IMG/VR virus record: IMGVR_UViG_3300048556_000776
Coordinates: 1-41,328 of that record
Source: a virus
DNA: 41,328 nucleotides
Strand: one strand, 5' to 3'
Every line of letters begins with the position of its first letter. The first letter of the stretch is position 1. The notes under the pieces were generated by a model that worked only from the letters and a program-made list of their open reading frames with translations, had not been told where the DNA came from and made no database searches. This document shows, one piece after another, positions 1 through 41,328 of this stretch. A program made the position numbers and the translations under genes.

Positions 1-1437
1 CCTCTTGGTTCAGTAAGATTGCATCATAGTCGTGAGTCGCTAGAATACAACAAAGCAACTCAAAAAGAAATTTGTGCGATTCTTTACAAAGTTAGTCAAG
101 ATATTCAAACTATTGCAAAAGAAAAACTTGCCGATAGTGAAGATTTGTGGGATGCAAAGAGAAACTATGCTCAAGTTATTAATGCTTTACCTTATCAAGT
201 AAGAGGAGTATTCGAGAATAGTTTTGAGTGGAATGGCATCAAAATTACAGACTCTACATTTCAAAGAGATTATCAATTGCAAGATGATCTTATTATTACT
301 GATTACGAGAAAATTGAAGATAAAGATTCTCGCAATGGTTTCAAGGTAAGAGCTACTAAAACAAATCGCATTTATTGTCAAGACAATTATCTTGTAATGA
401 TGCAAGACATTGATTCATCTCATGGTAACAATCTTAGAGTTCGCACATTGATGAATGATTTACCCGACCTCAAAGGTGTTTATGTTGTCCATGCAACATC
501 CGAATGTGGTAAGTCAGAAGTTTACGATAATTGGCAATTCGATCTTGTTGACGCAAAACACAAGAGATATTCCTCTCAAGTAGATAAAGAAAAAATTGTT
601 CGCAATAAAGTTTCGGGCACAAGTCGTGCTTCTATTCCATTGTTCAAGATGAGGGCTGATAAAGGGTATGGTAGTCGTAATGCAGATTATTGGCAAAATG
701 TCAATGAACCAATCAATTCGCTTGAGCTAAACGAAGTTGAAGGTTCTGTCAATGGTAAAATCATTTATGTTCCAATCAAGAACTACAAAGTTGATAGTGA
801 ATCTTATGATCTTGACAGAGTTTACAAAATCACTAGAGGTATTCGCCAAAAAGCTGAAGATAATTCAGACGAAAAAAATCTTCAATTATTCGGTGTTCGT
901 GCAGGTGATGTAAAGAAATTGGATAAAAGTACATGGGTATCATTCTTTGATTTTTATCTTGACTATTGCAAAAACATCATTCGTGACAATAAGAAAGAAT
1001 GTCAATCAGCATACAAGATAATTCAATTCCAAAAATCTTCTGATAATAACTTTAGTGAATATCGTTGGAATTATGGTCAATTGTTTATTAATAATACATT
1101 TGATATTTCTACGCTCGATGATAATCATTTATTTGCTCGTTGTGCAGAGAATTGGAATCTTTTTATGCAAGAGTCTACAACTGATCGTAAATTTAATGTT
1201 GCAATCAATGTAGTTAGTCTAGGTGATCAAGCGTGGTTAGATGATGTATTGGATACAAAAGTTGATGCTGAATCAGTTATGCGAGACTTCAAATTACTCG
1301 ATAAAAATTATCCTTTACTTAAAGTTGTAGCGAATCAAGCTACTTCTTGGATAAATCTAAAGCAAGATAACGACAAGAATGTGACTAACCAAATTATTTT
1401 AGAATACATTTCCTTGTGTGATGGGGTTGGGGCTTAA
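1..1437 (+). CDS. rIIA: rIIA-like protein, C-terminal part (5' end outside window)
   Basis: The frame is open from the first base, so the gene is cut by the window edge and the TTG at 19 is probably not its start. The first visible residues, PLGSVRLHHSRESLEY, match the conserved GSx3(A/H)SRE(S/A)L segment that follows the GHKL ATPase domain in T4 rIIA-type proteins. The ATPase domain itself lies upstream and cannot be seen. The remaining ~470 residues are soluble, with no membrane segment. The next gene is clearly rIIB-like, and the two are adjacent in T4 as well, which supports the call. rIIA is a membrane-associated protein linked to lysis timing and to escape from prophage exclusion. That role is known for T4 and only inferred here. 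Confidence 0.62.
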   Translation, partial: PLGSVRLHHSRESLEYNKATQKEICAILYKVSQDIQTIAKEKLADSEDLWDAKRNYAQVINALPYQVRGVFENSFEWNGIKITDSTFQRDYQLQDDLIITDYEKIEDKDSRNGFKVRATKTNRIYCQDNYLVMMQDIDSSHGNNLRVRTLMNDLPDLKGVYVVHATSECGKSEVYDNWQFDLVDAKHKRYSSQVDKEKIVRNKVSGTSRASIPLFKMRADKGYGSRNADYWQNVNEPINSLELNEVEGSVNGKIIYVPIKNYKVDSESYDLDRVYKITRGIRQKAEDNSDEKNLQLFGVRAGDVKKLDKSTWVSFFDFYLDYCKNIIRDNKKECQSAYKIIQFQKSSDNNFSEYRWNYGQLFINNTFDISTLDDNHLFARCAENWNLFMQESTTDRKFNVAINVVSLGDQAWLDDVLDTKVDAESVMRDFKLLDKNYPLLKVVANQATSWINLKQDNDKNVTNQIILEYISLCDGVGA

Positions 1438-1460
1438 ATGCCTCTTCCCCATTTATTTTA
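1421..1460 (+). terminator. Rho-independent terminator overlapping the end of rIIA
   Basis: ATGGGG (1421-1426) pairs with CCCCAT (1447-1452), and an inner GGGGC/GCCTC stem closes a short loop that holds the TAA stop codon of the rIIA-like gene. A T-rich tail TTTATTTT follows. The hairpin separates rIIA from the rIIB promoter directly downstream. Confidence 0.8.
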
Positions 1461-1469
1461 AGAAAAAAC

Positions 1470-1498
1470 TTGACAATATCTGTAAATTTAATTAGTAT
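1470..1498 (+). promoter_or_regulatory. Sigma70-type promoter of rIIB-like gene
   Basis: TTGACA (1470-1475), 17-bp spacer, TAGTAT (1493-1498). Unlike most early genes here, the start codon lies 33 bp downstream and is preceded by an AAAGGAA ribosome site, so this mRNA has a leader. Confidence 0.8.
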
Positions 1499-1531
1499 TA
1501 TATATATTAACAATTCAAAAAGGAAAAAATT

Positions 1532-2653
1532 ATGAATCAAGTACCATATCAACTCACAGAAAATTCACTCACTATCTTTTGGGAAGGCAAACCATATACC
1601 TTGCGTAAAGATCATGTAAACTTTAAACTTGCCAAGCAAGCAATCTTGGAAGCAAGATATGATGATCTCGGAGATTTGATTGATATTACCAAGGCAGTTG
1701 AGAATTTTGTCGAGGGTGATATTGAAGTCAGAGATGAAGTTGTTTTCTACAAAGGACATCGCTTGCATGGTGTTGTTGTTGAAAAACTACTCGAAATGCT
1801 TCGTGCAGGAATGAGGGATTCTGCTCCTCTTACAAACTTTATTACTCGCTTGCAGTCAAATCCAAGTGCAAATTCAGTTAATGAGTTGTATTCTTTTATG
1901 AGCTACAAGTCATTGCCAAACACTCCCGAAGGTAAGGTCTTGGGTTACAAAGGTGTTCAGAAAGACTTTTGGAGTTCAACAGGCAATGCCGATACAATCG
2001 TATTGCAAGGCAAAACCAATGATCGTCACCAAATTCTCAATGAGGTTGGTGCAACTATCGAGGTCGCTCGTAGATGTGTAGATGATAATAAGGACAACCA
2101 TTGTTCTTTCGGTCTTCATGTCGGCTCGTATGATTATGCTGATGGTTGGGCAGGAGCAGATGGTAGGTTGCTCGTTGTTGAATTTGATCCTGCTGATGCA
2201 GTATCAGTGCCAACTGATTGCGATTTTCAGAAATTGCGTGTTTCTAAGTACAAGGTTATATCTGATATTACCGACACTCGTAAAGAGTTAAATAAACCTA
2301 TCTACGAGGCTAATAAGCCTATTTATGGGTCAAATGACGATTATTATGATAATGAAGATTATGATGATGATGATGAATCTGATTTTGTCGATCAAGGTGT
2401 ATGGGAAGACGATGAAATGGATAATGAAGATGATCTTGTATTTAAAGTCAGTTCATATATCAGTAATAAACTATTGAATGGAGAAAAAGTTTTAATTAAA
2501 AATATTGCTGATTTAAGGTTCTGTAAAGATCAAAGACTGACCTGTGCAGATATTGCAGACATCATTGATGTAATGGATGATTATGAAATTCATGAATCAG
2601 ATGTCGGGCGAAATGTTCCTGTTAGCCTCAAGAGAGTCGTGAGGAACTCTTAA
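1532..2653 (+). CDS. rIIB: rIIB-like protein
   Basis: A 373-aa protein. Residues ~100-230 carry the rIIB signature: a FxxRLxxNPSxxSVxELYxF block, then a segment resembling xxPxTxEGxxLxYKxV, then CSFGLHVGSYDY followed by LLVVEFDPAD. The N-terminal part (TIFWEGKPYTLRKDH) also fits rIIB-type proteins. Residues ~260-300 form an unusual run rich in Asp, Glu and Tyr, and a short C-terminal domain follows; these may be lineage-specific additions. The gene has its own promoter and an AAGGA site about 9 bp before ATG. It sits just after the rIIA-like gene and probably works with it at the inner membrane. That function is inferred from T4; the family assignment rests on visible motifs. Confidence 0.82.
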   Translation: MNQVPYQLTENSLTIFWEGKPYTLRKDHVNFKLAKQAILEARYDDLGDLIDITKAVENFVEGDIEVRDEVVFYKGHRLHGVVVEKLLEMLRAGMRDSAPLTNFITRLQSNPSANSVNELYSFMSYKSLPNTPEGKVLGYKGVQKDFWSSTGNADTIVLQGKTNDRHQILNEVGATIEVARRCVDDNKDNHCSFGLHVGSYDYADGWAGADGRLLVVEFDPADAVSVPTDCDFQKLRVSKYKVISDITDTRKELNKPIYEANKPIYGSNDDYYDNEDYDDDDESDFVDQGVWEDDEMDNEDDLVFKVSSYISNKLLNGEKVLIKNIADLRFCKDQRLTCADIADIIDVMDDYEIHESDVGRNVPVSLKRVVRNS

Positions 2654-3022
2654 TTGAAAAAAAAATTTAAAGAATTTTCCTTCCTATCGTTATTGTTAAT
2701 GCTATCGGGTTGCTTGACTCCCTCTATGGTTTCCGTAGGGGGAGTCTTCGATGGGGATGATATACTTTATTCTCACATATCAGAATTAACAACCAATCCA
2801 ACTCAACCTTGGTTAATCAATACTCCAACAGGAGTCTTAGTTTACAAACAGGCTTTTATTATAGATATATCGCATGATAGACAAGATTTTTTATTGCGAA
2901 GAAAAGGAGACATGGCAGAGTTTTGGGTTGAGTACGATATGTTCAATAAAAGAGATAAAAATTTTATTACAAAATTACTAAAACAAATAGACAAGGAAAA
3001 TGTATATGTCGGAAGCAAATAA
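2654..3022 (+). CDS. Small predicted lipoprotein
   Basis: A 122-aa protein starting with TTG immediately after the rIIB stop codon. A GAGG ribosome site about 9 bp upstream supports this start. The N-terminus has basic residues, a hydrophobic stretch and a lipobox (LMLSGC, Cys at about residue 20), so it should be exported and lipid-modified. The mature part is short, soluble and of unrecognised family. It shares the rIIB transcript and overlaps the next gene. A role at the cell envelope, such as superinfection exclusion or lysis timing, would fit this place, but that is only inference. Confidence 0.7.
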   Translation: MKKKFKEFSFLSLLLMLSGCLTPSMVSVGGVFDGDDILYSHISELTTNPTQPWLINTPTGVLVYKQAFIIDISHDRQDFLLRRKGDMAEFWVEYDMFNKRDKNFITKLLKQIDKENVYVGSK

Positions 3023-3185
3023 GAGTAAAAACAAGATCGAAGTTTTGGGGCATACTGAAGGTTATTCCATCATTGAGGGTTGCATCAAGCAATCGTTAAG
3101 CGAGTCAAAACAGGAAGCTGAAGAGATCACAATGGAAGAGTTCTTAAATATCATAAAGCAAGATATTTCTGATAATTCCAAATAA
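3006..3185 (+). CDS. Small hypothetical protein downstream of lipoprotein
   Basis: About 59 residues, highly charged, with no recognised domain. It overlaps the end of the lipoprotein gene by 17 bp. An AAGGA site (2993-2997) is 8 bp from ATG 3006 but only 2 bp from ATG 3000, so 3006 is preferred. The C-terminal half (QEAEEITMEEFLNIIKQDIS) looks like one acidic helix. Likely the last gene of the rIIB operon. Confidence 0.6.
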   Translation: MSEANKSKNKIEVLGHTEGYSIIEGCIKQSLSESKQEAEEITMEEFLNIIKQDISDNSK

Positions 3186-3725
3186 TTTCAAATACAATTA
3201 ACAATATAATCCCTTTACCCATACATATTAATAAACTATATACTTATATACTAGATCATAATAGCAAATATATACAATAAAAAGATAAACGAATTTTATC
3301 TAAATAATTGATTAATAAAGGTTTAAATAAAAAATACAGAGAAGTGGGTTGAAGTGGGGGAAAGTGGGTAAGCGTGGTACGCGACTTAAATATATAAAAA
3401 TATAAGTTAAATTAAAATATTGTAAATTGCGTCAAAAATAATAGAAACAAATAAACTAAATTTTTTTTGATATAGCCAAATAACTTAATAAGAAAAATAA
3501 TAAAGTATAATGAACAAACTACAAATAAATTTTAATCAAATAATTGCAAATAACAATATGAAAGATAGCCGACTTAATTTAATAAATTTTTTTATACATT
3601 TTTGCGTTTTAGTTAAATAAAAGTTTGAATGAAATAAAGCGAAATAAGATGAAAAAAAATAGAATAAAATATAATAATTAATTATACTAAATTTTTTGTT
3701 GAATTCGGGCGAAATAAAAATGCAC
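3186..3725 (+). other. AT-rich non-coding region, possible replication or control region
   Basis: About 540 bp with no convincing gene on either strand. It is extremely AT-rich, with scattered copies of words such as GAAATAA and CAAATA. The only GC-rich island is the G-rich decamer array at 3341-3380 and the ACGCGACTT just after it. The gap separates the rIIB operon from the early small-gene region. An easily melted tract next to short tandem repeats would suit an origin or a protein-loading site, but nothing here proves that. Confidence 0.4.
3341..3380 (+). repeat. Four G-rich 10-bp tandem repeats (iteron-like)
   Basis: Four units in exact 10-bp register: GAAGTGGGTT, GAAGTGGGGG, AAAGTGGGTA, AGCGTGGTAC. 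The core is (A/C)GTGG(G). One unit per helical turn would place bound proteins on one DNA face. All G runs are on the plus strand. Confidence 0.65.
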
Positions 3726-3754
3726 TTGACACAAATAAGGCTTTAAATTATAAT
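3726..3754 (+). promoter_or_regulatory. Consensus sigma70 promoter
   Basis: TTGACA (3726-3731), exactly 17 bp, TATAAT (3749-3754). This is a perfect consensus promoter. Transcription should begin near 3761, which rules out ATG 3756 as the start of the next gene. Confidence 0.85.
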
Positions 3755-3764
3755 TATGGTATTG

Positions 3765-3989
3765 ATGAGCGAGAAAGATAATAGTGTTAGTTACCTTCAG
3801 CACCATATAGACTTCACATTCCCCGAAATAATGATGCAGGAGCAAATAAATGATGTCGGATGGATAGATCAGCCCCAAATAACAGGCGAGCCGCAAATAA
3901 GAGCGTTTGCGAGCTTTGAGGGGTCGAATCTGATTACCCTATTTCCCTTCTTTAATCCAACAGGGAATTACCCTGTGCAGGAAGATTGA
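3765..3989 (+). CDS. Hypothetical protein, near-leaderless
   Basis: 74 residues from ATG 3765 (MSEKDNS...). The in-frame ATG at 3756 would lie upstream of the expected transcription start, so 3765 is chosen. The protein is acidic and rich in Pro and Phe towards the C-terminus (TLFPFFNPTGNYPVQED), with no known domain. No ribosome site is visible. Its family is unknown. Confidence 0.5.
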   Translation: MSEKDNSVSYLQHHIDFTFPEIMMQEQINDVGWIDQPQITGEPQIRAFASFEGSNLITLFPFFNPTGNYPVQED

Positions 3990-4029
3990 ATAAAAAATTT
4001 TATAAAATAAAGAAAAATATAATTAATAC

Positions 4030-4058
4030 TTGACTTGTTTTATATTCTATACTATACT
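4030..4058 (+). promoter_or_regulatory. Sigma70-type promoter
   Basis: TTGACT (4030-4035), 17 bp, TATACT (4053-4058), with ATG 10 bp downstream. A longer reading frame that opens at TTG 4030 would begin inside this -35 box, which argues against it. Confidence 0.8.
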
Positions 4059-4068
4059 TATATACATC

Positions 4069-4407
4069 ATGACAATAGCAAAAGAGATAAATAATAAACT
4101 TGATACAATATTAAATATTAGATCAGAAATAAAAAAGATGCGGGCGGAACTGAGTGCCGACTCCGAGTTAGTCAACCCGAATACGGGCGACAAGATGCTT
4201 CGGGATGACGCAATAAATATAGCCGAGGAAGTAATAAATAAAGTACAAAATGATATAAATCAAATAACAAATAATGGGCAGAATGTACGAAATATTTTTA
4301 ATAATCAATACTATATAAATGATATGCTACAAGATAAACAAATTGCAAACGAAAATTTATCAAATATAAAAGCATTTATACAAGAAAGTGAGGATAAGAT
4401 TAAATAA
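4069..4407 (+). CDS. Hypothetical helical protein
   Basis: 112 residues from ATG 4069, about 4 nt after the expected transcription start, so the mRNA is nearly leaderless. The sequence is dominated by amphipathic helix with many Asn, Ile, Lys and Glu residues and looks like a coiled-coil or helical bundle. No catalytic motif or membrane segment is seen, and the family is unknown. A GC-rich structured element follows the stop codon. Confidence 0.6.
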   Translation: MTIAKEINNKLDTILNIRSEIKKMRAELSADSELVNPNTGDKMLRDDAINIAEEVINKVQNDINQITNNGQNVRNIFNNQYYINDMLQDKQIANENLSNIKAFIQESEDKIK

Positions 4408-4427
4408 AAAATTTTATTAATTTATTT

Positions 4428-4502
4428 GGAGGCATAGAGTCCGTCGATGAGGCGGGACGAGGTAAGTCATCACCTGCATTGAACACTCCTTAATCTTTTT
4501 TC
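4428..4502 (+). ncRNA. Structured GC-rich element with U tract (terminator or small RNA)
   Basis: The outer GGAG (4428-4431) pairs with CTCC (4486-4489). Inside are a GTCC-GTC / GGC-G-GGAC hairpin (one bulged base) and an AGGT/ACCT hairpin, giving a three-way junction. A T-rich tail (TTAATCTTTTTT) follows, so it can end the preceding transcript. It is more elaborate than the simple hairpins used as terminators elsewhere in the window, and so may have a second role. Confidence 0.5.
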
Positions 4503-4531
4503 TTGACAAAACGAAGACAACCAACTAGACT
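4503..4531 (+). promoter_or_regulatory. Sigma70-type promoter with leader
   Basis: TTGACA (4503-4508), 17 bp, TAGACT (4526-4531). The first ATG is 35 bp downstream and has a strong AAGGAGG site (4551-4557), so this operon uses normal ribosome binding. Confidence 0.75.
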
Positions 4532-4565
4532 TATAGCATAACAATCAAACAAGGAGGAAAAAATT

Positions 4566-4763
4566 ATGGGTAATATAGCTAAATGTGCAAGAGCAACTTC
4601 AATTATGAATAATGTAAAAAGAGGGGCATATGTGGGCATGAGTAAATTTGCCAACTATGGTTCTATTGTCGAGGATAGCATCTTCGCCCAACAAAGAGAG
4701 GCAGACAGGCGACTCAAAGAGATTCAAGCCAAGCGTCTCAAGCAAGCAAAGGGGGTAGCATAA
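4566..4763 (+). CDS. Small basic hypothetical protein
   Basis: 65 residues with a strong AAGGAGG site 8 bp before ATG. The C-terminal half is rich in Arg, Lys and Gln (READRRLKEIQAKRLKQ), a positively charged helix. No family is recognised. The TAA stop overlaps the ATG of the next gene (TAATG), so the two are translationally coupled. Confidence 0.6.
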   Translation: MGNIAKCARATSIMNNVKRGAYVGMSKFANYGSIVEDSIFAQQREADRRLKEIQAKRLKQAKGVA

Positions 4764-5017
4764 TGGATGCAACAATCAAACCTCTTAGTGATAAAGTTAG
4801 TATGTTCGCAACTGATGAAGAATTATATGAACAATTAACTGCAAAAGAATTAATGTTAATTAAATTAGTTAAGGTAGAAGAATATGTAGATGATCTATAT
4901 AGAGCACATGATTCTGATACAAATAAAAAATTATTTCCGCCTGAGAAGAGTTGGTTTAAAATAAAAGACTTATTAAGAGAGTGCAGAAAAATTAATAAAA
5001 ATAAAATTAATACTTGA
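4763..5017 (+). CDS. Small hypothetical protein
   Basis: 84 residues, coupled to the preceding gene by TAATG. It is helical and of mixed charge, with a lysine- and asparagine-rich end. No domain is recognised. Its TGA stop codon lies inside the -35 hexamer TTGACA of the next promoter. Confidence 0.6.
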   Translation: MDATIKPLSDKVSMFATDEELYEQLTAKELMLIKLVKVEEYVDDLYRAHDSDTNKKLFPPEKSWFKIKDLLRECRKINKNKINT

Positions 5018-5042
5018 CAAATAAGACTAAATATACTATAAT
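5014..5042 (+). promoter_or_regulatory. Perfect consensus promoter of the non-coding RNA
   Basis: TTGACA (5014-5019), 17 bp, TATAAT (5037-5042). It is as strong as the promoter at 3726 and leads into the structured region without any credible start codon. Expected transcription start is near 5049. Confidence 0.82.
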
Positions 5043-5048
5043 TATATA

Positions 5049-5380
5049 CATAAATTGAGAAACAAACTCAAATAAATAAAATAAATCGATCTTTAAAATT
5101 TTTAACACTTTGGAAGGGCTTATAATCCTTCCTGTGGGTGACTGAACAAGCTTGTCGTGAGCGAGCTAAAGTATGCAGATCCCTGTGGTGGGGATGACAG
5201 AGTCCAATCGGATGAGTCAAATGGCAAATACCACGCCTAGTCTGTAGTTCAAAGTAGGAAACTCGAAACTGAAAGTTTACGCCGAAACGATGGAGGTATC
5301 TCAGAACCCTCCCCCACACATATTTCCCCATCCCCCGCCCCTGCCCCTTCTAGAGAAATTCTAGGAGGGGCTTTTTGTTT
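5049..5380 (+). ncRNA. Putative ~330-nt structured non-coding RNA, unknown family
   Basis: The region lies between a perfect promoter and a strong terminator and is markedly richer in G and C than its surroundings. No sensible reading frame is present on the plus strand. Many local stems are visible: TTGAG/CTCAA (5055/5067), GGAAGG/CCTTCC (5112/5127), AGCTTG/CGAGCT (5149/5162), ATCCC/GGGAT (5179/5191), ACAGA/TCTGT (5197/5241), AAACT-GAA-AGTTT (5266-5278), GGAGG/CCTCC (5292/5308). The long-range ACAGA/TCTGT pairing would enclose further small hairpins. It does not match what is known of tmRNA, RNase P, 6S or group I introns as far as can be judged by eye. Function is unknown. Confidence 0.68.
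5344..5380 (+). terminator. Terminator of the non-coding RNA
   Basis: CCCCTTCTAGA pairs with TTCTAGGAGGGG around a very short loop, with one G-U pair, followed by CTTTTTGTTTT. The end of its T tract supplies the first T of the next -35 box. Confidence 0.85.
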
Positions 5381-5407
5381 TGACATTCCCAAAAAACCTG
5401 CCATACT
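5380..5407 (+). promoter_or_regulatory. Promoter giving a leaderless mRNA
   Basis: TTGACA (5380-5385), 16 bp, CATACT (5402-5407), 7 bp, ATG. The expected +1 falls on or next to the A of ATG. Confidence 0.8.
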
Positions 5408-5414
5408 TATTATT

Positions 5415-5669
5415 ATGAAAACATTAAAAGACATATTATCAAACTACGGATACATCACGAAACCTCAGCTTGCCGAGATCGTAGATTATTTCCCGCACAT
5501 GAAGGTCGTCATTAAATGGGGCGGACTGCCCCGTGAACGGGTTCATGCCTGGGAGGCAATCCAACGCATCGATAAAGTAGAGAGCGAGGATATTGACTAC
5601 TGCCGAGAAGTTTTTCTCTGTGGTAAAGATTGCGAGAATCTTAGAATAGCACTACATATAGCAAATTAA
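5415..5669 (+). CDS. Hypothetical protein, leaderless
   Basis: 84 residues starting 7 bp after the -10 box, with no ribosome site. The sequence mixes charged and aromatic residues (WGGLPRERVHAWEAIQRI), and the pattern in residues 1-55 could be a small helix-turn-helix fold, though no family is recognised. Base composition is less AT-rich than in flanking genes. It is followed without a gap by a possible tiny membrane peptide. Confidence 0.6.
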   Translation: MKTLKDILSNYGYITKPQLAEIVDYFPHMKVVIKWGGLPRERVHAWEAIQRIDKVESEDIDYCREVFLCGKDCENLRIALHIAN

Positions 5670-5729
5670 GTGGAAATTATTCTAGGAGCACTAGTCATCA
5701 CAATTTGTCTCGTTTTTAAACAAGATTAA
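5670..5729 (+). CDS. Possible 19-aa membrane peptide
   Basis: GTG directly follows the stop of the previous gene. The frame reads EIILGALVITICLVF and then a short polar tail, a single hydrophobic segment. Very small phage membrane peptides exist, but length alone makes this weak. The tight spacing is the only further support. Confidence 0.3.
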   Translation: MEIILGALVITICLVFKQD

Positions 5730-5766
5730 ATTCTTTATTCAATTCAATCATATCATATAATGACAT

Positions 5767-5822
5767 AGCAAATATACATACAACAAATATATAAGTAGCA
5801 AATATACAACAAATATATAAAG
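5767..5822 (+). repeat. Two-copy ~30-bp tandem repeat
   Basis: AGCAAATATACATACAACAA starts the first unit (5767). The second unit (5797) repeats it with CATA missing, and both continue with ATATATAA. Low complexity reduces its weight. Confidence 0.5.
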
Positions 5823-5910
5823 CTATAATTTAAACAAAAATTTATAAAATTAAAATTCAATTCGTAAAGGGTTGAGCATCAGTATTTTGCGGGATCGCCC
5901 TGCCAACTTT

Positions 5911-5939
5911 TGCAATTATATGATATTCAACAACTTACA
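5911..5939 (+). repeat. Fixed-orientation element, copy 1
   Basis: TGCAATTATATGATATTCAA then CAACTTACA. Family consensus: CGCAATTATATGATATTCAA then CGACTTAC. It lies in the gap before the promoter at 6012. Confidence 0.75.
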
Positions 5940-5965
5940 GCAAGAAAAGAGTTTTTGGCGATTTT

Positions 5966-5993
5966 CGCAATTATATGATAACCAACGAGTTAC
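5966..5993 (+). repeat. Fixed-orientation element, copy 2
   Basis: CGCAATTATATGATAACCAA then CGAGTTAC. It is preceded by GGCGATTTTCGC, a small palindrome that recurs near copy 4. It lies 18 bp upstream of the -35 box at 6012. Confidence 0.75.
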
Positions 5994-6011
5994 AACTATT
6001 TCAAAAAAAGC

Positions 6012-6039
6012 TTGACTTGCGGTAGTTTTCTGTCATAAT
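6012..6039 (+). promoter_or_regulatory. Promoter giving a leaderless mRNA
   Basis: TTGACT (6012-6017), 16 bp, CATAAT (6034-6039), 7 bp, ATG at 6047. Confidence 0.8.
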
Positions 6040-6046
6040 TGTATAC

Positions 6047-6424
6047 ATGATCAGAACAAAAAGCGACAAAAGATACGACATCGACTTCAGCAAGAAGGTG
6101 TTCGTATATAAGAATCTTCACAAGGACTGTTGGTCAGTCAAGCAGGGCGGGCTTGTTAAAGCACACGCAGATAGCTTAGAGATGTGGGATTGCAGTTTCC
6201 AAGTAAACCAAAAGGGGCGGGCGAAAGTTATCCAAGAAAAGCGTAAGAATGTTCATGCGGGCATTTTAGGCAGGATAGACGACCTTGGCGGGACAGTTGC
6301 AATTGGTACAGAAATTACATACAACCCGTACAAGTATAGCTCTTTTGTAGAAAAAGACACAGAAAATCCTGTATATTATTCAGGATTTGCATCGTTAACC
6401 CATAACAGAGTATTAGCAGCATGA
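6047..6424 (+). CDS. Conserved-looking hypothetical phage protein
   Basis: 125 residues, leaderless start. The N-terminal ~80 residues alternate basic and aromatic residues (KVFVYKNLHKDCWSVKQGG) and look like a compact beta-rich domain. The C-terminal part has GTEITYNPYKYSSFV. No catalytic motif is evident and no function is assigned. The gene overlaps the next one by ATGA, starting a run of short overlapping genes to 8260. Confidence 0.65.
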   Translation: MIRTKSDKRYDIDFSKKVFVYKNLHKDCWSVKQGGLVKAHADSLEMWDCSFQVNQKGRAKVIQEKRKNVHAGILGRIDDLGGTVAIGTEITYNPYKYSSFVEKDTENPVYYSGFASLTHNRVLAA

Positions 6425-6621
6425 AAGAAGAATTAAAAGGAATTAAACATGCCATTGACGGATTGTCAGATGAAATGTTAGAGCATCGTCGTCATGGAAA
6501 CATGGCGGATCTACTCAGAGTTATGCGTGACATTAATGAAAATCTATGCACCATCAGCTATGAGCTCAAAGAATTAGTTAATCAGAAAAAAAACCTTGAC
6601 ATTGAACAAAAAATTTCATAG
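6421..6621 (+). CDS. Small helical hypothetical protein
   Basis: 66 residues, overlapping the upstream gene by 4 bp (ATGA). It consists of amphipathic helices (LRVMRDINENLCTISYELKE), probably a coiled-coil dimer. The promoter for the next gene lies inside its 3' end. Confidence 0.6.
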   Translation: MKEELKGIKHAIDGLSDEMLEHRRHGNMADLLRVMRDINENLCTISYELKELVNQKKNLDIEQKIS

Positions 6622-6624
6622 TAT
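6596..6624 (+). promoter_or_regulatory. Promoter inside the end of the previous gene
   Basis: TTGACA (6596-6601), 17 bp, TAGTAT (6619-6624), 6 bp, ATG at 6631. The +1 is predicted at the A of ATG. Confidence 0.82.
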
Positions 6625-6630
6625 TATATC

Positions 6631-6798
6631 ATGCAAGAAACAATAGACATCACACCAACATGGTCAGCACTCGTTCCTATTATGATCGAGGTGTTGAAAA
6701 ACCCAAAAGCAAACAACACAGCAAAAGCAGAAGTAACCCAAGAATTACTTCGCCTCGCAAAGATTGCAGACGACCAAAATGAAAGGGCAAAACAATGA
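6631..6798 (+). CDS. 55-aa hypothetical protein, leaderless
   Basis: ATG lies exactly at the predicted transcription start. The protein begins MQETIDITPTWSALVPIMIE and ends in a charged helix; short proteins of this general pattern are frequent in phages. Its stop overlaps the ATG of the next gene (ATGA). The precise promoter spacing and the overlap both support this as a real gene despite its size. Confidence 0.68.
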   Translation: MQETIDITPTWSALVPIMIEVLKNPKANNTAKAEVTQELLRLAKIADDQNERAKQ

Positions 6799-7019
6799 CA
6801 TTATCAGAATCAATTATGGATATAGTAAGAGGCAACCTTGCATGGTCAGATCCCATGTCAACAGTTTGTCTTGACCAACATGAGCGTCACCCCGAAAAGT
6901 TTCCAAAGGGGAGTGCGTTTCAAAGTGAAGATGAAACTTTAGACGACATCATTCGGGACTTGACATTATTACGAGATGAGCGTAGAATAGAATCATCTTT
7001 TCAATCAGCAGAACTATAA
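6795..7019 (+). CDS. Hypothetical protein
   Basis: 74 residues, with ATGA overlap to the previous gene. It has acidic and polar stretches (FQSEDETLDDIIRDLTLLRDE) and no recognised domain. It probably belongs to the operon from 6596. Confidence 0.55.
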   Translation: MTLSESIMDIVRGNLAWSDPMSTVCLDQHERHPEKFPKGSAFQSEDETLDDIIRDLTLLRDERRIESSFQSAEL

Positions 7020-7033
7020 CACAAGGAAAAATT

Positions 7034-7249
7034 ATGACAGCAGTATTAGACAAACCCGAACAAATCGAAATGTTTCGCTACAAAACACTCCTTAAAGGAT
7101 TAAGGCTTGAGACGCTAGGAATGCAAATGAGTAGGGGCAGGTCTTGCTATTCTATCATCAAGCAAGAGTTTGGTCTTAAAGGTAGCAAGCAAAAAGTTTT
7201 TGATCAATTTAAATTAATGTTAGAACAAGTAAATGAAAGGGCAGTATAA
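7034..7249 (+). CDS. Conserved hypothetical phage protein
   Basis: 71 residues with an AAGGA site about 8 bp before ATG. The sequence LLKGLRLETLGMQMSRGRSCYSIIKQEFGLKG follows a pattern seen in small proteins of phages and cyanobacteria (LxLExxGLxxSRGxSAYSIxKxExGLKG). Its biochemical role is not known. It is coupled to the next gene by TAATG. Confidence 0.7.
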   Translation: MTAVLDKPEQIEMFRYKTLLKGLRLETLGMQMSRGRSCYSIIKQEFGLKGSKQKVFDQFKLMLEQVNERAV

Positions 7250-7440
7250 TGACATCATCACAAGTAGAAGCACAAGTAGAATCCTGGAATTGGAATCTCA
7301 ACATATTTGAAATTTATGATGAGATTAGAGATTATGCCGAACGAGACAAAAAGCAATTACTCGCATTTGCTTATGACTTTTTCGGTAAAGATAAAGCGAT
7401 GAAAGAGCTTGCATCTCACTTCGGAATCGACATTGCCTAA
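7249..7440 (+). CDS. Small acidic hypothetical protein
   Basis: 63 residues, overlapping its upstream neighbour by one base. It is mostly helical with several Trp and Tyr residues near the N-terminus (ESWNWNLNIFEIYDEI). No family is recognised. The following 51-codon gene overlaps it in the same TAATG manner. Confidence 0.6.
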   Translation: MTSSQVEAQVESWNWNLNIFEIYDEIRDYAERDKKQLLAFAYDFFGKDKAMKELASHFGIDIA

Positions 7441-7595
7441 TGAACGACTTAGCCATTACCTATATTAAAAAAATCCAAGACCTTTTGGATGCCGACGAAG
7501 AAATCTTAATTGATAAAAATTCTTTTGAACTTAAAGAAAAAGACGGAGAAATTGATTTTGATGTTGACATGATCAAAGAAATGTACGATAATTAA
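7440..7595 (+). CDS. 51-aa acidic hypothetical protein
   Basis: ATG at 7440 overlaps the preceding TAA. The protein reads MNDLAITYIKKIQDLLDADE at the start and is strongly acidic in the second half. The overlap and the 3-bp gap to the next gene fit an operon member. Confidence 0.58.
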   Translation: MNDLAITYIKKIQDLLDADEEILIDKNSFELKEKDGEIDFDVDMIKEMYDN

Positions 7596-7598
7596 ACC

Positions 7599-7856
7599 AT
7601 GACAAACACAACTATGAACACCTATATCGATGCAGTATGCGAAGGCAAACCTCTTGACCTTCCTAATTTTAATGAAGACACTGAGCAGTGGGAGCTAGCC
7701 TTTGAGGAATCAGAGACGCCATGGCACCCATACGACAGTGCAAAAGACATCTTATTTGTAAGTTTTGAGTCAGCTGAAGAAGTCACTGACGCTTACAATT
7801 ATTACAACCAAAACCCTGCGATGGGTTTACAAGAAGTAGAAGGAGAACAATCCTAA
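7599..7856 (+). CDS. Acidic hypothetical protein
   Basis: 85 residues with many Glu and Asp and several Trp and Tyr (EQWELAFEESETPWHPYDSA). Small acidic phage proteins sometimes mimic DNA or bind host factors, but no specific match is recognised. It is coupled to the next gene through TAATG. Confidence 0.55.
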   Translation: MTNTTMNTYIDAVCEGKPLDLPNFNEDTEQWELAFEESETPWHPYDSAKDILFVSFESAEEVTDAYNYYNQNPAMGLQEVEGEQS

Positions 7857-8092
7857 TGTTAAGGAAACTCAAAAACAAGTTAGCTGCTTTGTTCAGCTCA
7901 ACCTATAATGTCGTGTATACTACCGAAGATGGTAGAACACAAATGTATACAATCTCTAAACCTACGCATAAGCGTGAGTTTGGTAACGCTCGCGAGGGCA
8001 AGAGAGTCGTAGGCTTTCGTGCTCATTGCTTTAACCGCAACGGAATTCGTTCTTTCCGTTATGATCGCATCATCTCTTTAGTAAGGGGGTAG
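7856..8092 (+). CDS. Small WYL-like protein
   Basis: 78 residues. After a basic N-terminus it follows the order of a WYL-type SH3-like domain: a strand with VVYTTEDGR, a central GFRAHCFNR and the closing FRYDRIISL, comparable to the xFRLDRI end of WYL domains. WYL domains sense ligands, often nucleotides, and control transcription or defence effectors. Here the domain stands alone with no DNA-binding part. The call rests on pattern similarity only. Confidence 0.45.
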   Translation: MLRKLKNKLAALFSSTYNVVYTTEDGRTQMYTISKPTHKREFGNAREGKRVVGFRAHCFNRNGIRSFRYDRIISLVRG

Positions 8093-8095
8093 AAT

Positions 8096-8260
8096 ATGAA
8101 GAAACGCATTGAACATTTACGAGCACAAGTTCGCGAGCTAGCCCATATGTTAGCCTGCGAAGAATCAGAAGGTATTTATTTATCAGAGCACAATGAGCGT
8201 CGGTCTCAGCATAATGCATTACTAGAGGAGCTCTATCATCTAGAGAAGCGTGTGTTCTGA
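8096..8260 (+). CDS. 54-aa coiled-coil protein
   Basis: ATG lies 3 bp after the stop of the WYL-like gene, with GGGGGT upstream as a weak ribosome site. The protein is one long charged helix pair (MKKRIEHLRAQVRELAHM and, later, ALLEELYHLEKRVF), likely to dimerise. It is the last gene before the terminator at 8288. Confidence 0.62.
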   Translation: MKKRIEHLRAQVRELAHMLACEESEGIYLSEHNERRSQHNALLEELYHLEKRVF

Positions 8261-8287
8261 CCTTTCATGGTCATCGGTTAATCCAAG

Positions 8288-8315
8288 CCCCTCTCCAATC
8301 GGAGAGGGGTTTTTT
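8288..8315 (+). terminator. Rho-independent terminator
   Basis: CCCCTCTCC, loop AATC, GGAGAGGGG, then TTTTTTG. It ends the run of small genes from 6047. The same AATC tetraloop is used by the terminator at 9489. Confidence 0.9.
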
Positions 8316-8355
8316 GTTGATAATCAACGTTTTATGAAATTTCCCTAGCTGATTC

Positions 8356-8382
8356 CGCAATTATATGGTATTCAACAACTTA
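8356..8382 (+). repeat. Fixed-orientation element, copy 3
   Basis: CGCAATTATATGGTATTCAA then CAACTTA. It lies between the terminator at 8288 and the promoter at 8413. A half copy (TTGATAATCAACGTTTTATG) precedes it at about 8317-8336. Confidence 0.75.
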
Positions 8383-8412
8383 AGATAACTGCAAAAAAAA
8401 ATTATTTTTTGC

Positions 8413-8440
8413 TTGCAATTAAATCGCAATCTGTCATAAT
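8413..8440 (+). promoter_or_regulatory. TTGCAA-type promoter giving a leaderless mRNA
   Basis: TTGCAA (8413-8418), 16 bp, CATAAT (8435-8440), 7 bp, ATG. The upstream TTATTTTTTGC context is also found before minus-strand promoters around 12.9-14.2 kb. Confidence 0.72.
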
Positions 8441-8447
8441 TATATAT

Positions 8448-8567
8448 ATGAAAGCGAGAGATATAAAGATAAGAAAACCAATCCTTTTCACCAAAGCTCG
8501 CCCTCACAAACTTAAAAACAAAATCATACATAGAAAGCTGAAGCATAAAAAAACTTTAATTTACTAA
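8448..8567 (+). CDS. 39-aa highly basic protein, leaderless
   Basis: It begins MKARDIKIRKPILF and continues with a run of Lys, Arg and His. About 40 percent of its residues are basic. No acidic residue follows the Asp near the start, so it should bind nucleic acid or an acidic surface. The promoter is spaced exactly as for longer genes, which supports it. Many phages use very small basic proteins to bind host enzymes or RNA; that role is conjecture here. Confidence 0.55.
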   Translation: MKARDIKIRKPILFTKARPHKLKNKIIHRKLKHKKTLIY

Positions 8568-8576
8568 AATTAATTC

Positions 8577-8605
8577 TTGACAAAACATTAACAATCAACT
8601 ATTAT
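8577..8605 (+). promoter_or_regulatory. Promoter giving a leaderless mRNA
   Basis: TTGACA (8577-8582), 17 bp, TATTAT (8600-8605), 7 bp, ATG at 8613. Confidence 0.8.
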
Positions 8606-8612
8606 TATACTT

Positions 8613-9461
8613 ATGAATAACGAACAAAAAACCAACAATCTCCGCATCTGTGGCGGTGAGCACAAAGTAGTAGAAATCGACCAAGTCAAGGCAGTTCAAA
8701 CTCCGCCCATCGAGTTTCGTAAGGAACTCAACAAAAATGGCGAGCGTTCTGTCTCGTACCAACCGATCTCTCATTCTCTCCTTATTGATAAAACTCGCAA
8801 CCATCTTGATCAAGCGGGCTTTACTATCGAGGCAGAGTGCCATAACCTCGCTAGGAATAACCAAAGATACTTTGGCTTGTTTCAAGTTTCTCATCCTAAA
8901 AGAGAGGCTTCAGAGCGAGGCACTATCGTAGGACTTCGGAATGCCCACGACAAGTGCTTCCCCGCAGGACTTTGTGCAGGTGACGCTCCTTTTGTCTGCG
9001 ACAATCTTATTTTTACTAACGAGGTCAAACTAGCTCGTAGGCATACTAAGAATATCCTCAATGAGCTTGACCATGTCATTGCTCGCACTCTTGGCAAGCT
9101 TTTCAACTTTTGGGTTGCTCAAGATAGTAGGATTGATGCCTACAAAGAGCATGATCTTAAAAACGCTCAAGTCAACGATCTTGTGATCCGTGCTTGCAAG
9201 GCAGGTGCTTTGCCTAAGTCAAAGATCATTGATGTTGTTGACCAATGGGAAAAGTCCGATCATCCCGAATTTTGGGACAGGAATGTAAACTCATTGTACA
9301 ACGCTTTCACAGAGGTTTACAAGGGTAACCTTACCGCATTACCTCAACGCTCCGAAGCATTGCATTCCGTGCTTGACTCCGAAGTGGGCTTTGATTCATC
9401 AAGCTTTAAGCAGGATGAGATAATCGAAGCCGAGGTAGTCGGTGCAGGTGACCCCTTCTAA
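8613..9461 (+). CDS. DUF932-like phage/plasmid protein
   Basis: 282 residues. The middle has the typical pattern of the DUF932 family: RTIVGLRNAHDKxFPAG-type text (here GLRNAHDKCFPAGLCAG), then FVCDNLIFTNEVKLARRHT. Members are common in phages and plasmids and are usually encoded among early genes; their biochemical role is not settled. The N-terminal ~55 residues are polar, and the C-terminal ~40 residues are acidic and probably disordered. The gene is a single transcription unit with its own promoter and a terminator 27 bp after the stop. Codons are less AT-biased than in the small genes nearby, which suggests good expression. Confidence 0.8.
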   Translation: MNNEQKTNNLRICGGEHKVVEIDQVKAVQTPPIEFRKELNKNGERSVSYQPISHSLLIDKTRNHLDQAGFTIEAECHNLARNNQRYFGLFQVSHPKREASERGTIVGLRNAHDKCFPAGLCAGDAPFVCDNLIFTNEVKLARRHTKNILNELDHVIARTLGKLFNFWVAQDSRIDAYKEHDLKNAQVNDLVIRACKAGALPKSKIIDVVDQWEKSDHPEFWDRNVNSLYNAFTEVYKGNLTALPQRSEALHSVLDSEVGFDSSSFKQDEIIEAEVVGAGDPF

Positions 9462-9488
9462 GGTTGCTGGTCATATCGTGTCGTTCAG

Positions 9489-9515
9489 CCCCCTTCCAAT
9501 CGGAAGGGGGTTTTT
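9489..9515 (+). terminator. Rho-independent terminator
   Basis: CCCCCTTCC, loop AATC, GGAAGGGGG, then TTTTTC. It closes the DUF932-like unit. Confidence 0.9.
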
Positions 9516-9568
9516 CTTTTGCAAGTGACTGAGTATTAGTTAATTGCGAAAATCGCCTAAGAAAAATT

Positions 9569-9595
9569 TTAATTATATGATATTCAACGACTTAT
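9569..9595 (+). repeat. Fixed-orientation element, copy 4
   Basis: TTAATTATATGATATTCAAC then GACTTAT. The GCGAAAATCGC palindrome at about 9546 mirrors the one before copy 2. It lies between the terminator at 9489 and the promoter at 9626. Confidence 0.7.
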
Positions 9596-9625
9596 GACAA
9601 AGTGAAAAAAAATGAAAAAAAGGGG

Positions 9626-9654
9626 TTGACAGATGCCCCCAACTTCTCTAGTAT
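9626..9654 (+). promoter_or_regulatory. Promoter giving a leaderless mRNA
   Basis: TTGACA (9626-9631), 17 bp, TAGTAT (9649-9654), 7 bp, ATG at 9662. An upstream in-frame start at 9602 would lie before the promoter. Confidence 0.82.
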
Positions 9655-9661
9655 TGTATAC

Positions 9662-10405
9662 ATGATTAAAACGACACTACTCACTTCAGGTAACCAAAAA
9701 ATCGTTAAAGGCGAAAAACTTGGTTACATCACAAAAGGAATTCACTTAGCTCCAGCCAATCTTGCGGGTTACGAAGTTTGCCAATGGCGTTCCAAAGGTT
9801 GCACAATGGCTTGTTTAAACACAGCAGGTCGTGGTCAAATGAATTCCGTTCAAGCTTCACGCATTGCCAAGACAAAGTTATTCTTTGAGCAACAATTGGA
9901 CTTCCTTGCAAAGCTTTCTAAAGAGGTTGCTTCAACTATCAAAAGTTCACTCAAGAAAGAAATGCAAGCGGTGTTTCGCTTAAACCTTACAAGCGACATT
10001 TCATGGGAGTCTGTTTTCTTCAGCGAATCAGAGCCAAAGACGATCTTTGACAAGTTTCCTGAAACTCAATTCTACGACTATACAAAGTCATTCAAGAGGA
10101 TGTGTGCTTTTCTTAACAAGCCATTCACTAAAGATGCACAAAAATTTCCATCCAATTATCACTTGACTTTTTCTCGATCAGAGCATAATGACAAGAAGTG
10201 CGAAATGGTTCTTGCTATGGGCGGGAATGTTGCCGTTGTGTTTCGCAACCAACTTCCTAAGACTTGGAAGGGTTACGAAGTTGTCAATGGTGATGATACC
10301 GACTTGCGTTTCTTAGACAAGAAAGGGGTAGTCGTTGGGCTTATCGAAAAAGGTATGGCAAAGAAAGATGAGACGGGCTTCGTACAGGAAGGAGTAAACT
10401 CATGA
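9662..10405 (+). CDS. gp88-like phage protein
   Basis: 247 residues from ATG 9662, a leaderless start. The key segment is HLAPANLAGYEVCQWRSKGCTMACLNTAGRG (read in two parts: HLAPANLAGYEVCQWRS and KGCTMACLNTAGRG). Such Cys-rich text, with a following RIAKTKLFFEQQLDFLAKLSKE helix, marks the gene product 88 family found in many phages and some plasmids. The three clustered Cys residues may bind metal. Biochemical function is unknown. The gene overlaps the next by ATGA. Confidence 0.72.
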   Translation: MIKTTLLTSGNQKIVKGEKLGYITKGIHLAPANLAGYEVCQWRSKGCTMACLNTAGRGQMNSVQASRIAKTKLFFEQQLDFLAKLSKEVASTIKSSLKKEMQAVFRLNLTSDISWESVFFSESEPKTIFDKFPETQFYDYTKSFKRMCAFLNKPFTKDAQKFPSNYHLTFSRSEHNDKKCEMVLAMGGNVAVVFRNQLPKTWKGYEVVNGDDTDLRFLDKKGVVVGLIEKGMAKKDETGFVQEGVNS

Positions 10406-10569
10406 GCGATACTTATTACGACTCAGCCGAATCCGTCATGATATCACAAGAGCGGGCATTTCAGGAGCTCAAAAACCACGGTTGCCAAGAATTCGAAGAG
10501 TTCCTGGTAGACATGGGCGACAAGGAAGAATACTCGGCTCAGGCAGTGCTTGAATGGTTAGGATATTAA
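10402..10569 (+). CDS. 55-aa acidic hypothetical protein
   Basis: ATGA overlap with the gp88-like gene and a GAAGGAG site about 9 bp before ATG support it. It is acidic and helical, with QELKNHGCQEFEEFLVDMGD in the middle. It could be a partner of the gp88-like protein, since the two are co-translated, but that is inference. Confidence 0.6.
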   Translation: MSDTYYDSAESVMISQERAFQELKNHGCQEFEEFLVDMGDKEEYSAQAVLEWLGY

Positions 10570-10606
10570 ACACTTTAAAACAATTAAAAATTTTATACAA
10601 TCATAT

Positions 10607-10771
10607 GTGGACTACGAAGAATATATTTTTTGCCTTTACCTTTTTAATGAATGCGCGCAGGACCTGGACGGGTTCCTGGAAGCTTTCGACGTTATCGACT
10701 TGGCCTTTCCAGACACATGTAGAGTTTTAGCGGACCAAGGATTCTTTCATAAAGACTTGTGTATTAATTAA
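10607..10771 (+). CDS. Possible 54-aa acidic protein with GTG start
   Basis: An open frame from GTG 10607 gives an acidic, Phe- and Leu-rich sequence (CAQDLDGFLEAFDVIDLAF). Its general character resembles that of the preceding gene product. The alternative ATG frame at 10605 yields a Trp-rich 41-residue peptide of unlikely composition. No ribosome site is clear; an AT-rich TATACA lies just upstream. Moderate to low support. Confidence 0.4.
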   Translation: MDYEEYIFCLYLFNECAQDLDGFLEAFDVIDLAFPDTCRVLADQGFFHKDLCIN

Positions 10772-10821
10772 TTACAACAAAACCCTATCCATTAATGTAA
10801 GTCATTGACCCAGGGGTATTT

Positions 10822-10890
10822 ATGAAATCGAAACTATATAGACAAAAATTAAAATCGAATTTGCCAAAAAAAAAGGTTGACTTTACTTAA
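10822..10890 (+). CDS. Possible 22-aa basic peptide
   Basis: An AGGGG site lies about 6 bp before ATG, and the short frame is lysine-rich (MKSKLYRQKLKSNLPKKK). Its end overlaps the -35 box of the next promoter. It is too short to be certain. Confidence 0.28.
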   Translation: MKSKLYRQKLKSNLPKKKVDFT

Positions 10891-10904
10891 AAAAATGTCA
10901 TACT
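10877..10904 (+). promoter_or_regulatory. Sigma70-type promoter with leader
   Basis: TTGACT (10877-10882), 16 bp, CATACT (10899-10904). The next start codon is 37 bp away and has an AAAGGA site. Confidence 0.72.
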
Positions 10905-10940
10905 TATAGGTATAGATTAACTTAACAAAGGAATATTATT

Positions 10941-11348
10941 ATGGGATTAGATCAATCAGCATATGCAACTAAAGGCGAGCAACACGAAGATATAGCTACA
11001 TGGAGAAAGCATAACAGACTTCAAGGTTGGATGGAAGATTTATGGGAGGATAAAGGTAGACCAAACTTTGATTCATCAGAAGCTAACCCTATGGGCGACT
11101 TTAACTGCATACCTTTAGAGCTAACACTAGAAGACATTGATTCACTAGAGTATGCAATCAACAACTTTGAGCTACCTGAAACAGGCGGATTCTTTTTTGG
11201 GAATGATTCTTATTTTTGGACAGATGAAGAGGGGAATCCTTATCCCGACAATCATTACTACTACAAAGATAATGATCTTTATTTTATCAGAAAGGCTCGC
11301 GACCTACTCGATAAAGGTTGGAAAGTATTCTTCGACTCTTGGTGGTAA
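10941..11348 (+). CDS. Conserved hypothetical phage protein (MGLDQ...NSWW type)
   Basis: 135 residues. The N-terminus MGLDQSAYATKG, the central WRKHNRLQGWMEDLWE, then LPETGGFFFGNDSY and the ending KVFFDSWW form a pattern found in many phage proteins of similar length. Annotations of such proteins differ and no activity is established. It is rich in aromatic and acidic residues and has no membrane segment. It has a normal ribosome site (AAAGGA) and its own promoter, so translation differs from the leaderless genes around it. Confidence 0.75.
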   Translation: MGLDQSAYATKGEQHEDIATWRKHNRLQGWMEDLWEDKGRPNFDSSEANPMGDFNCIPLELTLEDIDSLEYAINNFELPETGGFFFGNDSYFWTDEEGNPYPDNHYYYKDNDLYFIRKARDLLDKGWKVFFDSWW

Positions 11349-11355
11349 AAAACCC

Positions 11356-11384
11356 TTGACATAACTACTTTAATTTTATAGAAT
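11356..11384 (+). promoter_or_regulatory. Promoter giving a leaderless mRNA
   Basis: TTGACA (11356-11361), 17 bp, TAGAAT (11379-11384), 7 bp, ATG at 11392. Confidence 0.82.
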
Positions 11385-11391
11385 TTATATT

Positions 11392-11766
11392 ATGACTAAA
11401 ACACTAAAAACATTCGATGACCTAAAATTCGGTCCTCATCCTCACGCAAAAGACTTGGGAGTTGTAGCAAGCCTGACTCTTGACAATGGCTACGCTTTTA
11501 GCGTTGTCGCCAATGCTGAGGGCGGTAATCTGTTTTACGGCAATCATCCAGATAACTATGAGGTTGCAGTATTTAATCCTCGCGGAGACTTTGTCCCCCT
11601 CTCTGTTTCGGACGATGTCCTCGGTTGGCAACCTCCACTTCAAGTCTCTAAATTGATGCAACAATTTCAACTTGACGGACTCGCTGAAGAAAAATTACTT
11701 ATTAATTTGAGGGCAGACTTTAACGAAAAAGTACTAGCGGAGCAGGAAGAAAGATTTAACGCTTGA
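11392..11766 (+). CDS. Conserved hypothetical phage protein
   Basis: 124 residues, leaderless. The pattern KTFDDLKFGPHPH, then LDNGYAFSVVAN, YEVAVFNPRGDF and DDVLGW occurs in a family of short phage proteins; the function is unknown. Alternating strands suggest a small beta-rich fold followed by a C-terminal helix. The TGA stop lies inside the TTGACT box of the following promoter. Confidence 0.7.
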   Translation: MTKTLKTFDDLKFGPHPHAKDLGVVASLTLDNGYAFSVVANAEGGNLFYGNHPDNYEVAVFNPRGDFVPLSVSDDVLGWQPPLQVSKLMQQFQLDGLAEEKLLINLRADFNEKVLAEQEERFNA

Positions 11767-11791
11767 CTTTTAATCAATCTTATACTATACT
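11763..11791 (+). promoter_or_regulatory. Sigma70-type promoter overlapping a stop codon
   Basis: TTGACT (11763-11768), 17 bp, TATACT (11786-11791). ATG follows 29 bp later with no clear ribosome site. Confidence 0.78.
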
Positions 11792-11820
11792 TATATCATA
11801 ACAATCAGATAAACTAAACT

Positions 11821-12057
11821 ATGACAAAAAAACAAAAACAAGCACTAAGTAAGGTTAAAACCTATACTCCTCACAATGTCAACAATCGTGATGAAAAGAT
11901 TTGGTTCACATATGTCAACAAGAACAGAGTACCCGTCTCTGCTTACTACGACACTGCTAACGGATCATTCGTGTCAGTTGTCAAGGGTTCTCAATACAAT
12001 GGTGTTGCATTCCGTAAGGGCGTCGCCAAGAGAGTAATCTCAAAAATTCTTGGATGA
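11821..12057 (+). CDS. Small basic hypothetical protein
   Basis: 78 residues, Lys-, Asn- and Val-rich with beta-strand character (EKIWFTYVNKNRVPVSAYYD). The basic ends suggest nucleic-acid contact, but no family is recognised. It overlaps a following 26-residue frame through ATGA. Confidence 0.6.
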   Translation: MTKKQKQALSKVKTYTPHNVNNRDEKIWFTYVNKNRVPVSAYYDTANGSFVSVVKGSQYNGVAFRKGVAKRVISKILG

Positions 12058-12134
12058 TGGAACTATTATTTTTCACTCCGTGGATATTTGTATTCTATAT
12101 AATGTTCTCGGATTTGTTAAGTGAGGATTCATAG
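12054..12134 (+). CDS. Possible 26-aa membrane peptide
   Basis: ATGA overlap with the previous gene. It reads MMELLFFTPWIFVFYIMFSD, one hydrophobic segment, then a short acidic tail. The terminator follows within 20 bp, so it would be the last gene of the unit. Confidence 0.45.
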   Translation: MMELLFFTPWIFVFYIMFSDLLSEDS

Positions 12135-12152
12135 TCTTAGGTCAACTACAAG

Positions 12153-12183
12153 CCCGCTAGCCTAAAAACTAGCGGGTTTTTTT
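12153..12183 (+). terminator. Rho-independent terminator
   Basis: CCCGCTAG, loop CCTAAAAA, CTAGCGGG, then TTTTTTT. It ends the plus-strand early block just before the minus-strand block. Confidence 0.9.
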
Positions 12184-12309
12184 GTAAATAGGAGCAAATT
12201 TTTTTCCAAATAGCCCAAATCGTTCGGATACAGCTATTGCCCGCCGAGAAAGAGAAATTAACCAATCAAACTAAAAAGTTATAAAATTCTTTTTTTGCCT
12301 ATCCAGTTT

Positions 12310-12338
12310 CGCAATTATATGATAATCAACGATTTACG
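12310..12338 (+). repeat. Fixed-orientation element, copy 5
   Basis: CGCAATTATATGATAATCAA then CGATTTACG. The TTA at 12334-12336 is the stop codon (TAA, minus strand) of the gene at 12334-12498. The upstream flank TTTTTGCCTATCCAGTTT resembles that of copy 6. Confidence 0.75.
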
Positions 12339-12498
12339 ACTTGGTTTTAGTCGCGATAATCGGAGATTTAGTTTGCTCGCTGAGTTTGCGGGCTATACGC
12401 ATGGCGTTAGCGTGGCTTGTGGCGTTGTCTACTAGCTTGCCAAAAAGTCTGATGTCAAACCAATTAGTAAAGTTTGGGTTTTTGTCTACATTTATCAT
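12334..12498 (-). CDS. 54-aa basic hypothetical protein
   Basis: Minus-strand ATG lies 4 bp after the stop of the gene at 12503. It begins MINVDKNPNFTNWFDIRLFG, then becomes helical and basic. The stop codon lies within copy 5 of the fixed-orientation element. The tight spacing suggests it is third in a three-gene operon starting at 12877. Confidence 0.58.
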   Translation of the reverse strand: MINVDKNPNFTNWFDIRLFGKLVDNATSHANAMRIARKLSEQTKSPIIATKTKS

Positions 12499-12502
12499 AG
12501 TA

Positions 12503-12688
12503 TTATGCAAAGAAAGGGTGAAGCTTCACATCCTCGAAACGGATGCCGACCTTGCGGTCAGTGCGGTATGGACGAACCATGGCGATAGTTCCAAGCTCTT
12601 CATGCTCGGTGGCTTGGATGAATTGAAAGACTTTATTATCTCGAGAGATGAGCACATCGCCTTTTTTGAATTTGTTTTTATTTGACAT
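12503..12688 (-). CDS. Small hypothetical protein, KOW/SH3-like pattern
   Basis: 61 residues. KFKKGDVLISRDNKVFQFIQ followed by RKVGIRFEDVKLHPFF resembles a small SH3-like barrel of the type KxGDxV... seen in many short phage proteins. It starts 6 bp after the upstream gene's stop. No function is assigned. Confidence 0.6.
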   Translation of the reverse strand: MSNKNKFKKGDVLISRDNKVFQFIQATEHEELGTIAMVRPYRTDRKVGIRFEDVKLHPFFA

Positions 12689-12694
12689 ATTATT

Positions 12695-12877
12695 TTAGTG
12701 TTGAGTTACTACATTGAAACGAGGAGAGTTGAGATCCTCTTCTCTTTCGATTGTTCTAAGGTGTGAAAGACTTGACGCAGTCCGAACCCGTGGGTAATCG
12801 GTTCCTGTGTCGAAGATCTTAACAGACCAATGCGTTGACCATTTTTTAATTCTAACTTGTATTTTATCGTTTAACAT
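12695..12877 (-). CDS. 60-aa hypothetical protein, leaderless
   Basis: ATG 12877 (MLNDKIQVRIKKW) lies exactly 6 bp after the -10 box, so it is preferred over ATG 12895, which would precede the transcription start. Basic with beta character and no known family. First gene of the 12877-12334 operon. Confidence 0.58.
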   Translation of the reverse strand: MLNDKIQVRIKKWSTHWSVKIFDTGTDYPRVRTASSLSHLRTIEREEDLNSPRFNVVTQH

Positions 12878-12883
12878 ATTATT

Positions 12884-12912
12884 ACTATCGCACATTTGAG
12901 TTGAAATTGCAA
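12884..12912 (-). promoter_or_regulatory. TTGCAA-type leaderless promoter
   Basis: On the minus strand: TTGCAA (12907-12912), 17 bp, GATAGT (12884-12889), 6 bp, ATG. Confidence 0.72.
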
Positions 12913-12924
12913 GAAAAAAATGAA

Positions 12925-13137
12925 TTATTTTTGTATTTCTTTTATCATAGACCGAAGCTCTGCGACTTTTTCGAGAAGACCTTCAGTGGTCATTTCTTCC
13001 GTCAAGGTTCTTGGCGAATCTTTTTTTTCGGTGTTCATGTAGTGAAGAAATTCAATTGATCCTTGAATCTTTGCAAGGTGAATTCCAAGATCAAGCTGCT
13101 TTACTATTTTTTCTTTCATATCTTTTGTATTAATCAT
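12925..13137 (-). CDS. 70-aa hypothetical protein, paralogue of 14740-14979 product
   Basis: Start ATG 13137 (MINTKDMKEK) fits the promoter; longer starts would lie inside or before it. The helix LDLGIHLAKIQGSIEFLHY matches LDLGLALSKAEGNLNFLAE in the gene at 14740, and both then contain a TLT-type motif and a second helix. The two are therefore duplicates of one gene. Function is unknown; an all-helical dimer is likely. Confidence 0.62.
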   Translation of the reverse strand: MINTKDMKEKIVKQLDLGIHLAKIQGSIEFLHYMNTEKKDSPRTLTEEMTTEGLLEKVAELRSMIKEIQK

Positions 13138-13145
13138 ATACCTAT

Positions 13146-13174
13146 AAGGTAGCATGCAAACAAAGAAATTGCAA
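13146..13174 (-). promoter_or_regulatory. TTGCAA-type near-leaderless promoter
   Basis: TTGCAA (13169-13174), 17 bp, TACCTT (13146-13151), 8 bp, ATG at 13137, all on the minus strand. Confidence 0.65.
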
Positions 13175-13186
13175 GCAAAAAGTGAA

Positions 13187-13459
13187 TTATTTTTCCCAAA
13201 TTTGTTGAATGTAGTATTGAGCATTATCTCCATCTTTGCGTTGAATGCTTGTTTGAAATTGCAACTTAGGCTGAAGTGTGCGAATCATGCGAGCAACTTT
13301 GCGTCTTACTTCGTGCTTGTCTTCAGCTTTTATAGTGATTGTATGATGTGTTTTGTCAATGTCGATATATGACTTAGTATTACTATTCCATAAGGAAATT
13401 GCTTCACCATCAAGGGAAGAGACATGAACACTTGCTACGAATGTTTTATTCTTTATCAT
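13187..13459 (-). CDS. 90-aa hypothetical protein, leaderless
   Basis: Begins MIKNKTFVASVHVSSLDGEA and has alternating strands, then a basic helix (KHEVRRKVARMIRTLQPK). An alpha/beta two-layer fold is plausible. No known family. Its TAGATT box is 6 bp before ATG. Confidence 0.6.
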   Translation of the reverse strand: MIKNKTFVASVHVSSLDGEAISLWNSNTKSYIDIDKTHHTITIKAEDKHEVRRKVARMIRTLQPKLQFQTSIQRKDGDNAQYYIQQIWEK

Positions 13460-13465
13460 ATATAT

Positions 13466-13493
13466 AATCTAACACATTAAGCCGAAAACGCAA
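13466..13493 (-). promoter_or_regulatory. Leaderless promoter
   Basis: Minus strand: TTGCGT (13488-13493), 16 bp, TAGATT (13466-13471), 6 bp, ATG. Confidence 0.65.
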
Positions 13494-13555
13494 GCAAAAA
13501 GTGAAAAAAGATTCAATTATTTTATTATACAATTCTACTTTTGCCTAGCCAGATT

Positions 13556-13583
13556 TGCAATTATCTGACTTTCAACGACTTAG
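13556..13583 (+). repeat. Fixed-orientation element, copy 6
   Basis: TGCAATTATCTGACTTTCAA then CGACTTAG. The TTA at 13580 is the stop codon of the minus-strand gene at 13580-13888. The flank ACAATTCTACTTTTGC (13530-13545) is shared with copy 8. Confidence 0.75.
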
Positions 13584-13888
13584 AACACAAGAGGATCGGG
13601 CAATGAATTAGGAGTTGCGAACCAATCGTTTTCGTCAATTACTTCGCCGTTTAGTACAGGCTCGAATTTGAACTGCGAAACATTAGCATTGGCTATGCCG
13701 TTGACGCGTTCGCGTGTGGTCGGAGTATTCCAGCCCGCAAGTGACCAACGCACAAGCCCGTCGGCGTCACGCTTTACAATTGCGTTACCATGCAACCAAA
13801 CGGTTTGCCCGTCTGTCTCGGTGTTTCCGACTTTTAAGGATGTGCCAGCATTGAAGGCGTTTCTGATTTGTTCTGTAACTTTTCTCAT
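13580..13888 (-). CDS. Conserved hypothetical phage protein
   Basis: 102 residues. MRKVTEQIRNAFNAG, VGNTETDGQTVWLHGNAI and GWNTPTTRERVNGI follow a pattern seen in small proteins of many phages (K-rich N-terminus, NTxTDGxxxxLHGNxIA, GWxTxTTRERLN). Its role is not known. It has its own promoter and ends inside copy 6 of the repeated element. Confidence 0.75.
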   Translation of the reverse strand: MRKVTEQIRNAFNAGTSLKVGNTETDGQTVWLHGNAIVKRDADGLVRWSLAGWNTPTTRERVNGIANANVSQFKFEPVLNGEVIDENDWFATPNSLPDPLVF

Positions 13889-13895
13889 ATCTTTA

Positions 13896-13923
13896 TTATT
13901 AAGGATTTTGTGTGATTATGCAA
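13896..13923 (-). promoter_or_regulatory. TTGCAT-type leaderless promoter
   Basis: Minus strand: TTGCAT (13918-13923), 16 bp, TAATAA (13896-13901), 7 bp, ATG. The -35 box overlaps the stop codon of the gene at 13916. Confidence 0.55.
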
Positions 13924-14125
13924 GCGGAAAAAAGGAAAAAAAGAGTTTTTGTGCAAGTAGATTTTGCGCCCGCTCTTCAGCTTCTTTTTCTTGTTGCTCT
14001 AGTTCTTCAATCTCTAGTTCTGCCTGAAGCACTGCTATTTGAGATTGAATATGCCCAGCGTCTGCATCAAACGCATGATCTTTTATGAATTGCTCTAATT
14101 TACTGATTTCTTTTTTTATGTTCAT
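13916..14125 (-). CDS. Coiled-coil hypothetical protein
   Basis: 69 residues, leaderless with perfect spacing. After MNIKKEISKLEQFIKDHAF comes a long Glu- and Gln-rich helix (LEIEELEQQEKEAEERAQ), then a hydrophobic tail ending FFSFFPLA. A coiled coil with a C-terminal membrane-touching tail is possible. No family is known. Confidence 0.6.
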   Translation of the reverse strand: MNIKKEISKLEQFIKDHAFDADAGHIQSQIAVLQAELEIEELEQQEKEAEERAQNLLAQKLFFSFFPLA

Positions 14126-14131
14126 GATATA

Positions 14132-14160
14132 ACTATATAAAATTTTTTATTTAATTGCAA
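14132..14160 (-). promoter_or_regulatory. TTGCAA-type leaderless promoter
   Basis: Minus strand: TTGCAA (14155-14160), 17 bp, TATAGT (14132-14137), 6 bp, ATG at 14125. Confidence 0.78.
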
Positions 14161-14178
14161 GCTAAAAGTGAAATTATT

Positions 14179-14364
14179 TTACTCCCATTCAGAATGAAAG
14201 CCCCAGTCAATGTCGGGCTGCTCGTCGAACTCTCGCAAGGCAAGCTCGTCTTGTAGTTGCCCAAGTTCGTTGCGTATTGCAACGCGTTGAGAGTCGCTAA
14301 GTATGCACTCAGCGAGGGCGGTTTGTAGTGTGAGTATTTCCCTTTGTATTTCTTTTGTAGTCAT
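14179..14364 (-). CDS. Small helical protein, paralogue of 15013-15207 product
   Basis: 61 residues. MTTKEIQREILTLQ matches MTEEQIQREIRLDKLQ at 15207, and their promoters are nearly identical too (TAGGTT-ATAGRT-ATG). Both are coiled-coil-like, so a gene-plus-promoter duplication is likely. Function is unknown. Confidence 0.62.
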   Translation of the reverse strand: MTTKEIQREILTLQTALAECILSDSQRVAIRNELGQLQDELALREFDEQPDIDWGFHSEWE

Positions 14365-14370
14365 ACCTAT

Positions 14371-14399
14371 AACCTAACAAGTAAACCTTGAAAAGTCAA
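14371..14399 (-). promoter_or_regulatory. Leaderless promoter
   Basis: Minus strand: TTGACT (14394-14399), 17 bp, TAGGTT (14371-14376), ATAGGT, ATG at 14364. Confidence 0.8.
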
Positions 14400-14451
14400 G
14401 AAAAACTTTCAACTATTTTATTGTACAATTCTATCGCGCCCCACCCAGTCT

Positions 14452-14478
14452 CGCAATTATCTGACTAACAGTGACTTA
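14452..14478 (+). repeat. Fixed-orientation element, copy 7
   Basis: CGCAATTATCTGACTAACAG then TGACTTA, with flank ACTATTTTATTGTACAATTC shared with copy 8. The last codons and stop of the minus-strand gene at 14465 are made from it. Confidence 0.7.
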
Positions 14479-14740
14479 GGTAATCGTCTATGTCGTCAAA
14501 GTTTGCATATGAAAAAGGTGTGCTTCGCTGCCTTGTGCCACTATCGTAGGCGGATTGTGCATCTTCTAGTATTCCGAGCTTCTTGAGATAGGATATTGCA
14601 CCTTTGTCGTAGAATGGTACACCATGATACCCTAGTGTCCAGGCGTAGTCAATTGCCTTTTCAGGGTCATCATCTAAGTAGGCATTCTTAGCGATCTTGC
14701 CTGATTCTCTCATTTTAGATTCTAATCTTGTATAACTCAT
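14465..14740 (-). CDS. Hypothetical protein, second gene of a pair
   Basis: 91 residues, coupled to the upstream gene by a one-base overlap. It has MSYTRLESKMRESGKIAKNA, then AIDYAWTLGYHGVPFYDKG and an acidic C-terminus. No family is recognised. The C-terminal codons run into copy 7 of the repeat, so this end of the protein may have been remodelled by it. Confidence 0.6.
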   Translation of the reverse strand: MSYTRLESKMRESGKIAKNAYLDDDPEKAIDYAWTLGYHGVPFYDKGAISYLKKLGILEDAQSAYDSGTRQRSTPFSYANFDDIDDYLSHC

Positions 14741-14979
14741 TACTTAGCCTTTCTTGCTTTGTAGATTACCGCTTGGTATGCCTTGCGAGCTTCTTGCACT
14801 GCATGGAGAGCGTCGAGGATTGCCATGCCTTGAGTGATGGTCAAGGTTTGGTCGCCTTCGGTGTTGGTTGACTCGGCAAGGAAGTTGAGGTTGCCTTCAG
14901 CTTTAGACAGGGCAAGCCCTAGGTCAAGCTCCGTTCTTACTTCTTTCCTTATTTCTTCTTTAGTTTGTGTCATTGTCAT
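14740..14979 (-). CDS. Hypothetical protein, paralogue of 12925-13137 product
   Basis: 79 residues. LDLGLALSKAEGNLNFLAE and TLTITQGMAILDALHAVQ parallel the gene at 12925. Entirely helical, with a lysine-rich end. Its promoter places transcription start next to ATG 14979. Confidence 0.62.
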   Translation of the reverse strand: MTMTQTKEEIRKEVRTELDLGLALSKAEGNLNFLAESTNTEGDQTLTITQGMAILDALHAVQEARKAYQAVIYKARKAK

Positions 14980-14987
14980 ATGTGTAT

Positions 14988-15016
14988 ATACTAGGTTAGT
15001 TGATGTTAAAAGTCAA
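14988..15016 (-). promoter_or_regulatory. Near-leaderless promoter overlapping a stop codon
   Basis: Minus strand: TTGACT (15011-15016), 17 bp, TAGTAT (14988-14993), 8 bp, ATG. The TGA in the -35 box is the stop of the gene at 15013. Confidence 0.78.
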
Positions 15017-15207
15017 GCGTTTCTTTCGACTGATTTCCATCCGAAAGCTTTTACTTTGTCTTGATGGCGGGCTTGTGGCAACATTGCCTCGAGTTCAGCA
15101 ATGCGGGCGAACTTCCAATCTATCTCGCTTTGATCCATTTTACCTTTCCACATTTGCATTTGTAGTTTGTCTAATCTTATTTCTCTTTGTATTTGTTCTT
15201 CTGTCAT
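15013..15207 (-). CDS. Small helical protein, paralogue of 14179-14364 product
   Basis: 64 residues: MTEEQIQREIRLDKLQMQMW, then a helix IDWKFARIAELEAMLPQ, and a basic tail. Paralogous with the gene at 14179 in sequence start and in promoter. Function is unknown. Confidence 0.62.
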   Translation of the reverse strand: MTEEQIQREIRLDKLQMQMWKGKMDQSEIDWKFARIAELEAMLPQARHQDKVKAFGWKSVERNA

Positions 15208-15213
15208 ATCTAT

Positions 15214-15242
15214 AACCTATCAATCCTTTCTTGTTTTGTCAA
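15214..15242 (-). promoter_or_regulatory. Leaderless promoter
   Basis: Minus strand: TTGACA (15237-15242), 17 bp, TAGGTT (15214-15219), ATAGAT, ATG at 15207. Confidence 0.82.
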
Positions 15243-15250
15243 ACTTTATT

Positions 15251-15328
15251 TTACTTTTTTTTAGCTATTACAAATGCTAGTAAAATCTTTTCTCTTTCAG
15301 TTAGTTGTGTTGTATCAATCTTTATCAT
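15251..15328 (-). CDS. 25-aa peptide with exact leaderless promoter
   Basis: It reads MIKIDTTQLTEREKILLAF and then a short lysine-rich end. The size would be dismissed were it not for a promoter with the same geometry as its neighbours (17 bp, 6 bp). First gene of the minus-strand block. Confidence 0.5.
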   Translation of the reverse strand: MIKIDTTQLTEREKILLAFVIAKKK

Positions 15329-15334
15329 ATAAAC

Positions 15335-15363
15335 AACATAGCAACAAAATGACTAAAAGTCAA
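15335..15363 (-). promoter_or_regulatory. Leaderless promoter
   Basis: Minus strand: TTGACT (15358-15363), 17 bp, TATGTT (15335-15340), 6 bp, ATG at 15328. Confidence 0.75.
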
Positions 15364-15414
15364 GAAAAACTTTAAACTATTTTATTGCACAATTCTACTT
15401 TTGCTAGGGCAATT

Positions 15415-15443
15415 GCACAATTATATGACTATAAGCAACTTAC
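15415..15443 (+). repeat. Fixed-orientation element, copy 8
   Basis: GCACAATTATATGACTATAA then GCAACTTAC. It lies in the divergent gap between the promoters of the genes at 15328 (minus) and 15518 (plus). Confidence 0.7.
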
Positions 15444-15482
15444 AACAACATGAAAAAAACTTTAATTTTTTTTTAAAAACAC

Positions 15483-15511
15483 TTGACTTTTACAGAAAAT
15501 TTTCTTATATT
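15483..15511 (+). promoter_or_regulatory. Leaderless promoter
   Basis: TTGACT (15483-15488), 17 bp, TATATT (15506-15511), 6 bp, ATG at 15518. Confidence 0.8.
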
Positions 15512-15517
15512 TAGAGC

Positions 15518-15694
15518 ATGATTAAGATTGAGAAAAACGAAAACATTTCACGCTTTTGGAACATCTTCGCCTTCGGCAAGTTCGTCAAGGAGATCGAAGG
15601 ACGAACCAAAGCATTCAACTATGCCAAGACTCTTGCACAAGAGAATGACCAAAAGTTTTTGGTTGATCACAAAAAAAGAATCATTGAGGCTTGA
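15518..15694 (+). CDS. 58-aa basic hypothetical protein, leaderless
   Basis: MIKIEKNENISRFWNIFAFG, then a basic helical region. The longer frame that overlaps it (15528-15716) has a Ser/Arg-rich, implausible sequence. The TGA stop is inside the next -35 box, a pattern used elsewhere here, which adds support. No known family. Confidence 0.6.
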   Translation: MIKIEKNENISRFWNIFAFGKFVKEIEGRTKAFNYAKTLAQENDQKFLVDHKKRIIEA

Positions 15695-15719
15695 CATTAC
15701 AACCCAACTATACTAGATT
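15691..15719 (+). promoter_or_regulatory. Promoter overlapping a stop codon
   Basis: TTGACA (15691-15696), 17 bp, TAGATT (15714-15719), 8 bp, ATG at 15728. Confidence 0.8.
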
Positions 15720-15727
15720 ATATAACT

Positions 15728-16015
15728 ATGGATAACATCGAAAGAATTCGTTTAGCAGTAGAAAACGCCAAGCAAGGTTACCGCCTCGCTCCTAGATTTG
15801 CATCATTGCAAGAAGAACTACAAGAAGAGATTCAAGCGGAAGAGCTTGTAGTCAATCATGGTTTGCTTCAAGCAAGTGATAATGACATCAAGGAAGAACA
15901 CGCTTCTCTTGAGTCAGTCGAGCATGACAAGGATGATGTCGATTATGACATGGATGAGAACGAGGTTGACATGGCTTCTCTCAGTCCTGCAATGCGTGAG
16001 ATCTTCGGAGAATGA
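15728..16015 (+). CDS. Acidic hypothetical protein
   Basis: 95 residues: a basic helical start (MDNIERIRLAVENAKQGY), then a very acidic, likely disordered middle (HDKDDVDYDMDENEVDM) and a short C-terminal helix LSPAMREIFGE. Such an acidic linker with a terminal recognition helix may tether a partner. No family is recognised. ATGA overlap with the next gene. Confidence 0.6.
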   Translation: MDNIERIRLAVENAKQGYRLAPRFASLQEELQEEIQAEELVVNHGLLQASDNDIKEEHASLESVEHDKDDVDYDMDENEVDMASLSPAMREIFGE

Positions 16016-16245
16016 AGCAGTTACCTAAACGCAACAAAGCCGAAACATCATTCCGTTGGGTTATGTTCGGGCAAGCAGGGCAAGTCCTGTTTGCCTTGAT
16101 CGACCCTAAGAATTGGATGCTTAAACCAAACTCGTACTTCGTTAGCGAGTCATTCATTCAAGCTAACTTGACAAGACTCAAGAACATATCGAGACAAGTC
16201 GAAGGCAAGACAAAGGTTCTCTTGTTGGAGGAGGGTGTGGCATAG
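16012..16245 (+). CDS. Small hypothetical protein
   Basis: 77 residues, basic, with a Trp- and Phe-containing core (SFRWVMFGQAGQVLFALIDP). It overlaps the acidic protein's gene by 4 bp, so the basic/acidic pair could form a complex. The stop codon lies in a GC-rich hairpin. Confidence 0.58.
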   Translation: MKQLPKRNKAETSFRWVMFGQAGQVLFALIDPKNWMLKPNSYFVSESFIQANLTRLKNISRQVEGKTKVLLLEEGVA

Positions 16246-16342
16246 CACCCCTCCCCCCTCCCCGCCTTGCTCGCATACTAACCCACCCCATTTTCCAAAA
16301 AAAACCACTAGCCACTTTCTGACAAAGTGGTGGGGGGTACTA
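16230..16342 (+). terminator. GC-rich structured gap ending the early region
   Basis: GGAGGGTG pairs with CACCCCTCC across the stop codon of the preceding gene. A run of about 20 pyrimidines follows. Further on, CCACTTT/AAAGTGG (about 16313-16331) is nested inside a CCCACCCC/GGTGGGG pairing. A compound terminator at the early/late boundary is the simplest reading. Confidence 0.55.
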
Positions 16343-16415
16343 TTTTTCAATATTTGCATTGTTTAAAATATTTTAAATTATTTGCTTGAATAAAAAAATA
16401 ACCGACCCCTATTTG

Positions 16416-16422
16416 GTGTAAA
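16416..16422 (+). promoter_or_regulatory. Late motif GTGTAAA, 7 bp before ATG
   Basis: GTGTAAA, then exactly 7 bp, then ATG 16430. No TTGACA-type box is present. First gene of the late region. Confidence 0.65.
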
Positions 16423-16429
16423 GCAAAGT

Positions 16430-16624
16430 ATGAAAAAAGTTGAGTTTTATAATGTAAAAAAGAAGACTAAAGTTCAGATAGCCGCCGAACTAGTCAAAAA
16501 GAAAACTTATCAAATGGTTACTAAGGGAGGGAAGACATCTAAGCGTTATGCGCTTAAAGCCGTGGATGAAGATGGAACTAAATTAACAAAATTTTGCAGC
16601 AAAGCAGATTACGACAAACTTTAA
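16430..16624 (+). CDS. Small basic phage protein (DEDGTKLTKF type)
   Basis: 64 residues. The C-terminal ALKAVDEDGTKLTKFCSKAD resembles the end of short proteins found in marine phages (xDEDGTKLTRFVSKxDY). Basic overall; function is unknown. It is coupled to the oxygenase gene by TAATG. Confidence 0.65.
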   Translation: MKKVEFYNVKKKTKVQIAAELVKKKTYQMVTKGGKTSKRYALKAVDEDGTKLTKFCSKADYDKL

Positions 16625-17211
16625 TGTCTTTTTACGAACTTAGTGATTTCCCTCAATTAACTGAGTTAGTCGAAAATTGGAAAACTATTAAAGAGGAATC
16701 TTCGCGCCTCGACAATTATAACTTAAATATAAATAGAGTTAATAAAGATCATGAAGTTGTAGCTGAAGAAATATTAAAAAAAATTAAATTAAATAAAAAA
16801 AATGGATGGGTTGATGGGTGGAATAACAAAGGCGAGGTAAATAAAAGCTGGATTCAATATGGATTAATTATTCATGATAAAGAAGTACCGCACAGTAATA
16901 TGCCAAAAACTATAAAGTTATTAAAAAAAATAAAAGGAATAAAAGTTGCGGCACTAAACATACTAAAAGGTGAATCAATATTAGGAACTCACACTCATCC
17001 AGAAATGGTTACAGAAAAATTGGCGCAAATGCACATCTCTCTTGACGCGCCAGAGCCGATGCAATCATATCTTTGCGTTAATGGAGATTTTTTTGAACAT
17101 AAAACTGGCAATTATGTAATATTTAACGGAGCCTATCCTCATTTTGCTATAAACGCAGGAAAAAAAGATAGAATAATTTTATATTTAGAGTTTAAAAAAA
17201 ATAAATTATAA
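16624..17211 (+). CDS. Aspartyl/asparaginyl beta-hydroxylase-like 2OG-Fe(II) oxygenase
   Basis: 195 residues from ATG 16624; a longer frame from 16594 would overlap the previous gene needlessly. Near residues 120-190 are LGTHTHPE, QSYLCVNGDFFEH and AYPHFAINAGKKDRIILYLEF. This matches the AspH family: the first iron-binding His in the HTHPE-like segment, the second in PHFAxN, and an Arg for 2-oxoglutarate in DRIIL. Such enzymes hydroxylate Asp or Asn in proteins. The target here is unknown; a virion or host protein is possible because the gene sits in the late region. Confidence 0.8.
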   Translation: MSFYELSDFPQLTELVENWKTIKEESSRLDNYNLNINRVNKDHEVVAEEILKKIKLNKKNGWVDGWNNKGEVNKSWIQYGLIIHDKEVPHSNMPKTIKLLKKIKGIKVAALNILKGESILGTHTHPEMVTEKLAQMHISLDAPEPMQSYLCVNGDFFEHKTGNYVIFNGAYPHFAINAGKKDRIILYLEFKKNKL

Positions 17212-17213
17212 TA

Positions 17214-17810
17214 TTATACAGAACCTGTGGGGAATGCTGCAGAAGAAACTCCAGCAACATCTGCACAACTTGTGACTTTAACAGTAAAGTCGTGAACATT
17301 TAATCCTGAGTCAGGTAAGTCAACATTTACTTGGAATACAAAATCACCAGAACCAGTATTCAAGTCTAAAGCATGAGTTAAGTGAATTGATTTGTTTTTA
17401 TAATAGTCTTCGGGTTCGCCGCTATGATAGATATGAAAATTTTGCACTTTTTCCCAAGTTGGACTCACTCCAGCTCCTGTAAATGCTATATTTGCATCCC
17501 CAGAGAATACTCCGCTTCCAGTTGCCGACTGGTTTAAGTTGATATCCCAATCTAAAATATAATCACCAGAATACAAAGTTAAAGCGTCAACTGTATTCAG
17601 ATCTCCTGTAGTCCCTTCGCCAGATCCACCTATGACAGAATCATCATCGAAAATAGCCTGTCTAACTCCTAATAATTGACCTCCAAGATATTTTGGCTCA
17701 ATTGACTTTGTTGCCATTGTGGTTCCGTCTCCAACAATTACAGGAACTCTGGAGTAAGAATTAATGTCTGATCCTGACGCTGTTAAAAGTTCTGATATTT
17801 TAGTACCCAT
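17214..17810 (-). CDS. Tail fibre-associated structural protein
   Basis: 198 residues. The N-terminus MGTKISELLTASGSDINSYS is like that of the other fibre genes in this window (KISDLTxLSxxEL). The rest is Gly-, Thr- and Asp-rich beta sequence with no catalytic motif. It has the late motif 7 bp before ATG. It converges on the oxygenase gene with only 2 bp between the stops. The shared N-terminal anchor suggests it is mounted on the same virion site as its relatives. Confidence 0.6.
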   Translation of the reverse strand: MGTKISELLTASGSDINSYSRVPVIVGDGTTMATKSIEPKYLGGQLLGVRQAIFDDDSVIGGSGEGTTGDLNTVDALTLYSGDYILDWDINLNQSATGSGVFSGDANIAFTGAGVSPTWEKVQNFHIYHSGEPEDYYKNKSIHLTHALDLNTGSGDFVFQVNVDLPDSGLNVHDFTVKVTSCADVAGVSSAAFPTGSV

Positions 17811-17817
17811 AATATGG

Positions 17818-17824
17818 TTTACAC
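17818..17824 (-). promoter_or_regulatory. Late motif GTGTAAA, 7 bp before ATG
   Basis: Minus strand: GTGTAAA, 7 bp, ATG 17810. Confidence 0.65.
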
Positions 17825-17829
17825 TACTT

Positions 17830-19074
17830 TCAGCATATTTCTACCTCTAAAGTTTCTCCGCCCTCTGTGTTTATTTGAGTCCCATTTTCTCTAAGTAAGC
17901 TGCATAAGTCTATTTCAATTGATTCGCCGCAAGTTTCTATATCTAAATATACTCCATCTTCAGTATAAATTGGAAATTCATCTTCTTGTAGTAAGCTACA
18001 GAAATCAGGACACAATTCAACATCTATCGTTTGATTATCTTCTGCATTAAGGCTATCACCATTTTCTTGGGCTATAGAACATATATTAAAAACATTAACA
18101 GATCTAGATACTGTACTAAAACCTCCATCAAAATCAGTCACGCTATAAACAACTGAATAATTATTTAATATAGATGTATCTACTGTATTTTCTATAGTTA
18201 TTCTGTTTGTAATATCACCATCGTCTTTATCAAACGCAACTGCACCTGCATCAATATAAGTCGATCCTTGAGGTGCATTGACTATAGGGCTACCAAGCAA
18301 ACTAATAACAGGAGGGTTATTAATAACAACTACAGTTCTACTTACAGATGATGTCAACCCACCAGAATCAGTTACCTGATAAGATACTTCATATACTCCG
18401 TTAACATTAGTATTCACGTTACTTGTTGTAATTATTGAGCTGGTTAAATCTCCGTCTTCAGGATCGTTTGCCGTTGCGCCTGCATCATTATAGGGCACTC
18501 CATTAAAATTTTGCACAAAACTGCTTCCAATAACCGTTATGGTCGGCGGCTCATTCCATTCCACATTGACCGTTACTTCCATACTTTCCCTTCCAGCGTA
18601 ATTATCAGCAAAAACAGTAAACGCTATTTCAATATCATCTCCAGCACTATAACCTAAATCACCTAAATTAATAGTACCTTGCAATAATCCTGTATTAGAA
18701 TTAAATGTAAGACCAGCAGGATAATTAATAGCAATATATAAAAATGGATAATTAATATCACCAATCATATTATCAGCTACAATTTGATAAGAAAAATTAA
18801 ATTCTCTACTATTAGTTTCAATATTAATAATTGAATCAGATGTTATGTTAGGAGGTGTTGCTTTAACTATTCCTCTAAATTCAGAAAACCGATAGGTTTT
18901 GAAGGTACTTCCCTCAGGAGCCAGTAACCCAATAGATGTACCTTGATCGTTAAGTTCATTCGGCATCTTATATGGCGCGCTCCATCCAGCAATACTGGAT
19001 GTACTAACTTTTTTAGAATTATTTTCTAAAAAACCACTAATTTCAGAAAACTTTATTTCCCCTTGGTCAAACAT
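17830..19074 (-). CDS. Adhesin-like fibre protein with Ig-like repeats
   Basis: 414 residues. After an N-terminal anchor (GEIKFSEISGFLENN, and later YRFSEFRGIV), residues ~75-170 resemble a cadherin-like putative-Ig domain. Two DUF5011/HYR-like domains follow, each with IxxxGS, then YxDAGAxAxDxxDGDxT and VSYxVTDSxGxxSSVSRTVxV. The end has two or three short repeats of CxLLxExxxxIxTExGxxLxIExC. These domains bind carbohydrates or proteins on cell surfaces in other systems, so a receptor-binding role is likely. Confidence 0.72.
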   Translation of the reverse strand: MFDQGEIKFSEISGFLENNSKKVSTSSIAGWSAPYKMPNELNDQGTSIGLLAPEGSTFKTYRFSEFRGIVKATPPNITSDSIINIETNSREFNFSYQIVADNMIGDINYPFLYIAINYPAGLTFNSNTGLLQGTINLGDLGYSAGDDIEIAFTVFADNYAGRESMEVTVNVEWNEPPTITVIGSSFVQNFNGVPYNDAGATANDPEDGDLTSSIITTSNVNTNVNGVYEVSYQVTDSGGLTSSVSRTVVVINNPPVISLLGSPIVNAPQGSTYIDAGAVAFDKDDGDITNRITIENTVDTSILNNYSVVYSVTDFDGGFSTVSRSVNVFNICSIAQENGDSLNAEDNQTIDVELCPDFCSLLQEDEFPIYTEDGVYLDIETCGESIEIDLCSLLRENGTQINTEGGETLEVEIC

Positions 19075-19241
19075 GGGAATTCTTTTTCTATTATTTTAAT
19101 TAATGGCTTAAGGTTCCCAGATTTTATGTAGTCTGCAGGATAAGCTCCTTTTAACTTCTTATTTGGTTCTCCTAACCACATAGCCGCATCACGCGGACCT
19201 AAGTGCTCGCATAATCTTTGGAAAATTTGAAATTTATTCAT
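19053..19241 (-). CDS. MbcA/ParS/Xre-type toxin-binding domain protein
   Basis: 62 residues. RDAAMWLGEPNKKLKGAYPADYIKSGN with a following LIKII helix fits the DUF2384 domain: an AxxWLxxPNxxLxGxxPxDYI pattern usually found at the C-terminus of MbcA/ParS/Xre antitoxins. No helix-turn-helix part and no toxin gene lie beside it. It overlaps the adhesin gene and has a late motif 8 bp before ATG, so it is made late. It may bind a host RES-type toxin or serve another role. Confidence 0.6.
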   Translation of the reverse strand: MNKFQIFQRLCEHLGPRDAAMWLGEPNKKLKGAYPADYIKSGNLKPLIKIIEKEFPCLTKGK

Positions 19242-19249
19242 TATAATTA

Positions 19250-19265
19250 ATTACACTAGTGTAAA
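19250..19265 (+). promoter_or_regulatory. Divergent late promoter in palindrome TTACACTAGTGTAA
   Basis: A perfect 14-bp palindrome (19251-19264) contains GTGTAAT on the minus strand (19250-19256, 8 bp before the ATG at 19241) and GTGTAAA on the plus strand (19259-19265, 15 bp before ATG 19281). Back-to-back late motifs would serve both genes. Confidence 0.65.
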
Positions 19266-19280
19266 ATATATTTAAATAAC

Positions 19281-20009
19281 ATGCCACGTAAAAAAACTAC
19301 GAAAAAAGAAGAGGCGTTTAAAATACCTCAATTAGCTAGCCCAGGTTTTAAGGTTGAGAATAAAAAATTAACTGAAAGACAAAAGGAGTTTCTATCTCTT
19401 TCTTTAGATCAAGATACGCGCATAATGTTTATATGCGGACCAGCAGGCAGCTCAAAAACTTATATGGCTGTCTATTCCGCATTAAGGCATTTAAGCAATA
19501 ATAATGATTATGATTTAATGTATATTAGAACTGTAATTGAAAGTGCTGATAAAGGGCTTGGCGCTTTGCCAGGCGATATTGCAGATAAATTTAATCCATA
19601 TATAGCTCCCTTAAAAGACAAATTAGATGAAATGTTACCAGCTAAAAATACAGCTCCCTCGGTGATGAAAGAACTAATGGATGAAAGGGTAGATGCGTTG
19701 CCCATTAATTTCCTTAGAGGCGCTAATTGGATAGACAAAATAGTTGTGGCTGATGAAGCGCAGAACTTTACATTTAAAGAGCTGACTACTCTAGTAACTA
19801 GACTCGGTAAAAATAGTAAATTATTTATATGTGGAGATTTTATGCAGAGCGACATTAATGGAAAAAGCGGATTCGGACCGATGTACGATTTATTTAATGA
19901 CGAAGACAGTAAATTGAAAGGCATTCACTGCTTTCGATTTACAAAAGATGACATCATGCGAGATGAATTGCTTAAATTTATAATTGGAAAACTTGAAAAT
20001 AAAAAATAA
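19281..20009 (+). CDS. phoH: PhoH-like P-loop ATPase
   Basis: 242 residues. Walker A is CGPAGSSKTYMA (around residue 53). RTVIESADKGLGALPGDIADKFNPY and the Walker B VVADEAQN are hallmarks of PhoH. TRLGKNSKLFICGD acts as the sensor region. PhoH ATPases are common in marine phages; a helicase or RNA-related role is assumed for them but is not firmly established. The gene is divergent from the ParS-like gene and opens the long plus-strand late module. Confidence 0.9.
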   Translation: MPRKKTTKKEEAFKIPQLASPGFKVENKKLTERQKEFLSLSLDQDTRIMFICGPAGSSKTYMAVYSALRHLSNNNDYDLMYIRTVIESADKGLGALPGDIADKFNPYIAPLKDKLDEMLPAKNTAPSVMKELMDERVDALPINFLRGANWIDKIVVADEAQNFTFKELTTLVTRLGKNSKLFICGDFMQSDINGKSGFGPMYDLFNDEDSKLKGIHCFRFTKDDIMRDELLKFIIGKLENKK

Positions 20010-20030
20010 TTGTGTATATCTTTGTATACG

Positions 20031-20597
20031 ATGGAACTTATCTCAGCAATTATAGGAGCGGTAACTACCCTGGCGGGTATTTATCTCACGCATAGATTAA
20101 AATCAAAAAAAGATCCCCTGCCTAAGGATATAAATCGCAACGATAATATTTATACTGCTCTTTCATACCTTATTGCCGAGACAGATTCTGATAGATGCTA
20201 CGTCTATGAATTTCATAATGGAGACTATTATTATAGTGGCAATTCGCAACAAAAATTTAGTAACACATATGAGATCGTTGAAGAAGGAATAAGTTGCGAA
20301 GCGTCTGCAGAGCAGAATTTAAGAGTTTCGAATTATAACTTTTTTATTAAAGAATTAATTGAAGAGGGTGGTATATGTTACTCTAACACAGAAAAAATAC
20401 CAGACCCTTTATTCAAGGAAAAAATGCATAATAAGGGTATTAAAAGTATATCTTGCGTTCCAATTAAGTTATTGAATGGTAAGATTATAGGAATTTTGGG
20501 AATTGATTATGTAAAACATACTGTAGATTGCGATCAAGACATGTTCGAATTACTTAAGAATCAGGCTCGAATTATCAGCGGCTATCTTGGAGATTAG
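20031..20597 (+). CDS. Membrane-anchored GAF-like protein
   Basis: 188 residues from ATG 20031; an earlier TTG start at 20010 is possible but adds no conserved text. One N-terminal membrane segment (MELISAIIGAVTTLAGIYLT) is followed by a basic stop-transfer stretch, then a domain with YVYEFHNGDYYYSGN and SISCVPIKLLNGKIIGILGI, as in GAF domains. The C-terminal helix would complete it. GAF domains sense small molecules; no output domain is present. Tethering at the inner membrane is inferred. Confidence 0.65.
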   Translation: MELISAIIGAVTTLAGIYLTHRLKSKKDPLPKDINRNDNIYTALSYLIAETDSDRCYVYEFHNGDYYYSGNSQQKFSNTYEIVEEGISCEASAEQNLRVSNYNFFIKELIEEGGICYSNTEKIPDPLFKEKMHNKGIKSISCVPIKLLNGKIIGILGIDYVKHTVDCDQDMFELLKNQARIISGYLGD

Positions 20598-20630
20598 TTG
20601 AATTTTATTTAATTAATTATATAATTAACT

Positions 20631-20975
20631 ATGAATATAGTTTATTGCACTAACTGTGGTCACAAAATAGAATACACATCTCCTTCTCCTAAATTTTGCC
20701 CTTCATGCGGTAGCAGCATGGATGGATCAAAAGCTTCTGTAGACAACTCTCAAGTTGATGATATTGTTGTAGAAAAAATTCCATCTATATCTAAATTAGA
20801 GTACGAAATAGATGCGAGCAATGGTAATAGAGTTATTTCTGGAGGTGATTTAAAAAATATCTCCGAATCCCCTAAAAGAAAGGTTTCTAAGTCAAGTAAT
20901 GATAGCGAAGATCTTATCAAAGAAGGTATGCAGTTATGCAGGAAAAGCAAAAAGCAGACCGATATTGATGACTAG
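20631..20975 (+). CDS. Zinc-ribbon protein
   Basis: 114 residues. The N-terminus has YCTNCGHKIEYTSPSPKFCP and the next SCG, two CxxC knuckles 15 residues apart, so it should bind zinc. The rest is polar and Ser-rich, with a basic C-terminal patch. Its 3' end overlaps the sigma factor gene by 8 bp. The adjacency suggests, but does not prove, that it helps late transcription, for example by binding RNA polymerase. A TTGAAT-N16-TATAAT box lies 5 bp before ATG. Confidence 0.7.
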   Translation: MNIVYCTNCGHKIEYTSPSPKFCPSCGSSMDGSKASVDNSQVDDIVVEKIPSISKLEYEIDASNGNRVISGGDLKNISESPKRKVSKSSNDSEDLIKEGMQLCRKSKKQTDIDD

Positions 20976-21684
20976 GAAGGAAAAATTAAGCTACGAAGAC
21001 TGTGTTGATGTAATTGATAATGAATTGCGTAAACGAAAGCACAAATGGCGCCTCCACGCTCTCGCATGGATGGATTACGATGATGTCCAACAAATAATTC
21101 GTGCTCATATTTACAAAAAATGGGATCAATGGGACCAGAAAAGAAGTTTAGCTCCTTGGATAAATAAAATAATATCCAATCAAATTAAGAATATATTCAG
21201 GAATTATTATACTAACTTTGCTAGACCTTGTTTAAACTGCCCATTCGCTCAATCTTCGGCTAGTGAACATGAAGAGGGCCACACTGGCTTATGTGGATTC
21301 ACTCCAAGCGGGGTTCAATGTTCAGAGTGTCCATTATATTCTAAATGGGAGAAAACGAAAAAAAGTGCTCATGATATAAAAATGCCATTAGCTTTAGAGC
21401 ATCATCCTCAGGAAGTATATAATATATCAGAGGAATTAACTGATATTTCCGAAGCAGAAAGAAAATTGCACACATTAATGGAGTTTAAGTTATCTGATAA
21501 ACATTATGCAATTTATAAAATGATATATGTTGAACATCTACCAGAAGAAGAGGTTGCTAAAAAGATGGGTTATAAAAGTAATGAAAAGGGCAGAAAGGCT
21601 GGATACAAGCAATTAAAAAACCTAAAGAAAATATTCATTGAGAAAGCAAAAGAAGTTATTGATAGAAAGGATATTATTTTATGA
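20968..21684 (+). CDS. Phage RNA polymerase sigma factor (likely late sigma)
   Basis: 238 residues from ATG 20968, which overlaps the zinc-ribbon stop; the longer frame from 20899 would lie inside that gene. Residues ~30-85 (DYDDVQQIIRAHIYKKWDQW, then PWINKIISNQIKNIFRNYY) resemble sigma70 region 2. The C-terminal ~60 residues (YVEHLPEEEVAKKMGYKSN) look like a region 4 helix-turn-helix. Between them is a Cys cluster (CLNCP, CGF, CSECP), probably a zinc site not usual in gp55. It is the natural candidate to read the GTGTAAT late motif. Confidence 0.78.
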   Translation: MTRKEKLSYEDCVDVIDNELRKRKHKWRLHALAWMDYDDVQQIIRAHIYKKWDQWDQKRSLAPWINKIISNQIKNIFRNYYTNFARPCLNCPFAQSSASEHEEGHTGLCGFTPSGVQCSECPLYSKWEKTKKSAHDIKMPLALEHHPQEVYNISEELTDISEAERKLHTLMEFKLSDKHYAIYKMIYVEHLPEEEVAKKMGYKSNEKGRKAGYKQLKNLKKIFIEKAKEVIDRKDIIL

Positions 21685-22742
21685 GCAAAATAGAATTAAC
21701 GGAAACTCAAAAAACCTACCTAAGGGAAAATCACAAAAAAATTCCAGATTTAATAAAACTCACTCAAAATACTTTTTTAGACGATACTCTAGATGGAAGA
21801 TCAAAAGAAGGTAGAGCTGTTAAAGACTTCTTGGTTGAAGAGAGTTTAGATTACAATACAACAAAAAAAGAGAAAAAAGGGCCAATAGAACTCGCTGATG
21901 AACAAAAAGATGAGATTCTAGACTTAGCAGAAGACGGCTTAAACTCTTTCCAAATTGCTCAAATCATATTCCCCGATGAAGAGGTAAAAAAGCTATCTAC
22001 GGAGCAGCGAACGGTTATGGCTTATATTAAAGATGTAGCGCCAGACTTGCTGCAAAAAGATGAAAAACCAAGAGTGCGCGAGAAGTATCAGCCACCAGAC
22101 AGTTTTAACGATGTAATTAACTTAATATCAAATTATACTGGTGACGAATTGAATCCTGACGAAATAGGCTTAGTAGAGAAAAAATCAGCAGAAAAAATGT
22201 TACTATTTCTATCTGCGCCAAGATTTTTAAATACAATAAATAATTATAGAGATAAAGATGATAGAGACTTATTCGAAGCTGAATTTGTAAGAGCTACCTG
22301 GGGAAAACCTGATTTAACTAGCGATGAAATTAATTTATATATTAATGTTTGCATCGATTACATTAACCTGAGAAATGTAAGTAGAAATATTGAGAAATTA
22401 AATAGAATGTTTAATGATGCTGATTCACAACAAGAGATGACTGTAAGGCTAGCCGAGCTACTTAAGACAAAAAGTGAAGAGTACGATAAGTGTGAGAAAA
22501 GAATGGAATCTCTAATCAAAAAATTAAATGGTGATCGAGCTAAAAGGCTAGAGAATCGCCAATCTCAAAATGCATCAATATTATCATTAGTTGAAACTTT
22601 CCAAAATGAAAAAGAGCGAGCTGTGATGGTAAGAATGGCTGAAATGCAAAAAAAGTTAGTGAAAGAGGAAGCAGATCGCATGGAATCTATGGACTCCTGG
22701 AAAGCAAGAATATTAGGATTATCTAAAGACGATGCAGTATAA
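21681..22742 (+). CDS. Hypothetical protein, HTH plus coiled coil; small-terminase candidate
   Basis: 353 residues, ATGA overlap with the sigma gene. Residues ~70-125 (ELADEQKDEILDLAEDGLNS, then FQIAQIIF) look like a helix-turn-helix unit of the resolvase or small-terminase kind. The central domain is helical, and the last ~110 residues form a long coiled coil. It comes before the packaging genes, with hydroxylase and nuclease genes between it and the terminase. A DNA-recognition role in packaging or in transcription is inferred; no direct family match is claimed. Confidence 0.5.
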   Translation: MSKIELTETQKTYLRENHKKIPDLIKLTQNTFLDDTLDGRSKEGRAVKDFLVEESLDYNTTKKEKKGPIELADEQKDEILDLAEDGLNSFQIAQIIFPDEEVKKLSTEQRTVMAYIKDVAPDLLQKDEKPRVREKYQPPDSFNDVINLISNYTGDELNPDEIGLVEKKSAEKMLLFLSAPRFLNTINNYRDKDDRDLFEAEFVRATWGKPDLTSDEINLYINVCIDYINLRNVSRNIEKLNRMFNDADSQQEMTVRLAELLKTKSEEYDKCEKRMESLIKKLNGDRAKRLENRQSQNASILSLVETFQNEKERAVMVRMAEMQKKLVKEEADRMESMDSWKARILGLSKDDAV

Positions 22743-23307
22743 GTATATCCAGCCCCAAAGGCTCCTGAATATCTATGATGAGATATTCACAGCTGAGTCA
22801 GTCCTCACAAAAGAAGCATGTAATTTATTAATTAATTCATTTTCTGAGCAATGTAAATCTGCAACTGTCGCTGGAGTTAACGATGGTCAAAGAAATAATC
22901 TAAATACTGTCGCAATATCATCGCACCCTGTAGTTTCAGAAATTAAAAAATATTGTAGTCAAATTACAAAAACTAACATTTTATTTCAAGAAGAAGCGCA
23001 ATTCATTAAATATGAGCCATCAATGTACTATGAAGAACATTATGATTTTTTTGAAAACCCATATGCTATGTTACCAAGTCAGTTTGGAAAGCAAAGATGG
23101 TATAGTATACTATTTTACCTCAACAGTGGAAAAAAAGGTGGAGAAACTAGATTTCCTAAATTCAAGATGTCTTTTAAGCCTGAGGCGGGCAAAATGTTGA
23201 TGTGGAAAAATTTAAAAAATAATCAGCCCAATTATGACATGCTACATGAGTCTAAACCTACAGATAGCTGGACAAAATATGCGTTAATATTATGGATCAG
23301 AATGTAG
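22732..23307 (+). CDS. Prolyl 4-hydroxylase-like 2OG-Fe(II) oxygenase
   Basis: 191 residues. It follows the P4Hc order: HYDFF (first His and Asp of the iron site), RWYSILFYLNSGKKGGETRF, FKPEAGKMLMWKN, then LHESKPTDSWTKYALILWIR with the second His and the 2-oxoglutarate-binding Lys. The N-terminal ~60 residues match the usual FLTxEECxxLI lead. Such enzymes are frequent in large marine phages; substrates are not known. Overlaps its neighbours at both ends. Confidence 0.82.
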   Translation: MQYKYIQPQRLLNIYDEIFTAESVLTKEACNLLINSFSEQCKSATVAGVNDGQRNNLNTVAISSHPVVSEIKKYCSQITKTNILFQEEAQFIKYEPSMYYEEHYDFFENPYAMLPSQFGKQRWYSILFYLNSGKKGGETRFPKFKMSFKPEAGKMLMWKNLKNNQPNYDMLHESKPTDSWTKYALILWIRM

Positions 23308-24221
23308 AACATATATGCAAGGTTTGTAAAAAATCCTTTAAGTCTGAAAGAGCACTTCATATACATATTAAGTCTCATAACATTTTATTGAGCGAATACT
23401 ATACGACTTATTATCCAATGAAGAATTGGTATAATGGTGAGCCGTTACCTTTTAAAAACAAAAAAGATTATTTTCGCAAAAGATTTTCAACCAGATGGCA
23501 AATGGTGCAATGGCTTATAAAAAACAAAGATAATAAACTCGCTAAACATTATGCAGTTAGCGAGCTCAAAAATAGAATAGATGAGAAAAACCTCTTAAAG
23601 GCCCCTAGCCATATAGAATTGCAGATATATGACTTACCACCTATAGATAGCTATAAAATGCTTTTTGGGTCATATACAGAGGCTTCTAAGCTTACAGGGG
23701 TTGAGCCAATATTTACCAAAAGAATATGTAAAGAGTTTTACGCTGATAAATACAAAGATACGCCAATATTTATAGATACTCGAGAACAACAGCCATTATC
23801 ATTTCCCAACTCTAAAACAATGAAATTAGATTTTGGAGATTATACTTCATCTGGCGATTATTACTCATATACTTATGTTGACCGAAAAGGAGAGCAAGAT
23901 TTTAAATCAACAATGTCTACAGGTTTTGAGCGATTTAAAAAAGAATTAGATAGGTGTAGAAACATGGGGTGCTATTTATATGTGGTTACCGAAAGCGATA
24001 TAGAAAAAATAAAAAAGAGAAACAATTTTTCCAAACACCGATCTAACTTAAATTACATATGGCACAATATGAGAGTATTATCTCATGAATACGCGGGATG
24101 CTGCCAATTTATCTTCACGGGAAATCGAGAAAAATCTGTAGAAATTATTCCAAAATTATTAGTTCTTGGAGATGCTTTATGGAGCACGGACATTCAATAT
24201 TATCTAGACAAACAAAAATGA
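23292..24221 (+). CDS. C2H2 zinc finger fused to ERCC4/XPF-like nuclease
   Basis: 309 residues. An N-terminal C2H2-type finger (CKVCKKSFKSERALHIHIKS) is followed by ~120 residues of unassigned helical sequence. From residue ~157 comes an ERCC4-type nuclease: FIDTREQQPLSFPN, LDFGDYTSSGDY, YVDRKGEQDFKSTM and FKKELDRC. The Asp of GDY and the (E/D)RKxxxD group are the catalytic metal ligands of this fold. XPF-like enzymes cut branched DNA. Lying directly before the terminase, with ATGA overlap, it may resolve replicated DNA for packaging; that is inferred. Confidence 0.75.
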   Translation: MDQNVEHICKVCKKSFKSERALHIHIKSHNILLSEYYTTYYPMKNWYNGEPLPFKNKKDYFRKRFSTRWQMVQWLIKNKDNKLAKHYAVSELKNRIDEKNLLKAPSHIELQIYDLPPIDSYKMLFGSYTEASKLTGVEPIFTKRICKEFYADKYKDTPIFIDTREQQPLSFPNSKTMKLDFGDYTSSGDYYSYTYVDRKGEQDFKSTMSTGFERFKKELDRCRNMGCYLYVVTESDIEKIKKRNNFSKHRSNLNYIWHNMRVLSHEYAGCCQFIFTGNREKSVEIIPKLLVLGDALWSTDIQYYLDKQK

Positions 24222-26086
24222 GCTGGGAACCAGGAAATCAACCAAACAATCCTTTTAAGGAGGATATAAATAAATTACTTTTAGATAAAGGTTTTCTAGA
24301 AGAAGAAGAAGCTAAAATATTGTTATATCAATTTTTAAGAGAAAATATAACTTTCACAACTAGTTTATTGTCAGGAGTAGATTTATTTCCATTTCAACAC
24401 ATGGCGATTAAGGGTATGTTTGAAACTGACTACTTCCTAGGTATTTGGAGTCGGGGTATGTCAAAATCTTTTACTACAGGAATTTACGCCTTCCTGGACG
24501 CTATACTTAATCAGGGCGTAGAGATAGGGATATTAGCTGCTTCATTTAGGCAGTCAAAGCAAATATTTAAAAAAATTGAAGATATTGCAAATAAACCTCA
24601 GGCAAAAATGCTTGCAGGCTGCATTACTAAAAAAAGCAAGAGTAATGATGAGTGGTTGATGGAAATAGGTAGAAGCAGAATCAGAGCTCTGCCATTAGGC
24701 GATGGTTCCAAGCTTCGTGGTTTTAGATTTCATAGAATCATTATTGATGAGATGTTGTTAATGCCTGAAAGAGTATACAATGAAGTTATCGTGCCATTCT
24801 TGTCTGTTGTTGAAAATCCTACCCAAAGAGAGGAGTTATTTAACCTTGAAACAAACTTGATAAAAAAAGGCGAAATGACTGAAGATCAAAGATATAGATG
24901 GCCTAACAATAAATTAATAATGTTATCATCCGCTAGTTATAAATTTGAATATTTGTATAAATTATATTCTAATTTCGAAGATTTGATATTAAATCATGTT
25001 GACCATAAAGATGGCTCTAATGCTAGGAGATCTATTATGCACTTTAGTTATGATTGCGCTCCTAAGCAATTGTATGATGTTAATTTGATTAATCAATCTA
25101 AAGCTACAATGAGTCAATCTCAGTTTGATAGAGAGTTTAATGCTATATTTACAGATGATAGCAGTGGATATTTTAAGACTTCTAGAATGGCGGAATGCAC
25201 AATAAAGGATGGAGAAGGGCAGTGTGTGGAAATAGCGGGCGAACCTGATGCAAAATATATTTTAGCTATTGACCCTAGCTGGGCAGAAAGTGAAAGCTCT
25301 GATGATTTTGCTATGCATATATTAAAATTAAATGATGAAAAGCGAAATGCGACCGTAGTCCATAGTTATGCAATGTCTGGAACTCGTTTACAAGATCATA
25401 TGTTCTATTTTAAATATCTTATAGAAAAATTTAATATTGTTAGTATTGTAGCTGACTATATGGGAGGCGTTCAATTTATTAATGCTGTTAATGAAAGCTC
25501 TATGTTTAAAAAAGATAATATTAACTTTAAACAAATAGATGTTAATTTTGATGACTTAAATGATTATCAGAATGTCCTTAAGGGAGTTAGGCAACAATAT
25601 AACCAACAGGACAGAAGAATTTGTTTCCTAAGAAAACCTAGTTCTGACTGGATAAGAAGAGCGAACGAATCTCTTCAGGCGAATTTCGATCATAAAAGAT
25701 TGTGGTTTGCGTCAAGAGCTATTGACGAAGATTATGCTATGCAACGCAGAAAGAAAATACCAATCACGAAATTAAAATTTTTAAAAAATGAAGAAAAGAA
25801 TCAGTCTCCCCAATCTAAAATGATTGACCTCATTGAGCATCAATACGATCTAATGAACTTAACCAAGTCTGAGTGTGCTCTGATTCAAATAAAAACTTCT
25901 CCCCAAGGAACTCAGACATTTGACTTGCCTGACAATTTAAAAAGACAAACGGGCCCCGAAAAAACTAGAAAAGACTCTTACTCTGCATTAGTTCTAGGCA
26001 ACTGGATGACTTCATTGTACTATGAATTTATGAATGTCGATTTGACTCCAAAGTACGTAGACTTTACGCCAATGTTTATAAAATAA
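24218..26086 (+). CDS. terL: Terminase large subunit
   Basis: 622 residues from ATG 24218. The 40 codons further upstream overlap the nuclease gene in another frame and are not needed. The ATPase has Walker A-like WSRGMSKSFT (residues ~77-86) and Walker B RIIIDEM (~173-179), followed by NKLIMLSSAS as the coupling motif. The nuclease domain begins at ~347 with YILAIDPSWAES, with VSIVADYMGG about 80 residues later. The order and length fit gp17-type terminases that pump DNA into the prohead and cut it. The TerL/portal/protease/capsid order is standard. Confidence 0.92.
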   Translation: MSWEPGNQPNNPFKEDINKLLLDKGFLEEEEAKILLYQFLRENITFTTSLLSGVDLFPFQHMAIKGMFETDYFLGIWSRGMSKSFTTGIYAFLDAILNQGVEIGILAASFRQSKQIFKKIEDIANKPQAKMLAGCITKKSKSNDEWLMEIGRSRIRALPLGDGSKLRGFRFHRIIIDEMLLMPERVYNEVIVPFLSVVENPTQREELFNLETNLIKKGEMTEDQRYRWPNNKLIMLSSASYKFEYLYKLYSNFEDLILNHVDHKDGSNARRSIMHFSYDCAPKQLYDVNLINQSKATMSQSQFDREFNAIFTDDSSGYFKTSRMAECTIKDGEGQCVEIAGEPDAKYILAIDPSWAESESSDDFAMHILKLNDEKRNATVVHSYAMSGTRLQDHMFYFKYLIEKFNIVSIVADYMGGVQFINAVNESSMFKKDNINFKQIDVNFDDLNDYQNVLKGVRQQYNQQDRRICFLRKPSSDWIRRANESLQANFDHKRLWFASRAIDEDYAMQRRKKIPITKLKFLKNEEKNQSPQSKMIDLIEHQYDLMNLTKSECALIQIKTSPQGTQTFDLPDNLKRQTGPEKTRKDSYSALVLGNWMTSLYYEFMNVDLTPKYVDFTPMFIK

Positions 26087-26153
26087 AAGTTAAAAGTAAC
26101 TTTAAAAGTAACTTTTTTTACTTATTATAATATATAGGTGTAATTCTCGACAA
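26087..26153 (+). promoter_or_regulatory. Terminase-portal gap: hairpin repeats and late motif
   Basis: AAAGTTA-AAAG-TAACTTT can form a hairpin, and the AAAAGTAACTTT unit is repeated next to it, followed by T residues (a possible weak terminator). GTGTAAT (26138-26144) lies 9 bp before the portal ATG. Confidence 0.55.
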
Positions 26154-28118
26154 ATGGCTAAAAGAAAATATACTAAGAAATCTGAATACTGGAAAAAGTT
26201 TGACCAAAGTCAACCTTTGGACAATATAATGATATCAAATTCTGCTCAATGGTCTCCAGAGTTATCTGGAGAAGGATTTTACCAATCGATAGCGAGTGAA
26301 TACAGTAGAGGTGGTAAAGTCGATACCCAAACAAGAAAGAATCGAGCGGCTTTAGGCACAAAGGCTTCTAAATACGAAAACATTCATAAGGGGCTGCTTC
26401 CATACCATTTCAGCGCAGAAGGGATACATATCAGAGAAGCTATTGAATTGTGCCAAAAAGCTTACTGTAATATTTCTATATTTAGAAACGCAATTGATAT
26501 TATGTCTGAATTTGCTAATGCAGAAATTATGCTAGAGGGCGGTAGTGAAGTTGCTAGAAATTTTATACAAAAATGGTTTGACAAAATTAACTTATGGTTT
26601 TTAAAAGATCAATTTTTTAGAGAGTATTATCGATCAGGAAATGTTTTCCTATATACCTTAGAAGGTAAAATTGATTTAAATGATTTGAGAAGATCTTACA
26701 GAACAGAGATTCTTGGACTCAAAGGTAAAATTCCATTAAGGTATATCATCCTAAATCCATATGACATCGTAAGAAGGCATAGCTCTTCATTTTCTGACTC
26801 TTTGTATGAAAAGATATTAAGCGAGTATGAGATAGAAAGGCTAAAAAGCCCAAAGAACGATTTAGATAAGCAAATATTTGAATCCTTGTCTCCTGAGGCT
26901 AAGAAGAAAGTTAAGGACAATGCTTACTTGAGGGATGGTGTGAAAGTCCCTCTTGATCCTAAATATCTTAGATACTGCTTTTATAAAAAACAAGATTATG
27001 AGCCATTTGCTATTCCATTTGGATTTTCTGTTTTAGACGACATTAACTTTAAGCTAGAGCTTAAAAAAATTGATCAAGCTATTACTAGAACAATCGAAAA
27101 TGTGATACTCTTAATCACAATGGGGGCTGAGCCAGACAAAGGAGGAGTCAATCCAACTAACATGGTGGCTATGCAAAAGCTTTTTCAAAATGAAAGTGTT
27201 GGCAGGGTTTTAGTCAGTGACTATACAACTAAAGCACAATTTGTTATACCAGAAATTAATAAGGTTTTAGGTGCTGAAAAATATGAGATTGTCAATCAAG
27301 ATATCAAGGAAGGCTTGCAGAATATAATTGTTGGCCAAGAAAAATTCTCAAATACTGCAGTTAAGGCTGAAATATTCCTAGAAAGGTTAAAAGAGTCGAG
27401 GAATGCATTTTTAAAGCAATTTCTTCAGCCAGAAATTAATCAGATTTGCAAAAACTTAGGAATGAAATCTATACCCCAAGCAAAATTTGAAGAAGTGAAT
27501 GTTAAGGATGAAACACAACTTCAAAGAGTAACTACAAGATTAATGGAGATAGGAATACTGACTCCGCAGCAAGGTGTAGACGTTATGAAAACTGGAGTAT
27601 TCCCAGAATCAAAAGAGATTTCGCCTGCTCAAGAAAAATTTGTAGAAGAGAGAGAAATGGGGTACTACAATCCTTTAGTAGGTGGAGTACCTATGATTGA
27701 AGGAGAAACTTCAACTCAGACACCTAAGTCTGCTGGTAGACCAACTGGCACGTCAGGAATTCCGAAAGAAGCTGCCGCTAAAGAAACGTATGGCAGAACA
27801 GATATACAAAATGTAGTATATGCAACTGAGCAATTCACAGAAGAAGCTAAGAAAATATTAAAAACTCATAAAAAAATAAAAAGATTAAATAAAGGGCATC
27901 AAAAACTTATAAGTGAATTATGTTCTAAAATAGTAGTATCTTCTGAGCAAGAAAATTGGAATAAAAACTTTGAAAGCGTTGTCAAAGATTCTGAAAAGAT
28001 TATGGATTTAAATACTTTAGAAGGCGTAGATAAAATATGCTTAGAGCATCAAATAGAAGAATACCCAGCTGCACTACTATATCATAGTAAAAAAAATAAA
28101 AGCAAAAAATCTGTGTAA
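26154..28118 (+). CDS. Portal protein
   Basis: 654 residues. Size, position after the terminase, and text such as IDIMSEFANAEIMLEGG, FFREYYRSGNVFLY and LGLKGKIPLRYIILNPYDI fit phage portals, which have this stretch of clip and wing helices. The C-terminal ~100 residues are Lys-rich and helical. It forms the 12-fold ring for DNA entry and nucleates capsid assembly. The last codon and stop (GTG TAA) lie inside the late motif of the next gene. Confidence 0.88.
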   Translation: MAKRKYTKKSEYWKKFDQSQPLDNIMISNSAQWSPELSGEGFYQSIASEYSRGGKVDTQTRKNRAALGTKASKYENIHKGLLPYHFSAEGIHIREAIELCQKAYCNISIFRNAIDIMSEFANAEIMLEGGSEVARNFIQKWFDKINLWFLKDQFFREYYRSGNVFLYTLEGKIDLNDLRRSYRTEILGLKGKIPLRYIILNPYDIVRRHSSSFSDSLYEKILSEYEIERLKSPKNDLDKQIFESLSPEAKKKVKDNAYLRDGVKVPLDPKYLRYCFYKKQDYEPFAIPFGFSVLDDINFKLELKKIDQAITRTIENVILLITMGAEPDKGGVNPTNMVAMQKLFQNESVGRVLVSDYTTKAQFVIPEINKVLGAEKYEIVNQDIKEGLQNIIVGQEKFSNTAVKAEIFLERLKESRNAFLKQFLQPEINQICKNLGMKSIPQAKFEEVNVKDETQLQRVTTRLMEIGILTPQQGVDVMKTGVFPESKEISPAQEKFVEEREMGYYNPLVGGVPMIEGETSTQTPKSAGRPTGTSGIPKEAAAKETYGRTDIQNVVYATEQFTEEAKKILKTHKKIKRLNKGHQKLISELCSKIVVSSEQENWNKNFESVVKDSEKIMDLNTLEGVDKICLEHQIEEYPAALLYHSKKNKSKKSV

Positions 28119-28119
28119 T
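28113..28119 (+). promoter_or_regulatory. Late motif GTGTAAT, 7 bp before ATG
   Basis: GTGTAAT (28113-28119), 7 bp, ATG 28127. The motif contains the portal stop codon. Confidence 0.65.
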
Positions 28120-28126
28120 GCTTTGT

Positions 28127-29734
28127 ATGAAAGCTCCTTTTAAATATAAAACAACTTTTTCGCAGAGCTCGCTAGCTTCGCTTGAAATTGAGTCTGAAGA
28201 AGGTATCTCAACTGCTTCGCTAAAACCTCTTTTACCCCTCATCCCTGAAAATGTAAATCTTGAAAGAAATCTAGACTTGCTGGGTGTTGCTTTTAATGCT
28301 GCGGTTGCAAACAAATTTAATAATAATGGTGATGGAATTGAAACAGCGACAGCTGTAGCCATTAAAGATTATTTTATACACAAACCTGCGAACCTCGAGC
28401 ACAATAGAGAGAATATAGTAGGCCATATTGTAAATGCTGGATTATCTGAATACAATTCTCAGTCTGGTAACTTGCTTGATGAGAAGGAAGTCGCTGGAAC
28501 AAACGAGGCATTTAATATAGCTTTAGCGGCAGTAGTGTATAAAATAGCTAATCCTTCATTCGCTCAGTTGGTAGAAGATAGCGGAGACGAAGACTCGGAT
28601 AACTATCAAGTAGTTTCTGCTAGCTGGGAGCTTGGTTTTAATAAGTATTATATTGCATTAGGCAGTGATGACCTTAAGGAAGCTGAACTTATTACGGATG
28701 AAAACCAAATTAAAGAATTTTCACAATACTTGATTACTCAAGGAGGAGTAGGTAAAACTGAAGACGGAGTAAAAGTAAGCAGGTTGGTAATCGGAGATGT
28801 TTATCCTTTAGGAATTGGTTTTACCGCTAAACCAGCCGCCGATGTTAAAGGCGTCATTCATTATAACGATGATGACAAGGAAGAACAAAATAGCTTGGCA
28901 TCGTATCCAAAAACGGAAAAAATAGAAATTAATAAGACCTTTTTAAACCCTTTTTTACAAAAAGAATATAAAAAAATTTCCCAGAATAATAAAAAAGGGG
29001 TAATCTTACAAGATAACACAAAATTTAACATTATGGAATCACAAGAATTAATTCAAGAATTCAAATCTGCATTAGCCGAGCACAAGTTCGACAAGGAAGC
29101 AGTCGCTTCTATGACAGAAACATTCACTCAAGCTATCAAGCAAAAAGATGAAGAGTATTTGTCAAACGTCGAAGCAGCAAAAAATGCGGAGGCAGAATTA
29201 TTGAAGCAGCAAGAAGAGCTCAAGGCTTCTGTAGAAAAACTTCAAACCGAGCTTAAAGAAGCTCAGTCTGCAGTTGAATCTTTAGAAGCTGAGAAGACTC
29301 AAGAGCTTATCAAAGCTACCTTCAATGAAAGAATGGGTGCCCTTGATTCTGAGTACGATCTAGAAGACGAAGACAAAAAGATTGTTGCTTCAGAGTTGAA
29401 CGAACTTGACGTATCTGCTGAATCATTTGCTGATTATAAGGCTAAGTTCGAAAAAGTGTGGCAGCACAAAAATAAAGCTTTCATTGAAGAGCAAGCGAAA
29501 GCTTTTCAAGAAAAATTAAACGAAGCTGTTGAAGCTAAATTAAAAGAAGTTCAAACTAGTGAAGCGTCAGAAGTTGAATCAACTGAAGAAGTAACACCTG
29601 AAGAAGTTCTTGATAACGCCGAAGCTTCTAATGTAGAAATTTCAAATTCAAGCGAAACATTGTCTGAAGAGCCAGAAACTCTTACTGAGAGATTCCAAAA
29701 AGCTTTCAAAGACAACGTTGTTGTAAAATACTAA
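28127..29734 (+). CDS. Prohead protease fused to scaffold protein
   Basis: 535 residues from ATG 28127, preferred over ATG 28118 because of the motif spacing. Residues ~1-240 contain KPANLEHNRENIVGHIVNAG and, ~65 residues later, YQVVSASWELGF. The His and Ser of these segments fit the catalytic pair of phage prohead proteases. After ~300 the protein becomes a long, highly charged coiled coil, typical of scaffolds. An in-frame Met at 29033 (MESQELIQEFKSALAEHKFD) may give a separate scaffold. It should assemble and then cut the prohead core. Confidence 0.78.
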   Translation: MKAPFKYKTTFSQSSLASLEIESEEGISTASLKPLLPLIPENVNLERNLDLLGVAFNAAVANKFNNNGDGIETATAVAIKDYFIHKPANLEHNRENIVGHIVNAGLSEYNSQSGNLLDEKEVAGTNEAFNIALAAVVYKIANPSFAQLVEDSGDEDSDNYQVVSASWELGFNKYYIALGSDDLKEAELITDENQIKEFSQYLITQGGVGKTEDGVKVSRLVIGDVYPLGIGFTAKPAADVKGVIHYNDDDKEEQNSLASYPKTEKIEINKTFLNPFLQKEYKKISQNNKKGVILQDNTKFNIMESQELIQEFKSALAEHKFDKEAVASMTETFTQAIKQKDEEYLSNVEAAKNAEAELLKQQEELKASVEKLQTELKEAQSAVESLEAEKTQELIKATFNERMGALDSEYDLEDEDKKIVASELNELDVSAESFADYKAKFEKVWQHKNKAFIEEQAKAFQEKLNEAVEAKLKEVQTSEASEVESTEEVTPEEVLDNAEASNVEISNSSETLSEEPETLTERFQKAFKDNVVVKY

Positions 29735-29759
29735 AATTTATTAATTAAAGGAAATCAAA

Positions 29760-30386
29760 ATGGGACTAAGAATATTACCATTCAGACAGTACGACGAAAA
29801 CGATGTTATTAATCTTTTTGCTGCCAAAAGCGGTCAAGAAGTTGATAATCTCGATGATGCCCTAGGCACTGCAAAAGTGCATGGCGGAGTTTTCGTTCAA
29901 GTTGAAGTCGGAGACCTTAATAACGATCCAATTGAATATGGAGCTGATTCCTACTTGGGCAAGACTGATTACCCCCATATAGGTGCCAACCAATATCCAA
30001 CTGTTCCGCATAAGGTCGAACTCGCAGACGGATCCTCTAAAGCATTAGGGATCACTCTTAACCAAGTCGCTAAAGCTGACGAGAATGGAGAGAAGCTTCT
30101 CTATTATCCTCAAAAAGCTTTAGAAAATCACGCAGTGCTTCCTGGTCAAGCAGTACCTGTAGCTCGTAAGGGTATCTTTACTCTTCACGAATCTGCATTT
30201 GATGTTGCTGACTGGGGTACAGATGCCGCTATCGGAAATACGCTTGTCGTTACTAGTGACGGACAAGTTTCTGGACAGGCTGCTGCAGACGTTAGTGGTG
30301 TAGGAACCGTTCTCGCTACTGGATCTCGCTCAGAACCTCTTGGTTCTCTTAGCGGAAATTACGCAATTTGTGCAATTGATTGCTAA
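29760..30386 (+). CDS. Probable capsid decoration protein
   Basis: 208 residues with an AAAGGAA site before ATG. It lies between scaffold and major capsid genes, where decoration or head-stabilising proteins are usual. Its sequence is beta-rich with many Gly and Ala residues and ends AICAIDC. No catalytic motif. The call rests on position and composition. Confidence 0.55.
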   Translation: MGLRILPFRQYDENDVINLFAAKSGQEVDNLDDALGTAKVHGGVFVQVEVGDLNNDPIEYGADSYLGKTDYPHIGANQYPTVPHKVELADGSSKALGITLNQVAKADENGEKLLYYPQKALENHAVLPGQAVPVARKGIFTLHESAFDVADWGTDAAIGNTLVVTSDGQVSGQAAADVSGVGTVLATGSRSEPLGSLSGNYAICAIDC

Positions 30387-30407
30387 ACTAAAGGAGAAAT
30401 TACGAAA

Positions 30408-31520
30408 ATGAATATTACATTAAAAAGAACAGAAGAGCAAGTTGAACTCGTAAAAGCAATGGCTTCGAAAAATCGCGAAACCGCATATGAGGCTCAAGCA
30501 GCTCTAGCAGCTTTCTTGGCTCCAGTGTTGGCAGAAGTAATTAACAATGCTCCTACTTTGAGTAACTTGTTTCAAACTTTATCTTTCGATGCAGATGATA
30601 ATCCAAGTATTCCATTGGATCTTTACTATGACGTAGAGGATGAAGATTACATCCAGGTTTACAGCCAGTCTGTACCAGGTGGTCTTCCAACCAGTCAAGT
30701 ACAACCTAGCTTCAGCGAAATGAAGGTAACTACTTACAATCTTGATAGCGCAGTATCTTTCGACAAGAAATATGCAGCAAAATCTCGTCTTGATGTAGTT
30801 GGTAAAACCTTTACTCGCGTTGCTCAAGAGCTTTTGCTTAAGCAAGAGCGTACTTCGGCTAACTTGATCATGGGAGCTTTGAAAAAAGCCGAAACCAATG
30901 GTCAAAAACACGTTATTGACTGCTCTGTAGACAAAAGAGTTATGCTTGACGATTTTAATCGCCTTATGACTCTTGCTAAAAGAATCAACACTTCTTACAG
31001 TGGCGGAACCCCAACTGATCGCAGAAGTGGAGTTACAGACCTTATTTGTTCACCAGAAGTAGTACAAGAGCTTCGCTCCTTGGCCTACAACCCAGTGAAC
31101 ACAAAAAATGCAGCTGGAACTGATGCTGTTGCAGGTAATCCTCCGATTGCTGCTACTGACGATATGCGTGAAAGCATTTATAACAATGCTGGAATTCCTG
31201 AGTTCTATGGCGTTTCCATTATGGAAATCAATGAGCTTGGTGATGGTCAAAAGTACAACAAGATCTATAGCACAATTTCTGGTTCAGCTTTAAGCAGTGG
31301 CGAAGAAATTATTCTTGGTCTTGATCGTAGCCGTGACTCTCTCATGAGAGTTCTTTCTCGCGACTCTGAGAGTGGCGCTGAAATGAGCCTTGTCGCAGAT
31401 GATCAGTACAGTGTTCGTCAGCAAAAAATCGGATACTATGGATCCCTTGAAGAAGGACGCGTCATCCTTGATGATCGTGCTCTTTACGGATTGGTCGCTT
31501 CAGGCCTTACTGGAATTTAA
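30408..31520 (+). CDS. Major capsid protein
   Basis: 370 residues with a strong AAGGAGA site. The helical N-terminal arm, the central KVTTYNLDSAVSFDKKYAAK and the segments LICSPEVVQELRSLAYNP and DDQYSVRQQKIGYYGSL fit an HK97-fold major capsid protein, as do the size and place. Codon use is richer in G and C than in most genes here, as expected for the most abundant virion protein. A strong terminator follows. Confidence 0.88.
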   Translation: MNITLKRTEEQVELVKAMASKNRETAYEAQAALAAFLAPVLAEVINNAPTLSNLFQTLSFDADDNPSIPLDLYYDVEDEDYIQVYSQSVPGGLPTSQVQPSFSEMKVTTYNLDSAVSFDKKYAAKSRLDVVGKTFTRVAQELLLKQERTSANLIMGALKKAETNGQKHVIDCSVDKRVMLDDFNRLMTLAKRINTSYSGGTPTDRRSGVTDLICSPEVVQELRSLAYNPVNTKNAAGTDAVAGNPPIAATDDMRESIYNNAGIPEFYGVSIMEINELGDGQKYNKIYSTISGSALSSGEEIILGLDRSRDSLMRVLSRDSESGAEMSLVADDQYSVRQQKIGYYGSLEEGRVILDDRALYGLVASGLTGI

Positions 31521-31548
31521 TTCCCCAAAACTTAACCCTTAACCAAAG

Positions 31549-31574
31549 AAGCTCGCTACGGCGAGCTTTTTTGT
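31549..31574 (+). terminator. Terminator after the major capsid gene
   Basis: AAGCTCGC, loop TACG, GCGAGCTT, then TTTTG. It separates capsid from connector genes. Confidence 0.9.
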
Positions 31575-31635
31575 TTTCTATTAAACTTGAAAAAAGTGTA
31601 TATTCATTGTATAATAAAAAGGAAAGGTAAAAGGT

Positions 31636-32067
31636 ATGAAAAAAACAAACACAAAGAAGAGTTCGCCAAAAGCTCAGTCAAAAGCTTCTAAGAAGCCTAA
31701 GAAAAATTTGATCGAAGAATTACAATCTATGGAACAAACTACAGGTAAAGAATACATTCAGAAAACTAAAGAGCTTGAAGACATTCTTGGAGTAAAAGAA
31801 GTTAATCCATTCAAAACAGCAAATGCAAGCGTATTCCAAGAAAACTTGTCAGAAATGACTCTTGTAGATATGCAGTCATTAGCAGTAAGAGTCGGCGTAA
31901 TGCCTTCAGCTAATCGCACTAATTTAAAAAAGAGATTAATGAAGGAGTTTGAGCACAGAAATAAATCTAGAACAATTATCGGAGGAGCTGATTCTAGGCA
32001 GGTTGGGCTTAACACAAACAGCCCTGACTTTAAGGAAGTATCTAAAATATTAAGAGAGGGAATGTAA
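31636..32067 (+). CDS. SAP/Rho_N-like small virion or connector protein
   Basis: 143 residues. A Lys/Ser-rich N-terminal tail, then EVNPFKTANASVFQENLSEM and MTLVDMQSLAVRVGVMPSAN followed by RTNLKKRLMKEF. The last part resembles a SAP or Rho-N helix-extended-helix DNA-binding unit. It lies after the capsid gene, so it may bind DNA at the head-tail joint. Preceded by AAAGGTAAAAGG. Confidence 0.55.
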   Translation: MKKTNTKKSSPKAQSKASKKPKKNLIEELQSMEQTTGKEYIQKTKELEDILGVKEVNPFKTANASVFQENLSEMTLVDMQSLAVRVGVMPSANRTNLKKRLMKEFEHRNKSRTIIGGADSRQVGLNTNSPDFKEVSKILREGM

Positions 32068-32068
32068 A

Positions 32069-32533
32069 TTGAGTAATATAGGAGATTTAGCTCAGGAAAT
32101 ATTTGATCATGAATTTGATTCAGACACAGAAGTTGCTACAGTATCTTCTATTTCTGGATGGTTAGACTCTCATATAGGCAATCTTAATACTATGATACAT
32201 ACATCCTTTGATGTTGTCAATGGTGTTATTGAGCCTGAAGCTGACTTCAAAAATGAAGAAAAAGCTATATATCGAGCGATGTACCTAAAAAACTTCAACT
32301 CATCAATGTCTCGAAAAACTCTGCAGGGAGCCACTAAATCAAGCGACTTTATACAAATACGTGACTCCGATGGCTCGATGATCGTAAGACCCAATAAGAA
32401 CACTGCAGCGGGCGCATACAGATCTTTAGCTAGCGGTTATGATCAAGAACTAAAAGAATTGGTTTCTGCATACCTTTCTTTTGAAAGCAAGCCAATACAA
32501 GTTGCAGGAAACGACGCTCCATCAAGCCAATAA
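32069..32533 (+). CDS. Possible head-completion or neck protein
   Basis: 154 residues starting with TTG one base after the previous stop. It is helical and acidic, with ISGWLDSHIGNLNTMIH near the start and AAGAYRSLASGYDQELKELV near the end. Length, place and helical character fit a connector protein. No direct family match is claimed. Confidence 0.5.
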   Translation: MSNIGDLAQEIFDHEFDSDTEVATVSSISGWLDSHIGNLNTMIHTSFDVVNGVIEPEADFKNEEKAIYRAMYLKNFNSSMSRKTLQGATKSSDFIQIRDSDGSMIVRPNKNTAAGAYRSLASGYDQELKELVSAYLSFESKPIQVAGNDAPSSQ

Positions 32534-32540
32534 GTGTAAT
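32534..32540 (+). promoter_or_regulatory. Late motif GTGTAAT, 7 bp before GTG start
   Basis: GTGTAAT, 7 bp, GTG 32548. It starts right after the previous stop codon. Confidence 0.65.
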
Positions 32541-32547
32541 TTAGAAT

Positions 32548-34014
32548 GTGGACAGAACATACAACACTAGCTTACAAGGCCTTACAACTACTTGGCCACA
32601 AAGAAACGGTCAATACTTAGCTCCTGATTACGGTTATTCTGCTTCGTATGAAGGAGCTATCCGAATGTTTAGTTACGGAGATGGTTTTTATGCAATTTCG
32701 CCTAAAGGTGTAAATAATATAACGTTTTCTCTATCTTTAAATTATAGTAATTTGCACGATAGTGAAGCTAGGCAAATTATAGATTTTTTAGAGACTTCTA
32801 AGGGCCTTGATTTTCCCTTTGTTCCTCCAGACCCATTTTGCAAAAGAAATATATTTAGATGCGTAGGATTCTCTCATACTTTTAATAAAGAGAATTTAAA
32901 TAATATATCTATCAATTTAAAAACAAACAAGCAGAGCTCTTTAAATATAGAGTCCGCTGTCCCTGGTTCGTCAGAAACGTTATTGAACGCTCCTCGAGCT
33001 ACAGAATCACATACTATGTATTTATCAATTAATTCTGATAGTGTGTCGAACTTTTTACCATCAAATAGTGCAGAACATTATAAAAATTATTCTGATTATT
33101 GTAAAATAGGCTATAAAGAATACTTGAGAAGTATATTCACTAGAGAAGAGATGTTAAAGGTTTTGAATAATGATTTTACTGATGGTATTTTAAGTCTTCC
33201 CTGGTATACAATGGGGCTTATAGAAAGAGCTGCTTTAGACACTTATGGGATGCCTGATAGTACCAACGATGTCAGATCAATACATCCTGGTTATTATGAT
33301 CCTCCTAGCTCAACTGATAATAACTCTAAGCCTTTTGAAATCAGAGTTGTTCCTTGGACGCAACCTTTTGGGTATCATACGCCTGATGACACTCTTTACG
33401 CTACCTCGATATACGTAATCAATGGGCTAAACTATCTTTCGCAGTGGGCCTACCCTAAGGATATAGTAGTATTTAAGCCTGATTATGAAGCGCAGACTTT
33501 TGATAAATATTATTATTGCAAGAAAAGTCATTTTGCAAGGCCGCTACAGAGCGCTTTCAATTCTTGGCTAGACGGATCAAGTTTAGATACTGGCAGTGGT
33601 ACATGGGTAGATGATCACAGAATTCCAGGTAGTACCGATGAAAGACATTGGACTAAAAACTTTTTTTGGGAACCTAGTTACGCCTCTACAATTTCTCAAC
33701 AATCAAGAATACTAAGTAAGGTTTATGATGGAGAAAAAGTCGAGGTTCTATCTGACGGAAGAAATACAAACCCGCTAGTATTCGATGTTCAGTTTAATAA
33801 CAGAGACGATAGAGAAGCTTATGCAATTTTACATTTTCTCGAAAATAGAAAAGGTTATGTCCGCTTTAAATGGGATTCTGTACCAGAAATTTATGATGTC
33901 GCAGATAGATACTTTCTATGCAATGCTTGGAGTTTTTCTAAAAGATATATAGACAATAACTCTATCAAGGCTACTTTTATTGAAGACGCGCTTGGGGCTG
34001 ATTTAGGTTATTAA
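32548..34014 (+). CDS. Tail protein with duplicated gpM-like domain
   Basis: 488 residues from GTG. Two segments match each other: FSLSLNYSNLHDSEARQIIDFLE (near 65) and FDVQFNNRDDREAYAILHFLE (near 420). Each is followed by GxxxFxF or GYVRFKW and later FSHTFNK or WSFSKRY. This is the pattern of small tail-tip proteins such as lambda gpM. The middle contains unrelated sequence. A tail-tip or baseplate role is likely. Its stop overlaps that of the opposite gene. Confidence 0.55.
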   Translation: MDRTYNTSLQGLTTTWPQRNGQYLAPDYGYSASYEGAIRMFSYGDGFYAISPKGVNNITFSLSLNYSNLHDSEARQIIDFLETSKGLDFPFVPPDPFCKRNIFRCVGFSHTFNKENLNNISINLKTNKQSSLNIESAVPGSSETLLNAPRATESHTMYLSINSDSVSNFLPSNSAEHYKNYSDYCKIGYKEYLRSIFTREEMLKVLNNDFTDGILSLPWYTMGLIERAALDTYGMPDSTNDVRSIHPGYYDPPSSTDNNSKPFEIRVVPWTQPFGYHTPDDTLYATSIYVINGLNYLSQWAYPKDIVVFKPDYEAQTFDKYYYCKKSHFARPLQSAFNSWLDGSSLDTGSGTWVDDHRIPGSTDERHWTKNFFWEPSYASTISQQSRILSKVYDGEKVEVLSDGRNTNPLVFDVQFNNRDDREAYAILHFLENRKGYVRFKWDSVPEIYDVADRYFLCNAWSFSKRYIDNNSIKATFIEDALGADLGY

Positions 34015-34982
34015 CGAACAGATTCTTTGATTGTCACAGTACCTTCCATAAAGCCATTCTGGCTAATGGATATTTCTTGGGTATCTATTTGACCAGCAAT
34101 TGTTAATACTCGATTAATTTCTTGCCCAGGTTGATTCTCTGCACCAATTGCTTTTAATAAAATGCTAATTGTGGCATTTCTTTTATCATGACCCTTAAAG
34201 TCAATAACCTTCCCAATATCTTCGCCTTGAACAGTAACCTCTCTATTTATGTTACCGAGATTAACTTCTACGGGATGTTTTTTGCCTACTACATAAATAG
34301 GTATTCTCTCATACGATTCTGTCCAGCTAATAGACACTGGGTGCTCAATTCCAATGGTTGCTCGATTATAACCATTTAATTCAGTCGTAACGTGATTCTG
34401 AGTGTTTAGTGGAGTTATGCTTATATCTGGTTCAGCAGGAGGAACTGCAGGGGTAAATGTACCCCCCTCTAACTCATCTGGATTAGTTGTGCCTATATTT
34501 CTGTAATCATCATTCACGCTAGCTGTTGAGCTGCCATCTCTGTCTGATGTCATTTTATAAATAGAGAAATCAGCGCTTATACTTGCTGGTTTATAAGGCT
34601 CTAATGTTAAATTAAAAGAATTAAGATATGTTTGCCCAAAATTAAAACCCGCCAACCTTCCGTACAACTCATCCGCTTCCCCAGTTTTACTTATAATTTG
34701 ATCGCTATTACCGTTTAAATAAAAATCTGTATTTAAGCTCGCAGTGAGTGGAGCGTCAGGGAAATATCTATGCAGTTGAGATTGTCCTAAAGTCCTCATT
34801 GGAGGAACTGAGGCTGATACTTGTAGGCCAGCGCTTGTTGAATAAATATAATCGTTTGCGCTTGCATTAACTGGATAGTCTGGATAGTCTGCAGCGTTAG
34901 CTCTAGAGTGATAGCTCGTGCCAACCGCTCCTATATAAAGCGGTGTTTCTGTATATCTATAGAAACTTCTTTGGTTACTCAT
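34011..34982 (-). CDS. Probable tail tube or major tail protein
   Basis: 323 residues. The C-terminal half, with IDFKGHDKRNATISILLKAI and VLTIAGQIDTQEISISQNG then FMEGTVTIKESVR, has the strand pattern of tail tube proteins. It is repetitive beta structure with no enzyme motif. It has its own late promoter and converges on the plus-strand tail gene. Confidence 0.5.
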   Translation of the reverse strand: MSNQRSFYRYTETPLYIGAVGTSYHSRANAADYPDYPVNASANDYIYSTSAGLQVSASVPPMRTLGQSQLHRYFPDAPLTASLNTDFYLNGNSDQIISKTGEADELYGRLAGFNFGQTYLNSFNLTLEPYKPASISADFSIYKMTSDRDGSSTASVNDDYRNIGTTNPDELEGGTFTPAVPPAEPDISITPLNTQNHVTTELNGYNRATIGIEHPVSISWTESYERIPIYVVGKKHPVEVNLGNINREVTVQGEDIGKVIDFKGHDKRNATISILLKAIGAENQPGQEINRVLTIAGQIDTQEISISQNGFMEGTVTIKESVR

Positions 34983-34989
34983 ATTCTAT

Positions 34990-34996
34990 ATTACAC
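34990..34996 (-). promoter_or_regulatory. Late motif GTGTAAT, 7 bp before ATG
   Basis: Minus strand: GTGTAAT, 7 bp (ATAGAAT), ATG 34982. It overlaps the last base of the upstream gene's stop. Confidence 0.68.
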
Positions 34997-35502
34997 TAAA
35001 TTACCTTGGCTACCACCTTTATTTGTTGAGTATTCCAATTTTTCCAACCCCAATTCCCGTTAGCCTCAAGTTTTATAACACCATACGAAGGAAGTTGAAC
35101 CGTAACTGTATTCGCTTCTATGCCTTGTATTTGTGCGCCCCAAAATTGCGCCCCCAAGGAAGTGGGGGGATTAGTCGGTTGTAAATCTACTCTTACAGAG
35201 TTTCCACCGCCATCTGTATCTCTGGCGAACAACGAAAATATAAGATCGTCAGTGCCTAAGTTATGGGTAAAAGATAGGGTGGCGTTATTAGCTACAAAAG
35301 TAAGACCAGCATAGTTAACCCATCCGCTGCTCCAGCCTGCTGAGTTTGATGAGTTTGATGAGTTCGATGATACATATGTGAGCAAGTCTGAAATTTTTAC
35401 ATTCTGAGTAGTCCCGTCTGCCTTAGCTACTAACAACAAATCATTTTCACCTATTGAAGATGTTGTATTTAAATCCCTTACTTTTATACTTTCGATTGAC
35501 AT
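34996..35502 (-). CDS. Short tail fibre protein
   Basis: 168 residues. The N-terminal IKVRDLNTTSSIGENDLLLV and VKISDLLTYVS are the anchor pattern shared by neighbouring fibre genes. A Ser/Asn linker is followed by a small beta domain with FTHNLGTDDLIFSLFAR, as in bacterial and phage fibre tips. It overlaps the upstream gene by 19 bp. Confidence 0.6.
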   Translation of the reverse strand: MSIESIKVRDLNTTSSIGENDLLLVAKADGTTQNVKISDLLTYVSSNSSNSSNSAGWSSGWVNYAGLTFVANNATLSFTHNLGTDDLIFSLFARDTDGGGNSVRVDLQPTNPPTSLGAQFWGAQIQGIEANTVTVQLPSYGVIKLEANGNWGWKNWNTQQIKVVAKVI

Positions 35503-36869
35503 ATCTTTTCTAATTCTTTAATTCTTTTTTCTTGATCTTTTACACACTCTATCAGTAATGGTATTATACTATTATATTTTACACTTTTAAAGCCATTTTC
35601 TTTATCTTTTACGGCTTCTGGCAAAACAAGCTCTACTTCTTGAGCAAGCACACCGTAATCTTTACCAGAATATTTTGGCTGCATTTCTTCTTTCCAGTCA
35701 AAAGATATTCCATTTATTTGTTTTATTTTATTTATCGGACTATCTATTGTTTGGATGTTTTCCTTAAGTCTTTGGTCAGAGGCGCTATAGTATGCAACAA
35801 CATCATTATAACAGAGCAGGTCTCCACTGGCGTCAATTTCTACACTCTTACTTCCTGATGTATAAAAACATATACTATCTAAATCTGAACTTTCTTCTGT
35901 TGTTATATAAGTATCATTGTCTGCATCGGATATTCCTGTTAATAAGTCTGTGGTTGCGAAATCTCCCGTTTGACCCGTAGTGACAAACACACCAGTTTCT
36001 CCAGTAGTTACAAAATCTCCCGTTTGACCTGTAGTGACGAAAACGCCAGTTTCTCCAGTACTTACAAAATCTCCTATTTCTATTCCAGTTAATACGGGAA
36101 CACCGCTAATCGTGAGTTCTTGGCTGAAGCCTCCTATTTGTCCTGTTGTGGTGCCAAAAATTCCACTAGTTCCTTTAAGATTATACCCACTAATATCGCC
36201 TGTGGTGGAGATATCAGTCACAGATTCTACAAACATTTCTCCTGTAACATAAAGATTTCCTCCAATAGCTAAATCTCCAGTAACTCTAAAATCATGAAAA
36301 AATCCACTGGCACCACTCAATTGTTCTTCTGAATATATTAAATTAGAGCTTCCTGTGAATGATGAGCCGCTTTTGTATTGAATTGAGAAGTCGGGCCCAC
36401 TAACGGTTGTCGTGGAGTTAGAAAATGGAGACCATGCGTTATTGACGTAACCTTCAAATTGACCAAGTTCTGTATTGTATCTCATTAAGCCATTTGTTGG
36501 AGTTGGTCTTTGGGCGGATGATCCTGCGGGGAATTTAATCCCATCAGATGTAAAGATTCCTAATCCGTAATTTATCGGAGCAGAAAGATTTAATGGATTT
36601 ATATTAATCCCTGATTTATTTACAATTGCAGGAGTAAGTCCGTCGCAAGTTATCGAAGCAGTATTATCTCCAGTGTGAACGCTAAATTTGGTGTCGCCAT
36701 CTAGATCTTCTATCTCTATATATTTTTTTAATTTATTTATAGATATTTTTGAAGTCCGTGCGGCGTTAGAGGTTTCAGCGCCTGATTCAGTTATGACTAA
36801 AAAATCAGTTGATTCATTTGTGAAATCATCTGAAAATGTAGGTAAACCTCTTATTTTAACATTAGCCAT
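35484..36869 (-). CDS. Tail fibre/spike with S74 chaperone domain
   Basis: 461 residues. N-terminal anchor VKIRGLPTFSDDFTNESTDF; a middle part with repeated TGxTGxFVTTGETGVFVTTG units (18 residues, ~2.5 copies); then the C-terminal S74 domain: SASDQRLKENIQTIDSPINK, DYGVLAQEVELVLPEAVKD and a coiled-coil end. The S74 domain trimerises the fibre and then cuts itself off at the SxxRLKxNI-type site. It therefore probably binds the host surface. Confidence 0.85.
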   Translation of the reverse strand: MANVKIRGLPTFSDDFTNESTDFLVITESGAETSNAARTSKISINKLKKYIEIEDLDGDTKFSVHTGDNTASITCDGLTPAIVNKSGININPLNLSAPINYGLGIFTSDGIKFPAGSSAQRPTPTNGLMRYNTELGQFEGYVNNAWSPFSNSTTTVSGPDFSIQYKSGSSFTGSSNLIYSEEQLSGASGFFHDFRVTGDLAIGGNLYVTGEMFVESVTDISTTGDISGYNLKGTSGIFGTTTGQIGGFSQELTISGVPVLTGIEIGDFVSTGETGVFVTTGQTGDFVTTGETGVFVTTGQTGDFATTDLLTGISDADNDTYITTEESSDLDSICFYTSGSKSVEIDASGDLLCYNDVVAYYSASDQRLKENIQTIDSPINKIKQINGISFDWKEEMQPKYSGKDYGVLAQEVELVLPEAVKDKENGFKSVKYNSIIPLLIECVKDQEKRIKELEKICQSKV

Positions 36870-36880
36870 ATATAGTATAT

Positions 36881-36887
36881 ATTACAC
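36881..36887 (-). promoter_or_regulatory. Late motif GTGTAAT, 11 bp before ATG
   Basis: Minus strand: GTGTAAT, 11 bp, ATG 36869. The spacing is longer than at most sites. Confidence 0.5.
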
Positions 36888-37115
36888 TTTTACAATTGAT
36901 CCATTTTTATAATAAAGTTTTTCTTTATCATCGCTTTTATTTCGTATAATATTTTCTACATTAATATATTCAGAATCATCTACCACTATAACTTTTATTT
37001 CATCTTTATTGTGTGATTTATCTATATATTGTATGGCATCTAATCTTGGCTTTTTTGATTCAGCTGGAAATGCAAAAATAATTTGATCATTTTTGTTTAT
37101 GAATAAATGTATCAT
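36882..37115 (-). CDS. Small hypothetical protein, possible fibre chaperone
   Basis: 77 residues: MIHLFINKNDQIIFAFPAES, then a charged strand/helix region. ATGA overlap with the glycine-rich adhesin gene. Small proteins after fibre genes often help folding; that role is inferred from place only. Confidence 0.5.
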   Translation of the reverse strand: MIHLFINKNDQIIFAFPAESKKPRLDAIQYIDKSHNKDEIKVIVVDDSEYINVENIIRNKSDDKEKLYYKNGSIVKV

Positions 37116-38119
37116 CCTATTGTGCCTTTTAAGGTAGTGGAAGTAAAGTTTCCATTATTCAAAGTATTTGAGTTTATTGAAAAGCCATTCTTGCGTAATA
37201 AGTGCCCCGCAGCTCCTCCACTTCCCGCATTCCCAAACCCTGCTTTAGCTAAATCTCCACCAGGCATAGGGGCAAATGTATCATCAGAAAAAAGCGTTCC
37301 AGGAGCCCCGCCATTTATAGCGGTCCCATCATTTCCATTAGCGTTCCCAAAGCCGCCTTTTCCTGCAAATATGCCAGCGCCTCCACCACCCCCGCTGTAA
37401 AGAGAGCCAGACCCACCTCCTCCGCCACCAAAAATACTTCCGCCATTATTTTCAATTTCAACATTATATTGCAAGCTAATTGCATCTCCACCATCTTTGC
37501 CATTTATGTCTGTGTTATAATTTAATGCATTTCCACCATCTCCTCCCGCTCCATAAATCAAGCCTTCATTAATAATTTTAATGTAAGAGTTATTTTCCCA
37601 CCCAGAGCCTGTTTGTAAGGCGGGCAAAGAACTATCTTTGGAATATACTACTCCTCTATTTATAAATATAATGGCTTCAGCTTCTGTAGTGTATCCTCTA
37701 GTTTGGAATAAAATTGACCTTAGATTAACGTTAATTAATGTAGTCGCATTAATAATATGTATTGCTACAACAGACGTATTTCCATTTTCATTATCGCTAA
37801 CTAAATTATCACCGTCATCTGTCTCTAACCAGCCATCATCAGAGCGCTCAAGTAATGTAGGGTAATCATCTTCTCCGTCTGCAATCAGATAATATCCAGG
37901 ATTAGCATCCATAAATTCAAATTCAGAAAACTTAAAATCAGCGCCTAGCGAAAACCCGCTTAATGTTTGCCCATCATCACCTATCCTTGGGAACGATGAA
38001 TTAAATGCAAAATTAGATATATCTCTGGTAGATAGAGAAGATGTGAGGTTTAATCCTCCAGCCTCACCCCTTATTCTCCCTAAGGAAATTGGTGAAGATT
38101 TGGAATTTATTTTGGTCAT
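37112..38119 (-). CDS. Glycine-rich receptor-binding adhesin
   Basis: 335 residues. After an anchor (ISLGRIRGEAGGLNL) and a segment with VSDNENG-type text, the C-terminal ~150 residues hold long glycine-rich loops (SIFGGGGGGSGSLYSGGGGG, then AGFGNAGSGGAAGH). This is like gp38-type adhesins of T-even-like phages, which fold as layered polyglycine helices. It probably decides host range. Overlaps the genes on both sides. Confidence 0.7.
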   Translation of the reverse strand: MTKINSKSSPISLGRIRGEAGGLNLTSSLSTRDISNFAFNSSFPRIGDDGQTLSGFSLGADFKFSEFEFMDANPGYYLIADGEDDYPTLLERSDDGWLETDDGDNLVSDNENGNTSVVAIHIINATTLINVNLRSILFQTRGYTTEAEAIIFINRGVVYSKDSSLPALQTGSGWENNSYIKIINEGLIYGAGGDGGNALNYNTDINGKDGGDAISLQYNVEIENNGGSIFGGGGGGSGSLYSGGGGGAGIFAGKGGFGNANGNDGTAINGGAPGTLFSDDTFAPMPGGDLAKAGFGNAGSGGAAGHLLRKNGFSINSNTLNNGNFTSTTLKGTIG

Positions 38120-38691
38120 AATAGTTGAGTATAGAGCCCATAATTCGAAGGGTTTGCTACCGTTCCGTTATTAATTAAAATAATTTCTGAGTTTGCGGGC
38201 CAACTTGATTCCTGCAAATATAAATTTTCAATGTCACCATTATTTGTGAACTCGTAAAAAACCCTTGCATACGGGAATCCAAAATTTCTACAAAATTCAG
38301 CAAATAAATACACTTCACCGTCGCTAGAACTTTCTGATTTATGTTTTATGATAGTTTCATTTCCTACTTTATCATCAGTTCTTAAAATTCTACCATTGTC
38401 ATCTGTAATCAAAAAAGCTCCCGTATCTTTTATCCTGCTGGAGTGGGGCTGCGAGCCGTCTTCAAACTCAGAGATTAAGAAGTTATTGTCATCATATCCG
38501 TCAAAGTTATAGAATTCGGAAAATTTAATCTTTTCATCTGCAAAATTAGGAGCATTGACATCTCCCGTTCTATATTCATCTGCCAATTTTTCTTGTATAA
38601 ATTTGTCTTGCTCAGATAGCCGCCCAAAACCATAAGAACTTTCACCTATAATTTCGCTGAAAGAAATCGGCCCTGAAGACGGAAGTGTCAT
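38116..38691 (-). CDS. Tail fibre protein
   Basis: 191 residues. GPISFSEIIGESSYGFGRLS and EKIKFSEFYNFDGYDD repeat the FSEF anchor found in other fibre genes here. A TDDNGRILRTDD unit resembles that of the adjacent adhesin. ATGA overlaps show co-translation within the fibre operon. Confidence 0.6.
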   Translation of the reverse strand: MTLPSSGPISFSEIIGESSYGFGRLSEQDKFIQEKLADEYRTGDVNAPNFADEKIKFSEFYNFDGYDDNNFLISEFEDGSQPHSSRIKDTGAFLITDDNGRILRTDDKVGNETIIKHKSESSSDGEVYLFAEFCRNFGFPYARVFYEFTNNGDIENLYLQESSWPANSEIILINNGTVANPSNYGLYTQLL

Positions 38692-39473
38692 TTTATTTGC
38701 TTGCTTAAATTTTCAATTTGTTTTTGTTGATCTTTTACAGCCTCAATTAATAGTCCGATAATATTTTGGTATGCTACCGCTTTTTTACCTTCAGGCAAGT
38801 CTTTCACGACCTCTGGAATCACTTGTTCTACTTCTTGAGCAATTAACCCCATATGGATTTTTTCTTGATCTTCAGAGTCTGTTCTTGTATATAGGCGACC
38901 ATTAAGCCTTTTAACTTTCTGAATAGCATGAGGGATTGGCCTGATGTTATCCTTAACGGAAATGTCAGAAAATGCGACAATGTCATTAGATGCATAAATA
39001 GATGTAGTCCCTACTACATTATGAACCTCAAGAGCTGCTAGACTGTTGTTTCCGATAGATGCAGATTCCAGATCTGCGCCTCCGTTTTGACCTATAGAAA
39101 TATGGTTATTAAAACCAACATTTTCATCAAAAACTTTTACCGCAGCAATATCTTGAGCATCGTTTATAGTGACAAAACTATTACCTAAATTAGTAAGAGC
39201 GTTTGTGTTGGATTCTATACTTGAGTTTAATGTTGAGAAAATATCGCCTGTTCCGTTAGCGCTTATGTCATTAGTGATAGTTAAGTCAACTGCAGATACG
39301 TCATTAAAGCTTGGGTTTCTATCTCCGCCTTGGTATAAGCCAACCTCTAGTTCAGCTATTTTCATACTCTTGGTTTGATCTGCGCTTATATCAACTATAG
39401 GGAAAACATCATTAGTCGCATCTAATTCATTAGCACTTAAAAGAGTTAAGTCTGATATTTTAGTTTCTGCCAT
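38688..39473 (-). CDS. Second tail fibre with S74 chaperone domain
   Basis: 261 residues. Anchor ETKISDLTLLSANELDATND, a beta region, then SDISVKDNIRPIPHAIQKVK and MGLIAQEVEQVIPEVVKD with a terminal coiled coil, the S74 family. The Ser and Lys of the self-cleavage site are present, but the usual RLK is VK here. The late motif is 7 bp before ATG. Confidence 0.8.
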   Translation of the reverse strand: MAETKISDLTLLSANELDATNDVFPIVDISADQTKSMKIAELEVGLYQGGDRNPSFNDVSAVDLTITNDISANGTGDIFSTLNSSIESNTNALTNLGNSFVTINDAQDIAAVKVFDENVGFNNHISIGQNGGADLESASIGNNSLAALEVHNVVGTTSIYASNDIVAFSDISVKDNIRPIPHAIQKVKRLNGRLYTRTDSEDQEKIHMGLIAQEVEQVIPEVVKDLPEGKKAVAYQNIIGLLIEAVKDQQKQIENLSKQIK

Positions 39474-39480
39474 ATAAGAT

Positions 39481-39487
39481 ATTACAC
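39481..39487 (-). promoter_or_regulatory. Late motif GTGTAAT, 7 bp before ATG
   Basis: Minus strand: GTGTAAT, 7 bp (ATCTTAT), ATG 39473. Confidence 0.68.
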
Positions 39488-39490
39488 TTT

Positions 39491-41328
39491 TTAATTATTG
39501 ATTTCAAGTAAAATAACGCTACCATCTTGTTGTAAAATTGGAAACTCATCTTGCTTTAATAGGGCTTTTGTTGTAGAGAACTCAAAGACTGCTGACTCAC
39601 AAGAATCCCCTGATTCGTTTGAAGCTATACCTACTGCATAATAAACTCCTCCTGCTGCTAAATTATTTAAAGAAACTTGGTTTGAAGTAAACTGGTCAGT
39701 CAGAAATAAATCAGTAAGAGCTTGATCGTTATAGATATTCAATGAATACTCTTGAGCGGTTGTGCTGGAATTAGATGTGTTTTGAGAAAACGTAGGAATG
39801 AAATTTAGGGTTAAGCCTGAGCCTGAAGCTCCATTGCTAGTTGTAAAAGCTGGTCGGAAAGGTTTTGTGAGGGCCGTTATTATGTTAGAGTCTAATGATT
39901 CGCCTTCGTCATTGAAAGATCTCACTCTGTAGTAATAGAGGGTCCCAGAGGAAAGGTTTTGAATCGACAAAGAGTTTGATCCCGCCCCTAGAACTTCATA
40001 AGACTCTAGGTATATTTCAACTCCCGAAGAGTTTTCTGCGGTTACAAAAGATGTGAAATCGGAAGTTTCACTTACATCTACATAATAACCTGTAGCTGAT
40101 CCTTGAGCGTTCCAGTTGATGGTAAAAGAAGCTGCTGTACTAGAAAACGTATGGCCTGTTTCAGTACAATCAATATTATTATTGGTTGCAGCCGTAGCCG
40201 TCGGAGCGCTGACTACGAGCGTAGTAGTACGAACATCAGATTCACCGCATGTTTGATCAAGCGAATTGTAAGCTTTTACTTTAAAGTAGTAAACGTTTTC
40301 CGTTAATCCATCAACCGTAATGCTATTAGTAAAAGTTTCGATACCGTCATAAGTTGGTAGGATAGTTGAAAAATCAGAAGTCTCCGACAAGAAGAATTCA
40401 AAATAGCTAACTCCTGCAGGGTAAGACCAACTAGCTGTAAAAGAATTTGCCTTAATTTGTGAAGATAATCTTGTGGCAGGAACTTCTGGGGGAGTTTCTA
40501 TTAGTAGTTCGGACGCCTCACTGTCTCCGCAGTCATTATAAGCTATGAGTTTCGCGTAATATTGTGTACCTAAATTTAGATTACATATTTCATGGGCAAC
40601 GTCAGTACCGCTTAAATTCTTAAAACCATATTCTGCTATTGTTTGGGAATAATTACTATCTAGCGCAACGTAAAGTTTATATCCTGTTGCTCCACTGGAG
40701 CTATCCCACTCAATATCAGCGCATCCGTCACAGCCAGCGCTTGTAAATATTAAATTTTGTACAGCAGCTGGTATAGTAATTATATTATCTACTGAAGAGT
40801 AGGGGGATTCAGCATCTTTATTTTTTGCTTTAATTCTGAAATAATATTGAGTGCCAGCAGATAAATTTGTAAATACTATTGAAGTTGAGGTGGTAGAGTG
40901 TGAAGTATCGTAGCTCTCTACGAAAGAAGCGAAACTTGAGCTCGTCGATAAATTTACTTCGTATGAAGTTGCATTAGGGCTTGCGCTCCAGGACAAATTA
41001 AAGCCGTATGACCCGTTTGAATGTGTACAATTTGAAGTGTTGATTCCTGAAATCAAGCCTGGAGCAGAAGAGTTTGTTGTGATCGATATAGGTGCAGAAA
41101 AGGGTCCAGTTCCGCAGGAGTTATTTGATGCTTGTACTCGAATGTAGTATGTCGAATTTTGATCAATTCCAGTGGAAAAAGTTTTGGATGTTAAGGATGT
41201 CGTTTCAGATGAAATAATGGGGTTGAAATTTGCATTTCCTGCGACTTCTACAATATATTCATTGGCTGAACTAGACGCATCCCACGATGCTGAAACAGAA
41301 GAATCTGAAGAAGACGTCGAAAGATTAG
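39491..41328 (-). CDS. Fibronectin type III repeat adhesin (5' end outside window)
   Basis: The frame is open to the right edge, so at least 612 residues are encoded and the real start is not visible (TTG 41056 is internal). About six FN3-like repeats of ~90-100 residues are seen, each with SxxATxYxVxxS and a YYFRVKAxN-type strand (YYFRIKAKN, YYFKVKAYN, YYYRVRSFN). The C-terminal ALLKQDEFPILQQDGSVILL matches the end of the other adhesin at 17830. FN3 domains often bind polysaccharide or act as spacers in virion fibres. Confidence 0.78.
   Translation of the reverse strand, partial: NLSTSSSDSSVSASWDASSSANEYIVEVAGNANFNPIISSETTSLTSKTFSTGIDQNSTYYIRVQASNNSCGTGPFSAPISITTNSSAPGLISGINTSNCTHSNGSYGFNLSWSASPNATSYEVNLSTSSSFASFVESYDTSHSTTSTSIVFTNLSAGTQYYFRIKAKNKDAESPYSSVDNIITIPAAVQNLIFTSAGCDGCADIEWDSSSGATGYKLYVALDSNYSQTIAEYGFKNLSGTDVAHEICNLNLGTQYYAKLIAYNDCGDSEASELLIETPPEVPATRLSSQIKANSFTASWSYPAGVSYFEFFLSETSDFSTILPTYDGIETFTNSITVDGLTENVYYFKVKAYNSLDQTCGESDVRTTTLVVSAPTATAATNNNIDCTETGHTFSSTAASFTINWNAQGSATGYYVDVSETSDFTSFVTAENSSGVEIYLESYEVLGAGSNSLSIQNLSSGTLYYYRVRSFNDEGESLDSNIITALTKPFRPAFTTSNGASGSGLTLNFIPTFSQNTSNSSTTAQEYSLNIYNDQALTDLFLTDQFTSNQVSLNNLAAGGVYYAVGIASNESGDSCESAVFEFSTTKALLKQDEFPILQQDGSVILLEINN

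Follow-up and report, generated by a model that had tools for sequence, protein, structure and literature searches.

An uncultured phage genome in IMG/VR (record IMGVR_UViG_3300048556_000776) carries GTGTAAT or GTGTAAA a few nucleotides before several start codons, and the question that this locus raises is whether these heptamers constitute a late promoter and, if so, what reads them. The window analyzed here is the whole 41,328-nt stretch of that record, with an early region in its left half and a late region in its right half. The first-pass annotation had described six sites exactly 7 bp from a start and near variants at 8, 9, and 11 nt, and all nine are present in the sequence where it had put them. 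A tenth, absent from its list, forms a divergent pair with one of the nine:

16416–16422, plus strand: candidate late promoter element GTGTAAA, 7 nt to the start at 16430; the L013 ortholog has GTGTAAA 10 nt before its ATG
17818–17824, minus strand: candidate late promoter element GTGTAAA, 7 nt to the start at 17810
19250–19256, minus strand: candidate late promoter element GTGTAAT, 8 nt to the start at 19241; the L010–L013 orthologs have GTGTAAT 9 nt before the ATG
19259–19265, plus strand: GTGTAAA, the tenth site and partner of the preceding one, 15 nt to phoH (19281); in L010–L013, GTGTAAT lies 10 nt before phoH
26138–26144, plus strand: candidate late promoter element GTGTAAT, 9 nt to the start at 26154 (putative portal)
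28113–28119, plus strand: candidate late promoter element GTGTAAT, 7 nt to the start at 28127
32534–32540, plus strand: candidate late promoter element GTGTAAT, 7 nt to the GTG start at 32548 (tail protein)
34990–34996, minus strand: candidate late promoter element GTGTAAT, 7 nt to the start at 34982; L010 and L011 likewise have GTGTAAT at 7 nt
36881–36887, minus strand: candidate late promoter element GTGTAAT, 11 nt to the start at 36869 (tail fibre/baseplate)
39481–39487, minus strand: candidate late promoter element GTGTAAT, 7 nt to the start at 39473 (tail fibre)

Three further GTGTAAW sites of the window (32708, 35539, and 35578) fall within genes, and the start at 28127 is an internal in-frame one, the longer reading frame beginning at 28118, within the motif. 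As a word, GTGTAAW is not over-represented in the window (13 occurrences against 11.2 in shuffles, sd 3.2), and its position relative to starts was therefore tested. It lies 5–11 nt upstream of nine of the 28 late-region starts (2000 dinucleotide shuffles gave a mean of 0.07 and a maximum of 2) and of none of the 37 early-region starts (shuffle mean 0.02), so that neither early genes nor shuffled sequence carry it at an equal frequency. The enrichment in the window thus concerns the position of GTGTAAW, not its frequency as a word.

The earlier suggestion that all genes so marked are late or structural is borne out only in part. Family matches support tail or baseplate proteins at 32548, 36869, and 39473. 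The gene at 26154 is taken as the portal only from its position and conservation; GTGTA is found in all 32 distinct ortholog upstreams listed for it. The genes at 16430, 17810, 19241, 28127, and 34982 have no PHROG match. That all are structural is contradicted by phoH and by ribonucleotide reductase, whose large subunit carries the late motif. In the genome G001, one virion structural and one minor tail protein were identified among 11 late-motif proteins tested, with eight lacking an informative match, and the nine early-promoter proteins tested included DnaB, a DNA polymerase, a dNMP kinase, a clamp loader, and an endonuclease.

Beyond the window, a large clade of uncultured tailed phages has GTGTA(A/T)(T/A) at this same spacing; in IMG/VR, the clade is represented by 309 stretches that encode the terminase and at least 572 that encode the sigma factor. 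Ten near-identical loci were dropped from the comparative set (80 to 70), which still holds some near-duplicates, and gene calls are ORF picks with spurious ORFs among them. In four large records, GTGTAAW stands 5–10 nt before 42 of 807 gene starts and before none of 3388 internal in-frame ATGs. The element also precedes 54 of 935 starts, against two of 4599 internal ATGs, in 69 loci that were found via the sigma factor and do not closely duplicate the discovery set. An earlier comparison of 73 loci, including four that overlap the discovery DNA or come close to repeating it, gave 57 of 984 starts against two of 4911 internal ATGs, and 52 sites at 5–10 nt with 31 at 11–53 nt in 860 upstreams. 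With similar upstreams removed (916 to 602), the independent loci have 41 GTGTAAW sites at 5–10 nt and 23 at 11–53 nt; these 23 of 64 sites, farther from the called start, count against the reading proposed below. The reverse, complement, and reverse complement of GTGTAAW do not occur at 5–10 nt in the same 602 upstreams. Over 19 large records, the pattern GTGTAHHN6-8ATG occurs 267 times against 81 for its reversed form and exceeds this control in 18, G021 being the one without an excess (9 against 10). In G001 and G008, the position-specific 6-mer that ranks highest is GTGTAA, whereas G005 is weak for GTGTAAW (3 of 174 starts), and expectation maximization yielded no clear motif in G005 or G003.

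The form of the element was read from 152 dissimilar sites (14 loci and similar promoters dropped, 181 to 152), picked by GTGTA[ATC][ATC] at 5–11 nt, a choice that predetermines those columns and lets in some chance sites. Its consensus is GTGTAWW, and the distance to the start is most often 7 nt (72 sites) or 8 nt (33 sites). From −50 to −7, no column exceeds 0.12 bit; hence, there is neither a −35 box nor a TG extension in register, which bears out the earlier remark that these genes lack a TTGACA box. We infer promoter activity and late timing from the positional enrichment and from the recurrence at the same spacing across the clade, which support the late-promoter reading of the first-pass annotation.

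As for what reads the element, the gene at 20968 had already been proposed as the phage sigma factor concerned. It lies in a short operon:

20598–20625, plus strand: putative host-type promoter TTGAAT-N16-TATAAT, 5 nt before the Zn-ribbon/sigma operon
20631–20975, plus strand: Zn-ribbon protein, first gene of the sigma operon and possible co-factor (sub-threshold Zn-ribbon Pfam matches)
20968–21684, plus strand: sigma-a, with a sigma2 domain, a four-Cys insert, and a sigma4-like end (family, profile, and structure matches)

Of 59 dissimilar orthologs, 46 have a permissive two-box pattern for the operon promoter, where shuffles yield 1.3. An ORF with a CxxC..CxxC pattern abuts sigma-a in all 127 loci, a count that includes redundant copies; this partner is sometimes AT-hook-like. 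Sigma-a itself is conserved: 27 aligned sequences are 47–74% identical to the window copy, and all 27 show the four-Cys pattern. A sigma fold is likely, though not certain, for the predicted model (pTM 0.39; best Foldseek E 0.018). Nearly all structure matches listed for it are sigma factors: those limited to the N-terminal part (about residues 3–89) are sigma2 domains, in keeping with a sigma2 assignment, and those over about residues 155–238, the sigma4-like end, reach Z 7.4–7.8. In sequence profiles, Sigma70_r2 scores 24.4 bits for the G001 sigma-a in a genome search (cut-off 24) and 21.9–22.3 bits, below cut-off, with the protein, while Sigma70_r4_2 stays below cut-off with E 0.09 for the window copy and 0.0019 for that of L077; no solved chain matched sigma-a by sequence. 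Four members of the family match phrog_1740, the family of phiEco32 gp36, at E 7e-5, 2e-6, 2e-5, and 7e-5 (gp36 itself, 1.9e-45), a family that also catches another ECF-like factor, of G005. Conservation and this weak match agree with the proposed link, and sigma-a is most likely the reader of GTGTAAT; because a second sigma factor is encoded elsewhere in the genome, beyond the window, the assignment is likely rather than proven.

That second factor, sigma-b, belongs to an operon with dUTPase and SSB. Were it the reader of the late promoter, with sigma-a in another role or acting jointly, one would expect the early-looking operon that it has, as befits a regulator made ahead of the late genes; it is present in all four large records and in 17 of the 19 searched (13 chosen for sigma-b; four of the six not so chosen), and no third promoter class was found as its possible target. 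Yet sigma-b matches phrog_351 and not the gp36 family. Sigma-a adjoins the late genes, and its likeness to gp36 is paralleled by that of the promoter to the phiEco32 element. The G020 record combines sigma-a and 20 motif sites with a sigma-b frame broken by a stop, though this carries little weight, as the stop could stem from a sequencing error. The presence and absence of the two factors over the 19 records are uninformative because the eight of them that lack sigma-a also lack the terminase region. On balance, we regard a sigma-b reader as unlikely but worth keeping in mind, and sigma-a as the better candidate.

Two further readings would dispense with a phage factor or with a promoter altogether. 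GTGTAAT could be a translation-initiation signal acting as a ribosome-binding site, given its constant 7-nt spacing, the absence of Shine-Dalgarno (SD) sites from motif genes, and the seven of 20 motif genes in G001 that begin less than 20 nt behind a same-strand gene; but we take it not to pair in any obvious way with the usual 16S anti-SD, the −10 box of early genes occupies the same place, the divergent pair at 19250/19259 fits poorly, and many major capsid orthologs of the clade have SD-like sites with the motif in none of those listed, making this very improbable. That the sites are degenerate host sigma70 promoters, of −10 or extended −10 type, is suggested by TGTAAT being one base from TATAAT and by the use of sigma70-type promoters in the same genome. 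However, TGTAAT changes the second-position A that is near-invariant in sigma70 −10 boxes, the 152 sites lack the −35 and TG signals, and the early promoters retain TTGAC and TA...T; we give this reading hardly any credence. A late promoter read by sigma-a remains our preferred account.

The spacing bears in turn on translation. Many early genes have TTGAC-N17-TANNNT ending 6–7 nt before the ATG, as in two examples from the window:

11356–11384, plus strand: putative early promoter TTGACA-N17-TAGAAT, 7 nt before the ATG at 11392
15214–15242, minus strand: putative early promoter TTGACA-N17-TAGGTT, 6 nt before the ATG at 15207

Some early genes keep leaders, and a possible third motif in G008, CTGTCAGTATTA, turned out to be part of early promoters. 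A sigma70 scan of 16300–36000 gave near-shuffle counts (79 against 69.1, sd 8.0) and served only for reading off the sigma-operon box and one internal promoter. SD sites are absent from the late-motif genes (0/42), rare in early-promoter genes (2/40), and present in 72 of 426 other genes. In T4, our control for this count, 37 of 52 genes have an SD site and TATAAATA lies 14–28 nt from starts, against mostly 7–8 nt in the clade. Leaderless genes of mycobacteria and other bacteria have a −10 box about 6–7 nt before the start codon and no SD site; those are cellular genes, whereas here the arrangement appears in a phage clade and in both temporal classes. Late mRNAs would thus be leaderless, as the first-pass annotation had suggested, but not they alone, since the early spacing makes many early genes look leaderless too.

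The T4 late promoter, to which the element had been likened, is also a single −10-like element without a −35 box, at which a phage sigma, gp55, redirects the host polymerase. That much of the parallel stands, but the T4 element differs in sequence from GTGTAWW, and phiEco32 gp36 is nearer than gp55 because sigma-a weakly matches phrog_1740, while phrog_234, the gp55 family, is not among the matches listed for sigma-a or sigma-b (hhalign for gp55 kinship, <1%, so that any kinship would be remote). The T4 late system depends on the clamp gp45 and the co-activator gp33; on the clade's side, a clamp loader is encoded in G001. The gp36 promoter of phiEco32 is a single short element, TAATGTATA (PMC4331800). 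The clade shares with phiEco32 and phage 7-11 a phage sigma factor, such an element, its service to structural genes, and, weakly, PHROG family 1740. TAATGTATA and the TAGTGTATA form of the clade's element, in which GTGTA is the firm part, differ at a single base: the core TGTA is common, but G stands here where phiEco32 has its second A, and the outer positions here are weakly conserved. In the first 42 kb of phiEco32, we found three element sites, 33–59 nt from starts and with SD-containing leaders, unlike the short, SD-less spacing of the clade, whose records reach 211 kb against 77.6 kb. Unlike gp36, sigma-a has the four-Cys insert and a Zn-ribbon partner, and hhalign found no significant alignment between the two (probability 0.1%). 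The giant phages phiKZ and AR9 also have late promoters with very short elements, but these are read by phage multisubunit polymerases, and the AR9 UTRs span 26–491 nt (PMC5312081).

We therefore consider the following scheme probable as a whole. Early genes would depend on host RNA polymerase acting at ordinary TTGAC-N17-TANNNT promoters, and the Zn-ribbon and sigma operon (20631–21684) on a weaker promoter of host type. Sigma-a, ECF-like with its invariant four-Cys insert, would then most likely steer the host polymerase to GTGTAAT, in a way similar to that of phiEco32 gp36 at TAATGTATA. The late promoter would be a −10-like GTGTA(A/T)(T/A) after a short A/T-rich stretch, mostly ending 7–8 nt before the start. 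With this spacing, transcription would begin on the start codon or right beside it, so that most promoter-proximal late mRNAs and many early ones would be leaderless, while genes farther down operons could use SD sites.

The best 20 of 64 terminase relatives among 50,697 phage records show at most 27% identity, with none of the 64 at 60%, and searches of these records with capsid, sigma-a, and sigma-b found no relative; a title and abstract search of the open-licence PMC literature found no paper on the element or the clade. A terminase scan of reference genomes for a host returned four contigs only, in conflicting bins (Halobacteriovorax, an uncultured bacterium, Flavobacteriaceae, and Verrucomicrobiales), which we take as co-binned phage, and no host is named. 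The leaderless early-type pattern against its reversed form in the same four assemblies gave 20 against 6 (G010), 2 against 3 (G011), 18 against 1 (G012), and 6 against 3 (G013); two of the four are in excess, and some G010 hits may lie on phage contigs.

In a virus group that is common but uncultured, the element supplies a late-gene signal that can be read directly, and it makes late genes easier to recognize when only sequence is available. More tentatively, and with somewhat less than even confidence, we propose an abundant uncultured lineage in which most promoter-proximal genes are leaderless in both classes, and a complex of sigma-a with its constant Zn-ribbon partner sets the late program by reading one 5–7 bp element without a −35 box. 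Phages seemingly with leaderless mRNAs in both temporal classes would offer a natural system for the study of leaderless initiation and minimal promoters, and, if this reading is true, their host would be one in which leaderless initiation is a main route of translation.

Each of the nine GTGTAAT-like sites reported in the first-pass annotation is present in the window at its reported position, and a tenth lies 15 nt upstream of phoH (start 19281). Counted irrespective of position, GTGTAAW is no more frequent in the window than chance would give (13 occurrences versus 11.2 in shuffles). When restricted to 5-11 nt upstream of start codons, it precedes 9/28 starts in the late right half (shuffle mean 0.07), as opposed to 0/37 in the early left half. 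Thus, the element is not equally frequent before early genes or in shuffled sequence, the outcome that the annotation had itself named as speaking against a promoter.

Relatives of the terminase (start 24218), which shows at most 27% identity among the matches listed from 50,697 phage records, are encoded in 309 IMG/VR stretches, from which we retained 80 loci. In the record G025, the terminase match is split inside a single 1481-residue open frame (G025:C1:44230-46823), which suggests an intein-like insert. Across 70 loci (735 genes, including some near-duplicates), 40 of the 44 GTGTAAW occurrences in 60-nt upstream regions lie 5-10 nt before the start, and nine whole records, including the close relatives G001/G002 and G007/G008, hold 101 matches to GTGTAAWN{5,10}ATG versus 16 to the reversed pattern. 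In four large records, the motif precedes 42/807 gene starts versus 0/3388 internal in-frame ATGs, and GTGTAA is the top position-specific 6-mer both in G001, a record of the virus to which the window belongs, and in the related phage genome G008. A further 73 loci were gathered via the sigma factor; after removal of four that overlapped or nearly repeated the discovery DNA, GTGTAAW lies 5-10 nt upstream of 54/935 starts versus 2/4599 internal ATGs. Among 602 dissimilar upstream regions, GTGTAAW, GTGTAT and GTGTAC occur 41, 40 and 7 times at 5-10 nt and 23, 22 and 4 times at 11-53 nt, and the reverse, complement and reverse complement of the motif are absent at 5-10 nt. The pattern exceeds its control in 18 of 19 large records (267 versus 81 overall), with G021 as the sole exception. 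By reading, GTGTA precedes the orthologs of the putative portal gene (26154) in 32/32 distinct upstream regions printed, in forms such as GTGTAAT, GTGTATT, GTGTATA and GTGTACT; as the last bases vary, the invariant core of the element is GTGTA. None of the printed upstream regions of capsid-gene orthologs has the motif, and many have SD-like sites.

We aligned 152 dissimilar sites on the motif. Since the sites were selected by their core, its columns do not count as independent evidence, and the flanks are the informative part. These display a mildly A/T-rich stretch directly upstream and lack a -35 signal, with no column between -50 and -7 exceeding 0.12 bit, bearing out the earlier remark that the sites lack a TTGACA box. 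The motif-to-start spacing is 7 nt in 72 sites and 8 nt in 33. Early promoters have another structure: in G001 and G008, 31/102 hexamers beginning with TTGAC have their last base 29 nt upstream of the start, and N17 leads to a TANNNT box, whose distance to the ATG is 6 nt in 21 of at least 48 cases. Promoters of this type precede 11/37 early starts in the window versus 0/28 late-region starts. A sigma70-like box with an SD-like leader is found in the late region (31544-31636); therefore, some late genes are without the motif. A dispersed repeat around CAATTATATGATA..CAACGACTTA lies between the early gene clusters. The window features are:

31587-31615: sigma70-like box TTGAAA-N17-TATAAT, late region, with SD-like leader, preceded by a terminator-like hairpin (31544-31573)
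5908, 5963, 8353, 9565, 12307, 15413: dispersed repeat, 47 nt
12259, 13505, 14401, 15365: dispersed repeat, 83 nt

Given the customary distance between a -10 box and the transcription start, promoters lying this close to their genes, whether early or late, would initiate roughly at the A of the start codon. SD sites occur in 0/42 late-motif genes, 2/40 early-promoter genes and 72/426 other genes, with T4 late-region genes as a control (37/52). The late element quite probably yields leaderless mRNAs. SD-like sites are present at the early window genes 1532, 4566, 7034 and 10941; hence, early genes are not all leaderless. In G010 and G012, the assemblies behind loci L117 and L119, TTGAC-N17-TANNNT-N6/7-ATG exceeds the reversed pattern (20 versus 6 and 18 versus 1), which may reflect host leaderless genes or phage contigs.

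Family matches were sought for 11 late-motif and nine early-promoter proteins of G001. The former yielded a virion structural protein, a minor tail protein and the ribonucleotide reductase large subunit, with no informative match for 8/11; 5/9 of the latter matched DnaB, DNA polymerase, dNMP kinase, clamp loader and endonuclease. Three window sites precede genes with tail or baseplate matches. The division of early and late genes between the two promoter types is right in direction, on few annotated genes, but ribonucleotide reductase and phoH, which also carry the motif, depart from it.

The sigma factor of the window (20968-21684, sigma-a) shares 47-74% identity with its relatives, and a single four-Cys pattern fits 27/27 aligned copies. 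In Pfam, the sigma2 domain is matched at or under the cut-off, and the sigma4 domain more weakly still. A predicted structure of moderate quality (pLDDT 72.6, pTM 0.39) drew sigma factors in the Foldseek rows shown, ECF types foremost; in a second structure alignment, all rows but 1s7o (a putative DNA-binding protein) are sigma factors by description. By a permissive rule, and counting redundant copies, a Zn-ribbon ORF (20631-20975) lies directly upstream in 127/127 loci, with an AT-hook-like tail in 51/127 (20/59 dissimilar loci); its product may be a transcription co-factor. Of the 59 dissimilar loci, 46 carry a host-type two-box promoter ahead of this operon (1.3 in shuffles; 18 versus 0.5 for a stricter form) and 3 the late motif, a pattern that fits sigma-a being produced ahead of the late genes.

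Sigma-b, another sigma factor encoded by these phages, is present in 4/4 large records. In the record G020, its frame contains an internal stop. Both G001 and G008 also have a tmRNA gene (L082:9103-9500, plus strand; L102:15216-15591, minus strand). Sigma-b is located at:

G001 175586-176182 (L089:16386-16982), minus strand: early operon with SSB, glycosyltransferase and dUTPase
G008 133960-134586, plus strand: early operon with SSB and glycosyltransferase

We favor sigma-a, since it weakly matches PHROG family 1740, shared with phiEco32 gp36, whose promoter is similar, and sigma-b is assigned to phrog_351. This assignment is limited by the weak conservation of the outer positions of the GTGTAAT-type element, by hhalign finding nothing significant between sigma-a and gp36, and by phrog_1740 also picking up a different ECF-like factor in G005. 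Presence among 19 large records (sigma-a 11/19, sigma-b 17/19) fails to separate the two, because 13 of the 17 sigma-b-bearing records had been selected for it and the 8 records without sigma-a also miss the terminase. On balance, sigma-a is the likelier reader of the element.

The phiEco32 promoter TAATGTATA, as given in PMC4331800, differs by one base from the present element in its TAGTGTATA form. However, three phiEco32 sites lie 33-59 nt from starts and the T4 TATAAATA boxes 14-28 nt, in contrast to the 7-8 nt prevailing in this clade. Because leader structure and element differ, we do not class the present system with that of phiEco32, although it would work in much the same way. Altogether, we hold with high confidence that the element is a real single-box promoter, presumably late in timing, of a large clade of uncultured phages.
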